The notes under the pieces: generated by a model | The model's input: the letters and a program-made list of their open reading frames with translations, nothing else | Told to the model about the DNA's origin: nothing | Database searches by the model: none | Virus record (IMG/VR): IMGVR_UViG_3300037852_000040 | Location: 1-46,085 of that record | DNA: 46,085 bases | Source: a virus | Reading direction: 5' to 3' (one strand) | Made by a program: the position numbers and the translations under genes | Shown here: one piece after another, positions 1 through 46,085 of the stretch | Layout of the letters: every line of letters begins with the position of its first letter | How positions within the stretch are numbered: position 1 is the first letter of the stretch

Positions 1-114
1 GGCGTGTCTGCGGACGAACAGGCGCAGAAGGAATTTGATCGGGTGCGCAAAATCCCGAAAGAGGAATGGACGAAACGCCACGCGGCCAAGGTCGGCCTTG
101 GTATCGCCGGCTGA
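1..114 (+). CDS. MazG-like protein, C-terminal fragment
   Basis: Open from base 1 in frame 1 and ending in TGA at 112-114; 37 residues are visible. The segment EFDRVRKIPKEEWTKRHAAK followed by a short Gly/Ala tail resembles the C-terminus of small phage MazG-like (nucleotide pyrophosphohydrolase-type) proteins, which are about 120-130 residues long. The N-terminal half appears to be at the other end of the window (45986-46085). Joining the two ends directly does not keep the frame, so some bases are missing between them. The function, hydrolysis of non-canonical or signalling nucleotides, is known for the family only. The identification rests on pattern memory of the C-terminal motif. Confidence 0.45.
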   Translation, partial: GVSADEQAQKEFDRVRKIPKEEWTKRHAAKVGLGIAG

Positions 115-138
115 TACGGAATTAACACGGAGATTGAT

Positions 139-369
139 GTGAAAAAGACGATCACGCCCGACGAGCGCCTCCAAGCCTTCGCACTCTTTGTAATGGCTTG
201 CCAGCACGCTCAGGAATGCCGCCGATACGAGCGGGCCATCGCCAAGATTTTCGGCGACACCGACGAGTTCAATTCGCGGGTTAGCGATTCCATCTACGGG
301 AGTGAGCCCAATGGGGCCTCTGTCGAGTTCGATGAAATCTTGGAAGGCAACGAGATCAAGGTGAAGTGA
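139..369 (+). CDS. Hypothetical protein, 76 aa
   Basis: The ATG follows the motif TTAACACGGAGATTG, which contains a good GGAG ribosome site. The protein is soluble, mixed helical and acidic at its C-terminus; I recognise no domain. Its TGA (367-369) shares one base with the ATG of the next gene, so the two are probably translationally coupled. It is the first complete gene of the plus-strand small-gene block. The sequence just upstream (GGCTGATACGGAATTAACAC) is echoed beside the cassette at 43817. Confidence 0.7.
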   Translation: MKKTITPDERLQAFALFVMACQHAQECRRYERAIAKIFGDTDEFNSRVSDSIYGSEPNGASVEFDEILEGNEIKVK

Positions 370-785
370 TGGCGCGCTTTGCTGCCCAAACTCGAGTTGG
401 CGTCGATCAAACCCGTGTTGAGATCGAGCGCACGCTGGCGCGCTATGGTGCCACCGCGTTCGGCTACATCAGCAAGCAGGGCGTGGCCATCATTGGCTTT
501 GAGGCGGCTAAGAGGCACATCAAAATTACTGTGCCGCTTCCAGTCGGCGAAGATGAAAAGACGAAGCAGCAAGCCCGGCAGCGCTGGCGCGCCCTACTCC
601 TGGTCATCAAGGCCAAGCTCGAATCTGTCGAAAGCGGCATCGAGACTTTGGAGGAAGCATTCTACGCAAACATCGTCATGCCGGACGGCCGCACGATCTA
701 TGAAAGCACGCGCGAGCATGTTGCGGTCGCTTACAAGACCGGCAAGGTGCAGGGACTTTTGCCGGATTACACGAAGTCCGGTTAA
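369..785 (+). CDS. Conserved phage hypothetical protein
   Basis: 138 residues from the ATG at 369, one base overlapping the upstream stop; a GTG at 366 is an alternative start. It matches a family I have seen in many alphaproteobacterial and actinobacterial phages: an N-terminal ARFAAQT-type segment, a central RQRWRALLLVIKAKLE helix, then AFYANIVMPDGRTI and a C-terminal LLPDYT. No biochemical role is known to me. It is compact and globular with no membrane segment or signal peptide. Its position beside a DNA methylase suggests an early or accessory role, which is inference only. Confidence 0.75.
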   Translation: MARFAAQTRVGVDQTRVEIERTLARYGATAFGYISKQGVAIIGFEAAKRHIKITVPLPVGEDEKTKQQARQRWRALLLVIKAKLESVESGIETLEEAFYANIVMPDGRTIYESTREHVAVAYKTGKVQGLLPDYTKSG

Positions 786-807
786 TGACAGAACACTCGC
801 CAACTTC

Positions 808-1710
808 ATGACCCAGGCAGCGACCATAGAAGCTCCTACCCGCCCGGCACTCCGCTGGCACGGCGGTAAGTGGAAGCTCGCGCCGTGGATCATGTCGCAT
901 TTCCCGCCGCACCGGGTCTACGTTGAGCCGTTCGGTGGTGCTGCCTCCATCCTGCTCCGCAAGGAGCGCGTCTATGGGGAGGTTTATAACGACCTGGACG
1001 ACTGGGTTGTGAACCTATTCCGCGTCCTCCAAAACGAGGAACAGGCGGCACGCCTAGTCCGGCTGCTCGAGGTCACACCCTTCGCCCGGACTGAATTTGA
1101 AGTCGCGCGCAAGCTCGGCGAGGCGGAAGGCGACCCGGTTGAATTGGCCCGCCGGCTGATAATCCGATCCTACATGGGCTTTGGGTCCAATGCGCACGAC
1201 GGCCGATCGACAGGCTTCCGGTCGAACAGCAACCGTAGCGGCACGTTGCCGGTGCAAGATTGGGCCAATTACCCCCAGGCGCTGCTTAAGATAGTCGAGC
1301 GGTTCCGAGGCGTGGTGATCGAACATCGTGACGCCACCGCCGTCATGGTGCAACACGATAGCCTCGAGACGCTGCATTACGTGGATCCTCCATATCTCCC
1401 TGAGGTCCGATCGCCGGCAAATAAATACGGCCTGAAATACCGGATGTACCGGCACGAAATGGACGCTGCCGGCCACCTAACGCTGATTGAGGCGCTGCAC
1501 CAGCTCGAGGGAATGGTCATCCTATCCGGTTATCCCCCCCCTTTGTACGAATCCGCGCTGCCTGGCTGGCGACGATCAGAGACGGCCGCCCTAGCCGATG
1601 GCGCGCGGAAGCGCACGGAAGTTCTTTGGATCAATCCGGCCGCCGCCGAAGGCCTCGATCGCGTGCGGCGAGGTCATGAGTTTGGTTTGTTCGCAACAGT
1701 TGGCGGTTAA
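808..1710 (+). CDS. dam: D12-class DNA adenine methyltransferase (Dam-like)
   Basis: 300 residues. It transfers a methyl group from SAM to N6 of adenine in DNA. The D12-class signatures are in order: RWHGGK near residues 16-21, SAM-binding PFGGAAS at 41-47, NDLD at 61-64 and catalytic DPPY at 193-196. The length is normal for the family. The frame stays open upstream to 379, but that region is out of frame with the real gene at 369-785, so the ATG at 808 is preferred although no clear Shine-Dalgarno precedes it. Solitary phage methylases of this kind usually protect phage DNA from host restriction or alter regulation. No cognate nuclease lies alongside. Confidence 0.92.
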   Translation: MTQAATIEAPTRPALRWHGGKWKLAPWIMSHFPPHRVYVEPFGGAASILLRKERVYGEVYNDLDDWVVNLFRVLQNEEQAARLVRLLEVTPFARTEFEVARKLGEAEGDPVELARRLIIRSYMGFGSNAHDGRSTGFRSNSNRSGTLPVQDWANYPQALLKIVERFRGVVIEHRDATAVMVQHDSLETLHYVDPPYLPEVRSPANKYGLKYRMYRHEMDAAGHLTLIEALHQLEGMVILSGYPPPLYESALPGWRRSETAALADGARKRTEVLWINPAAAEGLDRVRRGHEFGLFATVGG

Positions 1711-1732
1711 CTTCTGCTTAACAGGGACACCG

Positions 1733-1957
1733 ATGGCTGAGCACTGGAAAGATAAGGACGGCGTGATCCACTGCGAAGGCGTCGAGTCCGGCGACTATCT
1801 GCTTTGTGGCCTAGCGCCGGAAGGCGAGAATGGCGACGATGAATTGCCGACAAAAACGCACGCTTCGATCAATTGTAGCAATTGCGTCGCCATCATTGCC
1901 TTTTGCCGCCGCATCCGACCGGGAGAATTTGTATCAACCGTGCGAGCACAGAGGTAA
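1733..1957 (+). CDS. Hypothetical protein, 74 aa, Cys-containing
   Basis: The ATG at 1733 is preceded by an ACAGGG ribosome site within a region containing GTTAAC and TTAACA. Several cysteines (CEG, LLCG, NCSNC, FCRR) suggest a small metal-binding or structural Cys cluster, but I recognise no family. It lies just downstream of the D12 methylase and 5 bases before the next gene. Function unknown. Confidence 0.6.
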   Translation: MAEHWKDKDGVIHCEGVESGDYLLCGLAPEGENGDDELPTKTHASINCSNCVAIIAFCRRIRPGEFVSTVRAQR

Positions 1958-1962
1958 CGGCA

Positions 1963-2250
1963 ATGGCTATCGTCGAAGTTCACCTGGTCGAAGATCGCGC
2001 CAAAATCTATAGCAGCACGGGCGCTGTTTACGAGATTTGCGACGATCATTTTGACCAACCGACTGTCAAAGTCCTAGAAATGGGCGGCCGTGGTTATGAA
2101 CGCTCGCAAACGCAAGTCGAGAGAGACGATCAGCTAAAACGCTATCGTCGGGCGCTTGAAAATATCATGTACTGTGAGGCGACCATGTGCGCCGACTACG
2201 TTGAAGAAATGAAGGAACTTGCACGCAACGCCCTTATGAGGCCGCGATGA
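1963..2250 (+). CDS. Hypothetical protein, 95 aa
   Basis: ATG at 1963 with AGAGG seven bases upstream. An N-terminal beta-rich part (residues 1-40) is followed by a helical, charged C-terminal half (YERSQTQVERDDQLKRYRRAL) likely to form a coiled helix. No recognised domain. It ends in TGA overlapping the ATG of the next gene (ATGA at 2247-2250), so translation is probably coupled. Confidence 0.65.
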   Translation: MAIVEVHLVEDRAKIYSSTGAVYEICDDHFDQPTVKVLEMGGRGYERSQTQVERDDQLKRYRRALENIMYCEATMCADYVEEMKELARNALMRPR

Positions 2251-2435
2251 CCCGCTCCCAACTCGAAATGGCCGCCCAGGCAATCGCCAAAGAACACGGC
2301 TGCGGCCTGGACGACAATGGCGGAATATGCCCGGCCGGCGACAAAGGCGAGCCATGTATGTGCGAGAGGTTCGCGCGGGTTGCGTTGCGAGCGGCAGAGG
2401 AATGCGCGCTTTGCGAAACACCGGAGACAACATGA
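2247..2435 (+). CDS. Small Cys-rich hypothetical protein, 62 aa
   Basis: Starts in an ATGA overlap with the previous gene and ends in another ATGA overlap with the next. The core CGLDDNGGICPAGDKGEPCM and the later CALC carry five or more cysteines, a spacing compatible with a small zinc-binding fold. It resembles short phage proteins that scatter Cys around a Gly/Asp-rich loop, but I cannot name a family. Confidence 0.6.
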   Translation: MTRSQLEMAAQAIAKEHGCGLDDNGGICPAGDKGEPCMCERFARVALRAAEECALCETPETT

Positions 2436-2623
2436 TCTTAAAAAACGGCTTCGATACAGGAAAGTCCTGTTGTTTTTGCGGTGCCGACATTACCAACTGT
2501 GAACGAGGCTATGCTGGAGAGCCGTGTTGTCGCGCTTGCGGCAAGGGCGGCAATGGCGAGCCTGACGAGGCTTACATGGCTTACAAGGGAAACCTACCAG
2601 CGCCGCTCTGGTTTTGGGGATGA
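2432..2623 (+). CDS. Small zinc-ribbon-like protein, 63 aa
   Basis: Starts in an ATGA overlap at 2432. It contains two paired-Cys knuckles, SCCFCGAD near residue 13 and CCRACGKGG near residue 33, with one more Cys between them. This is the pattern of a treble-clef or zinc-ribbon module. The C-terminus is aromatic (PLWFWG). Such mini-proteins are common in phage early regions and often bind nucleic acid or host factors; the role here is unknown. The TGA overlaps the candidate ATG at 2620 of the next gene. Confidence 0.6.
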   Translation: MILKNGFDTGKSCCFCGADITNCERGYAGEPCCRACGKGGNGEPDEAYMAYKGNLPAPLWFWG

Positions 2624-2628
2624 TAGCG

Positions 2629-2817
2629 ATGGCACGAGACAAATTCGATATGGCGGCGAGTTTCATCGTCGAGGAACATATCCGTATCTACGACAAGATG
2701 GTGCCGCATCCCGACGCGATTAAAGACGCCGTCGCGAAAGAATTGCGCCAAACATGGAACGAGGCCATTGACGCGGTGATCGCCAAGGCAAAGACAATCG
2801 CCGCCGTAATCGACTAA
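2629..2817 (+). CDS. Hypothetical protein, 62 aa
   Basis: Helical protein starting MARDKFDMAASFIVEEH. The ATG at 2629 is chosen because GGGGA (2616-2620) lies eight bases upstream. An in-frame ATG at 2620, coupled to the previous stop, would add three residues. No domain recognised; two amphipathic helices are predicted by eye. Confidence 0.55.
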   Translation: MARDKFDMAASFIVEEHIRIYDKMVPHPDAIKDAVAKELRQTWNEAIDAVIAKAKTIAAVID

Positions 2818-2842
2818 CCCGTCCAATGTAGGGAGATTCATG

Positions 2843-3103
2843 ATGGCGGCGAAGGAAGATCATCTGCGCGACCGGCTTCTGCGGATCGTGCTTGACGCGA
2901 TCGAGCTGAAAGAGGTCTCCCGCGAGGAGGCGCTGGCCGCCTGCATGGGTACTGCAGCAACTGTCCTCGGCACCTATTCGGAAGATCAGCGTGAGGCAGT
3001 TGCGCTGGCGCTTGATGGCGTCTTGCTCAAACACGCCAATGCGCGCGCTCGACAGCTCCGATCTGGGGAAGTCGACGCCGACATGGCGCGCGCTAATCAG
3101 TAG
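2843..3103 (+). CDS. Hypothetical helical protein, 86 aa
   Basis: GGGAG at 2831-2835 gives ideal spacing to the ATG at 2843; a second ATG at 2840 immediately precedes it. The protein is almost entirely helical and charged (DHLRDRLLRIVLDAIEL, then EDQREAVALALDGVLL). The family is unknown. It is followed two bases later by the next small gene. Confidence 0.6.
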   Translation: MAAKEDHLRDRLLRIVLDAIELKEVSREEALAACMGTAATVLGTYSEDQREAVALALDGVLLKHANARARQLRSGEVDADMARANQ

Positions 3104-3104
3104 A

Positions 3105-3332
3105 ATGTCGCTCAAAACCCAACCACGCGAAGATGCCACGGGCCGATATGGCTTCGAGGGCGATTGGGGTCGCAAATGTCTCTGCGGTCACGAGCTTGGC
3201 GTTCACACCGCCGCAGCGCCGCACGAGTGCATGAACGCGGATCGGCACCACATGATGGGTGGTCCCTGGATGGACAAGACGATCACGGCGACGACCTGCT
3301 ACTGCACCAAATTCAGACCAGTAAAAAAGTAA
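3105..3332 (+). CDS. Small Cys/His zinc-binding-type phage protein
   Basis: 75 residues. Motif CLCGHELGVHT followed by HECMNADRHH and a C-terminal CYCTKFRP: the CxCGHxxxxH, C, CxCxxF arrangement of small zinc-binding proteins found in many phages of high-GC hosts. I recognise the pattern but know of no assigned function. It lies in the same orientation as the preceding gene, at a spacing typical of this block. Confidence 0.65.
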   Translation: MSLKTQPREDATGRYGFEGDWGRKCLCGHELGVHTAAAPHECMNADRHHMMGGPWMDKTITATTCYCTKFRPVKK

Positions 3333-3357
3333 CATCACATTAACTTGGAGAAATCCC

Positions 3358-3435
3358 GTGAAGATCATCATGCGAAACGCGCACGATACACTTGCAGCCT
3401 TCCAGACCGCGCAGGGCATGGAGAAGGCCGGCTAA
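3358..3435 (+). CDS. Very small ORF, 25 aa (GTG start)
   Basis: GTG at 3358 is preceded by TTAACTTGGAG (GGAG at 3347-3350), the intergenic motif seen before other genes of this block. It encodes 25 residues (MKIIMRNAHDTLAAFQTAQG and a short tail) ending in TAA. The good ribosome site and the lack of another gene in the gap support it, but the short length leaves real doubt. Confidence 0.4.
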   Translation: MKIIMRNAHDTLAAFQTAQGMEKAG

Positions 3436-3442
3436 CGATGAA

Positions 3443-3667
3443 ATGTCGGAAAATGGCTGGCAGCCAATTGAAACAGCGCCAAAACATCGGCACCATCATC
3501 TGATGATGTGGGGCAGCGGCATCGGATTCTATCGCTGCACGTTCATAGGCGTGTGGGTCGGTGATCGGTGGCAAGAGGCTTATGGTAATCGGGATGCTGA
3601 TCCAACTCATTGGGCGCCAACACCAGAGCCACCGGATAACGCCGAGATAGTCGGGAAAAACCCATGA
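3443..3667 (+). CDS. DUF551-like phage protein
   Basis: 74 residues beginning MSENGWQPIETAPK. WQPIETAPK at the N-terminus and PTHWAPTPEPP near the C-terminus are the two hallmark blocks of the small DUF551-type proteins of phages and prophages, with a beta-rich GVWVGDRW section between. No biochemical function is established for the family. It ends in TGA overlapping the next ATG (ATGA at 3664). Confidence 0.75.
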   Translation: MSENGWQPIETAPKHRHHHLMMWGSGIGFYRCTFIGVWVGDRWQEAYGNRDADPTHWAPTPEPPDNAEIVGKNP

Positions 3668-4047
3668 CGCCGATCCAGAGAATCAAAGCCGAGCGCCAAC
3701 GTCAGATCGATGTCGAGGGTTATGATGGAAAACATGATGATGCGCACGATAGCGGCGAACTGTTGCGAGCCGCTGTGCTATACTATCAGCACACGATGTT
3801 GCAGCTACGGATGGAGCCACCATTAAAATTGCGCGGCGACGGCGCACCGATCGGTTGGCCCTGGGAGGCGGAATGGTGGAAGCCAAAAAACCACATGCAA
3901 AATTTGGAACGCGCTGGCGCCCTCTGCTTGGCTGAAAAAGACCGTCTGCTGCGCTGCCGCGGCGGCTGGGTTGAGCACGTCAATCAAAAACTTCGCCTAA
4001 TTTGCGCGGCCATCAAACAACTAGATGAAGCAGCGAGTAATCCCTGA
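3664..4047 (+). CDS. Conserved phage hypothetical protein
   Basis: 127 residues. N-terminal ERQRQIDVEGYDGKHDDAHD, then GELLRAAVLYY, a central WPWEAEWWKP and ERAGALCLAEKDRL: a widely shared phage/prophage family of unknown function whose members always show this RQRQI-EG-HDD, WPW-WWKP and RAGAL pattern. Coupled to the preceding gene by ATGA. It is probably a cytosolic single-domain protein. The family match is confident, the function is not known. Confidence 0.75.
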   Translation: MTPIQRIKAERQRQIDVEGYDGKHDDAHDSGELLRAAVLYYQHTMLQLRMEPPLKLRGDGAPIGWPWEAEWWKPKNHMQNLERAGALCLAEKDRLLRCRGGWVEHVNQKLRLICAAIKQLDEAASNP

Positions 4048-4062
4048 ACAGCAGGAAGAACT

Positions 4063-4356
4063 ATGGCCTATACGGCACAAGAGATTATCGATCACCTTCG
4101 CTACTTTTGGCAAAAGGCCGAAGGTATCGACTACGGCCAAGAGCACGAGGTCATGAAAGCCGCCGCGGCCCAGATCGAATCCGACGCGAAGGTGATCACG
4201 GCGTTGAGGGAGACGCTTGAGGGATACGCATGTTATGGATTGGAGAAGTGCCCAGTTCCAAAGCTCAATGACGGTTCGTGCATTCACGCCGGTACGGGCC
4301 ACTGCGGCGACGCGGCATTCCGCGCTATTGAGCAGACAGCGGGGGAAACAAATTAA
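4063..4356 (+). CDS. Hypothetical protein, 97 aa
   Basis: ATG at 4063, sixteen bases after the previous stop, with AGGAAG upstream. A helical N-terminal half (YTAQEIIDHLRYFWQKAEG) is followed by a Cys-containing C-terminal half with CYGLEKCP and CIHAGTGHCG, suggesting a small metal site. No family recognised. Confidence 0.6.
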   Translation: MAYTAQEIIDHLRYFWQKAEGIDYGQEHEVMKAAAAQIESDAKVITALRETLEGYACYGLEKCPVPKLNDGSCIHAGTGHCGDAAFRAIEQTAGETN

Positions 4357-4390
4357 ATTCAGCGGCACCAAAGACCTTGAAATCGAACTG

Positions 4391-4546
4391 ATGCCCGATA
4401 GCTCGGTGAGATTGACGATGCGCTATGCGACATCCTACGAGGCCACAATCGCATATGACGAGATTACCACTGCGGCAAGGACGGGCAAGCTCAAGATGAA
4501 CCTCGAGCTGGGCGAAGTCTTGGAAGAAGAAGGCCCACGAATATAA
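4391..4546 (+). CDS. Small hypothetical protein (start uncertain)
   Basis: 51 residues from the first ATG in frame (4391), which has no ribosome site. The frame is open further upstream, and an ATT codon at 4352 sits six bases after a strong GGGGGA, so the true product may begin there and be 13 residues longer. C-terminal half LKMNLELGEVLEEEGPRI is acidic. Function unknown. Confidence 0.45.
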   Translation: MPDSSVRLTMRYATSYEATIAYDEITTAARTGKLKMNLELGEVLEEEGPRI

Positions 4547-4710
4547 GCGATATGTCGGGAAACAATGGAGAAACAGAATGGGAATTAACTTAATCGGCTT
4601 AGGCCGCGATGTCGCACCTAAGATAGACACGAAAGCACGGGAGCTAGCACGCCTTCGGGATGCTCTTGAAAAAATTGCCCACGTTACGGGAGAAGATGAT
4701 CCTGCTATAT

Positions 4711-5110
4711 CATGCTTATCCGGTTGCCACACACAAACGCTTGAGAGGTACTAGATGTTGATCGAACGCCGAGGCTTGTTGACCGGGATCGTCGCAACTC
4801 TTTGCGCGCCTTCAATTGTGCGCGCGGGATCATTGATGCGGATCGCTGGCGAGCGGTATCGAATTTGGGGGTTTTCGTGTCCTTTGCTGCCGCCAGCGGA
4901 GGCGGCCTACAACAATCCGGCTTTATGGGACAAATATCTCGGGCCAACTCGCCGCCTTCAATTCGGAACATGGACGTTTTTCGGCAAAACCGGGAACGTC
5001 TATACCGACGACGTGATTGACTTTGCGAAGCAGGAATATCCGGATGCGCTCCCGTGGCCTGCGCATCAGGCACAAGATGTAGGGCTGTGTGTCTAAACCG
5101 GATAAGCATG
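4711..5110 (+). mobile_element. Mobile single-gene cassette, copy 1
   Basis: 400 bp bounded by perfect 15-bp inverted repeats CATGCTTATCCGGTT (4711-4725) and its reverse complement (5096-5110). The match resumes after three bases with ACACACA. It is flanked by a perfect 8-bp target duplication TGCTATAT (4703-4710 and 5111-5118). It has no transposase; the only cargo is the gene 4755-5096, whose start codon follows the shared left end. The left end differs slightly from copies 2 and 3 (CTTGAGAGGTACTAG instead of CTGAGACCTACTAG). The right end is identical to copy 2 over about 40 bp. It interrupts the gene at 4578. Confidence 0.9.
4755..5096 (+). CDS. Cassette cargo: Tat-signal-like exported protein
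   Basis: 113 residues. N-terminus MLIERRGLLTGIVATLCAPS then IVRAGSLM: a twin-arginine pair, hydrophobic stretch and possible cleavage after VRA, resembling a Tat signal. This type of RRGLLTG...RAGSLM start is familiar from small proteins in phages of rhizobia. The mature part is aromatic (RYRIWGFSCP, WTFFGKTGN). The ATG directly follows the TAG that ends the interrupted upstream gene, with GAGAGG as ribosome site, all inside the cassette left end. The TAA stop lies in the right end. Role unknown. Confidence 0.7.
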   Translation: MLIERRGLLTGIVATLCAPSIVRAGSLMRIAGERYRIWGFSCPLLPPAEAAYNNPALWDKYLGPTRRLQFGTWTFFGKTGNVYTDDVIDFAKQEYPDALPWPAHQAQDVGLCV

Positions 5111-5178
5111 TGCTATATTATGGCCGTGGGCTCAAAAGATTGCGCTGGAAGCACTCGACTAACAAGAGATATGTCGAA

Positions 5179-5433
5179 ATGGGCGATCATCGCTTTGAAT
5201 TAAAGGCTGAATTTTCCATGCACGGGCATGAGAAGAAAATAAATTGGAATCTAAATTGGAGCGATAGTATCCCCGAGCGCTTGGCGGAATGGGTTGAACA
5301 ACAGTATCAAGAAGCCATGAATTTCTGGTACGAAGCCGAATGGACCGCCGAAGATCATCGTAACGCCGAAATAGAGAGAACCGAACGGGCAGAGTTGGAT
5401 CGCCTTAAAGCCAAATACGAACCGCCACACTAA
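5179..5433 (+). CDS. Hypothetical charged helical protein, 84 aa
   Basis: ATG at 5179, shortly after the stop of the interrupted gene, so before the cassette insertion it was the next gene in the run. The C-terminal half (ERLAEWVEQQYQEAMNFWYE then AEIERTERAELDRLK) is a long charged helix. The frame is open upstream into the cassette end, but those residues are cassette-derived. No domain recognised. Confidence 0.65.
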   Translation: MGDHRFELKAEFSMHGHEKKINWNLNWSDSIPERLAEWVEQQYQEAMNFWYEAEWTAEDHRNAEIERTERAELDRLKAKYEPPH

Positions 5434-5445
5434 ACAAGAGTTAGC

Positions 5446-5679
5446 ATGGTCATGAGCCAATATCTTTCGCTTTACGATGCCCAGACTGAAATCCTGCAGT
5501 GGCTTGAATCGAAAGGCCACGCGGTTGATTATGGTTCTGGCAAACCTCTCGATGATTGGCGGGTATGGCAGATGTGCAAAAGAAAGCGGCGGTTTCAGAT
5601 GCGTCCAGAGGAAGATGAGCGTCGCCGCGTGTACGCCTGTCCGCATTGCGAGGGCTGGCATTTTACCCGGCGCCGATAG
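5446..5679 (+). CDS. Small protein with C-terminal CPHC knuckle
   Basis: 77 residues; AAGAG at 5436-5440 fits the ATG at 5446, and an ATG at 5452 is an alternative. The N-terminal half is mixed. The C-terminus reads RRRVYACPHCEGWHFTRR, a single zinc knuckle of the CPxCxxWHxT type seen at the end of many small phage proteins. A basic stretch (KRKRRFQMRPEEDERRR) precedes it, so nucleic-acid binding is plausible but not shown. Confidence 0.65.
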   Translation: MVMSQYLSLYDAQTEILQWLESKGHAVDYGSGKPLDDWRVWQMCKRKRRFQMRPEEDERRRVYACPHCEGWHFTRRR

Positions 5680-5707
5680 TAGACAAGTTAACACGCAGGA
5701 GCTTGGA

Positions 5708-5986
5708 ATGAGCAATACTGACGGACAGCGCGATATCACCTTGGCGATGGAAGCAGAACTCGCGACAGTGTCTAAGACCACCGTGGCAGCAGCAGCCAAA
5801 GCGGCGGAAGATCAAGACATCGCCTATGTGATGACGCAGCAGATCAACTGCATCATCGATGCCAATGTGCGGCTTCGCGGCTCGCACCGCCTCGTCGGCG
5901 CCGATGTCCAGGCGTGGGTCAACATGGTGGATTATCTGACGCGGGAAAAGGAAGGACTTACCGCAAAGCGCCAGCGGCAGAACTAA
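5708..5986 (+). CDS. Hypothetical helical protein, 92 aa
   Basis: ATG at 5708 with AGGAG at 5697-5701, preceded by GTTAACAC. The protein is entirely helical, with an Ala-rich segment (TVAAAAKAAEDQD) and a C-terminal WVNMVDYLTREKEGLTAKR. Last gene of the left plus-strand block. Its stop overlaps by four bases the stop of the convergent lysis-side gene, so no room remains for a terminator between them. Confidence 0.65.
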   Translation: MSNTDGQRDITLAMEAELATVSKTTVAAAAKAAEDQDIAYVMTQQINCIIDANVRLRGSHRLVGADVQAWVNMVDYLTREKEGLTAKRQRQN

Positions 5987-6234
5987 TCAGCTTTCTTATC
6001 AAGCCGCGCCTCGATCTCGCCAGTTGTCGGTCGGGTCTGTTCAAGCGTCTTAACCCGATCTTCGAGCCGGGTTGTCTCCCGCTGGTAATCACCTTTCAAC
6101 TCATTCAATCGTTCTTTGGTGTTTTTGGCAAATTCCTCATGCTCGCGGATCGACAGACTCTTGCCGAGCATTTGGGAGGCAAGAGTGATTGCAGAGAGGA
6201 TGACCGCGCCAAGTGCAATGTAGGTGGGGTCCAT
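5983..6234 (-). CDS. Small membrane-anchored coiled-coil protein (lysis cassette)
   Basis: 83 residues. One N-terminal transmembrane helix (YIALGAVILSAITLASQML) is followed by a charged helix with heptad character (EEFAKNTKERLNELKGDYQR onward). This is the architecture of an inner-membrane spanin or a lysis accessory protein. It abuts the next gene, with one shared base at 6234. No Lipobox partner is obvious, so a Rz/Rz1-type assignment remains an inference. It is the last gene of the minus-strand late transcript. Confidence 0.6.
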   Translation of the reverse strand: MDPTYIALGAVILSAITLASQMLGKSLSIREHEEFAKNTKERLNELKGDYQRETTRLEDRVKTLEQTRPTTGEIEARLDKKAD

Positions 6235-6587
6235 CAGCCATGCGGCAATTCAATCCGCCTCAACCGCTGCTCGTGGTCTTTCGTAATGTCTTTCAGGTCG
6301 GAATCAATCTGTGTCTCGGTCTTGATATGATCGTCGAGCTTGGTCGTCAGCACATTCAAATTGGTTATGGCCTGTTGCTGGGCATCGTTGATCTTGCTGA
6401 TGGCGGTCCACTGCAATTGAATGCCGGTTTCGGATTTGGTTTTAACATCGACAAGCGTGCCCCAGGCCAAATAGATCGCGGCCGTGCCGGCGGCGCCGAT
6501 GAGCGTGATGAGGATTCGGAATACCCAAGCGGTTGCCCGTTCCTTGGTCTCGACGAATTCCTGTAGCGTCATGCCGATCCTGCTCAT
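6234..6587 (-). CDS. Membrane protein with coiled coil (lysis cassette)
   Basis: 117 residues: a short amphipathic N-terminus, a transmembrane helix (FRILITLIGAAGTAAIYLAW) near residues 23-42, and then a long charged helical domain (AISKINDAQQQAITNLNVLT onward). It lies between the outer-membrane-like protein and the 83-aa membrane protein, so a role in late membrane disruption or as a spanin-like component is likely. I cannot assign it to a named family. Confidence 0.6.
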   Translation of the reverse strand: MSRIGMTLQEFVETKERATAWVFRILITLIGAAGTAAIYLAWGTLVDVKTKSETGIQLQWTAISKINDAQQQAITNLNVLTTKLDDHIKTETQIDSDLKDITKDHEQRLRRIELPHG

Positions 6588-6653
6588 TTCGCGCCCGCCA
6601 ATACTAACGTCTTCGAAGTTTCGTGCTACTCATCCACAAGTCCCGGTACGAAA

Positions 6654-6684
6654 GTATGGGGCCGCATTGGCGCGCGCCCCATAC
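6654..6684 (-). terminator. Possible terminator hairpin
   Basis: Perfect 9-bp stem GTATGGGGC / GCCCCATAC with a 13-base loop, in the 124-base gap downstream of the outer-membrane-like gene on the minus strand. On that strand it is followed by TTT then mixed sequence, so intrinsic termination would be weak. It could instead stabilise mRNA or partly separate expression of the two downstream lysis genes. Confidence 0.4.
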
Positions 6685-6711
6685 CGACTGACTGACGCTA
6701 CTCCCTCGACG

Positions 6712-7509
6712 TTACAGGCCGAATTCGTAACTCAACCGCGTCCAATACTGCGTGCCGAGGTTGGCGCCCGCACTGAGTGTGAGCGGAGCGCCGTTTGTCG
6801 CGAAGGCGTTACCCATGGTGAAACCCTTGACCGGGAATGCAACGCCGGCAGAAGCATCGATCGCGCCGCCGTTCGGCTTGCCATCGGTGCCGAGCGTAGG
6901 CCAAATGAAGCCGCCAGTAATCATCGGGTAAGCGCCAACGGTCGTGCCGTTCGCGTTACCGAAGCTGCCACTGATTCCGGCTTCTTTGAGGCCAACGCCG
7001 ACGTATTGCCGTGGTGCTCCGACAGGAACGGTCGGGGGAATCGGCGTGAAGGTCGGAAAGTTCGTCACCGGCAACGTCGGGAGGGCCGCATAAATCTTTT
7101 GCAGCCATTCAAAGCCGATGTCGAATTCCTGCGTCGCGGCCCATCGACTTGCGATTGCTGCGCTGGCTGCGCTTGTCGTGGCAGTTGCCTGCACCGTATT
7201 GGTGCCAGTGATATTCGACCATTCGCCGGTCAATTTGCCTCTGCACCATCCGATAGCGCAGTGGCCGACATAACCGACTTCGCCGCCGACCGCGCCACCC
7301 GTCGCCGTGAGATTGCCGCTTGCGAGACTCGTGGCAAAGACATTGGTGCCGCTGACACTCGACTGCGCGACATCAGCCTCGGTGAGGATACCGACAAACC
7401 AGCTGGAACCGGCCGCGGTAGCTGCCGGTGCCTTCAATGGCAAGTCTGCCGCCAGAGCCGGTACTGCCAGCGCGGTAAGCGCCATGGTAAGCAGTAGCAA
7501 TTTGCGCAT
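6712..7509 (-). CDS. Outer-membrane beta-barrel-like protein with signal peptide
   Basis: 265 residues. Start chosen at the ATG preceded by AGGAGG with six-base spacing. The signal peptide MRKLLLLTMALTALAVPALA is followed by ADLPLKAP, the mature-end signature of Omp25/31-type outer-membrane proteins of Bradyrhizobium and relatives. The rest is Gly/Thr-rich with alternating strands and ends in an aromatic/Leu pattern (TRLSYEFGL), as in beta-barrels. A host-type surface protein inside a phage lysis region is unusual. It may alter the infected cell surface, for example to exclude superinfection, or be a captured host gene. The exact barrel family is uncertain. Confidence 0.65.
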   Translation of the reverse strand: MRKLLLLTMALTALAVPALAADLPLKAPAATAAGSSWFVGILTEADVAQSSVSGTNVFATSLASGNLTATGGAVGGEVGYVGHCAIGWCRGKLTGEWSNITGTNTVQATATTSAASAAIASRWAATQEFDIGFEWLQKIYAALPTLPVTNFPTFTPIPPTVPVGAPRQYVGVGLKEAGISGSFGNANGTTVGAYPMITGGFIWPTLGTDGKPNGGAIDASAGVAFPVKGFTMGNAFATNGAPLTLSAGANLGTQYWTRLSYEFGL

Positions 7510-7582
7510 GGAAACCTCCTGTTGAGTTACGTGGTCAACCATACGCTTTTAGTTGTGTCTTTGGTGCAACACAGTTTGGAAA

Positions 7583-7810
7583 TCAGCGACCGATCGCGCC
7601 TCCCGGCTGCGTGCCAGGGGAGTTTGCTGGAGCGCCAATGACCTTGCCGGTGCGATTGTTTACTACACTCCACACTGCGGCGCCCACCGCAACTATGGCG
7701 GCGGTAATGTCACCGACATCGCTCTGGGTAATCCATCCCTTTGCGACCGCATAGGCGAGAGCCGGCGGAATGATAGCACGCAGAATTCCAGTGATTTGAT
7801 CGTAGTTCAT
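7583..7810 (-). CDS. Holin
   Basis: 75 residues: MNYDQITGILRAIIPPALAY then AVAKGWITQSDVGDITAAIV and AVGAAVWSVVNN. Two hydrophobic segments separated by a short polar turn and a polar C-terminus match small phage holins from alpha- and gammaproteobacterial phages. These proteins pore the inner membrane to release endolysin. The endolysin gene is two genes upstream, which supports the assignment. Confidence 0.75.
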   Translation of the reverse strand: MNYDQITGILRAIIPPALAYAVAKGWITQSDVGDITAAIVAVGAAVWSVVNNRTGKVIGAPANSPGTQPGGAIGR

Positions 7811-7811
7811 G

Positions 7812-8051
7812 TCACTTCCCCTGATTGACTGGTTTGAAGTTTACGATGCCACCCCACCAAAAATGACAACACAGAAAGCCGGTCAAAAACCCGGCAATCC
7901 ATGGAAATGGCGGAAACGCGGCCGTGATGTTCCAGACAAAACGCGACAGCGTGGATGTTCCGTCATAGAGCGAATAGCCTTCCATCACCGAGAAGCTGAT
8001 GACGATCAGCAATAGCCACACCGCCCATTTGATGCTGCCTTTCATCATCAT
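7812..8051 (-). CDS. Two-helix membrane protein of the lysis cassette
   Basis: 79 residues with two transmembrane helices (WAVWLLLIVISFSVMEGYSL and FPWIAGFLTGFLCCHFWWG). The HFWWGGIVNFKPV end is a conserved feature of a family found next to endolysin and holin genes in rhizobial and related phages. It overlaps the endolysin stop by four bases. It may be a second holin or an antiholin; the sequence does not decide which. Confidence 0.65.
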   Translation of the reverse strand: MMMKGSIKWAVWLLLIVISFSVMEGYSLYDGTSTLSRFVWNITAAFPPFPWIAGFLTGFLCCHFWWGGIVNFKPVNQGK

Positions 8052-8629
8052 ACCGTCTCCCTCGTGAAGGTTACTGTCGGATCAAGTTTTGCAATCATCC
8101 ACAAAAGCGGCGCACAGCCAGGTTGCGGGTCCATGACGGTCGATGACCAGACATGATCGCGAATCCATTTGCCGGGTTGCTGAATGTTCGTGCAGCCCCA
8201 AATGTACGACGATGGATGGCCCCACGCTTCCGAGCCGACGCCATTGAACAGCAGCATATAGTAGAGCTGCTTCTCGAGCCGCCAATCGCTGATGCTGCCC
8301 CAGCCCTCGACATTGATAGCATCCACACCACCGTCAATGAAAGCATTTGGGCCAATGAAAGGACCGCGCCCCACGGGCACTTCCGTGGTTCTGAGCGTCA
8401 GCGTTTGGCCGTTGCCTAAATAGGTTTTGAAATTCGCATCGCTCTCGCGGCGATGAATGCAAGCGAGCATTTGCCATGGCACACGGGTCTTGGATTCGAG
8501 TACCTGATATGTGACTTTGTTGTTGATCGCAAACTGCGCCTCCTCCGTGAATGCCTGCACGCGGCCGGCATTGATGGTCATTGCGTCCCACCATTTCGCA
8601 TAGCGCGGCCAGATGTCGGAGTAGCGCAT
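8048..8629 (-). CDS. Endolysin, lysozyme-like
   Basis: 193 residues. It is predicted to cut peptidoglycan glycan chains at the end of infection. The block CIHRRESDANFKTYLGNGQT then TEVPVGRGPF is the signature of a phage lysozyme-like family, with Glu62 as the likely catalytic acid. There is no signal peptide, so release would depend on the adjacent holin. It shares one base with the end of the tail-fibre gene at 8629 and overlaps the next membrane gene. Confidence 0.8.
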   Translation of the reverse strand: MRYSDIWPRYAKWWDAMTINAGRVQAFTEEAQFAINNKVTYQVLESKTRVPWQMLACIHRRESDANFKTYLGNGQTLTLRTTEVPVGRGPFIGPNAFIDGGVDAINVEGWGSISDWRLEKQLYYMLLFNGVGSEAWGHPSSYIWGCTNIQQPGKWIRDHVWSSTVMDPQPGCAPLLWMIAKLDPTVTFTRETV

Positions 8630-11169
8630 TAGTTGATCCCATAAACGAGAATTGAGCCGGACGTGATATTGCCGCTGTCCATAAGAACCTGGAAGCCATC
8701 AACGACGCCTGCGGTGTTCCAGTAGCCCGACATTTGCCCGGTAAAAGGAGGCGCGGAGCCCGACACATAATTCGCAAATCCACCGATCATGCAAATTGCA
8801 TTGGCGGACGGATTAGTAATCGTGATCCAACCGCTCATACCGGGAGCCGAGTTGGCCAGTGAAAATCCATTTGCATCGAGCGGGTAACTTAATGGAATAT
8901 AGCCTGTCGGGCCGACAGAACTCCCGCTTGATGAATTGATCCAACCGCCAAAGCTGCTGAGATAACCGCTCGATTTGTAAGCACCGCCGGAATGGATTTG
9001 CAGTTCTAGGATTTTTTCATTCGTTGCCGGAACGATGGCCTGAAATACCAGCAGATAGGACGTGTAGGTATTGTTGATCGGGCAAGTGCCGGATGTCGGC
9101 GAGGCATTGTTGATCGATGTCGAATTGCTCGCGGTGATCGTGCATAGGTAGGTCATCGCGCCGGTGCCGTTGGCACTCGCCCACGTTCCATCACCGCGCC
9201 AGAAGGTTCCTGCGCTGGCGCTGGTGCCGGAATTGAGATTGCTGACCGGAAGATTGCCGGTGACGCCGGTGCTGAGCGGCAAGCCGGTGGCATTTGTCAA
9301 GACTGCCGCGGATGGCGTGCCAAGCGCCGGCGTCGTCAATGTCGGCGACCCGCTGAAAACAAGCGAACCCGATCCGGTTGTGCTTTCCGCCGCCGCTGCG
9401 CGGAAGATGCGCCATGCCGCGCCGTCGTAGCCGATGAGCAAATCGAGTGCGCCGCCGCCGCCGGTAACCGTCGTATTCGGCAGCTTGCACGCGCCATCCC
9501 CGCAATTCGCCGCGAGGCCGTCGATGATGTGGGAGATTTGGCCGGCGGTCGGGGAGGCGGGGAGGCCGGCGTAGGTGTGGGCGGTGATGATCGGATCAGT
9601 GATCGTCGGCGCTTGCTTGCCAACAAGAATGCCGGTGCCGCTTATACCTTCGCCGTCGCTGTCTTGATAGCCAAGAGAAAAATTACATCCGCCGCTTCCC
9701 GGAAATATGCTGGCGCACGCCGTGGCGTTCGGCAAATTAAGAAAGCCGGGGCCTTGACCGTTGAATTGCGAGCCGGTGCCTGTACCTGAAACGATCCATC
9801 CCGTGACATCAACGCTGGAATCAACCGCCTGTGCAAAGTTGCCCGACCAAGAGACCGAACTGCCGATTGTTGTAGTGCCGCCTGCCGCTAGATTGGCTCC
9901 GGCACTCAGGTTCCAATGATTGATGAAAGTAGTATTAGATAAAAGCGTTTCATTGGTGGCATTGACCGTAACGCCTTTGCCGGTTGCGGAAACATGGGAG
10001 CCTGAATTTCCCCAAGCGCCCCAGACGATTCCGCCATAATCGCAGATGGCTATCTGTCGGCATTGAATGCCTGGCCCGGCGCCATTGACAGCAGTGATCT
10101 CCAAATTGTTGACGCCGGCTTGGCCGCCGTCTTGGAGCAAAATACCCGTCGCGCCGCTTGGCACTTGGAGCACGACGTTCGACGGCGTGATAGAATTACC
10201 GTTGATCGAGAGAAGCTGGCCTGAGCTGCCGCCGCTATTTCCTTGATATGTGCACAGCGCGCCAGCAGTCGCGGTTGCGTAAGAACCACCCGACCCGTCG
10301 AGAAGCTGAATCGGTCCCGCCGCTCCTAAGAATGTCGCAATCTGTTTTACAAACGAACACGCCGTCGCCAGCGTGCAGGCATTCCCCGAACTGAGACAAT
10401 TGCCGCTGCCGGTTGCGCTCGGCGCGGCGTAGAGCGGGAGACCGCCGACGGGCGCAACTGCGCCCCACACCGCAACGTCTTTTAGGAGCGATCCGGTGGA
10501 GTTATTCCAAATTGCTACATCGCCGATTGTGGATGAGGACGGCCCGACGATATTGCCAGTCCCAGGCCCGGCAGGAAGGCATGTTGGCGTCAATCCATTC
10601 GCACCGAGATTAAGAAACGCCCCAGCACAAGCACTCGGCTGCGGCAGTGGTCCCATCGTGTTGCCGGGTTGCGAAAACAGCCCGCGCCCGGTCAGGTCGT
10701 TGGTCTTGTCCCAAAGCTCACGCTCGACCGTGGTGGTTTCGGTCATGCGCTGGTTGAGATCGCGCGCCGCAACGCCGCGGCCTTCAGTGAATTGCGTCAA
10801 CTGCCGCGGCCGTTCGGCGCCGACGATCTGCACTGTGCCGGTCTGGACCGCGTTGAACGTCAGCACCGCATTGGTGATCGGCCGCGGGATGGTCGACAGC
10901 GGGCCGGTGGTTGAAGACAGCGACCAGCCGAAATTTGGGTCGGTCGAGAGATAGCGGACGCCGTTCACCCAAACTTGCAGCCACGCATCGATGTCCGACC
11001 CACTGGCAAACAACGCCATATTCACAGCACAACTACAATTATTAGCGCTCAAACTATATGACGTTCGTCGCTCAGCATCAGGTAGCGCCGGCACAGCAGG
11101 AGGCGCCTGAGCAGCAGCAATACGCAGGCTCAACAACAGAAGTAAAATGATTGCCATTGCTCGGCGCAT
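8629..11169 (-). CDS. Tail fibre protein with N-terminal signal-like sequence
   Basis: 846 residues; start at the ATG with GGAG spaced eight bases upstream (a TTG four codons earlier is possible). The N-terminal virion-attachment part carries [20 protein letters not shown], typical of T7-like tail fibre N-termini. The middle is repetitive and Gly/Asn/Thr-rich, consistent with a beta-helix. The C-terminal part has the [20 protein letters not shown] and FWRGDGTW motifs common in fibres. Its job is receptor binding. Odd: it begins with a strong Sec-like signal ([20 protein letters not shown]), unexpected for a protein assembled in the cytoplasm. Confidence 0.85.
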
Positions 11170-11170
11170 T

Positions 11171-11740
11171 TTACACTCCAAAGCTCAGTGCCCAAACCGG
11201 AGTCATGGGAGTTACGCGCGAGCGGCGGTTATTTGCTTGTTCTTTCGCTGTTGCCCAACGACAATTTTCGGGCGAATAATCGCCGTTGACATTAATGCGA
11301 TCAAGGCTGTGCTTGGAGGATGGCCTGCGACCCATATCATCGAGAAAGTTTTGATAATCTTGGCGCCATCGCACACAAATAGCGATGCCGCGTCCGCCAT
11401 ATCTCGAATAGCATTTATTGTTTCGATTATAACAGCGACTTCTCATGGCGGCCCATGCTTTATACTCAGGGGTAGCATCTGTTTCGCCATGAGTTCTTGA
11501 TCTATGACCGAGCGTTGCCAAGTTTTCTCGACTAAGGCACCCACAACTTCGGGTATTTCCAGTGCGCAGCAATGAACCAAAAACATCGGATTCGCCGCCG
11601 CAATCACATTTGCAGCGCCAGCGACCCTTTCGCTCATATCTCTGATAACTTGACGAACGGCCGATCACGACCAGGCGACCGAATCTGGCGCCTAGCTCGA
11701 TGTTGTATTTGCTGACCGTCCACGTTCGCTTTGGCCTCAT
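11171..11740 (-). CDS. Free-standing HNH/AP2-type endonuclease-like protein
   Basis: 189 residues from the ATG at 11740. The Cys-rich [13 protein letters not shown] and SCGCL form a zinc-ribbon region. Then comes [32 protein letters not shown] and [19 protein letters not shown], a domain common in stand-alone phage homing-type nucleases. It sits between the large internal virion gene and the tail-fibre gene, a typical spot for a selfish nuclease gene. Base composition is more AT-rich than the neighbours, suggesting recent acquisition. The nuclease activity is inferred; the domain pattern is clear. Confidence 0.7.
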
Positions 11741-11833
11741 GCGGCGGAACGCTAGGCGCGGCTGCCCGCCACGGCAACGCACGGTCCCGTGCTATCTCCC
11801 GGTCCATAAGGCTGCGGCAGCGGCGCAGGCCCA

Positions 11834-14800
11834 TTATTGGGCCTGTAATTGGAGTGTCCTGGCGTCCTCAAGCCGCTGGCGCTGCTCCGGCGTGGCATAG
11901 ACGTAGAAATCCTTGAGTGTCCGGCCGCCAAGGCGGGTAGCCGGGTTGAGCGTGGTGCGCACGTAGAAATCCTGTAGCCCGCGGGGAATGCCCAGCGATT
12001 GCATCGCAGCGCGGGCGCCCATGACATCGCCACGTTGGATTTGCTTGCGGATGTCCGGCATGGCCGAATAGACGGCAAAATCGTGCTTCTCGCGGGCGGC
12101 GTAGAGCTCGCCGACAGCCGGGCCGCCCGGCGCGCCCTTGGAGAATGTCACACCGGCGATCGGCCCGAACGCCTGTAGAGCCGAAATCTTTGCATCGTTC
12201 TGGCCGGTCACGAGATCGGATAGCGCGCTCATCTGGCCTTCCGGGATTTGCGATTCGGCTAGGTGGGCGGCGATCAGGCCAATGTTCTTAAGATACTTCG
12301 CCGGCGTGTCAGCGTTCGGGTCATAGACCTTGCGGCCGAAGCCTTGGTCGTTGGCCATGATTTGCCACGCCGGTCGAACGACCGTGCCGAGCTTCTTGCG
12401 GATCATGTCGAGCGGGCCGGTCAGATAGCCGGAGAATTCCTCGCCGATCTTGCCGGTCGGCAGCCGCGCATAGATCGCCGTGCCATCCTTGGCCGTTCCG
12501 ATCTTGATGCGATTTTCCTTGCCCGGTTCGTTCGGCGCCGTCGACGACAGCGATTGCAGCAAATCGAACGGCTGCAATAGCGCCATCGGATGCTCACGCG
12601 CATTCTTGAGCATGTCGACGAAGCGATTGGCGTAACCGTGCATTTCATCGTCGAGAGAGTTGTCGCCGGCCAGTACGTTCATGCCGCTTTGCAACATCGA
12701 ATTGCCGACATACATCATGCCGATGTCGGTCAGGATCACGGCAATGGCGCGGCGCTTGGCGATGCTCTTGATATAGCCTGCCGTGTTCGGCTCCATGTTG
12801 CCGACATCGCGGCTGATCTGCGCCAGAACATCGCGCGGCAGTCCGGTCAGCGCATCTTTCATGGCACCGATATTGCCCAGCGTGAATGAGCGCGAGAAGA
12901 ACAGGAAATTGGCGATCTTGCGCGCGTTGTCCGACATAGCCTCTTGCGGCAGTGCGCCGGCATAGCGATTGGCCCAATGCGCTGCGGCGCGAGCGGCGGT
13001 CTGATTGTCGACGCCCTTGGCGGTGAGCTCGTCCTTGAAATTGGTATAAAGACCCATCTGCAAATCGCCGATGCGGTCCCAGAGCAGCGTATTGTGCCAG
13101 AAGTCGCCGGCCTTATCGACCGCCGCCTTGACGGACGCTTCCGCATCCTTGTCGAACAGGCCCGGCACGAAGCCGAGAACCTTGGCCGTCCAGGATCGGC
13201 CCGGTTGCAGGTTTGGTTCCTCCATGATCGAGGAAATATCCTGATTGAAGAACCGATGACCGATCGGCACGAGGCCGCTGTCGATGGCTTCGCGCATAAC
13301 CGACAGATTATTCTTGGCGCGATTGCCATCAAAATAGACCTTGAATGTCGCCACCTTGCCCGGCATCGCCGGCATGGCACGGCCCCATTCCACCGCATTG
13401 TGGATCAAAGGCGAGTTCATGATGAGGCTCATGGTCTTGCCCTTGATGTCCATCGCGCCGCGGTAAAGCGCGCCCGCGCGTTGGTTGAGGACGGCGCGCA
13501 ACGGCCCCTCGAAATCGCCGCGGACATAGATCGGTACTTGCTGGAATATCGTATTGCCGTCCGCGTCTTTGACCGCCGTGGTTTTGCCGTCGACCGTCTC
13601 GAATTTCGGCCGCCAAGTGCGGAACGCCGGATGATCGATGGTGAACCATTCTTTGTCTGGCTTAAAACCTTCGGCCACGGTTTCATCGCGGGTACGCTTG
13701 CCAGCCTCCTTGATACTGTTGATGAGCGTGCGACCGGCGATGGCGTCCTCGAGCTTTGCTGTAGCCAGCGGCAGCGTGCGGATGTCGCGCGCAATCGTCG
13801 CTTCTTGGCCGAGCGATGCCTTAGCCGCCGTTTCGGTTTCCTCGGCAGTGAGATACTTGCGCCGCTTCATCGCACCGGTCGTGACGCGCAGATTGGTGCC
13901 GAACGAATTGAGCGCCAGCGAGCCTTTACCCTCGGTCTCGCGCACGGCATTGATGACCATGCGCGGCGTATAGGCCGGCAAGCCTTCACCCTCCACCATG
14001 CCGAGATCGCGTGCGCGCAGCCACGCCGTCTGCGCGCGGTTCTGCAAACTCTCGACCGCCTGTCGCTCGGCCGGCTCCAATGTCACCAAGCCCTGATTTT
14101 CAAGCGCGAGCTGCATCTGCTCGGGCTTCTCGGCAAATTCCTGCCGCACTACGCTTTCCTCGTCGGCCGCCTCCCACATGCGCTGGCGCTGTTCGGGATT
14201 GAACCGTTTGGCAATGTCGTCGTCGATCCGCGACCATTCCCAGCGATTGCGCCGCATCGAATTGGCAAAATCCTTGGCGATGGCCATGCTGTCCTGCGTG
14301 CCGGTCGCCATCGGCGTTAGCAACATTTGCGTGTCGCGGCCGATGTCATAGAGCTTGTCGAGCGCGGCCTGCGCCGACGTGGCGAGACTGCCGGCTGGTG
14401 GTGCCGGCTGTACGGCAAGCGGCGGCATGTCTTTGGTTACTTCGGCGCCGACCGCGCGCAACGGCTGGCCATTCTCATCCGCCGGCGAGGTCAAATCCTG
14501 CTTGAGAAACGCATCGGATTGCGCGTCGGCTGCAGCTTCCGCCGGATGAATGCCGCGATCCTGCCAGAGCTGGCGCAGATTGGATTCGGCCACGGCCGGC
14601 GCGGTCGGCGCGACGGTCTGGGCCGCTACTTTGAAATCTGCATCGGCCGGCAGCGTGCCGACTTTCTGTGGTACTGCTTCGCCAGTTCGACTTAATTTCG
14701 CGCGGCTGAATTGGCCCATGCCGCCTTGGATAGACATGAAATTGCCGAAGTTGATGGCCTCGTTCTTGGCCTTTTCCTCATCGCCGCCGAGCTCGTTGAT

Positions 14801-15220
14801 GAGCGCGCCGAAACCGCCGGATGCACCATAGAGAACCGAGTTGACGCCGCGCATGGTCATGTCGATGGCGGCCGATGCCGGCGGGATCACGCCTTCGGCA
14901 AATATCCGCATCCGCGGCGGCAGGATGTTGTGGAATACGCCATGTTCCATGAGTTGCGTAATGTCGGGATTGGAAATGCCGAGTTGGCCTTCGCCGAATC
15001 CCTCCTTGGCGCTGTCCTTGGCCGCATTGAAGATATGCGACAGCGCGGCGCCGGAAGCCACGCGCGAGAGAAACGATTGCGGCACGTCCTGCCGGTCGGC
15101 AACCGGCTCGAACGATGACCACGGATCGGCAGCGGGCGCCGGAGACGCGGCAGTAGGACCGGCCGGTTGCGGGCTGAACGCACTCCACTGATCTACTGGC
15201 TGATCGGCAGGTTCGGCCAT
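11834..15220 (-). CDS. Large internal virion (ejection) protein
   Basis: 1128 residues. By position (after tail tube B and the transglycosylase protein) and size it corresponds to the largest core/ejection protein of T7-like phages, which forms the channel for DNA entry. A Pro/Ala-rich N-terminus repeats WSAF/WSSFEP, and the remainder is long and helical with few Cys. I see no catalytic motif. It overlaps the upstream gene by 28 bases. Sequence family is not certain; the role is inferred from gene order. Confidence 0.75.
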   Translation of the reverse strand: MAEPADQPVDQWSAFSPQPAGPTAASPAPAADPWSSFEPVADRQDVPQSFLSRVASGAALSHIFNAAKDSAKEGFGEGQLGISNPDITQLMEHGVFHNILPPRMRIFAEGVIPPASAAIDMTMRGVNSVLYGASGGFGALINELGGDEEKAKNEAINFGNFMSIQGGMGQFSRAKLSRTGEAVPQKVGTLPADADFKVAAQTVAPTAPAVAESNLRQLWQDRGIHPAEAAADAQSDAFLKQDLTSPADENGQPLRAVGAEVTKDMPPLAVQPAPPAGSLATSAQAALDKLYDIGRDTQMLLTPMATGTQDSMAIAKDFANSMRRNRWEWSRIDDDIAKRFNPEQRQRMWEAADEESVVRQEFAEKPEQMQLALENQGLVTLEPAERQAVESLQNRAQTAWLRARDLGMVEGEGLPAYTPRMVINAVRETEGKGSLALNSFGTNLRVTTGAMKRRKYLTAEETETAAKASLGQEATIARDIRTLPLATAKLEDAIAGRTLINSIKEAGKRTRDETVAEGFKPDKEWFTIDHPAFRTWRPKFETVDGKTTAVKDADGNTIFQQVPIYVRGDFEGPLRAVLNQRAGALYRGAMDIKGKTMSLIMNSPLIHNAVEWGRAMPAMPGKVATFKVYFDGNRAKNNLSVMREAIDSGLVPIGHRFFNQDISSIMEEPNLQPGRSWTAKVLGFVPGLFDKDAEASVKAAVDKAGDFWHNTLLWDRIGDLQMGLYTNFKDELTAKGVDNQTAARAAAHWANRYAGALPQEAMSDNARKIANFLFFSRSFTLGNIGAMKDALTGLPRDVLAQISRDVGNMEPNTAGYIKSIAKRRAIAVILTDIGMMYVGNSMLQSGMNVLAGDNSLDDEMHGYANRFVDMLKNAREHPMALLQPFDLLQSLSSTAPNEPGKENRIKIGTAKDGTAIYARLPTGKIGEEFSGYLTGPLDMIRKKLGTVVRPAWQIMANDQGFGRKVYDPNADTPAKYLKNIGLIAAHLAESQIPEGQMSALSDLVTGQNDAKISALQAFGPIAGVTFSKGAPGGPAVGELYAAREKHDFAVYSAMPDIRKQIQRGDVMGARAAMQSLGIPRGLQDFYVRTTLNPATRLGGRTLKDFYVYATPEQRQRLEDARTLQLQAQ

Positions 15221-17373
15221 GGCACCGTTCCAATGCGGCCATCCGGCAACCGGATGCGTGTGCCGGGTTGATAAGCTTTCATGGCCTGGTCCGGCGTCAT
15301 GTCGGCCGGGATTTGCACGTATCCCGCCGCCGTTCCCGGCACCGCCGTATCGTGTAATTTATCTCGCAGCGATTTGTTGTACTTGGCCATATTATCCGGT
15401 TTGCCAAAAAACATCGGCGAGCGCGGATCGTAAATCTCGCTGGGGTCTTTGCCGGCAGCGCGCAGCGCATCCTCTTGCCGCATCGCATCTTTTTCGGCGA
15501 GATAGAATTGCATTTGGCCGGTTGCCGATGGCACGCCGGTCAATTCGATGCTCGGATCGATGGACGTGGCGTAGCGCTTGAAAAACTCGCGGCGATTGTC
15601 GAGCAGCGTCTCGCCTTTCGGTGTCATCGTCTCGGTCAGTGTCTTTTCCAGGAATTGCTCGTCGACCCGGCGCAGTTTTGGTTGTGAGCCATCCGAAGGC
15701 GCGTAGGCATCGCGGATCGGTCCCATGTCGCTGATCTTGCGCGGGTCGCCTTCCGGCAGATGAATGCGATGAAACAGATCGGCGGTCGCTGCATCCGACA
15801 CATGCGCGGCCGGCTCGTCAGCACCTTCGCGATTGAGCCACGCCAGCATTCGCATCTTGGATTCCGGCGAGATATTCGGATTGGTCTTTATATCGTAATC
15901 GGTGATGGTCGGCTGTCCGCTGGCGCTGTCCTTGATGACCGCGTTTTCGAATGTGTTGTCCGTCGCCTTCTGTTGCTGGGTCGCGATATTGGTCGCGCGA
16001 GTTTGCGCTTCCTGATAATCCTTGATCGCTTTCACGCCGGCGTCGTAATTCATGATCCGCTGGCGCGGCGGCACCGATTGATCGTCACGCATTCTCTGCG
16101 CCACGGCCAAGGCTTGCGAGAGATTCTGACCGGGTGTCGGAGCGCCGAGATTTTGGATTTCAGCAACCGACGGCATGTTACCGCTGGCCCAATCCTGGAT
16201 TGAGCGGCCGGTGATCGACTTCACATAATTACGGGTTTCGGCCGGTAGAGCGTTGGGATTGCCACCGGACGCCATCCATGCCGCGACATGGCCTTCGCCC
16301 CAATTGTACGCCGCTAGCGCCAGCCCGGTATTGCCGCCGAACTTCTGTTCCAGATCGGCCATGTAATGTGCAGCACCTTCGATGGACGATGCCGGATCGC
16401 GCGGATTGACGCCGTAGCGCGCGGCTGTCTCGGGCATGAATTGCGCAATGCCGGTTGCACCTTTCGGGCTTTCCGCCGCTGGATTGAACCCGGATTCCTG
16501 ATTGAGCTGGCGCGCGAATAGGATCGGATTGAGCTTGTATTTCTGCGCTGCCGCGTCCGTCATGCCTTGGTATGGCGATTGGCCTTTGAGAACCTGATTG
16601 ACCTGATAGGTCGCACCGGCGGCGCTAATCTTCTCGTTCAATTCGCGCGTTTTCAGATCGGCGACTTCCGGTGCTTCCGCAAGCACCGGATTATTCACCC
16701 GTTCGTACATCAGTTGATGGATTTCAGCGGCGAGTGCCTTGGCCTGTGCCGTCCCCGCGCCACCGGTCGAGATCAGATCGGTCAAATCCTGCGTCTTGGA
16801 TTCGATGGCCGCCTGCGTGCCTTTGTCGAAACTTTCCCTGATCCGCGTCTGTTGTTCGTTGAGCAGCGCGCGATAAGTGAACGTGGTCGAGGAATCGATG
16901 GCGCGGCCGACTGCATTGGCAACTTCCGGCCCGGCAACATCGTTGTAATTCTGGACCGTTTTCTCCTTGTAGGCGTTTGCGGCCTGCTGATAACCGTTCG
17001 GGTCGTTCTGAAATTTCTGTCGCAGCGCAATATCGTCACGCTTGACTTGGCCCTCGCCTTCGGCAAGCGCCGAGACTTTTGCCGCTCGCGCGAACGCCAC
17101 GCCCGCCTGCCCTACAAACGGCTCGTATTGCATCTGCAGACTGCCGTCCGGTCCTCGTGTGACGGCTTGCGCGCCGGCGCGTTCGGCCAACGGGACGGCA
17201 ACCTGTTCCAAGCCCTCGCCAATCTTGTCAAGACCCCGGCCCAATTCCTGATATGGCTGCGCGACCTCGCCCGCGCTGATCCGCGAAACCGGCGCCTCGC
17301 TGGTCTCGACGGGCGCCACGCCAGGCTCGATCCCGGTCTGCGTCTGCTTAAGGAATGGCAGGACTTCGGCCAT
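15193..17373 (-). CDS. Internal virion protein with lytic transglycosylase domain
   Basis: 726 residues. An SLT-type transglycosylase domain spans about residues 265-395: LNPILFARQLNQESGFNP with catalytic Glu293, KGATGIAQFMPETAARYGV, and LAAYNWGEGHV at 354-364. It cuts peptidoglycan locally so the ejection apparatus can cross the envelope. Helical coiled regions flank it on both sides, as expected for a virion core protein. In T7 this domain sits in gp16; here it lies in the middle protein of the three. Confidence 0.9.
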   Translation of the reverse strand: MAEVLPFLKQTQTGIEPGVAPVETSEAPVSRISAGEVAQPYQELGRGLDKIGEGLEQVAVPLAERAGAQAVTRGPDGSLQMQYEPFVGQAGVAFARAAKVSALAEGEGQVKRDDIALRQKFQNDPNGYQQAANAYKEKTVQNYNDVAGPEVANAVGRAIDSSTTFTYRALLNEQQTRIRESFDKGTQAAIESKTQDLTDLISTGGAGTAQAKALAAEIHQLMYERVNNPVLAEAPEVADLKTRELNEKISAAGATYQVNQVLKGQSPYQGMTDAAAQKYKLNPILFARQLNQESGFNPAAESPKGATGIAQFMPETAARYGVNPRDPASSIEGAAHYMADLEQKFGGNTGLALAAYNWGEGHVAAWMASGGNPNALPAETRNYVKSITGRSIQDWASGNMPSVAEIQNLGAPTPGQNLSQALAVAQRMRDDQSVPPRQRIMNYDAGVKAIKDYQEAQTRATNIATQQQKATDNTFENAVIKDSASGQPTITDYDIKTNPNISPESKMRMLAWLNREGADEPAAHVSDAATADLFHRIHLPEGDPRKISDMGPIRDAYAPSDGSQPKLRRVDEQFLEKTLTETMTPKGETLLDNRREFFKRYATSIDPSIELTGVPSATGQMQFYLAEKDAMRQEDALRAAGKDPSEIYDPRSPMFFGKPDNMAKYNKSLRDKLHDTAVPGTAAGYVQIPADMTPDQAMKAYQPGTRIRLPDGRIGTVPWPNLPISQ

Positions 17374-17873
17374 CAGGCAGCCACCTGACCGCTCTTGCCG
17401 ACCGCGCCAATACCTTGCAGGCCCGGCAATCCGGCAATTGCGCCGCCGCCGGCGCCAATCACATCTCCGGCGATGGACAGATCGCCGGACAGCAACGCGC
17501 GGCTAGCCGATGAGCGCATGTAAGCCGCGTCGGCCTCGTCCTGCGCCGCCTGATCCATGATCGACGAGACTTTCGTGGTTTTTTGCTCGGTGCCCGTATA
17601 TTCGGCATAATCGCGCACCGCCGCGCCGGTGGGCGAGGTCGGGTCGGATCGTGCAGCCGCGCGAACCGCATCGATGTTGCCGAGTGTGATCGACAGATTG
17701 CGCGTCATCTGCGCATTGGTCTGCGTGGCTTTCAGGTCGCCGTATTGCGCAGCGCGGTCCAATTCCTCGGCTTTGAACTTGTCGGCCGCCGCCGTGCCGC
17801 GCGACGATTCATAGTCGTTGGCGGCCTTGAGACCGACCGCGGCGATCGACAGAGCTGGTCCGGCGGCTTGCAT
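17373..17873 (-). CDS. Internal virion protein, small (gp14-like)
   Basis: 166 residues, helical, Ala-rich, with a C-terminal Gly/Ile-rich hydrophobic segment (AGDVIGAGGGAIAGLPGLQG). Position between tail tube B and the transglycosylase protein, with one-base overlaps on both sides, matches the smallest ejection protein of T7-like phages, which enters the outer membrane. The assignment is by order, size and composition. Confidence 0.65.
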   Translation of the reverse strand: MQAAGPALSIAAVGLKAANDYESSRGTAAADKFKAEELDRAAQYGDLKATQTNAQMTRNLSITLGNIDAVRAAARSDPTSPTGAAVRDYAEYTGTEQKTTKVSSIMDQAAQDEADAAYMRSSASRALLSGDLSIAGDVIGAGGGAIAGLPGLQGIGAVGKSGQVAA

Positions 17874-20428
17874 TATATGGTCGCCTCAAGGCCGATCTCG
17901 TGTACGATGACAGAACCCGGCGTGTCTTTGATTATAGCCATTCTTGGGTCGTATGCACGGCCTAAAGGCCGCCATCGCTGTGCTTCCTCGCGCAATGGCG
18001 GCGGCTGGGTCGGATCGTCACCCTGATTCCAGGTATCGACACGGCGGAAGTTCATCACCGTGCCGAGCGCGGGCGAGGTCGGCGTGAGCGGGCCGGAGAA
18101 CAGCCGCGCCATCTGAAAGCCGGTCGAGTTGGACACATAGATCGCCATGCGCGACACGCGCCGTTTTAACATGCGTTGATGCACACTTTGTCCCGGCTGG
18201 GCATCGGCCACGAACGGTTCAAGCGTCGCATTCCAAGGCTGCCCGGCGACAAGCTGGGTCGAAGCCAGATTTTCGCCGTCGATATTCTGCGGAATGATGT
18301 TGCCGTTGGCATCGGCCGTGTACGTGCCCATAAACCGCGTGCCGAGATCGATCAGGGTGAATGTGCTATTCGGCCCCGGAAACACGTATAGCGGTCCTTT
18401 GCCGCCCGGCGGGGTGAACGGTGCCGGCAGATTGTTGACCGATATGGCACCGTCAAGATACTGCGTGGCGTCGAGCCGCTCGACCACCGTAACGGGCGTA
18501 ACGCCGTTCGGCGCGTAGCTGGTCGTGAACACCACGTCGCCGCCCTGCGCCGACACCCATTGATCGGTTTTGGTCGGCCCGTGCCCGAGCCACGGCAGCC
18601 AGCCGATCTTGGGCTTGCCTTCCGGCCCCACCTCGAGCAGCCCTTGGCGAACGGCGTAGCGGCCGACGATACAATCGCCGCTGGCGAGCAGGATGAAGGC
18701 GTACAATTCCTCGAACTGGCTTGGCGCGCTTTGAATGGCGATGGCGATGGCCGGCGACGCCGTGAACAGATGCGAGTGATACTCCGACACGTTGTCGACG
18801 ATGTGCGGCCGATAATAGGCGCCCGGTGTCTGCACCGCGGCGACCTGTGTGCCACCGGCTTTCATGTAAAGGATCGACTGCCCGGCCGGCTGCGGTCGCA
18901 CGTTCGGCATACAACCTTCGCTACTGAGCAGATTGAACTGCACCGAGCCCGGCACAAGCGGGTTGGCAACCGTGATCGGAATGTAGAAGATTCCCTTGTT
19001 GGCAAAGACGAATTCCGACGATTCCATACCGGGAACGACAAACAGGATTTGCACCTTTGTCGGCGCGAGCTCGAAGATCGCATTATCCGGCAATGCCGCC
19101 ACATAGAAATCGAGCGGCAGCCCGCTAGCCGACCATGCCACGCCGGACGGCACGGACGGAATATTGCACAGTCCAAGCCGGCCTTGGTCGTAGAACACGG
19201 AGGTCGGATAGCCGCGAAACAAGTTCATCACTTCATCGTCCCAGATCGCGACCGGCTGTGGCGCGATGGTGGATACGCCGCTTATGGTTGCCGTACCGCC
19301 CGGCCCGGCAATCGTCTCGGCGCCGAACGTCAAGGCAATTCCGGCACTCGATTGCAATATCTGCACTTCGAGGCCGGCCGCGGTGACGCTGTTGGCCGTG
19401 CCGGTCGCGCCCGACGTGTTGTCCGTAATGACCTCGCCGGCCTGGAATGCCGTGCTGGTATCGAGACTGACCACGATGGTCGGCAGCAATCCGCCGCCGG
19501 AAAACCCGACCACAATGCCGGTCGCGCCCGACGTGCCGCCAGTGACGGCATCGCCCAAACTGAATGTGCCGGTCACAGACGTAAGCGGGATGGTTTGCTG
19601 GCCGACCGTGCTGGTCACAATGCCGGTCGCGCCGGTCGAGGCACCGATAATCTCATCGCCGACATTAAAAGCACCGATGGTGCCGGACAGCGCCAACGAC
19701 TGCCCTGGCGGCAGCGATTCGATGACGGTCGCCGTTGCACTGTGGCCGTTGGCAACGGCGGTGATGAGCAATTGCCGGCCGCAGAACCGCATCCGCGTCC
19801 CAACCATGCCGGCGACAAACACGTTGGCCGACAAAGTGAGCGTCACGCTGCCGACCGTTGCGCTCGGCTGCATGGTGATGTTCTGCGGCGATATGCGGTA
19901 GAACAGCGTGCGCTTCTGACCGCCGGTCGTGATTGTCTCGGCGTAAGTGGTCAGCGTCCATGTGCTTGTCTGCGAAACGCCGTCCCAGGTCAGGACTTGC
20001 GGCACGTTGAGCGGAGCGCCGTCGCCGTAGAAAATGTAGATCGCGAGTTGCGAGCCGGCCGCCACGACAAAACTCACATTCTTTGCGGTCGCCGAGGTCC
20101 ATGGAATATTGGTCGCGCCGTCGCCCTTTTTGGTCGAATTGAAAACCTGCGTTCCTGCGGCATTACGAATGCGCAGATAGCCGTTGCCGAATATCAAGTA
20201 AAAAACATTACCCGGCGACATCAACACTTCTTCGCAGCGGCCGGTCTCGGGAAACAGCACCGTACGGCCGGGACGATTGGTTGCCGCGCCGGAACTGAGA
20301 ATGCGCCAGTTGGAAGCCTGCCGCGTACCGATTTTCATGAGCGGGTTTTCGTCGGCCCGCTTCATGGATTCGTCTAGCTCGCCGCCGGAAAAGTCGCGCT
20401 GGGCGCCAAGAATTTTAGGAACTGCCAT
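17873..20428 (-). CDS. Tail tubular protein B (nozzle)
   Basis: 851 residues. The N-terminal signature LGAQRDFSGGELDESMKRAD with ATNRPGRTVLFPETGR is the conserved start of podovirus nozzle proteins. It forms the distal tail tube that contacts fibres and host. About residues 250-375 hold at least three tandem repeats of a roughly 35-residue unit with the core GD-x-(I/V)-TGxTSGATGxV, an inserted beta-rich domain that is not part of the T7 core protein and may bind surface sugars. It is translated from a start close to the tail tube A region. Confidence 0.85.
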   Translation of the reverse strand: MAVPKILGAQRDFSGGELDESMKRADENPLMKIGTRQASNWRILSSGAATNRPGRTVLFPETGRCEEVLMSPGNVFYLIFGNGYLRIRNAAGTQVFNSTKKGDGATNIPWTSATAKNVSFVVAAGSQLAIYIFYGDGAPLNVPQVLTWDGVSQTSTWTLTTYAETITTGGQKRTLFYRISPQNITMQPSATVGSVTLTLSANVFVAGMVGTRMRFCGRQLLITAVANGHSATATVIESLPPGQSLALSGTIGAFNVGDEIIGASTGATGIVTSTVGQQTIPLTSVTGTFSLGDAVTGGTSGATGIVVGFSGGGLLPTIVVSLDTSTAFQAGEVITDNTSGATGTANSVTAAGLEVQILQSSAGIALTFGAETIAGPGGTATISGVSTIAPQPVAIWDDEVMNLFRGYPTSVFYDQGRLGLCNIPSVPSGVAWSASGLPLDFYVAALPDNAIFELAPTKVQILFVVPGMESSEFVFANKGIFYIPITVANPLVPGSVQFNLLSSEGCMPNVRPQPAGQSILYMKAGGTQVAAVQTPGAYYRPHIVDNVSEYHSHLFTASPAIAIAIQSAPSQFEELYAFILLASGDCIVGRYAVRQGLLEVGPEGKPKIGWLPWLGHGPTKTDQWVSAQGGDVVFTTSYAPNGVTPVTVVERLDATQYLDGAISVNNLPAPFTPPGGKGPLYVFPGPNSTFTLIDLGTRFMGTYTADANGNIIPQNIDGENLASTQLVAGQPWNATLEPFVADAQPGQSVHQRMLKRRVSRMAIYVSNSTGFQMARLFSGPLTPTSPALGTVMNFRRVDTWNQGDDPTQPPPLREEAQRWRPLGRAYDPRMAIIKDTPGSVIVHEIGLEATI

Positions 20429-20511
20429 AAGTTACGCTCCTGTGCGCAGCTCATAAATTCTTGCCACGGCCCGAGCCACCCCAGCATCGCCAGAACGACC
20501 CAATACGCTGT

Positions 20512-20568
20512 TCAGTCCAATTCTGGGTCAATGCGTTCCAATTCTGCGTTGGTAATATATTTTCTCAT
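20512..20568 (-). CDS. Very small ORF, 18 aa
   Basis: The ATG overlaps the stop of tail tube A in an ATGA arrangement; it encodes MRKYITNAELERIDPELD. It lies in the otherwise gene-free 136 bases between tail tubes A and B. An open stretch in another frame (ending GSGRGKNL, stop at about 20457) covers the rest but has no clear start. Either could be the small protein often found at this position; both are doubtful. Confidence 0.3.
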   Translation of the reverse strand: MRKYITNAELERIDPELD

Positions 20569-21305
20569 CCGGGCGGCCCGCCGTTGCCATTCCAGCCGCC
20601 AATGCCGATCGGCGGCCACGGCCGGCGGATACGCCGCGACGCGCCCATGCGCGAATTCCAGAATTGCCGTTTGGGCTTTTGCTGATCGTATCGCGTGCGC
20701 GCCATTTGCAGCATGTGCTCGCCAGCCATCCACATTTTGTCGCCTTCGGCCGTATCCTCGTGCAGCCCGCGGTAAATGCCGGCCATGACGAATGATTGCA
20801 GCGCCAGGATCAGCGTCGGCGTGCCATTGGTGGAATCGGTCAGCGGCCCGGAGTTGGACAGGTATTTGAGCGTGATCGTGGCCGGCGTGACGGTACCGGC
20901 CGGAGGCGGCGGCGGCCCACCTTGCGCATTGCAGACGATGATCGGGCCGTTCGGCGTGCCCATGATGTCGTAGAGCGTCAACTGCGATTGCGTCTGGGTG
21001 ACCGGATCGGACGTGTCCTGATTGATCTTGAGCCAGATAATATGCACACAATCGGCCGGGATCGGATAGGCGGTGTCCCAATCGGTGTCCTGCGGCGGCG
21101 TCGGCGATGGCTGTAGCGTTATGACCTGCGTGGCATAGCCCCAGCCGTGGCTTTCCATCGCGTAGCCGAGGCCGCGGTCATAGGCTGGCGAGCAGACGTT
21201 CCATTCGTCCGATCCGTCATCCGCGACATTAACGACGTTGTCCCCGGTAGAAACCAGGGCGCTATTGATGACGGTAAGTTTATCAATCGGCCAAGGAAAG
21301 CTCAT
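20565..21305 (-). CDS. Tail tubular protein A (adaptor)
   Basis: 246 residues. The opening WPIDKLTVINSALVSTGDNV is the conserved start of podovirus gp11-like adaptors, which join the portal to the nozzle. AMESHGWGYATQ and a LALQSFVMAGIYRGLHED helix follow in the expected order. A Pro/Gly-rich C-terminal tail (RRPWPPIGIGGWNGNGGPPG) is unusual and could be disordered. Gene order portal, scaffold, capsid, adaptor, nozzle supports it. Confidence 0.85.
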   Translation of the reverse strand: MSFPWPIDKLTVINSALVSTGDNVVNVADDGSDEWNVCSPAYDRGLGYAMESHGWGYATQVITLQPSPTPPQDTDWDTAYPIPADCVHIIWLKINQDTSDPVTQTQSQLTLYDIMGTPNGPIIVCNAQGGPPPPPAGTVTPATITLKYLSNSGPLTDSTNGTPTLILALQSFVMAGIYRGLHEDTAEGDKMWMAGEHMLQMARTRYDQQKPKRQFWNSRMGASRRIRRPWPPIGIGGWNGNGGPPG

Positions 21306-21350
21306 GTTGCACCGTGTTGCGGCCTATGCCTTGGCGCAACGCACGCCCGC

Positions 21351-22322
21351 TCAGAAATTCCATCCATTCGTCGCGCTGCGCATATTGGCGAGCATGGCTT
21401 GATAGGATGAGTTGAGATCGGCGGCCCAGAGTCCAGATTCGCAAACAAATCCAGCCAGGACCGCAGCCGTTCCAACACCCATGAAGAAGATATTCGAGCT
21501 AAGCGCAGTCGTGCCATTCGATAACGTTGAGGTGTTCGCGCTGCTATCGACCGCAAAGAGCGGTGCCGTACCGCTCGCTACATCCAAGAGCGCGTGAAAG
21601 GTGTTGTCGTTTGCCGTCAGCGCCGCGGATGTTCCGTTATTCACATTGATAGTATTCGCGGAAACAGACCAATTCATCCCGCCTGCACCAGCCGTCCCGT
21701 TGCGCATAATCCGTTGCAGGGTCGTAAAGCTGCCTGTGCGCTCGACGACGGAAATCAGCGAATAGGGCGCAGCCTGCGAAATCGTCCCTGCGCTTTCAAG
21801 ATTCATCGCGGCGGTATTTGTTCCGGCCGCGCACGGCAATCCGTTTTGCGCATTGAACGTCAGCGCCGGCATGTTGGCGAGCGTCGCCTGGACGACATGA
21901 TTGCCGTTGCCGGTTTGGTCGTAGAGTTTGGTGATGCTGCATCCGGCGTGCGTCACCGTGCAGAACGTCATTACGCTGACGGTCGGTGCCCCGGTCGGGC
22001 AAACGACGGCTGTTAGATTGGCAAAGCCGTTCGTACCGACGTTGAGTGTGCAAGTTGCCAGTCCTGTCGTGGTGTCCACAAGATCGGCGAGAGGACTTTG
22101 CGCTGCGGCATAAGCGGCATTGTATGCGCGCCCGGCGCTGTAGAATGCAATGGCACCGCTGGCAATGTCGCCGGGGCCTTGGTAGCCGGCAGCCGCGCCG
22201 GCATCGCCGCCGCTGACGCCCATGAGCGTAAGATTATCCGCCGCGGCAAAGGTCGAAAAGGCCGCGAAGATGAGTGCGATCAGGCTGCGTCTCACGGCGC
22301 CACGTAGCCCTGCGCGTTGCAA
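21351..22322 (-). CDS. Secreted arabinofuranosidase-B-like domain protein
   Basis: 323 residues. An N-terminal Sec signal (LIALIFAAFSTFAAA) precedes the mature part. SITKLYDQTGNGNHVVQATL and MPALTFNAQNGLPCA are close to the KLYDQSGNGNH block of fungal and bacterial alpha-L-arabinofuranosidase B catalytic/LamG-like domains. A jelly-roll lectin-like fold that binds or trims surface polysaccharide is therefore plausible. It is encoded in the virion region just upstream of tail tube A, so it may be a virion-associated sugar-binding protein. I cannot verify catalytic residues. It overlaps the next gene by 31 bases. Confidence 0.6.
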   Translation of the reverse strand: MQRAGLRGAVRRSLIALIFAAFSTFAAADNLTLMGVSGGDAGAAAGYQGPGDIASGAIAFYSAGRAYNAAYAAAQSPLADLVDTTTGLATCTLNVGTNGFANLTAVVCPTGAPTVSVMTFCTVTHAGCSITKLYDQTGNGNHVVQATLANMPALTFNAQNGLPCAAGTNTAAMNLESAGTISQAAPYSLISVVERTGSFTTLQRIMRNGTAGAGGMNWSVSANTINVNNGTSAALTANDNTFHALLDVASGTAPLFAVDSSANTSTLSNGTTALSSNIFFMGVGTAAVLAGFVCESGLWAADLNSSYQAMLANMRSATNGWNF

Positions 22323-22816
22323 TAGATCGTCGAGATCGAACCGCTTGCCGTGAAGGTCAACGCCGTCTGTGCGGCAACGAGCAGCGGACTAGTGAATACC
22401 ATATTGTTGCCGCCACCGCCGCCGCTGTTGGCGAGACCAATGACGGTCGAGGCCGCGTCGTTCAGAGTGACATAAACGGCCGATGTGCCAGCATCGGTGC
22501 GAAAACATTGCGTGCCGGTGACATAAAGCCGACCCGTATTGGGCGCCTTGATGATCGTGGTGGCGCCGGTGCCGGTTGCGCTGCCGCTGCCGCTGACAAC
22601 ATTGCCGTTCGGATTCGGCGGGGTATTCACAGTAACGGGTATCGACAGTGCGCTGGGCGAGCCGCACGGCACATAGGCCCCGACATTGCTGGGGCACATG
22701 ATGACCACGCCGGACGTGGAAACGCCCGGCCATTGCGTCGGGAATCTGGGATCGGCACGCGCCGATCCCGCCGCCAGAGCGGCTACCGCAGCAACGGCGA
22801 GACATACCCAGCGCAT
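22292..22816 (-). CDS. Hypothetical secreted protein (virion region)
   Basis: 174 residues with a Sec signal MRWVCLAVAAVAALAAGSAR and cleavage after ARA. The mature protein is beta-rich, Gly/Ser/Thr-rich, with four Cys and a G-rich loop (GLANSGGGGGNN). No family recognised. One of four consecutive signal-peptide proteins between the capsid and tail genes. Confidence 0.6.
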   Translation of the reverse strand: MRWVCLAVAAVAALAAGSARADPRFPTQWPGVSTSGVVIMCPSNVGAYVPCGSPSALSIPVTVNTPPNPNGNVVSGSGSATGTGATTIIKAPNTGRLYVTGTQCFRTDAGTSAVYVTLNDAASTVIGLANSGGGGGNNMVFTSPLLVAAQTALTFTASGSISTIYCNAQGYVAP

Positions 22817-22825
22817 GAGCGGCCT

Positions 22826-23305
22826 TTAGGGTGAAGTGTAGTAATAAACCTTGATGCCGAAGGCCAGATCGGTCTTGGCGGTGGGTGACGTGATGGTGAC
22901 GTTCGTGCCCGGAGCTGCCGATCGGAGCGGCGAGGCGCCGAAGTTCACATCGCGGAATACGACCGCGTCGGCGGTCGCGGCGATGGAAAAGCCCCATTGC
23001 GGCGATGCGGTCGCGCCGGAGCCAAGCCCGCTCGACGTGAAGGCGCAGTTGACGCAGGCCGTCGACGTGCCGTCCTGGATGGCCTCAAGCTCGATGCGCG
23101 TGATGTAAGCGTACTGCCCGGCCGGCGGCGTGACGGTAGCGACGGCCTGCGTGTTGACCGTGTTGTAATTGGTCGAGACCGCCGTCGACGTAAGGGCGTC
23201 GAGCCGCGTGCCGATCTGCTGCACGGTCGGAGCCGTGTTCTGTTGCGCGAGCACGGCGCCGCTCAATCCCAGCGACAAGGCAAGAGCGAGAAAGAGCTGG
23301 CGCAT
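22826..23305 (-). CDS. Hypothetical secreted protein (virion region)
   Basis: 159 residues; ATG at 23305 preceded by GGAGAG. Signal peptide MRQLFLALALSLGLSGAVLA, then QQN. The mature part is beta-rich with a CVNC pair and ends KVYYYTSP. The architecture resembles an Ig-like or receptor-binding head decoration domain, but no family is recognised. Confidence 0.6.
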   Translation of the reverse strand: MRQLFLALALSLGLSGAVLAQQNTAPTVQQIGTRLDALTSTAVSTNYNTVNTQAVATVTPPAGQYAYITRIELEAIQDGTSTACVNCAFTSSGLGSGATASPQWGFSIAATADAVVFRDVNFGASPLRSAAPGTNVTITSPTAKTDLAFGIKVYYYTSP

Positions 23306-23322
23306 CGGTCTCTCCAAAATCA

Positions 23323-23340
23323 CGCCGCATTGGCGCGGCG
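23323..23340 (-). terminator. GC-rich hairpin between secreted-protein genes
   Basis: Stem CGCCGC / GCGGCG with a six-base loop, in the 70-base gap on the minus strand between the stop at 23376 and the next start. A second small stem CCTCG / CGAGG follows at about 23350. There is no T-tract, so it is more likely an attenuator or mRNA-stability element than a full terminator. The 14-base core GCCGCATTGGCGCG recurs at 6661-6674. Confidence 0.25.
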
Positions 23341-23375
23341 CTCAGGTGACCTCGTCTCCGAGGCGGGAGGTTCGC

Positions 23376-24002
23376 TTAGAAGAAGCTGTACAGAATAGTG
23401 ACCACGATCGACGCGCCATCGGTCCAGTTGGTATGCGCGTTGACATAGATGAGCTTGGCGACCGGACCCGTCGTGGCGCCCGAAACCGGGAATGCGGCGG
23501 CGAGGATGTCGGCCGGCGGGACGCAAGAAACTGCATTGGCGGCGACCGCGAAAGCCGAGACAATGGTTGCATCGGACGATCCCGCAATACCGATGTCGAC
23601 GCCGCCGGTGACGGCGTTGCCGGTCGTTTCCTGGATGCAGATGCTTTGGATGACCGCGCCGGCCGGCAGCGGCATTGCGTTGGATGCGGTCGCCTGCGCC
23701 GTATAGGGGCCGCCAAAAACGGTGAACAGATTTGGCCCCTGCACATAGCCTTGGGTCTGGAAAAAGCCGACATCGGCCGACTTGAACAGTGCGCAGCCCT
23801 GCGAATTGAGATTATAGGCCGGTTGCGTCGCGGCGGTCGAGGACGTGTTGACAACACGGCGCGGGCCGGGTGCGGCATTGCCGGGCGGCGGCGCGCAAAG
23901 AACCTGCTGCTGCACCGCGACCGAGGCGGTGGCGTTGGCCGGAGCGGAAAGCGCGGCGAGGGCAATACCGGCGGCGAATAGGAGTGCAATGCGCTTCATC
24001 AT
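23376..24002 (-). CDS. Hypothetical secreted protein (virion region)
   Basis: 208 residues. Signal peptide MMKRIALLFAAGIALAALSA followed by PANA. Beta-rich, Ala/Val/Gly-rich mature protein with four spaced Cys; the C-terminus is hydrophobic (IVVTILYSFF). Its ATG overlaps the stop of the preceding gene (ATGA), so it is coupled to head genes. Function unknown. Confidence 0.6.
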   Translation of the reverse strand: MMKRIALLFAAGIALAALSAPANATASVAVQQQVLCAPPPGNAAPGPRRVVNTSSTAATQPAYNLNSQGCALFKSADVGFFQTQGYVQGPNLFTVFGGPYTAQATASNAMPLPAGAVIQSICIQETTGNAVTGGVDIGIAGSSDATIVSAFAVAANAVSCVPPADILAAAFPVSGATTGPVAKLIYVNAHTNWTDGASIVVTILYSFF

Positions 24003-24442
24003 GCTACGGCCCTCTGCTGTCCAAATTGCGGGTCGGATGCCCGCGCCTGATTCAAGGCGTCAGCCTCGGCTTCCGCCAATTGTTCGGCTTCGATCTGCGC
24101 CCGGCCCGGCTTCACGCCGCGCGGTAGCTCGAGCTTGAAGCGATCCGGCTCGACTTCCATGGCGTGTCGGGCATCGACGCCCCACAGCTCCACCTTGACC
24201 GGGCCGCCCTTGGTTTCCTGCCATTCGGCGAAAGCAACCTTGGCGGCGGAATAGGCGCGAAGCTGCTTCTTATAGAGTTCGCAGGCGTCCTCGTGGGCGA
24301 CCTGTGCGGCGGCAAGATCGGCGCCTTTGAGCTTGGTCGCATCCGGCTCGACCGGCGCGTCGGGCGCGGCCGGGCGCGATGGCCCACAGTCCCAAAGATC
24401 GACCTTGCCGTTGCGCTTGATGCGACGTTCCAGCGGGTTCAT
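23999..24442 (-). CDS. Hypothetical protein of the head region
   Basis: 147 residues, strongly charged and helical (EQLAEAEADALNQAR, AQVAHEDACELYKKQLRAYS). The RIKRNGKVDLWDCGPSRPAA opening and VELWGVDARHAMEVEPDRF recur in part in the neighbouring 82-aa protein (RIKMAAVDAHHAVAADPERY), suggesting the two share a small repeated motif. Coupled on both sides by four-base overlaps. Confidence 0.6.
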   Translation of the reverse strand: MNPLERRIKRNGKVDLWDCGPSRPAAPDAPVEPDATKLKGADLAAAQVAHEDACELYKKQLRAYSAAKVAFAEWQETKGGPVKVELWGVDARHAMEVEPDRFKLELPRGVKPGRAQIEAEQLAEAEADALNQARASDPQFGQQRAVA

Positions 24443-24687
24443 GCGGCCTCGGCCTCGTCAGATTCGGGATGTTCCAGCGCGTCGAGCCGCGCCTCGATGG
24501 CGGCAAAGCGGTCGTTGTCGCTGCCGGGCGCGCGAGTCATCTTCTCGCGCTCGACGATCTCGTAACGCTCCGGGTCGGCCGCCACGGCATGATGGGCGTC
24601 GACCGCCGCCATCTTGATCCTGACCGGCGGATCGTTCGGTTCCTCGGTCGAACCTTTGTCGAGAACGGTGATAGTCGTCATGGTCAT
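24439..24687 (-). CDS. Hypothetical protein of the head region, 82 aa
   Basis: Acidic, helical. The segment VRIKMAAVDAHHAVAADPER resembles VELWGVDARHAMEVEPDRF of the following gene product, hinting at a shared phage motif of the form V-DA-HA-DPER. The C-terminal heptad-like RFAAIEARLDALEH suggests oligomerisation. Four-base overlaps with both neighbours. Confidence 0.6.
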   Translation of the reverse strand: MTMTTITVLDKGSTEEPNDPPVRIKMAAVDAHHAVAADPERYEIVEREKMTRAPGSDNDRFAAIEARLDALEHPESDEAEAA

Positions 24688-25166
24688 ATCTCCGGCAGGA
24701 CGGCAACGAAGCCGTCGATATTGATGGACGGGTTGGTACCGCCGACGAGGACATAAACGCGGGCGAATTCGTAGATCGATCCGGCCACGTTGTTCGAGAA
24801 AAAGACCTCGTAGCGGCCGGTCACCGCCGCCTGCGCGTTGACGATGTCATTGGTGTTGGCCGCGGCCAGATCGACGCCGCCGGCGGAAACCACGTTGCCG
24901 GCACCGAACGACGAATCGTTGGAGACCACGACGCGAATTTTGTAGTATTCATCGCCGGTGACGATGTTAAGCGCGGTCACGTCGCATACGGCCACTGCAT
25001 CGATGCGGGCCAGTTCCACAGGCGTCGTGCCCTGGTTGCCGCCCAGATCGAGCGTCGCTGTGGCGCCGCCGACTTGGGTGTAGCCGGACGCGGTGATTGC
25101 GGCGGCGTTGTCCGCAAAGAAGTTGTTGATGTCCGGGGTGTAAGTGCGGTCGTTGGGGAATGACAT
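24684..25166 (-). CDS. Putative head decoration/structural protein
   Basis: 160 residues, beta-rich, without signal peptide. It sits directly after the major capsid gene (12-base gap), where decoration or head-completion proteins are usually encoded. Segments ATLDLGGNQGTTPVELARID and GRYEVFFSNNVAGSIYEFAR look like an Ig-like sandwich. The role is inferred from position. Confidence 0.6.
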   Translation of the reverse strand: MSFPNDRTYTPDINNFFADNAAAITASGYTQVGGATATLDLGGNQGTTPVELARIDAVAVCDVTALNIVTGDEYYKIRVVVSNDSSFGAGNVVSAGGVDLAAANTNDIVNAQAAVTGRYEVFFSNNVAGSIYEFARVYVLVGGTNPSINIDGFVAVLPEI

Positions 25167-25178
25167 TGCTGTTGCTCC

Positions 25179-26138
25179 TTATGCAACGATCGCGGCGTTG
25201 GTCCAGCTATCGAGCCGAGAAAGGCAATATTTGTGCTCGTCGACCAGCCCCACGTCCCAATTCAAATGGGTGCGATAGGTCTTGCCGTCCTGCAGGAGGC
25301 CGATGTCGCGGGTCTCCATCGGGCGAAGCTGCAGGCCGCGCAAGCGCTGCTCGCCGAGCGAGACCACGTAGAGCGACGCGGTGACGGCCGAGCCGCCGCC
25401 GGATGCGACCTCGGTGAAATCGAGCATGTAGGGATGGTCGTCCTTCGGGTAGCCCCAGAGAAACTGCAGCCCGGCATAGGATGCCTTGAGACCGCCGACG
25501 CCGGTATTTCCCGACACGTCGAATTCCTGCATGACGAAGCCGGCGAGCGTGGTGGTGCGCGCCAACTGAATCCACAACGGCCGCGACAGATACGGCGCGA
25601 TGATATGGGTCGGCCGGTTGACCGCATTGATTGCCTTGTCGAGATTGGCGAGCGACAGCGCCGCGCCGCCAGACGAGGCCGAATTGTGGATGTCGCGGGA
25701 ATATTTGTTGGAACGGACTTGCAGGCCGTTGAACACCCGCGCATTGGTCGACTGGTCGCCCTTGATGATGGTGGTGGCCCAGAGCTGACCGAAGGCGGTC
25801 ATGCCCATCATTTCCTCGTAGTTGCGCCGCTCGGGACCGTGGCGGTCGACGATGGCGCGATCAACGTCGATGTCGTGGTCGATGATCGCGGTGTTTTCCT
25901 GCAACGGCGTGATGACGCCATGCCCGGTCGAGGACGATTCGTTGATGGCGCGGAACTGCGGCGTGGCAAGCACGGCCTGGCGGTAATAAACGAACACCGA
26001 GCCCTTCAAGCCCTCGAACGGCAGCGCATCGAACAAATCCGTCGATTTCGCAAACATTTCGATTGGCGGCCGGCGAATGTCCTCTTTGGCCATGGACTTC
26101 GCATATTCCGTGATCGTCATCAGGTTTGAGGCAGCCAT
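25179..26138 (-). CDS. Major capsid protein
   Basis: 319 residues, forming the icosahedral head. The start MAASNLMTITEYAKSMAKED, the central NYEEMMGMTAFGQLWATTII and the C-terminal DVGLVDEHKYCLSRLDS match the capsid proteins of podovirus-like phages of alphaproteobacteria. The size fits an HK97-fold subunit. It lies between scaffold and head-completion genes, in the expected order, with a short 15-base gap and GGGGA-type ribosome site upstream. Confidence 0.85.
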   Translation of the reverse strand: MAASNLMTITEYAKSMAKEDIRRPPIEMFAKSTDLFDALPFEGLKGSVFVYYRQAVLATPQFRAINESSSTGHGVITPLQENTAIIDHDIDVDRAIVDRHGPERRNYEEMMGMTAFGQLWATTIIKGDQSTNARVFNGLQVRSNKYSRDIHNSASSGGAALSLANLDKAINAVNRPTHIIAPYLSRPLWIQLARTTTLAGFVMQEFDVSGNTGVGGLKASYAGLQFLWGYPKDDHPYMLDFTEVASGGGSAVTASLYVVSLGEQRLRGLQLRPMETRDIGLLQDGKTYRTHLNWDVGLVDEHKYCLSRLDSWTNAAIVA

Positions 26139-26153
26139 AATTCACTTCCCCTG

Positions 26154-26978
26154 TTAAGCCGCGGCGCCGTTGGATTGATTGAACCGTGCCGTGTAATCTT
26201 TCTTTTCGGTGTAGCTCATCTTGTCCCACGTCGCGTCGTCGACGCGCTGCGCCGCGTCGGCCTCACGGCCGCGTGTGGTGAAATGTGCGCCACCCTGCGT
26301 CTGCATTTTCTGCATCACGGCTTCGAGCGCTTCGATGGTCGAGGCCACCGGCGCCATCTTGAGAATATTGGCCAGCGCCTTGCCGTGCTTCTCGCCGCCG
26401 ACGGCCGCCATCCATGTGGTGACGGCGTCGACGCGCGCCGGCCCGGACGCGCCGAGCTTGGCGATCTCGCCGTCGTAGGCGGCTTTGATCGTCGCCTGCG
26501 TGCCGATGCGGTCGCCGGCAATGAGCGCGATGCCTTCGGCGAATTGGTCCTGCGTCAGACCGGCCTTTTGCGCCCAGGTGCGCGCCTGCGCCCACAACGG
26601 ATTCTTGTCGTCGATCTTGAACTCGACACCTTGCGGAAGTTGAAACGACTTCGGCAGTTCGAGCTTGTAGGCATCGGGATTCTGCGGCAGCGTCAGGCGG
26701 CGGCTGTCGTCGGCGGCCTTGAACGCCATAAGCGCATCGAAGTCCTTGCGCAGATCGGCGCCGCGAACCTCATTTTTGCTTGCGTCCCAATACTTTTCCG
26801 GCGCCCATTCGGGGCGCTGCGCCGGCGTAGCCAGCGGCACCACATTATTCGGGGCGGGTGATTGTGGGGTCGGCGTCGGGGTTGGCGCGGAGGAATTCGC
26901 GGGCGGTGACGCGGGAGTGGATGGCGACGGGTTCGCGGCGGGCAAAGACAACGGGAGTGTTTCGGCTGCTTCCACCAC
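26154..26978 (-). CDS. Scaffolding protein
   Basis: 274 residues. A Pro/Ser/Thr-rich N-terminus (TPTPTPQSPAP) is followed by the acidic/helical body RPEWAPEKYWDASKNEVRGA that is characteristic of podovirus scaffolds, with LTLPQNPDAYKLELPKSF and a basic C-terminal helix. It would guide capsid assembly and then leave. The first 134 bases are shared with the end of the upstream gene in another frame. A GTG start near the NVVPLA segment would avoid most of the overlap, so the true start is uncertain. Confidence 0.8.
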   Translation of the reverse strand: MVEAAETLPLSLPAANPSPSTPASPPANSSAPTPTPTPQSPAPNNVVPLATPAQRPEWAPEKYWDASKNEVRGADLRKDFDALMAFKAADDSRRLTLPQNPDAYKLELPKSFQLPQGVEFKIDDKNPLWAQARTWAQKAGLTQDQFAEGIALIAGDRIGTQATIKAAYDGEIAKLGASGPARVDAVTTWMAAVGGEKHGKALANILKMAPVASTIEALEAVMQKMQTQGGAHFTTRGREADAAQRVDDATWDKMSYTEKKDYTARFNQSNGAAA

Positions 26979-27183
26979 TTTCCGCGATCCCTTTGGCCAT
27001 GAGGCCCATCAATTCGGCCGCATAACTGCGCCGGCCCTCCACTCTCGGCAACGCACTATCGTCCGTGGAAACGGCGCAAAGCGTCTTTTGGAAGTACAGA
27101 TAGACCAGATGACCGTCCGGTTCGCGCGCGATGCGGTCGAACGCGGCCAGAAAGTCGGCCTCGGTAATGCCCTCGTCGCTCAT
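26845..27183 (-). CDS. Hypothetical protein between portal and scaffold
   Basis: 112 residues beginning MSDEGITEADFLAAFDRIAR, coupled to the portal stop (ATGA at 27180-27183). The C-terminal RVTAREFLRANPDADPTIT overlaps the start of the scaffold gene by 134 bases in a different frame, with both frames looking protein-like. No family name recognised. Confidence 0.6.
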   Translation of the reverse strand: MSDEGITEADFLAAFDRIAREPDGHLVYLYFQKTLCAVSTDDSALPRVEGRRSYAAELMGLMAKGIAESGGSSRNTPVVFARREPVAIHSRVTAREFLRANPDADPTITRPE

Positions 27184-28793
27184 GCCGCCGGCCCCGGCGT
27201 TTGCCCTGTCGGCCCCGGCACCGGCCGATTGCTCAATACTTTGGACATCTGATCGACAGCGGCGGACACCTGATCGTCGCTGCGGAACTTGATGAGATCG
27301 GCGACGCGCATTTTCTTGATGATCTCCTGGATCGTTTTTTTGCCGTCGACATACATCTTGAATTCTTCCGGGAATGTCTGCGCCACATAGGTCAACGCTT
27401 TCATCGCCATGCCGACCTCTTGCTGCTCGGCGGCGGCTTGGGCCGGATTGCGCGGCAGCGTTGCCACGGCGCGGCCGTCGACCTTGATCGGCGCAATGGC
27501 GCCGGAGGCTTCGAGCAGATACTTGAACCGCAAGAATATCTGCGCCGGAAACTCGCGCCAGAACGACATGCCTGGCGTGCCAATACGGCGCTGCGCGCGG
27601 GCCATTTCGTCGAGCCATTGGCCGAGCGTCGGCGGCGTGTCGCCGTGCTGCTCGGGCATATCGACGAAAAACAGCTTGCGCAGGATTTTGACTTTTTCCT
27701 CATATTGATAATTGGCCACTTCCGGCGACGGCACGGTGTAGATCGACTTGACTGCGCCTTCCGATCCCGGACGCACCGGATAGGCAAAACCGTCCTCGAC
27801 GCCCTGCTCCACCGCGGCAAAACTGTCGTCGGGGTAAGTGATGGCCGGATTGATCGAGCGCGCGGAATGCTCGATGCGCAACCGTTCCAACTCGTCGACC
27901 TGGCGAAACGTCGGCAGGCCCTTGAGCAGCGAGCCAAAGCCATGCGGCCAGTCCGGCGTGGCGCCGAAGCGGCCGACGATCAACGGCACCGAGCCCTCAC
28001 CGATCAGCACCGCATCGTGAACGAGCTTCTGGTCGACAAACACGACATGCTGGTAATGCTCGTCGCCTTTTTCCGCCCACAGCCGCCAATAGCCCCAGGT
28101 GACCTGCGTGCGCGTAGCCGGCGCTTTCTCGATGGCTTCGCGCTCCTGCACACCGATCTTTTCCCAGATTTCCTCGCCGACCAGTTCGCGCACGTAGCTA
28201 TTGCGGGTATAGCGCACGGCAAAGCGGTCGTCGGGATCGCCGTAAGGGCCGAGATTGAATTCCAGTTCGCGGAACGGGACAGCCGACACGACGATCGGCG
28301 ATGTCGGATGCGGCCGGTGAATCCAGACCGCGACAGTGCCGATGTTCAAATCCGGGTTGAAGGTCTTGGCGCACTCGGGATAAAGGTTCGATGCCTTCAT
28401 GGCCGAAAAAATCTTGTTGTCGGCCTCTTTCACCTTGTCGGCGACCTTTTCCCAGACCTTCGGATCGATGTCCATGCCAGGACCGCGCTCGCACCAATTC
28501 CCGGTCTCGGGCATGAAGGCTTGCATGACCTCGGTGCCCTGGTCCTCGCAGAGAATGAAGGCTTGATCGGTATTGAGCTCCGGCGCGTCGAGCATCCGCT
28601 GCTGCGACGGCGCGGTCATCGACGAAATTTGCCGCTGCCGCCATGGCGAGGCGAAGAAATACGCCTCCTTCACGTCGAGTTCGATGTAGGATTTCCAGGT
28701 CCGGCAGGCGGCGAGCCGTTCCAGCCCTTCCTTGCCGAGCTTGTTGGGCTCGCCCGGCACCAGCGTCATTTCCGGCTGGCGGTCATCGGCCAT
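27180..28793 (-). CDS. Portal (head-to-tail connector) protein
   Basis: 537 residues, forming the dodecameric portal through which DNA passes. The sequence has the podovirus connector features: an N-terminal RTWKSYIELDVKEAYFFASP with a WRQR motif, VSAVPFRELEFNLGPYGDPD, FGSLLKGLPTFRQVDELERL and a helical C-terminal tail ending in a Pro/Gly/Ala-rich stretch. Gene order terminase, portal, scaffold and capsid supports it. It overlaps both neighbours by one to four bases. Confidence 0.88.
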   Translation of the reverse strand: MADDRQPEMTLVPGEPNKLGKEGLERLAACRTWKSYIELDVKEAYFFASPWRQRQISSMTAPSQQRMLDAPELNTDQAFILCEDQGTEVMQAFMPETGNWCERGPGMDIDPKVWEKVADKVKEADNKIFSAMKASNLYPECAKTFNPDLNIGTVAVWIHRPHPTSPIVVSAVPFRELEFNLGPYGDPDDRFAVRYTRNSYVRELVGEEIWEKIGVQEREAIEKAPATRTQVTWGYWRLWAEKGDEHYQHVVFVDQKLVHDAVLIGEGSVPLIVGRFGATPDWPHGFGSLLKGLPTFRQVDELERLRIEHSARSINPAITYPDDSFAAVEQGVEDGFAYPVRPGSEGAVKSIYTVPSPEVANYQYEEKVKILRKLFFVDMPEQHGDTPPTLGQWLDEMARAQRRIGTPGMSFWREFPAQIFLRFKYLLEASGAIAPIKVDGRAVATLPRNPAQAAAEQQEVGMAMKALTYVAQTFPEEFKMYVDGKKTIQEIIKKMRVADLIKFRSDDQVSAAVDQMSKVLSNRPVPGPTGQTPGPAA

Positions 28794-29014
28794 CAGGCGG
28801 CCCGGCTGAACGAGGGCGCGACCGATGCCGCGGGATTATTGGCGCCGGTTGCGGTGACGCCGGCAAGCGCAAGATGCGTGCCGTAGCGTTGCATTAACGA
28901 TGCCATATCTGCCTGAGTTTGAGCCTGTAATCCTCCAACGAGGTCTTGCTGCGCTTGCTGTTGTTCCTGCGCAAGATTGGGGTCAGCCGGGAGTTGAGGC
29001 GCGTCGGCATTCAT
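28793..29014 (-). CDS. Hypothetical protein upstream of portal, 73 aa
   Basis: Start at the ATG preceded by GGATGG; an ATG six codons upstream is possible. Gln/Ala-rich helical protein (LAQEQQQAQQDLVGGLQAQT). It overlaps the portal gene by one base and is probably co-translated. No family recognised. Confidence 0.55.
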   Translation of the reverse strand: MNADAPQLPADPNLAQEQQQAQQDLVGGLQAQTQADMASLMQRYGTHLALAGVTATGANNPAASVAPSFSRAA

Positions 29015-29058
29015 TTTGCCATCCAATAGCATCTAGCCAAGGCCGCAACGCACGGCGC

Positions 29059-29625
29059 CTAGAGCAATCGCCCTAGCGATTGAGCGTGAACTATCGGGTG
29101 CCTTGGCCCCTTTGACCAATTGCATGGCGCGCATGTCAATTGGAGATTTGAGCGGTCGTTTGACCCTCCTAGTATCTTCGGCAGGATATGGTCGATATGA
29201 GTTTTTGCACCAAGCCGAGCGGTGCAAATTGCACAACGGCCGCGTTGCCTCTCATGCAAAAACGCCCGGAGCGCTTTCTTCTTTTTCAGAACCCTAGCTT
29301 TCTGAGCGGCCTTGTGTTTTTCAGGATTATTTTTTCGCCATCGCCGCAAGGCTTCTCTGCCGCGTTCAGGATGTGTTCTATTCCAATTTTTATTCTGCTC
29401 TAACTTCTTGGCTCGGTTGGCCACATAATTAGCTTTTGTATATTCCAGTTTCTCTTTGCGCTTCGCAACATAGTTGGCTCGCAACTTTTCTGGGTGTGCA
29501 GAAGCGTATCGTTTTGCGGCTGCACGCATCCTCTCTGGATGTGCTTTGTTCCACGCTCTATTGCGCTCGCGTTTCCGCGCCAGAGCCGCAAGTCGTTTTT
29601 CCGCTGATGCTTTAGGTCTCGGCAC
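29059..29625 (-). CDS. Free-standing HNH homing-type endonuclease
   Basis: 188 residues, GTG start with GGGGA upstream. The N-terminal two thirds carry Lys/Arg-rich repeats of the HPEKxRAxxxxY type, seen in DNA-binding regions of phage homing nucleases. The C-terminal HNH core has CAICTARLG, THIDHILPKILGGSNDRSNL and TCAPCNWSKG. Base composition is markedly AT-richer than the neighbours, pointing to recent transfer. It lies between the portal-side genes and a terminase-side gene. Confidence 0.85.
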   Translation of the reverse strand: MPRPKASAEKRLAALARKRERNRAWNKAHPERMRAAAKRYASAHPEKLRANYVAKRKEKLEYTKANYVANRAKKLEQNKNWNRTHPERGREALRRWRKNNPEKHKAAQKARVLKKKKALRAFLHERQRGRCAICTARLGAKTHIDHILPKILGGSNDRSNLQLTCAPCNWSKGPRHPIVHAQSLGRLL

Positions 29626-30046
29626 CGATGATTTCCCCGCCTGCTTTTATACAATCCTTGTAGAGTTTATCTGGTCTAAGCGCCGCGCTTCTCAATCCAA
29701 TCAGGTGTTTGATGACCGGCACGCAATACAGGCCCCAGCGCGACGACAGGCCCATGTGCGCATGACCGCGCGCAATCTTCACCACCGCGCAATCGCGCGT
29801 GCGCTCGATGAAAAACGGCTTGATGGTCTCGCCATCGCGGCCATGCGCGACCAGGAAAATCCGCGTGCCGCGCAATTGCGTGTCGTAAACCAGCCACGCC
29901 TTGAAGCCGGGACAATAGGCCATGGCCGAGACGTGCTTGAACTCGCCGAATGCGAGCCACGACAACCACCGCACCGCGACCTTGCGATGGAAGATCACAT
30001 ACCATTCGTCGGGCTCAATCGCTTCCGGAAGGTTGATCTCGTCCAT
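29612..30046 (-). CDS. Conserved phage hypothetical protein
   Basis: 144 residues starting MDEINLPEAIEPDEWYVIFH. The WYVIFHRKVAVRWLSWLAFG and FKHVSAMAYCPGFKAWLVYD blocks belong to a phage family found near terminase genes in podoviruses; a papain-like or NlpC-like fold has been suggested for similar short proteins, but I cannot confirm it. The end overlaps the HNH gene start by 14 bases. Confidence 0.6.
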   Translation of the reverse strand: MDEINLPEAIEPDEWYVIFHRKVAVRWLSWLAFGEFKHVSAMAYCPGFKAWLVYDTQLRGTRIFLVAHGRDGETIKPFFIERTRDCAVVKIARGHAHMGLSSRWGLYCVPVIKHLIGLRSAALRPDKLYKDCIKAGGEIIGAET

Positions 30047-30179
30047 CGTGAACGCGCTTGTTCTTGACCTTTGGACAGCCCCACATAATGCACTCGTCCG
30101 GCGTCTGACAGCCAGCAGCAAGACAATCCTGCAATTGACTGCCCTCGTTCCACATTTCTTTAAAATCTTCGAAAGTCAT
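30015..30179 (-). CDS. Small Cys-containing protein, 54 aa
   Basis: ATG overlaps the terminase stop (ATGA). Sequence MTFEDFKEMWNEGSQLQDCL then AAGCQTPDECIMWGCPKVK has four Cys and could bind a metal. It lies between terminase and the next gene with a 32-base overlap into it. Function unknown. Confidence 0.5.
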   Translation of the reverse strand: MTFEDFKEMWNEGSQLQDCLAAGCQTPDECIMWGCPKVKNKRVHDGRDQPSGSD

Positions 30180-31678
30180 CCTACAACCCGCCGCATCGTC
30201 TTTGCGCCCCTGTAAACTCGCACCGGCTTGAGATCGCTCAAGGCCGTCAGCCCGATCATGCGCCGGCCTTCGCCGATACCGATCATGCCATATTCCCAGG
30301 CGTTGCACACATGCGAATAGCGGTTCTTGCACGGCTTCAATTCGCCGGTCTCGTCCTTTTCGTTGAAGTAGCGGCCGGCAGCACCGACGATCAGGGTACG
30401 GCAATACGGCGATATGCGAACCCGCGGCGTGCCGTCGTACATTTCGATCAGTGCATTGTCGACGGCGTTCACCCGCTTGGCAATCTCGTTCATCTTCAAG
30501 CCGGGCGGCGGCAGCACCTTCATGCCATGCGATTCAAATACGTCGAAAGCCGAGCGCTCATCGGTCTGCGTCTTGTCGGCACCCTTCGGATCGCCGTAGA
30601 TACGAAACCGGAAATTCGGATATTTCTCAGTCAGCATCCGCTTGACCTTGGGCGCAAACGTCACCGCGCCCTCGTTCATGCCGATTAATTCGTATTGCAC
30701 CAGGACGCGGCTATTGATCGCCTGCATGAACACTGCAGCCGGCATTCGGCCGAAATCGAGCGACACGACGACCTCGTGGCCCTCGATCGGGCGCAGCATT
30801 TCGCGCGCCACATGGGTCTCGCGGCGGAACTGCGTCCACACCGGCGAGCCGTCGACCACCAATGTCACGACATTGCGCAGCCGCGAATCGATCCAGGCTT
30901 TCGACTTGCCGCGCAACATGCGCTCGTAATAATCCTTCGGCAGGTTGTGCAGGTTCTCGGCATTGGGATTGACATCGTAGCCGATCAGTGCGCCGCGTTC
31001 GTCGAGCCGTTCCAGCACCGCCGGCGGCTGCATATAGAAGCCCCACTGCGGCGGCCATTCGTATTCGCGGCGCTCGTCCTCGGTCATGCCGGGCGGAAAA
31101 TCGACCTGCCCGGTCATCAATGCCAGCCAGTGATCCTCGTCGGGCGCGTTGCCATCGGCAATCTGGCCGCGCCAAGGGAACGGGCCGCCATGCTCGGGCG
31201 GCGGATAGCGCAGGCGGGAATCACCCTCGTCGAACAATTGCTTTTCAATGAACGGCAATTCGTTCCAGAAAATGCCGGTGTATTCGCCGGAGCGCAGCTT
31301 GCGCACGTCTTCGGCCTTGTCGAGCGCAAGAAAGTCGACCTCGGTTCGCACATCGCCGCCGGCCCATGGAAACTTGATGCGGTGGCAAAGCGGCTGCGCC
31401 CAATTGAAGCGGCCGTAGATATGCTCGGGGAAACATTCAAGCCAGGTGCGGACAGTGGTGCGGCGCAAATCGGGGTAAGTATTGCGCACCGCGGCAAAGC
31501 GGGTGTAGCGCAGGCCGTCGAGCGGCGACGGTATCTGTTCCTGCGCGTGGCGCATGATGCGGACGCAGCACGCCTTGGTCTTGCCGGAGCCGAGCGGTCC
31601 TTCCAGAATATCGACCGAGCGCGTCGAGGCGATGAACTCGGCAACTTTCGTTCCGCCGACGATATTGAATTCCATCAC
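30176..31678 (-). CDS. terL: Terminase large subunit
   Basis: 500 residues. The ATPase-nuclease motor packages DNA into the procapsid. Walker A GPLGSGKT lies at residues 27-34, an acidic GIFWNELPF around 147-155 is the probable Walker B region, and VVVSLDFGRMPAAVFMQ opens the C-terminal RNase-H-like nuclease, with FRIYGDPKGADKTQ further on. The length is close to the usual 480-600. It is flanked by coupled small genes. The matching small subunit is probably the protein at 37042-37554. Confidence 0.92.
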   Translation of the reverse strand: MMEFNIVGGTKVAEFIASTRSVDILEGPLGSGKTKACCVRIMRHAQEQIPSPLDGLRYTRFAAVRNTYPDLRRTTVRTWLECFPEHIYGRFNWAQPLCHRIKFPWAGGDVRTEVDFLALDKAEDVRKLRSGEYTGIFWNELPFIEKQLFDEGDSRLRYPPPEHGGPFPWRGQIADGNAPDEDHWLALMTGQVDFPPGMTEDERREYEWPPQWGFYMQPPAVLERLDERGALIGYDVNPNAENLHNLPKDYYERMLRGKSKAWIDSRLRNVVTLVVDGSPVWTQFRRETHVAREMLRPIEGHEVVVSLDFGRMPAAVFMQAINSRVLVQYELIGMNEGAVTFAPKVKRMLTEKYPNFRFRIYGDPKGADKTQTDERSAFDVFESHGMKVLPPPGLKMNEIAKRVNAVDNALIEMYDGTPRVRISPYCRTLIVGAAGRYFNEKDETGELKPCKNRYSHVCNAWEYGMIGIGEGRRMIGLTALSDLKPVRVYRGAKTMRRVVG

Positions 31679-32253
31679 GCCGCCGTGCGTTTGACGAATT
31701 GCGCCTGCCGCAACAACGGCAGCAATCTTTGGTCGAGCCTATCCTCGGCACGGTCGGCATCGTCGGCGGCGATGTACGGCTCCAGCCAAAGATCGGGAGG
31801 AAAGGCTTCTGGCGGCAGTTTCACATGCTCGTCGATATTGACCAGCGCCAGCGATTCCTTCTCGTACTGCGCAATGCGCTCGTCGTCGATGCCGTCGAGC
31901 TTCATCAGATATTGTTCGATGCCGTGGGCTAGCCGGTGCGCGCCGTAGCCGGTGGCGGGGAAATAAGGTAATCCGAGCATGGTGCCGAGCCACCATTCAG
32001 GCCGCTCATGCCACGAATAGGTCTCATCGGGATAGACGCCGCTCAACGGGAATTTCTCCGGCGTCTGATTGTCGATGTATGTCGTCGCGCCGTCGATCGA
32101 CGAACCGGCCAGATACGGCACGCGGTATTGCCGGTTGACGATTGGGCGCCGCGCCAGGTGCGCGCGCAGGCCGGGATTTTTCTGCAACAGCTTGACGACG
32201 ACGGCAACCGGGGCCGGATCGTCGTTGTCGCCATGATGGCTGCCGACGCTCAT
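31675..32253 (-). CDS. Conserved phage hypothetical protein
   Basis: 192 residues: YRVPYLAGSSIDGATTYIDN near residue 45, then a middle with RPEWWLGTMLGLPYFPATGY and ending in a basic tail. It is a recurrent neighbour of terL in alphaproteobacterial podoviruses, with no function known to me. The His/Glu content (WHERPEWW, GAHRLAHGIE) hints at a metal site. ATGA overlaps on both sides. Confidence 0.65.
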   Translation of the reverse strand: MSVGSHHGDNDDPAPVAVVVKLLQKNPGLRAHLARRPIVNRQYRVPYLAGSSIDGATTYIDNQTPEKFPLSGVYPDETYSWHERPEWWLGTMLGLPYFPATGYGAHRLAHGIEQYLMKLDGIDDERIAQYEKESLALVNIDEHVKLPPEAFPPDLWLEPYIAADDADRAEDRLDQRLLPLLRQAQFVKRTAA

Positions 32254-32432
32254 GATGCCTTCATTTCTCCACGCTCATAAAGTTCGCGGCGGTCCTTGGA
32301 ATTGTGAATCCACACCCCCTCGTCGTCGAACGGTGTACACCAGCATCTTTGATCGGCATCGTGTGGCTTCAAATCATCGACCGGCATTACATGGTTGCCG
32401 TACATGGTCTCGATGACCTCCCATTGGCTCAT
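32250..32432 (-). CDS. Small conserved phage protein, 60 aa
   Basis: Start MSQWEVIETMYGNHVMPVDD, then CWCTPFDDEGVWIHNSKDRR. The HVMPVDDLKPH and CWC...GVWIHNSxDRR pattern is common in phages, of unknown role. The ATG overlaps the preceding stop (ATGA at 32429-32432). Confidence 0.7.
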   Translation of the reverse strand: MSQWEVIETMYGNHVMPVDDLKPHDADQRCWCTPFDDEGVWIHNSKDRRELYERGEMKAS

Positions 32433-32566
32433 CGCTTTTTCTTCTTGCTCTTGCGCGCCGACGACAGCGCGATCGCGACAGGCCTGCTTTTGCGGATAGC
32501 CGGAATGTCGCAACTCGCGGATATTGGCGGAAACCTTTTTTGCGACGAACCTTTCTTGAGCGGAAT
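32429..32566 (-). CDS. Degenerate or frame-swapped small basic protein (ATT start?)
   Basis: A GGGAGG ribosome site is followed five bases later by ATT rather than ATG, then PLKKGSSQK, a frame-incongruent middle, and VAIALSSARKSKKKKR. The usual family member reads PLKKG-S-K-SANI-L---GYPQKQAVAIAL-K-G-S. Here the middle of that sequence (VSANIRELRHSGYPQKQA) is found in the +1 frame between an A6 run (32540-32545 region) and a GCCTGTC a little further on. One missing A and one extra T would restore it. It is either a decaying gene or compensated sequence errors. The stop overlaps the next ATG. Confidence 0.5.
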   Translation of the reverse strand: MPLKKGSSQKRFPPISASCDIPAIRKSRPVAIALSSARKSKKKKR

Positions 32567-32577
32567 GGCAGCCTCCC

Positions 32578-32883
32578 TCAGTTGAGAACGAACGGCCGCA
32601 TTTCCCGGCAATGCCGCTCGATCATGTCCTGATCGTGCTCGGTGCGCGGCCGGATGATAACCCGCGGCGTCTGCGGTTGCGAGCGATCGACTTCCGCCTG
32701 TAGCCAGCAGCCGTGCCATACCGGCTCGCCGTCGGCGCCGAGAATGACCGGCGTGCCGCGCGGCCGGTTGAACACGATGGCCGCGTACTGCCCGCGCTTT
32801 TGAAACTCGCGCGCCCATTGCTGGAATTGCTCGTCGTAGAGCTCGACGAACAAATCCGGGATTTTTTCAAAGACGGTTAACAT
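32578..32883 (-). CDS. Hypothetical protein, 101 aa
   Basis: Starts MLTVFEKIPDLFVELYDEQF, ends in TGA inside the ribosome site of the next gene. Mixed alpha/beta with a VFNRPRGTPVILGADGEPVW segment and a C-terminal His/Cys (ERHCREMRPF). No family recognised. Confidence 0.6.
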   Translation of the reverse strand: MLTVFEKIPDLFVELYDEQFQQWAREFQKRGQYAAIVFNRPRGTPVILGADGEPVWHGCWLQAEVDRSQPQTPRVIIRPRTEHDQDMIERHCREMRPFVLN

Positions 32884-33131
32884 GACAACGGGAGCCGCGC
32901 TCGCATCGGCATCTTCCCTACTAGGTCGCGGGCAGCGTCTAGAATGCCCTTGATTGCTAAGGCCGCTCTACTGCTTGAGCTATCCCGATTCATGTCAGCC
33001 TCACGTCGAATTAACGCACGGGTCAGCATCCTTGACCGGAAATACCCACCGAAGGCAACAGCGGCCGGAGGATGCTTTTCTTCACCGAGCCCCGTGCCGC
33101 CCGGCCGAAAGGCCCGCTGCGCCTTATCCAA
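32877..33131 (-). CDS. Hypothetical protein, start uncertain
   Basis: The longest form begins with TTG at 33131, overlapping the upstream stop by eight bases, but its AAGGGAG ribosome site is too close. A later ATG at 33029 would give a 50-residue product beginning MLTRALIRREADMN. Contains a basic helical C-terminus. Function unknown. Confidence 0.45.
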   Translation of the reverse strand: MDKAQRAFRPGGTGLGEEKHPPAAVAFGGYFRSRMLTRALIRREADMNRDSSSSRAALAIKGILDAARDLVGKMPMRARLPLSC

Positions 33132-33312
33132 CTCCCTTCAAAGCAAAATGAGGCTCGGTCAATTCACCGGATAGAAGCGGGTCAACTTCCGCAAGCAAAT
33201 TACCGTCGAGCGACCAATACTGGCGGATGCAGCGTATTGGATCACCTTCGATGCCCTTGCCGCGACGCAACAGTGTCGTCTCAACAACCTGGATGACCCT
33301 CACTTCCGCCAT
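33124..33312 (-). CDS. Small conserved phage protein, 62 aa
   Basis: ATG at 33312 with AAGGA upstream. RRGKGIEGDPIRCIRQYWSL then DGNLLAEVDP is a pattern shared with small proteins found in many podoviruses and siphoviruses. It is the first gene of the minus-strand late block and is divergent from the serine recombinase. Role unknown. Confidence 0.65.
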   Translation of the reverse strand: MAEVRVIQVVETTLLRRGKGIEGDPIRCIRQYWSLDGNLLAEVDPLLSGELTEPHFALKGVG

Positions 33313-33424
33313 GTGACCGTCCTTGACACGCAATCCATTGTATGACACGCTATCACAGACAGACAGGCAGCGCAATGGCTTTCAAAGCAGCCTGCCAAGC
33401 GAGCGCTCTCGTGAGGATAAAGCC
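33313..33424. promoter_or_regulatory. Divergent intergenic region (late block / recombinase)
   Basis: 112 bases between the first late minus-strand gene and the recombinase. It must hold promoters for both directions. On the plus strand TTGACA lies at 33323-33328 but no good -10 follows at 17 bases. On the minus strand TACAAT (33335-33340) is a fair -10 without a clear -35. The short palindrome GCTTTCAAAGC near 33383 could be a recombinase or regulator site. None of these is certain. Confidence 0.35.
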
Positions 33425-34096
33425 ATGAAAATCTCCACAGCGGTACCGTATATCAGAGTTAGCACTCAAAAGCAGGGCCGCTCCGGCCTCGGGCTCGAAG
33501 CCCAGCGCGAGCAGCTCGCCCGGTTTGCCGCGGCCGAGAACATCATCCTCACCGCGGAATACCTCGAAGTCGAGACCGGCAAGGGCTCAAACGCCATCGA
33601 CAAACGCCCGCAACTCAGGGCCGCCATCGCCGAGGCCAAGCGGCTCAATTGCCCGGTCGCAGTCGCCAAGCTCGATCGCTTGAGCCGCGACGTCCATTTC
33701 GTCTCCGGCCTCATGGTCCACAAAATCCCCTTCCTGGTCGCCGACCTCGGCGCCGATGTCGACCCGTTCGTCCTTCACCTGTACGCCGCCTTGGCCGAAA
33801 AAGAGCGCGCGCTGGTCTCGCAGCGCACCAAGGCCGCGCTCGCCGCCGCCAAGGCCCGCGGCACCACAAAGGACGGCCGGCCCCTCATCCTCGGCAATCC
33901 CGAACAGGCCGCAAAAAACCGCGCCAACGCCATGCTACGCGCCAAACTGTTGTTCGACCAGATGGACGCACTCAAAAACCTCTCGGCCAACCAAGCCGCC
34001 AAAAACCTCAATCTCGCCAACGTGCCAACCCCGACCGGGCGGCCGTGGTCGGCCAAAACCGTGATCCGCGTGCGAAACCGGCTGGCGGCGGCATGA
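33425..34096 (+). CDS. Serine recombinase (resolvase/invertase family)
   Basis: 223 residues from the ATG preceded by GAGGA; a longer upstream frame lacks a ribosome site. The catalytic domain shows YIRVSTQKQ with nucleophile Ser13, [10 protein letters not shown] at about residues 22-31, and AKLDRLSRD at 81-89. The C-terminal part ([20 protein letters not shown] and [12 protein letters not shown]) is the helix-turn-helix type of recombinase DNA-binding tail. It could resolve phage multimers, invert a segment, or integrate the phage; no large integrase is present. It overlaps the next gene by four bases (ATGA). Confidence 0.85.
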
Positions 34097-34674
34097 CCGT
34101 CAACCATTCCGCGCAACCCGGCCGCGCTCCGCTGTCCGAGCGCAACGACGACCTCTACGAGACGCCGCCGGAAGCCGTGCGGGCGTTGTTGGCGGTCGAG
34201 CAAATCCCCGCCGGCGCGATATGGGAACCGGCCTGCGGCCCCGGCGCCATCGTGCGCGTGCTGCGCGAAGCCGGCCACCGCGTCTATGCCACCGATCTCG
34301 TCGACTACGATTCACCAGACCAAGACACCGCGCGCGTCGACTTCTTGATCGAGCAGCAAGCACCAGACTTCCACATCGGCAGCATCATCACCAATCCGCC
34401 CTATAAGCTGGCCAGTCATTTTGTCCGTCATGCCCTGCTGCTGGCGCCGCGGGTAATCATGCTGCTGCGGCTCGCCTTCCTCGAAAGTGACCGGCGATCA
34501 TCCATTCTCGACGGCGGCCAACTCGCCCGCGTACACGTCTTTCGCAACCGGCTGCCGATGATGCACCGCGCCGGCTGGGACGGCCTACAAGCATCCTCGT
34601 CGATCGCTTTCGCATGGTTCGTCTGGGACCGCCTGCACAGCGGCCCAACGCAGCTCGACCGCATTTCATGGTGA
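34093..34674 (+). CDS. N6-adenine-type DNA methyltransferase-like protein
   Basis: 193 residues. [14 protein letters not shown] is followed by SAM-binding EPACGPGAI (45-53) and catalytic NPPY (101-104), ending with [12 protein letters not shown]. This is the compact phage methylase-like family in which the target-recognition part is minimal. Whether it is active or only binds SAM is unclear. Coupled to the recombinase, it is the second adenine methylase in the window beside the D12 enzyme at 808. Confidence 0.8.
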
Positions 34675-34687
34675 GGGAGGCCCAACC

Positions 34688-34879
34688 TTAATCCCCGCAG
34701 CCATGGCGGTTCGGCCGCAGAGGCCCAAGCCGCCGCGGCAACCGACCACCGGAATGCGCCTCCAATGACGCCCTGGCCTGCGCGCTCGTCATCCCGCGCC
34801 GAGCCGCCTCAACCTCGTCCGCAGCACACCGTTCCAGCATTTCCCGCTGCGCCTGCGATTTGACCTCGATAAGCTTCAT
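34688..34879 (-). CDS. Hypothetical protein, 63 aa
   Basis: The ATG at 34879 is preceded by GGGAGCGGG. Helical: MKLIEVKSQAQREMLERCAA then RRGMTSAQARASLEAHSG. It converges on the methylase gene with a 13-base gap. Upstream of it lie the parS-like palindrome and the IS. No family recognised. Confidence 0.5.
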   Translation of the reverse strand: MKLIEVKSQAQREMLERCAADEVEAARRGMTSAQARASLEAHSGGRLPRRLGPLRPNRHGCGD

Positions 34880-34927
34880 CGCACCCGCTCCCAAATGTTT
34901 TGCAGCCACAATATTTTTGCGCCGCAA

Positions 34928-34943
34928 CATTTCACGTGAAACA
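34928..34943. other. parS: parS-like palindrome, site 1 (degenerate)
   Basis: CATTTCACGTGAAACA differs from the ParB-binding parS consensus TGTTTCACGTGAAACA only at the first two bases. It lies directly before the IS1595-family element, whose 8-bp duplication AAACATTA takes in the right arm of the palindrome. Read on the other strand, the pre-insertion sequence contains TAATGTTTCACGTGAAA, identical over 17 bases to site 2 at 39658-39674. Confidence 0.6.
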
Positions 34944-35016
34944 TTAGGGAATTATATACTTGACTCCATTTCCGATTTGGGCTAGTTTTCGGGCATGAAT
35001 TGAGGGAAAAACGGCC

Positions 35017-35946
35017 ATGTCCAAGTCCACCATTTCGACGTTTGAACTGTTCGCCCTGATCCCCGATGCGGAGACGGCGCGGACCTATTTGGAGGCCCGC
35101 CTGTGGCCGAACGGGGCAACCTGCCCGGTCTGCGGCCTTGGCGAGCGGGTGACGGTTCGGAAGGGCAAGCCCGGCTTCTACCACTGCCAACAGTGCGCAG
35201 AGGACTTTACGGTGCGCACCGGCACGATATTCGAGCGCAGCCATGTCCCGCTGCACAAGTGGGTTTACGCGATGTACCTGCTCGTAACGGCCCGCAAGGG
35301 CATATCCAGCCTGCAACTCGCCAAGGAAATCGGCGTCACCCAAAAGTCGGCTTGGTTCATGTTGCAGCGGCTCCGCGAAGCCTGCGGAAAAGACCTGACT
35401 ATGCTTCAAGGGCTGGTCGAGGTTGATGAAACCTACGTGGGCGGCTTGGAGGCCAACAAGCACGAAGCCGACAAACTGCGCATGGGGCGCGGCCCGGTCG
35501 GCAAGCAGCCCGTTTTGGGCTTGCGGGAAAAGGGCAAAGGTGGTCGCGTCAAGGCGTTCAAGATCGACAGTACCGACGCGGGCACGATCACCGATGTCAT
35601 CGTTCAAAACGTGGCGGTCGGATCGACCCTGCACACTGACGAAGCCCAAGCCTACGGCGAGATCGGCGGCCTGTTCTTCGATCATGCGACGGTCAACCAC
35701 TCGGCTGGCGAATACGTCAAGGACGGCGTTTCGACCAATTCGATTGAGTCCGTTTTCGCGGTTTTGAAGCGCGGCCTGATCGGCGTCTACCATCACGCCA
35801 GCCCCAAGCATATCGGCCGCTACGTTGACGAATTTGCGTTCCGGTTGAACGAGGGCAACGTGGCCCGGCACACCCTGGAACGGCTGGACTCGTTCGTCAG
35901 TCGCGTTGCGGGCAAGCGGCTCACCTATAAGGCGCTGATCGCATGA
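35017..35946 (+). CDS. IS1595-family (ISXO2-like) transposase
   Basis: 309 residues. An N-terminal zinc ribbon CPVCG (36-40) with CQQC (57-60), a helix-turn-helix-like segment (SSLQLAKEIGVTQKSAWFML), then the DDE-type core with VEVDETYVGG (Asp137), LHTDEAQAY (Asp208) and NSIESVFAVLKRG (Asn241/Glu244). Full length for the family and without frameshift, so probably active. It could also act on the short element at 37796 that has the same ends. Confidence 0.93.
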   Translation: MSKSTISTFELFALIPDAETARTYLEARLWPNGATCPVCGLGERVTVRKGKPGFYHCQQCAEDFTVRTGTIFERSHVPLHKWVYAMYLLVTARKGISSLQLAKEIGVTQKSAWFMLQRLREACGKDLTMLQGLVEVDETYVGGLEANKHEADKLRMGRGPVGKQPVLGLREKGKGGRVKAFKIDSTDAGTITDVIVQNVAVGSTLHTDEAQAYGEIGGLFFDHATVNHSAGEYVKDGVSTNSIESVFAVLKRGLIGVYHHASPKHIGRYVDEFAFRLNEGNVARHTLERLDSFVSRVAGKRLTYKALIA

Positions 35947-36074
35947 GCGCGCCAGCGAAGCCCCCAGCGGCGTTAGACGCGATTGCGGACAAGGTTCTCC
36001 GCTACCGTCCCAAGCCCAAAACGAAACCAGCGAAAAGGCGCAAACGCCGTGCCCGCCTATTACAACGAGATTGA
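35943..36074 (+). CDS. Small basic IS passenger protein, 43 aa
   Basis: ATGA overlap with the transposase stop. Product MSAPAKPPAALDAIADKVLR then YRPKPKTKPAKRRKRR is strongly basic. Small ORFs with this SAPAK...YRPKPK pattern follow IS1595 transposases in other rhizobial elements I recall, so it is probably part of the element. It overlaps the start of the methylase. Confidence 0.5.
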   Translation: MSAPAKPPAALDAIADKVLRYRPKPKTKPAKRRKRRARLLQRD

Positions 36075-36921
36075 CCCCCATGCCGCACAGTGGCTCCGCA
36101 ATCTTATCTCCGCTGGTCACATTGCAGCGGGGGACGTTGACGAGCGATCTATCGTTGACGTGCGGCCCGACGACCTTGGCGGATACGAGCAAGCCCATTT
36201 CTTCGCCGGTATCGGCGGATGGTCCTACGCCTTGCGGCTCGCCGGATGGCCCGATGATCGATCGATCTGGACCGGCTCCTGTCCGTGTCAGCCGCTTTCG
36301 AGCGCGGGACAACGCAAGGGCCATGCCGACGAACGACACCTCTGGCCCGCTTTTTACCGCCTCATCGCCGAGTGCGCGCCTGCAATCGTCTTTGGAGAAC
36401 AGGTTGCGAGCAAGGATGGACGTGAATGGCTCGCCGGAGTTCGCGCTGACTTGGAAGCATTGGGATTTACCTGCGGGGCCGCCGATCTGTGCGCTGCGGG
36501 CGTCGGCGCGCCCCATATCCGTCAACGGCTCTATTGGGGTGCCGACGCCGGTAGTACCGAACGGTGGTCGCCGGCCGAAGGGCGGGGCGATGTCGCTCAA
36601 AGGCCAGACGCCAGACGGCAAAAAACGACAGGTCGATCTGGATTTCTTTGTCCGCCGAGCCTTGGCACACCCGACGCCGATGCACGGCGCACAGAACGAG
36701 GCGGCGCACAATGCGATGTCGGGCCAGTGGAAAACGGCCATTGGTCGGATGTCGAATGGGTCGCGGCTGGCGACGAAGGGCAGTTCCGCATTAAACCCGG
36801 CATATCCTTGCTGGCTCATGGGATTCCCGGACGTGTGGGACGGATTCGCGGGTACGGCAACGCGATTGTCCCGCAAGTCGCGTCCGAGTTCGTGAGCGCC
36901 TTCATGGAAAGTCGCCCTTGA
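36049..36921 (+). CDS. C5-cytosine DNA methyltransferase (IS passenger)
   Basis: 290 residues with GTG start preceded by AAAGG. It transfers a methyl group to C5 of cytosine. Motifs: HFFAGIGGW (50-58) for SAM, GSCPCQPLS (77-84) with catalytic Cys80, FGEQVASKDGREWLAGVRAD in place of the usual ENV region, AAGVGAPHIRQRLYW, and a C-terminal GYGNAIVPQVASEF. It lies inside the IS and ends 32 bases before its right end, so it moves with the element. The middle (target-recognition) region is short. A second frame over the same bases also looks protein-like. Confidence 0.85.
   Translation: MPAYYNEIDPHAAQWLRNLISAGHIAAGDVDERSIVDVRPDDLGGYEQAHFFAGIGGWSYALRLAGWPDDRSIWTGSCPCQPLSSAGQRKGHADERHLWPAFYRLIAECAPAIVFGEQVASKDGREWLAGVRADLEALGFTCGAADLCAAGVGAPHIRQRLYWGADAGSTERWSPAEGRGDVAQRPDARRQKTTGRSGFLCPPSLGTPDADARRTERGGAQCDVGPVENGHWSDVEWVAAGDEGQFRIKPGISLLAHGIPGRVGRIRGYGNAIVPQVASEFVSAFMESRP
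36071..36895 (+). CDS. Alternate-frame ORF over the methyltransferase (dual coding?)
   Basis: 274 codons open in another frame of the methylase gene. From about residue 95 it reads SGPLFTASSPSARLQSSLEN, GSPEFALTWKHWDLPAGPP and ICALRAS, then later NPAYPCWLMGFPDVWDGFAG. Segments of this kind appear in many annotated phage proteins of unknown function. Either both frames are used or database entries of this kind are shadows of the methylase gene. I favour the methylase as the real product. Confidence 0.25.
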   Translation: MTPMPHSGSAILSPLVTLQRGTLTSDLSLTCGPTTLADTSKPISSPVSADGPTPCGSPDGPMIDRSGPAPVRVSRFRARDNARAMPTNDTSGPLFTASSPSARLQSSLENRLRARMDVNGSPEFALTWKHWDLPAGPPICALRASARPISVNGSIGVPTPVVPNGGRRPKGGAMSLKGQTPDGKKRQVDLDFFVRRALAHPTPMHGAQNEAAHNAMSGQWKTAIGRMSNGSRLATKGSSALNPAYPCWLMGFPDVWDGFAGTATRLSRKSRPSS

Positions 36922-37041
36922 AATGAGCGAATGGACTCATGTATATAATTCCCAAACATTATAAGCCAGTCACAACTGCTCCACCCCGCCAAGTGATTGT
37001 AGCAGAAAATCTGTGTGCGGCAATTAGGAGCCGACGCAAAC

Positions 37042-37554
37042 TCACGGTTTTTCCCCCCGGTCGCCGCCAGCGAGCTCGACCGGGACGGTCGCGTCATGCT
37101 CTATCATGGGCGTTGTGACAGGCTGTCGCTCGACTGACTGTCCCGGCTGCACCACGTTGACGATGCGAATAGTCACGCCAGGCGTGGCGTTTGCTGCCGA
37201 TCCGCGCTGCTGGGCCGCATCCTCGGTGACAAACCACATGGCCGCGTCGAGCGCCGGCTTGTTCTCGGCTGCGTCGCGGATTGTCTTGATGCGCTTGATA
37301 CTTGCTGGCCCCTCGCTCGTTCGAAGTACCTGCATTTCACGTTTCAGGTATGCGACAACCGGTGGCTTGGCGAGCGCATAACGCATTGCCTGGGAAGTTA
37401 ATCCCACCTTTTGTGCTGCTTCATCGAATGGCAGTGCATCCCAGACCATGAGATCGACAGCGCGGCGGACTTTTGCAGTGAGGCCAGCGCGTTCGATGCG
37501 CGTGGTGGGCCGGTTGCTGATTGGCTTCTCGTTGAGGATTGCCGCGTCGGACAT
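37042..37554 (-). CDS. HTH protein, possible terminase small subunit
   Basis: 170 residues. ARTY-type N-terminus, then RRAVDLMVWDALPFDEAAQK VGLTSQAMRYALAKP, a helix-turn-helix, followed by YLKREMQVLRTSEGPASIKR and IKTIRDAAEN-type helices. This order (HTH, LR-SEGP, RI-IRDAAEN) is common in small terminase-like proteins of alphaproteobacterial phages and would recognise the packaging site. It is 5.4 kb away from terL, which leaves doubt. A transcriptional regulator is the alternative. Confidence 0.5.
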   Translation of the reverse strand: MSDAAILNEKPISNRPTTRIERAGLTAKVRRAVDLMVWDALPFDEAAQKVGLTSQAMRYALAKPPVVAYLKREMQVLRTSEGPASIKRIKTIRDAAENKPALDAAMWFVTEDAAQQRGSAANATPGVTIRIVNVVQPGQSVERQPVTTPMIEHDATVPVELAGGDRGEKP

Positions 37555-37795
37555 GCTGTTGGCTTCGCTGTCCTTGGCTATCGCCTGCGGACTGGTCCTC
37601 GTTCGGCTGATCGCCTCACTGCGGGTTGAAAAGAGGGCGGGCGCGATGCGTGACGCGCGATTGGATGCGTCATTTTTGGTTTATTCGGCAACGCACGGCG
37701 ACAAAACCGCATGAAATATGGGCTTTTGTGCTGTGTGAAATAGGTCAGCATTGCTGCTTGATCTCGGCGAGGGTTATTTGCCATATGCAAATTAT
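37555..37795. other. Gene-poor region upstream of the HTH gene
   Basis: 241 bases with no convincing gene. A minus-strand frame 37578-37784 (68 codons) is basic and low in information. AT-richer stretches near 37680-37795 could hold the promoter for the HTH gene on the minus strand and for 38087 on the plus strand. No clear -35/-10 pair seen. Confidence 0.4.
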
Positions 37796-38080
37796 GGGAA
37801 TTATATACTTGAGTCCCGAGGCGCCCAAATAGGAGGCAACAGTGAGCGAGCGAACGGTTTACCGGCACAAAAGGCGAGGCGCCATCTACGAGGTCTTGCA
37901 TGACAACGCATGCTTGGAGTGTTCCGCCGCGCCAGAGTTCGAAAAGATGTTCGATGAGGATCATTTCGTCGTTTATCGGAGCATTCACAGCGCGGCTGTC
38001 TACGTTCGGCCCTACCCGGAGTTTCACGATGGCCGTTTCGAAGCGATCCCCGATCCCAGGGACTCAAGTATATAATTCCC
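37796..38080 (+). mobile_element. Transposase-less IS1595-type cassette with one gene
   Basis: 285 bp with perfect 22-bp inverted ends (GGGAATTATATACTTGAG TCCC, 37796-37817, and its complement at 38059-38080). It is flanked by a perfect 8-bp duplication CAAATTAT (37788-37795 and 38081-38088). The ends match those of the IS at 34947 at 20 of 21 bases on the better side, so that transposase probably mobilises it in trans. It carries only the gene 37842-38075. The right duplication contains the first two bases of the ATG of the downstream gene at 38087. Confidence 0.92.
37842..38075 (+). CDS. DUF1653-like protein carried by the mini-element
   Basis: 77 residues, GTG start with AGGAGG at 37831-37836. 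TVYRHKRRGAIYEVLHDNAC, then DHFVVYRSIHSAAVYVRPYP and EFHDGRFEAI follow the layout of DUF1653-type and related small phage proteins (YRH-KGG-YEVL ... VVY ... VRP--EF-DGRFE). The stop codon lies inside the right inverted repeat, and the ribosome site inside the element, so the gene and its translation signals move as a unit. Function of the family is unknown. Confidence 0.75.
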   Translation: MSERTVYRHKRRGAIYEVLHDNACLECSAAPEFEKMFDEDHFVVYRSIHSAAVYVRPYPEFHDGRFEAIPDPRDSSI

Positions 38081-38086
38081 CAAATT

Positions 38087-38302
38087 ATGGTGCGCCCATG
38101 CCTAGACCCTGACGCGCGTCGTGTTGCGTTATCGTTGTTGGCGCGGGGTCTCGGCAGTCCTGGCGAGATTGCCGACTTGGCCGGCGTATCGCGGCAGGTT
38201 GTTGAGGGTTGGGCGCTGATTGCCGATATGGATTGGCGCCAGATCAAGCGCGCGAGATTGGCAAAGGCGTGGCGCAAGGAATGGGATCGTGTCCGGCCGT
38301 AA
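38087..38302 (+). CDS. Small helix-turn-helix protein, 71 aa
   Basis: ATG at 38087 begins in the right-hand duplication of the mini-element. LLARGLGSPGEIADLAGVSR QVVEGWAL is a helix-turn-helix, followed by a basic helix (RARLAKAWRKEWDRVR). Probably DNA-binding. The insertion has replaced its native upstream sequence, so its expression may be changed. The stop overlaps the next small gene by 14 bases. Confidence 0.6.
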   Translation: MVRPCLDPDARRVALSLLARGLGSPGEIADLAGVSRQVVEGWALIADMDWRQIKRARLAKAWRKEWDRVRP

Positions 38303-38426
38303 TTGGGCAAGAGCGCGCAAGTTGGCAGATGCTGAAAAGCCGCAAGAGGCTTGCGACATCGGCCTATTCAGCGATGACATGGATCAGGTCGAAATGTTCA
38401 TGGAGCCCACAAACGACATGCCGTGA
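38289..38426 (+). CDS. Small hypothetical protein, 45 aa (GTG start)
   Basis: GTG at 38289 with AAGGAA spaced eight bases. Product begins MSGRNWARARKLADAEKPQE and ends acidic. It overlaps the preceding gene and is followed by a strong hairpin. No family recognised. Confidence 0.45.
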   Translation: MSGRNWARARKLADAEKPQEACDIGLFSDDMDQVEMFMEPTNDMP

Positions 38427-38470
38427 CGCGGCTATGCCGCTTCCTTTGGCGGCACTGCGCCGGAACGGCA

Positions 38471-38944
38471 TCAGGCCGGCGAGACGCCAATCTCGCCGGC
38501 CGCTTTACGTCTTGCTTTGCCGCTGGCAAGCCCGGCTTTCCGAGCATGTGTTCTCTTCCTTTTCACCAAATCCCAGCGCTTTTTAGCACCATTTCGGCCT
38601 ATTTTCTGCATGTATCGACGGCTGAACTCGATTTTGATAGCGCCGCTATGCCGAACCTGGGAATTGTTGCGGCCGGCAAGCCGTGCTTCAACCGATGCGA
38701 ATGCTTCCTCGCTGTGCTGCAGCACGCCTTCGACGCCTAAGCCGCCGAGATACCAGAGCAGCGATTTCATCCCCACGCGCCGTTGGCCGCGCGATGAGAA
38801 TATCTTGGCGGAATATCCCTTCGGCGCGCCGGTGAGCTCGTCCAGCGCCTCAAACGAGATATTGCGCCGCTCCCGCCATGTATTGAGCGCCGCGCGCAGC
38901 CCGGCATAATCGTGCCAGGCGATCGGATCGGCATCGGCCGTCAA
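38471..38944 (-). CDS. XRE-like phage regulator
   Basis: 157 residues, TTG start overlapping the preceding stop. Residues 15-70 (LRAALNTWRERRNISFEALD, ELTGAPKGYSAKIF, GMKSLLWYLGGLGVE) form a five-helix XRE/lambda-repressor-type domain. The C-terminal half is strongly basic (RRYMQKIGRNGAKKRWDLVK then RKRTHARKAGLASGKARRK). It may be a repressor of the early plus-strand genes. The last codons also encode one arm of a hairpin. Confidence 0.65.
   Translation of the reverse strand: MTADADPIAWHDYAGLRAALNTWRERRNISFEALDELTGAPKGYSAKIFSSRGQRRVGMKSLLWYLGGLGVEGVLQHSEEAFASVEARLAGRNNSQVRHSGAIKIEFSRRYMQKIGRNGAKKRWDLVKRKRTHARKAGLASGKARRKAAGEIGVSPA
38474..38501 (+). terminator. Strong hairpin between convergent genes
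   Basis: Perfect 11-bp stem GGCCGGCGAGA / TCTCGCCGGCC with a six-base loop, followed on the plus strand by the T-rich GCTTTACGTCTTGCTTTGC. It lies just after the plus-strand small genes and overlaps the last codons of the convergent XRE-like gene. Likely a terminator for the plus-strand transcript. A second stem TGCCGC / GCGGCA at 38435-38454 precedes it. Confidence 0.5.
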
Positions 38945-39066
38945 TGGAAATACCGCCGCGGCGGCGGATCGAACGTATCGTCACCGCGGCTCGAGAACAC
39001 GCACGCCAGCCCGATTCCGCCCCAGACTGCGACCGCAAAGCCGACGATGTAATAAACCGCGCTCAA
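38941..39066 (-). CDS. Small membrane protein, 41 aa (TTG start)
   Basis: TTG at 39066 overlaps the stop of the upstream gene and its own stop overlaps the TTG of the next, both as TTGA. One transmembrane helix (VYYIVGFAVAVWGGIGLACV) and a polar tail with FDPPPRRYFH. Too short to match a family. It could be a small inner-membrane accessory or holin-like protein. Confidence 0.5.
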   Translation of the reverse strand: MSAVYYIVGFAVAVWGGIGLACVFSSRGDDTFDPPPRRYFH

Positions 39067-39248
39067 TGCACTGTCTCCGATTTGAGCACATACCACGGGC
39101 TATAGCGAAAAACCTCGCGGGCCGCCTCGCGAATGCGCCGGTCCGGCTCGTGGCCGAACACGTAGCGCAGATATTTGAAGCACGCCGCCTCGTAGCGCGA
39201 TTGGATGGTCTTGGGGCCAAGTGAGGACGATTTGCTGCCGTAGCTCAT
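39063..39248 (-). CDS. Hypothetical protein, 61 aa
   Basis: ATG at 39248 with GAGAGG twelve bases away. MSYGSKSSSLGPKTIQSRYE then AACFKYLRYVFGHEPDRRIR is helical and basic. Coupled to the small membrane gene. The cassette inserted at 39268 lies 19 bases upstream of its start and may have changed its expression. Function unknown. Confidence 0.55.
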   Translation of the reverse strand: MSYGSKSSSLGPKTIQSRYEAACFKYLRYVFGHEPDRRIREAAREVFRYSPWYVLKSETVH

Positions 39249-39267
39249 TGCCGCCTCTCTAATGTTT

Positions 39268-39657
39268 CATGCTTATCCGGTTTAGACACACAGCCCTACA
39301 TCTTGTGGTTATGTTTCGACGTTTGCACGCGGTTCATTAAATAATCTGCATGGATCATCTGGCCATTCCATGCGATCATGTAGGTTGCCGTGGCGGAAAG
39401 ACTCATAGTCTTCCTCGCCAGAGCCTATAGAGCGGCGCAACATTTCCGTACATCGCAGGCAAACCACGGTCTTGAGATTACGAGTTATGGCCAGATGACC
39501 ACACGCTAGCTCTACGATGCGTCGGGTCTGGTCTTTGCCGAGACGATCCCGATTAAAGCCAGTCGCTATAATGTCGGTTCGCACAATTCGTTCGGGTGGT
39601 GTTTGGATCAACATCTAGTAGGTCTCAGCGTTTGTGTGTGGCAACCGGATAAGCATG
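39268..39657 (-). mobile_element. Mobile single-gene cassette, copy 2 (inverted)
   Basis: 390 bp in reverse orientation, with 15-bp ends CATGCTTATCCGGTT at both termini and a perfect 8-bp target duplication TAATGTTT (39260-39267 and 39658-39665). The left (gene-start) end is identical to copy 3 over 50 bases; the right end is identical to copy 1 over about 40 bases. Cargo is one gene, 39309-39614, different from the cargo of the others. The target is the arm of a parS-like palindrome. Confidence 0.92.
39309..39614 (-). CDS. Cassette cargo: small Cys/His protein, 101 aa
   Basis: Begins MLIQTPPERIVRTDIIATGF; the first codons ATGTTGATC are shared with copy 1 cargo and the ATG follows TAG directly in the cassette end. 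RRIVELACGHLAITRNLKTV VCLRCTEMLRR contains a CGH and CxxC set of the type seen in small zinc-ribbon phage proteins. The C-terminal part is acidic/polar. Function unknown. Confidence 0.65.
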   Translation of the reverse strand: MLIQTPPERIVRTDIIATGFNRDRLGKDQTRRIVELACGHLAITRNLKTVVCLRCTEMLRRSIGSGEEDYESFRHGNLHDRMEWPDDPCRLFNEPRANVET

Positions 39658-39660
39658 TAA

Positions 39661-39676
39661 TGTTTCACGTGAAACA
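39661..39676. other. parS: parS-like palindrome, site 2 (perfect consensus)
   Basis: TGTTTCACGTGAAACA is an exact match to the 16-bp chromosomal parS site bound by ParB in many bacteria. It starts inside the right duplication of cassette copy 2 and ends two bases before the stop codon of the DUF1376 gene. No parA or parB gene is present, so a host ParB would have to bind it. A phage regulator that uses the same palindrome is the alternative. Confidence 0.7.
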
Positions 39677-39677
39677 C

Positions 39678-40181
39678 TCACGGCACCCAACCCTTCGCCC
39701 TCACAATCTCATCGAGGGAGGCAGATGGCGCAAGCGTTTTTTCTTGCTTTCTCGCTGGACCAGCGACCGTAGTTCTAGGCTCAGACTCTAAGGAAGATTC
39801 TATAGGTGATTGTGATTGTGTGTGCATTTGCCGAGCAATTGCCGGGTACGCACCCGTGAATTTTCTGTTTGTTCGTTCCGCACCCTTGAAGCCAGCAACG
39901 GCGCGCTTAGTGCTGATATCATTGGCCTTTTTTAATTCTTCCTCGATGCGTTTATGCTTCCATCCAGGCTGAAACATTCCGGCAATTGCCGAGCAATTGC
40001 TGCGCCACTGGTCACGGTTTAATCGCGAAATCCCGGCAATTGCCGCTTCGCTGTCCGGCAGCTTCCCGTGCTGCCAATAGTGCATGATAAGCAAAAGGTA
40101 GGCGCCGTGCTGAGCTGCCGTCAAATGCTGGGTGTCGGCCAGGTAATCGCCAATATAGAGCGGCATCCAAGCGCGGCTCAT
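39678..40181 (-). CDS. DUF1376 protein, possible replication/primosome factor
   Basis: 167 residues beginning MSRAWMPLYIGDYLADTQHL TAAQHGAYLLLIMHYWQHGK. This start is the defining block of DUF1376, a winged-helix-like domain of phage and prophage replication-region proteins. SRLNRDQWRSNCSAIAGMFQ and a basic tail follow. It probably helps load the host helicase or recognise an origin; the role is inferred from family context. It overlaps the HNH gene by four bases. Confidence 0.75.
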   Translation of the reverse strand: MSRAWMPLYIGDYLADTQHLTAAQHGAYLLLIMHYWQHGKLPDSEAAIAGISRLNRDQWRSNCSAIAGMFQPGWKHKRIEEELKKANDISTKRAVAGFKGAERTNRKFTGAYPAIARQMHTQSQSPIESSLESEPRTTVAGPARKQEKTLAPSASLDEIVRAKGWVP

Positions 40182-40615
40182 TCGGCGGCCTTGTTCGATG
40201 CAATCCACTCCGCCTCGATTTCCCGCCACAAGGCACGATAATCACGTGTCGCCTGTTGCCGGATCGGGCCATTTTCGCCGTTGATCTTGAGCCATCCTAG
40301 CTGTTGCAGCCGAAACCGCTTGGCCGGATCGATCGCATTGAGGATTTCGAGCTCGCGCGAGGGGGACCAGCGCCAGTCGGTCATGTCGCGGTTGCTCTTG
40401 CCGAGATTGCAGCGTCGACAAAGTACCTGAAGATTCGACCAGGCTAGCGAAAGCCGCGGAAAATGCGACCGCGGCTTGATATGGTCAACCTGTAGGGGAT
40501 TATCCGCATCGCCGCGGAAGCCGCAGCATTGGCAATAGCCATTGGCAAGCTTCAACGCCTTGTAGCGAGCCTTGAGCCATTCCGGGCTGTCGTAGAACGG
40601 ATCGCGGCGCTCCAT
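40178..40615 (-). CDS. HNH endonuclease
   Basis: 145 residues. YCQCCGFRGDADNPLQVDHI KPRSHFPRLSLAWSNLQVLC RRCNLGKSN is a classic HNH core with two CxxC zinc pairs. The C-terminal half is helical and charged. In the operon with GcrA-like and DUF1376 genes. It could be a packaging-associated HNH or a genome-editing/anti-competitor nuclease; position away from terL makes packaging less likely. Confidence 0.82.
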   Translation of the reverse strand: MERRDPFYDSPEWLKARYKALKLANGYCQCCGFRGDADNPLQVDHIKPRSHFPRLSLAWSNLQVLCRRCNLGKSNRDMTDWRWSPSRELEILNAIDPAKRFRLQQLGWLKINGENGPIRQQATRDYRALWREIEAEWIASNKAAE

Positions 40616-41121
40616 TACGACTCCCCGCGCGCTCGATATGCCATCTGGCAATGAAACCGGCAATACGGCACTGCATCATCTTTTGCTGCACCGCAATACA
40701 GCATGTCGCGGCCGGGCTCGCCGAGCGGCCATCGGCATGTGGTCGAGGTCAGCCCAAAAATATCCACCGCGCTCGCTGGCGTAGGGATGGCCGGTAGATC
40801 GGTTAGGCCGGGAGGCTGTGAGACGCCCAGCGCATGAAAGGCCATTCCCTGACCTTCCTGGCGCGATTGGCGGGGCTTCCTAGGGGTATTGAGCGTAATC
40901 CGCACATTGCCGATGCCATGCCGCAATTGCCGGGTTTTCCTTTTCACGATGACCCGTTTCGGCAACCCAAGCCTGATGATCTTGGCGACGACCGCGTTGC
41001 GGGTAATGCCGTCGCCGAGCTCGCGGGCTATCTCGCCGCCCGACATGCCGTCGCTGTGGCATTGCCGCAACACTTGCACGCGGGTCTCGGTCCAGAATGT
41101 GCCGGCGCCGGCGGGCATCAT
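40615..41121 (-). CDS. gcrA: GcrA-family transcription regulator
   Basis: 168 residues. The N-terminal WTETRVQVLRQCHSDGMSGG EIARELGDGITRNAVVAKII RLGLPKR is the GcrA DNA-binding helix-turn-helix; the C-terminal CRWPLGEPGRDMLYCGAAKD and YCRFHCQMAYR is its second conserved block. GcrA is a sigma70-associated cell-cycle activator in alphaproteobacteria whose targets are influenced by adenine methylation (GANTC). A phage copy may redirect host transcription. Stop-start TAATG overlap with the HNH gene and ATGA with the repressor. Confidence 0.9.
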   Translation of the reverse strand: MMPAGAGTFWTETRVQVLRQCHSDGMSGGEIARELGDGITRNAVVAKIIRLGLPKRVIVKRKTRQLRHGIGNVRITLNTPRKPRQSRQEGQGMAFHALGVSQPPGLTDLPAIPTPASAVDIFGLTSTTCRWPLGEPGRDMLYCGAAKDDAVPYCRFHCQMAYRARGES

Positions 41122-41333
41122 TCCGCCGCCTGTTGTCGTTGTCGGTGGGCAAATTCAAAGGCCATGTCGGCCAGCACCCGCTCGATCAGCTTAGGTGCCG
41201 ACCCCTTCTTGGGCGGCCCATGGTTTTCCCAATCGGTGTAAGTCGATCGGTCGACGCCAAATCTTCGGGCAAACACATCCTGGGTTTCGGCCATACGGCG
41301 CCTTGCGCGCCAAAGAGTGGTTGCTGTGACCAT
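41118..41333 (-). CDS. Small XRE-type repressor
   Basis: 71 residues. WRARRRMAETQDVFARRFGV DRSTYTDWENHGPPKKG is a compact helix-turn-helix of the Cro/CI type. The ATG at 41333 is six to seven bases downstream of a good sigma70 promoter (41340-41368), so its transcript may be leaderless. It is first gene of the minus-strand regulator operon and is divergent from the Bet operon, suggesting it controls that promoter region. Confidence 0.75.
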   Translation of the reverse strand: MVTATTLWRARRRMAETQDVFARRFGVDRSTYTDWENHGPPKKGSAPKLIERVLADMAFEFAHRQRQQAAE

Positions 41334-41339
41334 GGTGGC

Positions 41340-41368
41340 AGCATAAATATTTTTTGGTGCGAAGTCAA
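41340..41368 (-). promoter_or_regulatory. Sigma70-like promoter of the repressor operon
   Basis: On the minus strand TTGACT (41363-41368), 17-base spacer, TATGCT (41340-41345). The expected start lies at about 41333, which is the A of the repressor ATG. No ribosome site lies before that ATG, in line with leaderless translation. The spacer is AT-rich, and the divergent plus-strand genes begin at 41412, so repressor binding here could act on both sides. Confidence 0.6.
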
Positions 41369-41411
41369 CATTGGCGCTTGCATTATTTTGCGGATGTGGG
41401 AATATCACAAA

Positions 41412-41516
41412 ATGAGCCACGAGAGCGACGGTAGTCCGATCTTGGCCATCATCATGCCTGCGCTGTGGGCGCTGGCGATCGGGATTATCGCTTGGAGGCA
41501 ATGGCATGGCCGGTAG
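41412..41516 (+). CDS. Small membrane protein, 34 aa
   Basis: MSHESDGSPILAIIMPALWA then LAIGIIAWRQWHGR: one transmembrane helix. ATG at 41412; an ATG at 41394 would add six residues. It is the first gene of the rightward operon and overlaps the next gene by 11 bases. Membrane role unknown. Confidence 0.5.
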   Translation: MSHESDGSPILAIIMPALWALAIGIIAWRQWHGR

Positions 41517-41697
41517 CCTGCGCGACCAGCTTTGCGCCGCTCACACGCTGGCATGGCAGCAGCAGCGCCACGAGGACGAGATCGCTTTGCTCCGCGCTAT
41601 CGCCAAGATCGACGGCAAGCCGCTGCGGCACCATCGTGATACGCGCGACGATTTTCAAAAGGATTACGACGAGGAACAAGAAGGGACCTACCGATGA
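41506..41697 (+). CDS. Hypothetical protein, 63 aa
   Basis: Helical, charged: SLRDQLCAAHTLAWQQQRHE then DEIALLRAIAKIDGKPLRHH. It overlaps the previous stop and the next start (ATGA at 41694), so it is co-translated with Bet. No family recognised. Confidence 0.6.
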   Translation: MAGSLRDQLCAAHTLAWQQQRHEDEIALLRAIAKIDGKPLRHHRDTRDDFQKDYDEEQEGTYR

Positions 41698-42563
41698 ACG
41701 TGCCAGCCATCAAAACCGCAACCGCGGTTGCCTCCCACCCATTCAGTGCCGACCAGATCGACCTTATCAAGCGCACCATCTGTAAAGGCTCGACCGACGA
41801 CGAACTCCGGCTATTCCTATATCAGGCCGGCCGCACCGGGCTCGATCCGCTCGCTCGACAAATCTATTCGATCGAGCGGCGTGAATACCGCGACGGCCAA
41901 TGGGTCAAGGCGCGATCAATACAGACATCGATCGATGGTTTCCGCCTGATCGCCGAACGCAGTGGCAAGTACGCCGGCCAGGTCGGCCCGTATTGGTGCG
42001 GCGCCGACGGCCAATGGCAAGACGTATGGATCGCGCCGGAATCGCCGATCGCCGCCCGGGTTGGGGTGCTGCGCACCGATTTCAAGGAACCATGCTGGGG
42101 CGTGGCGCGCTTCGATGCCTACGCGCAAAAGACCAAGGACGGCGTTCCGACGCGCATGTGGAAAACCATGGGCGACGTTATGGTGGCGAAGTGCGCCGAA
42201 GCACTGGCGCTGCGCAAGGCATTTCCGCAAGAACTATCCGGTCTCTACACCGGCGATGAAATGATGCAGGCGGTCGAGGATTTCACACCGCCAGCGCCGA
42301 AGAAAACAATCGCCGAAGATTTGAACGATGAAATTCCGTTCGGTGGCGACACGCCGAAGGCCGCTCCTGCTCAAAGCCCCCCCAGCCCTCAGGCAGGAGC
42401 GGCCAGTGCGCCCGTCGATGTGCTGGCGATGGCGCGTGAGGCCGCAAGCCACGGCTTCGATATGCTGAACACCTACTACAAAACGCTCGGCAAGAAGGAT
42501 CAGAAAATTCTCAACGAGCATAAAGTTGAACTCGAAGCGCTGTTTCCGATCGATGCGGAATAG
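41694..42563 (+). CDS. bet: Phage recombination protein Bet (RecT-family annealase)
   Basis: 289 residues. The single-strand annealing protein of phage homologous recombination. FSADQIDLIKRTICKGSTDD ELRLFLYQAGRTGLDPLARQ IYSIERRE is the conserved start; TSIDGFRLIAERSGKYAG and GDVMVAKCAEALALRKAFPQ ELSGLYTGDEM follow in the family order. A Pro/Ala-rich linker (PKAAPAQSPPSPQAGAA) leads to a short C-terminal helix. No exonuclease partner is recognisable in the window. Bet-type proteins can recombine cassette ends of the kind seen here. Confidence 0.92.
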   Translation: MNVPAIKTATAVASHPFSADQIDLIKRTICKGSTDDELRLFLYQAGRTGLDPLARQIYSIERREYRDGQWVKARSIQTSIDGFRLIAERSGKYAGQVGPYWCGADGQWQDVWIAPESPIAARVGVLRTDFKEPCWGVARFDAYAQKTKDGVPTRMWKTMGDVMVAKCAEALALRKAFPQELSGLYTGDEMMQAVEDFTPPAPKKTIAEDLNDEIPFGGDTPKAAPAQSPPSPQAGAASAPVDVLAMAREAASHGFDMLNTYYKTLGKKDQKILNEHKVELEALFPIDAE

Positions 42564-42591
42564 CCGCTCACGACAGGTTAGTGGGAAAACC

Positions 42592-43329
42592 ATGGCAGAA
42601 ATATCGGGAATTTCTTGGACAGACGCTACGTTCAATCCGTGGATTGGATGCACGCGCGTAAGCCCCGCGTGTGATCGTTGCTATGCGGCCCGTGACAATG
42701 AACGCTGGAATTGGGTGCCCGGCTGGGGCGCAGGCGTCGCTAGGCGCCGCACGTCGGTCCAGAACTGGAACAAGGTGCTCAAATGGAATCGCGAAGCAGC
42801 GGCTTCGGGAAGGCCGCTACGGGTGTTCTGTGCGTCGCTCGCCGACGTGTTTGATAACGAGATCGAGCAGGCGTGGCGCAACGACCTGTGGGACTTGCTT
42901 CGCGCTACGCCAAATCTGCGGTGGATACTTCTGACCAAGCGGATAGGCAACGCGCCGAAGATGCTACCCGCGTTCTGGCCCATGGCGCACGTCGGCTTGA
43001 TGTCCACCCTCGAAAATCAAGAGGTATGGGACCGGGATTATCACAAGCTCGAAGCCGTGCCGGCGGCTTGGCATGGGGTGTCCGCCGAACCGTTGCTCAG
43101 CCATATCGATATCGGCGACGCTAAGCCGGATTGGATCATCACGGGCGGTGAAAGCGGCCCCGGCTTCCGGCCCCTCGATATGGATGCCGTGCGCTCGCTT
43201 CGCGATCAATGCCGACGCAACGGCATCACTTTCCACCACAAGCAAAACGGCGGTATTCGCGGGAAGGATGCCGGCTGTTTGGTCGATGGTGTCGAGCATA
43301 AATATTTTCCGCCAGCGTTGGCGGCTTAG
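42592..43329 (+). CDS. DUF5131 / phage Gp37-Gp68 family protein
   Basis: 245 residues. SWTDATFNPWIGCTRVSPAC DRCYA is the characteristic start, with the CTRVSPACDRC cysteines; then CASLADVFDNEIEQAW, WILLTKR and DWIITGGESGPG, RPLDMDAVRSLRDQCR, FHHKQNGG in the expected order. The family has a TIM-barrel, radical-SAM-like layout, and a nucleic-acid-modifying role has been suspected but not shown. It lies two genes and a cassette from a true CxxxCxxC radical SAM-like gene. Confidence 0.88.
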   Translation: MAEISGISWTDATFNPWIGCTRVSPACDRCYAARDNERWNWVPGWGAGVARRRTSVQNWNKVLKWNREAAASGRPLRVFCASLADVFDNEIEQAWRNDLWDLLRATPNLRWILLTKRIGNAPKMLPAFWPMAHVGLMSTLENQEVWDRDYHKLEAVPAAWHGVSAEPLLSHIDIGDAKPDWIITGGESGPGFRPLDMDAVRSLRDQCRRNGITFHHKQNGGIRGKDAGCLVDGVEHKYFPPALAA

Positions 43330-43364
43330 GCACTATCAACAAGTATGTCGCCAACTTAGAGGTA
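43327..43364 (+). repeat. Direct repeat, copy 1 (38 bp)
   Basis: TAGGCACT, ten variable bases, then ATGTCGCCAACTTAGAGGTA. An identically spaced copy lies at 45943-45980. The first three bases are the stop codon of the DUF5131 gene. Both copies lie just upstream of a gene start (43375 and 45986). It could be a promoter or operator element, or the trace of a duplicated segment. Confidence 0.65.
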
Positions 43365-43374
43365 GGAGAACACC

Positions 43375-43797
43375 GTGAACAAGCGCAGACTTCTGAGGTT
43401 GGCCGATCTGCTCGACGCAGACGCCAAGAACGAGGCGGGTGTCAAATTTAATCTGAGCGGGTGGGGTAGTTCGTCTACAGGCGCCCCGGCTAATGTTTCC
43501 TGCGGCACCACGGCATGTGCGATGGGGCTGGCGGTACTAAGTGGCGCGTTCGAACAAGACGGCCTCAGAAACGGATTTGGGCCGCGCTCATGCTCGGTCA
43601 TTCCTTATTTTCAAACAGGGCAGAAAGTTGTGTCAGGCTTCAAGGCCGCGGCGAATCTGTTTGGCATTAGCCACAAGGCAGCCGAATGGCTCTTTCAAGA
43701 TGACCACTACCGCAAAAGCCAATGGACTGGTGCCGCAGGCGAACGCGCCGTGGCCCGCCGTATTCGCAAGTTCGTTGCTGGCGAAGCGCGACCGTAA
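43375..43797 (+). CDS. Conserved phage/plasmid hypothetical protein
   Basis: 140 residues, GTG start with AGGAG six bases before. RRLLRLADLLDADAKNEAGV KFNLSGWG, then VSCGTTACAMGLAVLSGAF, and AAEWLFQDDHYRKSQWTGAA GERAVARRIRKFVAGEA. This is a common family on rhizobial phages and plasmids, with a CGTTACAMG Cys motif and no known function. The cassette copy 3 follows 19 bases downstream. Confidence 0.75.
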   Translation: MNKRRLLRLADLLDADAKNEAGVKFNLSGWGSSSTGAPANVSCGTTACAMGLAVLSGAFEQDGLRNGFGPRSCSVIPYFQTGQKVVSGFKAAANLFGISHKAAEWLFQDDHYRKSQWTGAAGERAVARRIRKFVAGEARP

Positions 43798-43816
43798 GAC
43801 GGCGGCTGATACGGAA

Positions 43817-44260
43817 CATGCTTATCCGGTTGCCACACACAAACGCTGAGACCTACTAGATGTTGAAAACCCTCGTTTGGCCTGAGAAAAGCTATCAGTC
43901 GCTCGACCAAGGCATCCGATTTGCAGTGCGCGTTCTTCACGCGGCCGGGTTTGAAACCTGCCAGTCATGCCAGGGCGGTAAAGGGCACGCCTACAGCGAC
44001 CCTACGGTTGATCTGAGAGCGGAAGCTGACGACGCCCGTGGTTTTGGAGCGCTCGCGGCGCTGCGAACCTACGGGCTTCCCATCGCGGAGGTAGCCATCG
44101 TTTGGCCTGTGCGGAACGGCTGCCCCTACGAGAAACTTTGGCGCATCACATTCAGCAAAACAATGGAAGATCGCGCCGATGAGAAGCCGAGTTTTGTTTT
44201 CGGGTATGCCGCAACATGACCGCAAGATATGGGGCTGTGTGTCTAAACCGGATAAGCATG
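43817..44260 (+). mobile_element. Mobile single-gene cassette, copy 3
   Basis: 444 bp with perfect 15-bp inverted ends CATGCTTATCCGGTT (43817-43831 and 44246-44260). The left end matches copy 2 over 50 bases; the right end is slightly diverged (CGCAAGATATGGGGC). Flanks ATACGGAA and GTTAGCAG do not match, so there is no target duplication. It may be old, or have arrived by recombination between cassette ends. Cargo is gene 43860-44219. The flanks GGCTGATACGGAA and GTTAGCAGGGAGATT resemble the contiguous sequence at 109-137. Confidence 0.88.
43860..44219 (+). CDS. Cassette cargo: phage-type hypothetical protein, 119 aa
   Basis: Starts MLKTLVWPEKSYQSLDQGIR; ATG directly after TAG within the shared cassette end. 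RFAVRVLHAAGFETCQSCQG GKGHAYSDPTVDL and GLPIAEVAIVWPVRNGCPYE KLWRITF belong to a phage family in which FESCQGG-GH-YPEPTV is followed by a WPV block. Function unknown. It is a third, unrelated cargo type, showing that the cassette ends carry different genes. Confidence 0.75.
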   Translation: MLKTLVWPEKSYQSLDQGIRFAVRVLHAAGFETCQSCQGGKGHAYSDPTVDLRAEADDARGFGALAALRTYGLPIAEVAIVWPVRNGCPYEKLWRITFSKTMEDRADEKPSFVFGYAAT

Positions 44261-44278
44261 GTTAGCAGGGAGATTAAA

Positions 44279-44983
44279 ATGGGTTGCGATATTCACCTTT
44301 ACGTCGAGCATCGAAATGGCCAAGGTTGGGAAAGCTGCGACGTATGGGAGAAAAGCGAATACGAGCCGCACGAATTGACTGTGCCATACGGCAAGCATTT
44401 TTATAGCGACCGCTCCTATGATACCTTTGCAATCTTGGCAGATGTGCGCAACGGCTATGGCTTTGCGGGGACCGATACCGGAGACGGTTTTGTTCCGATT
44501 GCCGAGCCTCGCGGCTTACCCGACGATATGTCCCCACAACTCGCGGCAGAAGCCGCCGCGTTTTTGGAGCACACCCCATCGTGGCTAACAGCCAAAGAAT
44601 TGATGGAGTATGACTGGACTCGCACCACAACAAAACGCGGATGGATCAGCGGCCCGCAATACGCCCATTGGATCAGATACCAGCGCGAGGATGGCGATGG
44701 GCCGAGAGAATGGTGCGGCGGAATCGGCGGCGGCGGTATTGAGCATATCGCGGAAGCGGAAATGGCGGAGCGCGTTGCCGCCGTTCAAGAACTGTTCAAG
44801 GGAGCAAACTACAAAGACTTGGAGCAGGCGTTGAAGGATCGGCTTGGCTCGACGTACTGCCAAGTATCCTGGCAAATTCCTTACTATCGAGCGGCGTCCG
44901 GTTTTCTTAGCCGCGTCATGCCTCGCTTGTGGCGCTTGGGAAAGCCGGACGATGTGCGGATTGTCTTTTGGTTCGACAGCTAG
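44279..44983 (+). CDS. Conserved phage hypothetical protein (MGCDIHLYVE family)
   Basis: 234 residues, ATG with GGGAG six bases before. MGCDIHLYVEHRNGQGWESC, then YDTFAILADVRNGYGFAGTD and GLPDDMSPQLAAEAAAFLEH TPSWLTAKEL in order define a widespread phage/prophage family without known function. The MGCDIH opening with Cys, Asp and His hints at a metal site. Separated from cassette 3 by 18 bases that include its ribosome site. Confidence 0.78.
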   Translation: MGCDIHLYVEHRNGQGWESCDVWEKSEYEPHELTVPYGKHFYSDRSYDTFAILADVRNGYGFAGTDTGDGFVPIAEPRGLPDDMSPQLAAEAAAFLEHTPSWLTAKELMEYDWTRTTTKRGWISGPQYAHWIRYQREDGDGPREWCGGIGGGGIEHIAEAEMAERVAAVQELFKGANYKDLEQALKDRLGSTYCQVSWQIPYYRAASGFLSRVMPRLWRLGKPDDVRIVFWFDS

Positions 44984-45011
44984 AGCCGACTTACACGGGG
45001 TTAGCGCCTAG

Positions 45012-45932
45012 ATGACCGAAAAGTGGACCAAGGGAGAATGGATTGGCGGCCTCGCCAGATGGGAGGTCGATCGCACGGTCTATTACTCGATCGCGTTCAC
45101 CTGGAAGCTTGATGAGGCGTTCGCGATGGCTCTTTTCGACAAGGCGCTGGGTAAGCGGGTAGTCGCTGGCGGTCCCGCGCTATTCCTAGCGAAGATGGCC
45201 CACGAAATTTCAACGGTGGCCGAGGTCGGTGGCAAGTTCGGGTACCCCGACGCGGTATCTCGGCACAATCCAATGGCGACCGAATTTAGCTTTGGGTGCG
45301 ACGTGGGCTGCGCCCATTGCATCGTGCCGGCGATGCACGGCCGGGTCTTTACGCTGGTCCCTGACGCTCCGGTGCGGCCGATCTTGTGCGACAACAACCT
45401 GTCTGCTTTGCCGACCGAGTTTCAGGACCATATCCTTGCCCGCTACCAGCGGGAGGAAGTTCCGATCCTTGATGCTAATTCGGGATTTGAGCCGCGCACT
45501 TTCACTGAGGAAGTCTACCGCCGATGGAAGCCAACCCTAGACGCCTCCTATGCCCCGTGGCGGTTCGGCTACGACGATATGGTGGATCAGCCTTATGTCA
45601 GGACCGTGTTCAAAATGCTTCGCAACGAGCCGACCAAGCGCAAGCGTGTCTATGTGATGATTGGGAACGAGCCCTATGCCGAATGCATGGAACGCATCTA
45701 CGAGGTCATCGGCAACGGCTGCGAGCCGCATGTGCAGCCGGAAATCAAGTTGGTGTCTTGGGAGCGCAAGCCTTGGGTACGGCACGATTGGACACGCCAG
45801 AAGCTAATCGACGTGGCCCGCTGGGCGAATGGCTGGGTCTATCGCAAGGTGCCGAACTTCGAGGACTACGACCGCAGCAACTCGAAGCGGCGATCGGAAA
45901 AGTACAACGCCCAAGAGGGTATGTTCGTGTAG
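45012..45932 (+). CDS. Radical SAM-like phage protein
   Basis: 306 residues. FSFGCDVGCAHCIVP holds the CxxxCxxC signature (Cys96, Cys100, Cys103) that binds the 4Fe-4S cluster in radical SAM enzymes. Later segments (VPILDANSGFEPRTFTEEVY, RVYVMIGNEPYAECMERIYE, HVQPEIKLVSWERKPWVRHD) fit the repeating strands of the barrel. Likely a radical reaction on a nucleotide or nucleic acid, but the substrate is unknown. Its neighbour DUF5131 shares the same general fold, so the two may act in one modification pathway. Confidence 0.7.
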   Translation: MTEKWTKGEWIGGLARWEVDRTVYYSIAFTWKLDEAFAMALFDKALGKRVVAGGPALFLAKMAHEISTVAEVGGKFGYPDAVSRHNPMATEFSFGCDVGCAHCIVPAMHGRVFTLVPDAPVRPILCDNNLSALPTEFQDHILARYQREEVPILDANSGFEPRTFTEEVYRRWKPTLDASYAPWRFGYDDMVDQPYVRTVFKMLRNEPTKRKRVYVMIGNEPYAECMERIYEVIGNGCEPHVQPEIKLVSWERKPWVRHDWTRQKLIDVARWANGWVYRKVPNFEDYDRSNSKRRSEKYNAQEGMFV

Positions 45933-45942
45933 CCCAAACAAA

Positions 45943-45980
45943 TAGGCACTTACAGGACGAATGTCGCCAACTTAGAGGTA
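45943..45980 (+). repeat. Direct repeat, copy 2 (38 bp)
   Basis: TAGGCACT, ten variable bases, then ATGTCGCCAACTTAGAGGTA, as at 43327-43364. It ends six bases before the ATG of the MazG-like gene, so AGAGG can also act as the ribosome site. The conserved spacing argues for a functional element rather than chance. Confidence 0.65.
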
Positions 45981-45985
45981 TTCCG

Positions 45986-46085
45986 ATGCACCGACCGAGC
46001 GAATTTTTAGCCTGGGCCGTCGAGACATTCGGTCCGGTTGCCCTCAAGCGCAAAGAACGCCTTATGCGCTTTACTGAGGAAGCAA
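45986..46085 (+). CDS. MazG-like protein, N-terminal fragment
   Basis: 33 codons to the window end: MHRPSEFLAWAVETFGPVAL then KRKERLMRFTEEA. The WAVETFGPVA and ERLMRFTEEA helices are those that open MazG-like phage proteins, where the EE pair belongs to the metal-binding ExxE region. The rest of the gene is outside the window; its C-terminus is probably the fragment at 1-114. Confidence 0.55.
   Translation, partial: MHRPSEFLAWAVETFGPVALKRKERLMRFTEEA

Follow-up and report, generated by a model that had tools for sequence, protein, structure and literature searches.

Short elements with one small gene between identical inverted ends occur three times in the phage genome described here, and the same ends recur in many other viral contigs. 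Judging by their sequences, these elements are very likely single-gene cassettes without a promoter, which an IS1595-family transposase moves in trans and which depend on read-through for expression. The window, meaning the whole stretch of 46,085 nucleotides analysed (IMG/VR record IMGVR_UViG_3300037852_000040), is a 46-kb tailed-phage record; PHROGs matches include a terminase, a major head protein and a head–tail adaptor, together with a lytic tail or internal protein and a RecT-like annealing protein.

Cassettes and an insertion sequence in the window

An earlier note on this DNA had described three elements with perfect 15-bp inverted ends. The sequence CATGCTTATCCGGTT is indeed present in six exact copies, which form three inward-facing pairs exactly where that note had placed them; shuffled sequences gave a mean of 1.05 matches (with up to three mismatches), and none of 100 shuffles reached six. 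The elements are arranged as follows.

4711–5110, + strand: cassette 1, 400 bp; inverted repeats at 4711–4725 and 5096–5110
4703–4710 and 5111–5118: perfect 8-bp duplication of cassette 1, TGCTATAT
4755–5096, + strand: cassette 1 cargo, 113 aa, with a twin-arginine-like signal (ERRGLLTG...)
39268–39657, − strand: cassette 2, inverted, 390 bp; inverted repeats at 39268–39282 and 39643–39657
39260–39267 and 39658–39665: perfect 8-bp duplication of cassette 2, TAATGTTT
39309–39614, − strand: cassette 2 cargo, 101 aa, with Cys/His
43817–44260, + strand: cassette 3, 444 bp; inverted repeats at 43817–43831 and 44246–44260
43860–44219, + strand: cassette 3 cargo, 119 aa

The other structural claims of the earlier note were reproduced as well. 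The three cassettes share a left border, CATGCTTATCCGGTTGCCACACACAAACGCT..., identical at 31/31 bp, and a right border, ...GGGCTGTGTGTCTAAACCGGATAAGCATG, of 38–40 bp with 95–100% identity; their interiors are distinct, with one different cargo ORF in each. Two of the elements have perfect 8-bp duplications, and the flanks of cassette 3 contain no 8-bp target duplication. None of the three cargo proteins could be named from Pfam, PHROGs (above cut-off) or cultured-phage DNA, and the label ‘GH-type’ given to the third found no support in Pfam or PHROGs. The cassette 3 cargo has a relative at another site, inside a cassette in locus L105 (69% amino acid identity, dN/dS about 0.12).

All three window cassettes are co-directional with their neighbours on both sides. 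When the flanks of cassette 1 are rejoined in a script, the upstream ORF becomes longer by about 15 codons, which the cassette replaces. A search via neighbouring genes found no empty site for the three insertions; near cassette 1 the sole other relative (L298) is without the flanking gene, and relatives of the cassette 2 neighbourhood reach at most 52% identity, apart from one near-identical contig.

The three elements do lack a transposase, as had been claimed, but elements with the same ends that encode one exist elsewhere (see below), and the window itself is not transposase-free. It contains a second system, with an IS of another IS1595 subgroup and a cassette of its own.

34947–36953, + strand: IS1595-family IS with ends GGGAATTATATACTTGA; duplication AAACATTA at 34939–34946 and 36954–36961
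35017–35946, + strand: its transposase, 309 aa; PF12762 (E 3e-43) and PF12760 (E 4e-8)
35983–36921, + strand: its passenger, a C5 cytosine DNA methyltransferase-like ORF; PF00145 (E 2e-13)
37796–38080, + strand: single-gene cassette with second-system ends, 285 bp
37788–37795 and 38081–38088: duplication of the 285-bp cassette, CAAATTAT
37842–38072, + strand: cargo of the 285-bp cassette, 76 aa, with a GTG start after GGAGG

The true start of the methyltransferase-like ORF probably lies downstream of 35983, and the stop codon of the 285-bp cassette cargo is within the right inverted repeat. Ends of the GGGAATTATATACTTGA type were found in at least 118 viral stretches, with at least 44 distinct elements flanked by 8-bp duplications (≤1 mismatch). 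The left end of the window IS reads TTGACT-N17-TAGTTT; inspected by eye, its 285-bp cassette has no matching −10. Since this second IS is paired with a cassette in the window, the step from IS to cassette has occurred in at least two IS1595 subgroups.

Size and mobility of the family

Matches to the pattern CATGCTTATCCGGTTNNNACACAC lie in 110 stretches of viral contigs in IMG/VR (about 97 contigs). In GTDB bacterial genomes (257 Gb) the pattern was found in eight stretches, Bradyrhizobium and Rhodoplanes among them, and six of 300 genomes in the family of the Bradyrhizobium host contained a match. The 50-bp left end had no match in 50,697 phage records or 72,556 plasmid records, and the family may have been overlooked previously for this reason. 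Two variant ends, CATGCCTATCGGGTT and CATGCTTTTCGGGTT, yielded only three and eight stretches, most of them from contigs in which the IS had already been identified; the cassettes therefore seem largely confined to one end type; in sequence, they look like one expanded end lineage.

Paired ends delimit 109 elements, 90 of them distinct, 275–2124 bp in length. A perfect 8-bp duplication accompanies 69 of the 109, and 37, including cassette 3, are without one. The partner transposase is encoded by six distinct elements and is missing from the other 84. One ORF spans 70 of these 84 cassettes, with a median coding fraction of 0.84, and comparison of the cargo proteins of all 90 elements gave 66 clusters.

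Two sites could be read in both the empty and the occupied state. A single ATCCAAAC in L093 marks an empty site that is occupied by a 506-bp cassette in L010, L017 and L045, the contigs being otherwise about 98% identical around it. At a second site, the 816-bp cassette of L101 lies at a duplicated CTAGTTGT inside another cassette (about 677 bp), which is uninterrupted in L027 and L032. The cargo genes of L003 and L019 are 98.4% identical, and here the duplications differ and the flanks are unrelated; about ten further pairs (66–92% identity), among them cassette 3 of the window and its L105 relative, likewise have the same cargo at different sites in unrelated surroundings. Besides the cassette within a cassette in L101, there are adjoining cassettes separated by a single 8-bp spacer (L113) and a cassette inside ends of the second IS family, that of the GGGAATTATATACTTGA type (L005). 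Insertion targets are palindromic and rich in A and T, bordered by GAT/ATC (approximately ATC-AWWNNWWT-GAT). The transposable gene-cassette format suggested in the earlier note is supported by these data: the ends, which might have had neither other cargo nor empty counterparts, occur with 66 cargo clusters and two empty sites, and most elements are flanked by 8-bp duplications.

The ends could also act mainly as recombination homology, through which phage recombinases swap genes, transposition being rare or ancient. They are far better conserved than the cargo, the window phage has a RecT-like annealing protein, and the elements without a perfect duplication also speak for this account. However, fresh-looking duplications at dozens of sites, and unrelated flanks around the same cargo, call for transposition, and as the main explanation recombination is rather unlikely. 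Both processes could operate side by side, with recombination as a possible route by which cargo is exchanged inside fixed ends.

The partner transposase, the left end and expression

A full-length, transposase-bearing relative with the same ends, which the earlier note had recommended looking for, was found. This partner IS (elements of 1.3–2.1 kb) encodes a transposase of 346–357 aa with an IS1595 DDE domain, PF12762 (E 7e-34), and a zinc ribbon, PF12760 (E 3e-11); the IS1595 assignment of both this IS and the window IS rests on matches to these two families above the curated cut-offs. The transposase is encoded at 34 viral loci, 19 copies of the IS are intact, each with matching ends and a perfect 8-bp duplication, and nine contigs contain both the transposase and cassette-type ends. 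Its nearest named relative is that of ISAcr1 (63% identity). On a plasmid, a relative of similar closeness is present as a 1150-bp copy with the ends CGTGCCTATCCGCTT, matching at 15/15 bases, and an 8-bp duplication. Target duplications of 8 bp are typical for the IS1595 family and are present in the partner IS copies and in the window IS.

The enzyme by which the cassettes move very probably comes from an IS1595-family IS with the same ends; its action in trans is suggested by the shared ends and the equal length of the duplications. The transposase of the window IS is only about 30% identical to that of the partner (compared via a near-identical 98-kb contig). As its ends are different, the helper of the window phage must come from elsewhere.

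Another proposal would be that every cargo gene mobilises the element it lies in. The same could be suggested for the MPME of mycobacteriophages, which are close to the cassettes in length (about 440 bp) and likewise very poor in genes (PMC3029335). The cargo comprises 66 unrelated clusters, yet the ends are constant and the 8-bp duplication matches IS1595; on grounds of cargo diversity this proposal was rejected, and its probability is negligible.

The left ends of the partner IS appear promoter-like: TTGACA is present in 18 of 19, followed by N17 and then mostly TAGnnn. The hexamer is kept in only five of 70 cassettes. In the alignment, the IS −10 region CTAGTGTT corresponds to cassette CTAGATGTT, a few bases further in, so that the cassette start codon appears to occupy the position of the former −10 box. 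The built-in start codon of the earlier note applies to 26 of 70 intact cassettes, where the cargo starts at base 44, but the others start elsewhere, some of them deeper and with their own ribosome-binding site. TAG directly precedes the cargo start in 31 of 70 cassettes, and in 46 of 90 elements all three incoming frames meet their first stop between 30 bases before and 12 bases after the cargo start. This layout of stops and starts fits termination–reinitiation, although common ancestry of the end could account for these counts as well.

Could the ends then be promoter or regulatory repeats beside ordinary phage moron genes, with no transposition involved? The promoter-like TTGACA-N17-TAGnnn of the IS left ends and the position of the repeats around single accessory genes speak for this. 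A scan of window cassettes 1 and 3 detected no promoter-like site, but as this strict scan also missed the IS promoter, the result carries little weight. Both ends are inverted and identical, the same cassette occurs at unrelated sites, and the −35 hexamer is mostly lost from the cassettes. As a full account, promoter repeats are refuted by the duplications and the empty sites, in line with the earlier note, which had raised them as an objection; such a reading is scarcely credible.

The insertions are also strongly oriented. As determined by a crude codon-usage score, which gave a confident call for 87 of 150 gene fragments, the upstream gene was co-directional with the cassette in 38 cases versus four opposite (p 6e-8), and the downstream gene in 40 versus nine. 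Reconstructed empty sites lay inside an open frame in 15 of 57 cases, compared with 71% of random points. Selection presumably favours insertions that read with the operon.

The mechanism that we propose may be outlined as follows. The element would be a mostly single-gene, transposase-less mobile insertion cassette bearing the ends of an IS1595-family IS from related phages. A transposase provided by an IS, whether of the phage itself, of a co-infecting phage or of the host, would bind the common 15-bp inverted ends in trans, excise or copy the cassette and insert it at an AT-rich palindromic target, leaving an 8-bp duplication. Surviving insertions would lie between genes, in the direction of the upstream gene, and the left border often brings stops in all frames around the start codon. 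Because the promoter has mostly been lost and stops surround the start codon, the cargo is most likely expressed through read-through of the phage operon, and its translation would often occur by translational coupling.

Cargo, known relatives and meaning for phages

Cargo that could be named using Pfam and PHROGs includes C5, Dam and N6/N4 methyltransferases, Mom, NADAR and RNA ligase, as well as RlaP nucleotidyltransferase, DHH phosphoesterase and PAPS-reductase-like proteins; radical-SAM matches were weak. PADLOC added mainly further methyltransferases. One element encodes a TnpB-like protein. The majority of the cargo, including the three window genes, is without a name. Many of the named types have roles, established or plausible, in counter-restriction or repair, and carriage of the cassettes may benefit the phage. 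The cargo is under purifying selection, as substitution ratios indicate: dN/dS is 0.05–0.40 in 12 of 13 cargo pairs, the exception being the near-identical pair L003/L019, with too few differences for an informative value.

These features bear on whether the elements are inert relics, i.e. miniature IS remnants with chance or decaying ORFs and useless cargo. A small number of elements, such as L001, L062 and L086, have no spanning ORF, as such relics might. The spanning ORFs of the great majority, the recognisable enzymes, the purifying selection and the orientation bias led to rejection of this very improbable reading.

Cassettes of this kind have close counterparts among known elements. Mobile insertion cassettes (MICs) have inverted repeats, a target duplication and a passenger gene that replaces the transposase, and are trans-mobilised by the transposase of a cognate IS (PMC3913671). 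The likeness to MICs drawn in the earlier note extends to every sequence feature compared: perfect 15-bp ends that enclose a gene and no transposase (the partner transposase is missing from 84 distinct elements), a duplication of 8 bp in both the cassettes and the partner IS, and a cognate IS with the same ends. MIC231 of Bacillus cereus and the qnrD mic likewise combine inverted repeats, a duplication and a passenger without transposase. However, the partner of MIC231 is IS231, whereas that of the cassettes is IS1595; the MICs of the cited papers are from bacteria or plasmids, and the present cassettes from phages; the qnrD mic has its own promoter, while most phage cassettes are without that of the parent; and the phage ends are standardised over about 100 contigs and 66 cargo clusters. 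The IS1595 family also includes transporter IS, in which the IS carries passenger genes (Siguier et al. 2009, as cited in PMC3129680). Both the window IS, with its transposase and C5 methyltransferase, and the IS copies in phages are of this type, from which the cassettes differ in being entirely without a transposase. ISAcr1-type elements of alphaproteobacterial plasmids share the 63% identical transposase, 15-bp ends and 8-bp duplication; the plasmid copy is compact and has no passenger, whereas the phage copies are 1.5–2.3 kb long and have an extra upstream stretch, usually with an ORF.

MPME1 and MPME2 are also ultra-small mobile elements of phages with inverted repeats, but their content is constant and 6 bp are added at their left end (PMC3029335), in contrast to the varied cargo and 8-bp duplications of the cassettes. 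Integrons employ a tyrosine integrase acting on attC/attI. Their cassettes are similar in being mostly promoterless single genes with common ends, served, as is probably the case here, by an outside promoter; the phage cassettes differ in their inverted repeats, 8-bp duplications, many target sites instead of a specific attachment site, and DDE transposase partner.

A literature search, with most subscription journals outside its scope, found no account of such cassettes in phages. What appears to be new is the phage setting, the scale, the involvement of IS1595, the standardised, mostly promoterless ends and the breadth of cargo. A broader interpretation, to which we would give an even chance, is an integron-like exchange among phages, in which standardised, mostly promoterless adapters moved by phage-borne IS1595 would insert co-directionally between operon genes and draw on a common pool of accessory genes, with counter-defence genes (methyltransferases, Mom, possibly NADAR, RNA repair) prominent.

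It has long been asked how single accessory genes (morons) come to lie between conserved genes of phages, and illegitimate recombination is the answer usually given. The cassettes would represent a concrete transposition route, with defined ends, a target motif, a partner enzyme and dozens of cargo families. Their ends would also provide a short sequence tag by which accessory genes can be pulled from viral metagenomes by position; many of the genes so tagged have no assigned function and may counter host defences.

Palindromes and reading frames at the insertion points

Only two TTTCACGTGAAA sites occur in the window and each is an insertion point; one lies next to cassette 2 (39268–39657, minus strand), a transposase-less single-gene element with 15-bp inverted ends, and the other next to the window IS (34947–36953, plus strand), an IS1595-family insertion sequence. 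The palindrome TGTTTCACGTGAAACA, which we take to be parS-like, adjoins cassette 2 as a perfect copy (39661–39676) and the window IS as a 14/16 version (34928–34943). At cassette 1 (4711–5110, plus strand), an element of the same format as cassette 2, the upstream ORF finishes in a tail read from the left cassette end, which takes the place of its final codons (window 4600–5160).

Other cargo and end types

The region 34947–38080 of the window holds a second IS1595 system, accompanied by its own single-gene cassette; the ends of this system are abundant in viral contigs. Inverted copies of these ends, the second family's, directly border a cassette at L102:2080–2560, possibly forming a hybrid element. 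At L051:3703–4850, cassette-type ends enclose a TnpB-like protein with OrfB_IS605 and Cas12f1-like TNB domains.

Kinship of an IS copy and a stand-alone cassette

A stand-alone cassette (L004:2172–2490) carries a 79-aa gene that is related, at 74% DNA identity, to part of an IS copy (L010:4413–6536). This part is probably the passenger gene of the IS, and the kinship may represent a step from IS to cassette.

Follow-up and report, generated by a model that had tools for sequence, protein, structure and literature searches.

A putative IS1595-family mobile insertion cassette with a DUF1653-like gene in a tailed phage, and one-gene cassettes with related ends among viral contigs

How does a tailed phage come to carry a single small gene tightly enclosed between the inverted ends of an insertion sequence, with no transposase between them and a complete element with nearly the same ends in its vicinity? 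The question arises from a segment of 285 bp within the window analysed here, which is a whole virus record of 46,085 bases in which a terminase, a head-tail adaptor and a tail protein of a tailed phage can be recognised. An earlier, sequence-only reading of this DNA had described the segment as a transposase-less mini-element of IS1595 type carrying one DUF1653-like gene.

Anatomy of the 285-bp element and its complete neighbour

The features of the element and its borders, as read from the sequence, are the following.

37788..37795: left copy of the 8-bp target duplication, CAAATTAT
37796-38080: the putatively mobile cassette, 285 bp
37796..37817, + strand: left terminal inverted repeat, 22 bp, GGGAATTATATACTTGAGTCCC
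37831..37836, + strand: ribosome-binding site AGGAGG, 5 nt upstream of the GTG
37842..38075, + strand: cargo gene, DUF1653-like, 77 aa, GTG start
38059..38080, - strand: right terminal inverted repeat, 22 bp, GGGACTCAAGTATATAATTCCC, containing the TAA of the cargo gene
38081..38088: right copy of the target duplication, CAAATTAT

The two repeats are perfect inverted copies of each other over 22 bp and the 8-bp duplication is equally perfect, so that the boundaries originally proposed for the element are correct to the base. The same applies to the description of its content as one gene with its own AGGAGG and a stop inside the end: the 77-aa frame makes 82% of the element coding, and its TAA (38073-38075) lies within the right repeat, with the consequence that the codons of the last residues of the protein, RDSSI, lie in the repeat or straddle its edge. 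The final two bases of the right duplication copy are also the first two of the ATG of an ORF at 38087-38302. No match to a sigma-70 promoter was found within or close to the 285 bp, and tblastn with the IS1595 transposases of the survey presented below detected no transposase remnant in them, in agreement with the element having been called transposase-less. Allowing up to three mismatches, we find four occurrences of the 21-bp end motif in the window and 0 in its dinucleotide shuffles. A generic scan for an inverted repeat plus duplication returns only four elements from the window, and three shuffles yield none. A chance origin of the ends is ruled out by these shuffles and by the scrambled-end controls of the survey.

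The complete element nearby has three features.

34947..36953, + strand: complete element of the IS1595 family that includes a passenger gene; duplication AAACATTA; a possible helper
35017..35946, + strand: intact IS1595 transposase, 309 aa, with zinc ribbon and DDE domain
35983..36921, + strand: passenger C5 DNA methyltransferase (PHROG 363, 1e-80)

Both Pfam (3e-43) and NCBIfam (1.8e-56, over the cut-off) identify the transposase as IS1595, which gives the full element the DDE_Tnp_IS1595 domain defining the family, and its duplication is of 8 bp. At either end, one base in 21 distinguishes it from the cassette, and 842 bp separate its right end from the cassette; the initial assignment to IS1595, as well as the proposed match with a full IS starting at 34947 and lying about 0.8 kb away, are thereby borne out. 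As a side observation, the methyltransferase frame overlaps another at 36071-36895 (PHROG 1008, 2.5e-15), both matching families named 'DNA methyltransferase', and a comparable second long frame is present in another viral cassette (L096); overprinting and an annotation artefact of the PHROG families are both possible.

The cassette ends start with GGG (GGGAATTATATAC) and are bordered by 8 bp of duplication, as expected for IS1595. Flanking inverted ends that belong to an IS family, no transposase between them, a single gene for something other than a transposase and a duplication of the same length as that of the neighbouring IS are the properties of a mobile insertion cassette (MIC). Since DDE_Tnp_IS1595 is missing from it, the element is a derivative and not an IS; since it contains a conserved gene, it does not have the absence of coding capacity that defines a MITE, although it resembles MITEs in being short and transposase-less, with inverted ends and a target duplication. 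On its sequence, therefore, it is best called an IS1595-family MIC, presumably moved in trans.

How does such an element compare with known systems? IS231 belongs to the IS4 family, so that IS231-MIC231 is of another IS family than the 285-bp cassette. Integron gene cassettes are likewise compact mobile units with a single gene each and with cargo that can be exchanged; the element of the window differs from them in having ends of DDE-transposase type and an 8-bp duplication, so that it works in a cassette-like manner without being a member of that class. The likeness is closest with the MICs exemplified by IS231-MIC231 of Bacillus cereus (De Palmenaer et al. 2004), presented in PMC3129680 as transposase-less IS derivatives with passenger genes: IS ends surround a non-transposase gene, no transposase is present and movement in trans is expected. 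The MIC papers retrieved in our search deal with bacterial chromosomes and plasmids, often with resistance genes, whereas our element resides in a phage, measures 285 bp in total and takes the stop codon of its gene from its own inverted repeat. Transporter IS (tIS) of the IS1595 family, such as tISCpe8 and MTnSag1 (Siguier et al. 2009), have passenger genes, inverted ends of about 25 bp and 8-bp duplications according to PMC5704250. They share the transposase family, and the full element at 34947-36953 is one such element; in contrast to the cassette, however, tIS carry a transposase, and those that PMC5704250 describes sit in bacterial genomes and not in phages. MICs and tIS being known already, the 285-bp element taken alone is a modest new member. 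In the literature searched we found no published description of such cassettes in phages, even if a mention in the 2009 IS1595 paper or the 2014 IS review is possible.

The cargo gene and how it may have come between the ends

The name DUF1653-like, given to the gene from its sequence, stands through its relatives rather than through the protein itself. Searched against Pfam, the 77-aa protein gives nothing at E<=1 and thus stays short of the PF07866 cut-off, whereas seven of the eight members of an alignment combining it with phage homologues do match DUF1653 (PF07866), the best with 3.6e-8. A profile search of viral contigs returned 80 loci, two of which are the window phage itself and 78 further viral relatives. 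In an alignment of 50 sequences, the protein plus 49 homologues, nine residues are invariant and the 77-aa protein possesses all nine. Its AlphaFold2 model (pLDDT 93.5) consists mostly of five strands, with two short helices; fold searches give a weak SH3-like signal with no clear relative (best Foldseek E 0.48, to a VapX antitoxin; VIA-align Z up to 5.4), and a sequence profile search for solved structures among its relatives returned none. The cargo is a real, conserved small domain between IS1595 ends, and on the predicted structure it is a divergent DUF1653-like domain of SH3 type. With a small SH3-like barrel as its predicted fold, the protein is probably a binding module rather than an enzyme. 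In one relative (L008) the domain is fused behind what we take, from reading its sequence, to be a MazG-type region.

These findings bear upon the idea that the element is a MITE-like, non-coding derivative in which the ORF is accidental. Its size is within the MITE range, and an antisense ORF of 88 aa also fits inside it; nevertheless, the 49 aligned homologues, the retained invariant residues, the strong ribosome site, the confidently modelled fold and the coding share of 82% render an accidental frame extremely improbable.

From where, then, was the gene obtained? Its nearest relatives (L282-L288; 44-57% identity) are ORFs of phages with no IS1595 ends close to them, and the gene appears to have been captured from the phage gene pool. 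In one viral contig, an IS1595 element whose transposase has suffered an internal deletion is inserted within a DUF1653-like phage gene (L036 8342-9784, equivalent to L298); having a duplication of its own, that insertion is an independent event, and its phage was rejected as the source of the capture.

We consider it quite probable that the element is an IS1595 MIC in which a DUF1653-like phage gene, captured between the ends, is moved in trans as part of a larger population of phage cassettes. In such a course of events, an ordinary phage gene would be captured between two ends recognised by the transposase; the capture would fuse its 3' end to the right inverted repeat, which would then supply the stop, while its own ribosome site would be retained. 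An IS1595 transposase, most simply supplied by the intact neighbour within this phage, would bind the cassette at its two ends and either excise or copy it, inserting it, as may be presumed by analogy with the family, by an 8-bp staggered cut. The cassette would be of some benefit to the phage.

Alternatively, the element could be an internal deletion derivative of a parent IS1595 element that had both a transposase and the DUF1653-like gene and lost the former. Such pairs do exist: a Dam cassette of 532 bp (L215) and a full element (L263) have the same gene, with 82% protein identity and 73% DNA identity, and broken transposases occur in several elements of the survey. However, the DUF1653 profile, run over all stop-to-stop frames of the surveyed loci, found no element with this gene other than the 285-bp cassette, so that the IS parent with the same gene beside its transposase, which was the finding that would have spoken against the original interpretation, has not emerged from those loci. 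The absence of a transposase remnant in the 285 bp also argues against this origin, as do the residues encoded by the right repeat, which place the 3' junction at the gene itself. Among other members of the survey, sets of cassettes combine shared ends with different cargo. Hence, we regard the deletion of a parent as unlikely.

Another possibility is that the ends are remnants of a dead element and that the gene has become a resident of the phage genome. The identical 285 bp occur at the identical site in two other IMG/VR contigs. One, of 98,428 bp, matches the window at 100% identity and in the same order over positions 3700-6200, 33000-42000 and 43200-45000; the other, of 4.2 kb, has the same site and is identical across the 480 bp compared. 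The three sequences appear to represent one phage population, and consequently these contigs provide neither an independent copy of the cassette nor an empty site. A second copy at another site was not found among the IMG/VR viral contigs, the only contigs found to contain its neighbouring gene seem to come from this one phage and hence offer no empty site, and a search by protein of the bacterial genome collection returned no copy. The lack of a second or an empty site would suit a relic. Against it, the perfect ends and perfect duplication indicate an insertion that is recent or maintained, and an intact transposase of the same family resides in the same phage, so that we find a relic rather improbable.

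Elements with IS1595 ends in viral and bacterial sequences

The preferred reading, namely a mobile cassette with a captured gene, places the element within a population, which a search for the same ends in viral contigs with a listing of their cargo, as had been suggested for the element, has brought to light. Viral contigs contain at least 118 stretches with the end pattern GGGAATTATATACNTGASTCC; the bacterial genome collection has 73, many of which belong to a single metagenome-assembled genome. Two further end variants returned 73 and 10 viral stretches that overlap in part with those of the first scan. Defining an element by inverted ends (at most nine mismatches for both together) and a perfect 8-bp duplication, we obtained 124 distinct elements, against none in three scrambled-end controls. 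When one nested pair is excluded, 87 of them have a viral copy and count as viral. By profile, a transposase gene is absent from 46 of the 87, four of the 46 retaining short transposase fragments. Target duplications are 82% A+T and the surrounding DNA is 57% G+C.

Are transposase-less elements a viral speciality? When the comparison is restricted to the same end pattern and one over-represented genome is removed, transposase-less elements of 250-1250 bp account for 15 of 48 viral elements and none of 21 bacterial ones (p = 0.003), while the overall transposase-less share does not differ significantly (17/48 vs 4/21, p = 0.26). The uncorrected comparison, 46/87 vs 4/36, mixes several patterns and was discarded as unusable. 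Only five of 38 cassette-bearing viral records, many of which are fragments, contain an IS1595 transposase over the cut-off, which indicates that a helper is not as a rule present in cis.

Cassettes resembling that of the window occupy different sites, as is clear from two cassettes of 1069 bp with a D12 methyltransferase (L084 and L091) that lie in sites with different duplications. In addition, the cassette L266 interrupts a gene of which L092, L105 and L032 have uninterrupted versions. The starts of the cassettes gave no match in named phages, searched for both end families, or in plasmids, searched for the first family only. On the bacterial side, one metagenome-assembled genome of uncultured Gammaproteobacteria (CATOTD01, L126-L196) has about 15 similar IS1595 elements of 1.45 kb in different sites, each with a passenger of 100-113 aa, the one tested matching HSDR_N_2 weakly.

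DNA-modification cargo and a shared chassis

Among viral cassettes with a longest ORF of at least 140 aa, genes for DNA modification predominate: 18 of 26 have a DNA methyltransferase (N6/N4, C5, D12 or Dam) or a member of the Mom family. Seventeen of these were assigned by Pfam, counting L091 as a close twin of L084, and the eighteenth, L254, by its similarity to other cassette methyltransferases and by NCBIfam; two suggestive cases, one with a QueD-like gene (L018) and one with only an NPPF motif (L238), were left out, and L253 matches MT-A70 with an ORF below the 140-aa limit. In a blastp control, none of 120 flanking ORFs of similar size matched the 16 cassette DNA-modification enzymes of the panel, giving a Fisher p of 3e-17, or of 2e-13 on the assumption that four methyltransferases among the flanking ORFs escaped detection; this panel was drawn from the cassettes themselves and therefore biases the comparison somewhat toward them. 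A Pfam tally of flanking ORFs has no DNA methyltransferase family among the families listed, 25 of 53.

Other cargo includes the gene of a TnpB RNA-guided nuclease between IS1595 ends in a viral contig (L243, 2001-3178) and a helix-turn-helix protein (L095). Many short cassettes encode proteins of 70-105 aa of unknown function, and one small protein family, with the motif MHYxNGREAKNGDKV, is the cargo of four viral cassettes (L208, L226, L239 and L219, the latter at 1624-1911).

Cargo that marks DNA would help a virus to pass the restriction defences of bacteria, and the most likely interpretation is that one-gene cassettes spread anti-restriction genes between phages. To our knowledge, how the orphan methyltransferases of phages move is not settled. 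According to PMC7468147, such genes are among the most variable of the phage pan-genome and the most frequent known genes in the variable islands of cryoconite phages; its account of these islands, in the passages that deal with them, offers no transposition mechanism, and the cassettes described here would be one. One-gene, transposase-less cassettes, having exact boundaries, perfect duplications and mostly DNA-modification cargo when the gene reaches 140 aa, constitute a concrete and testable vehicle, and for this reason the population of phage cassettes deserves attention more than the 285-bp element alone. Because cassette boundaries are exact, unknown cargo such as the DUF1653-like gene can be listed directly as candidate counter-defence genes. 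This gene itself may be one for host takeover or counter-defence spread by cassettes, a weak link of guilt by association drawn only from the cargo that accompanies it in other cassettes.

How is the cargo fitted to the ends? In 22 of the 46 transposase-less cassettes, the stop of the longest ORF is no more than 22 bp from the element end and is mostly the TAA of the repeat. L204 and L250 also have the start codon inside the left repeat, so that their gene spans from repeat to repeat. Some cassettes with unrelated genes have in common a near-identical start of 41-49 nt that includes the start codon. For example, a closely similar start of 41 nt, comprising end, leader and ATG, and a common right end are found in six cassettes (two of L049, plus L084, L091, L096 and L106) with D12, C5 or N6/N4 methyltransferases or Mom, in six different target sites.

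The window itself contains a second set of this kind, with different ends.

4711..5110, + strand: second-family cassette, 400 bp, duplication TGCTATAT, one ORF of 113 aa (4755-5096)
39268..39657, - strand: second-family cassette, 390 bp, duplication TAATGTTT, one ORF of 101 aa (39309-39614)
43817..44260, + strand: second-family cassette, 444 bp, without matching duplication, one ORF of 119 aa

Together with two cassettes from other contigs (L014 and L112), these three have the ends CATGCTTATCCGGTT and almost identical first 40-odd nt, the same ATG position in four of the five and about 40 nt in common at the finish; the five encoded proteins have no visible similarity. No transposase for these ends was seen in the window. 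An autonomous element elsewhere (L360) has CATGCTTATCCGGTT ends and an IS1595-type transposase (2e-37), and consequently the proposal that the window holds two independent families does not survive at the family level.

From their sequences, the shared chassis are read as cargo exchange within a fixed pair of ends, for which recombination between the common ends would be the simplest route. A more general scheme, which we advance only tentatively, is that phages share a system of IS1595-end cassettes having a fixed chassis (a start of about 41-49 nt and a finish of about 20-40 nt, often with the stop) and interchangeable single genes, the cargo being swapped probably by recombination of the ends and the whole being moved by a helper transposase. 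The main job of such a system could be the spreading of genes for DNA modification and counter-defence, and the DUF1653-like protein could be one counter-defence factor among them. Cassettes may also lie side by side: in L219, two of them (477-1081 and 1090-1956) are arranged in tandem, with the duplication CTATATTG before, between and after them.
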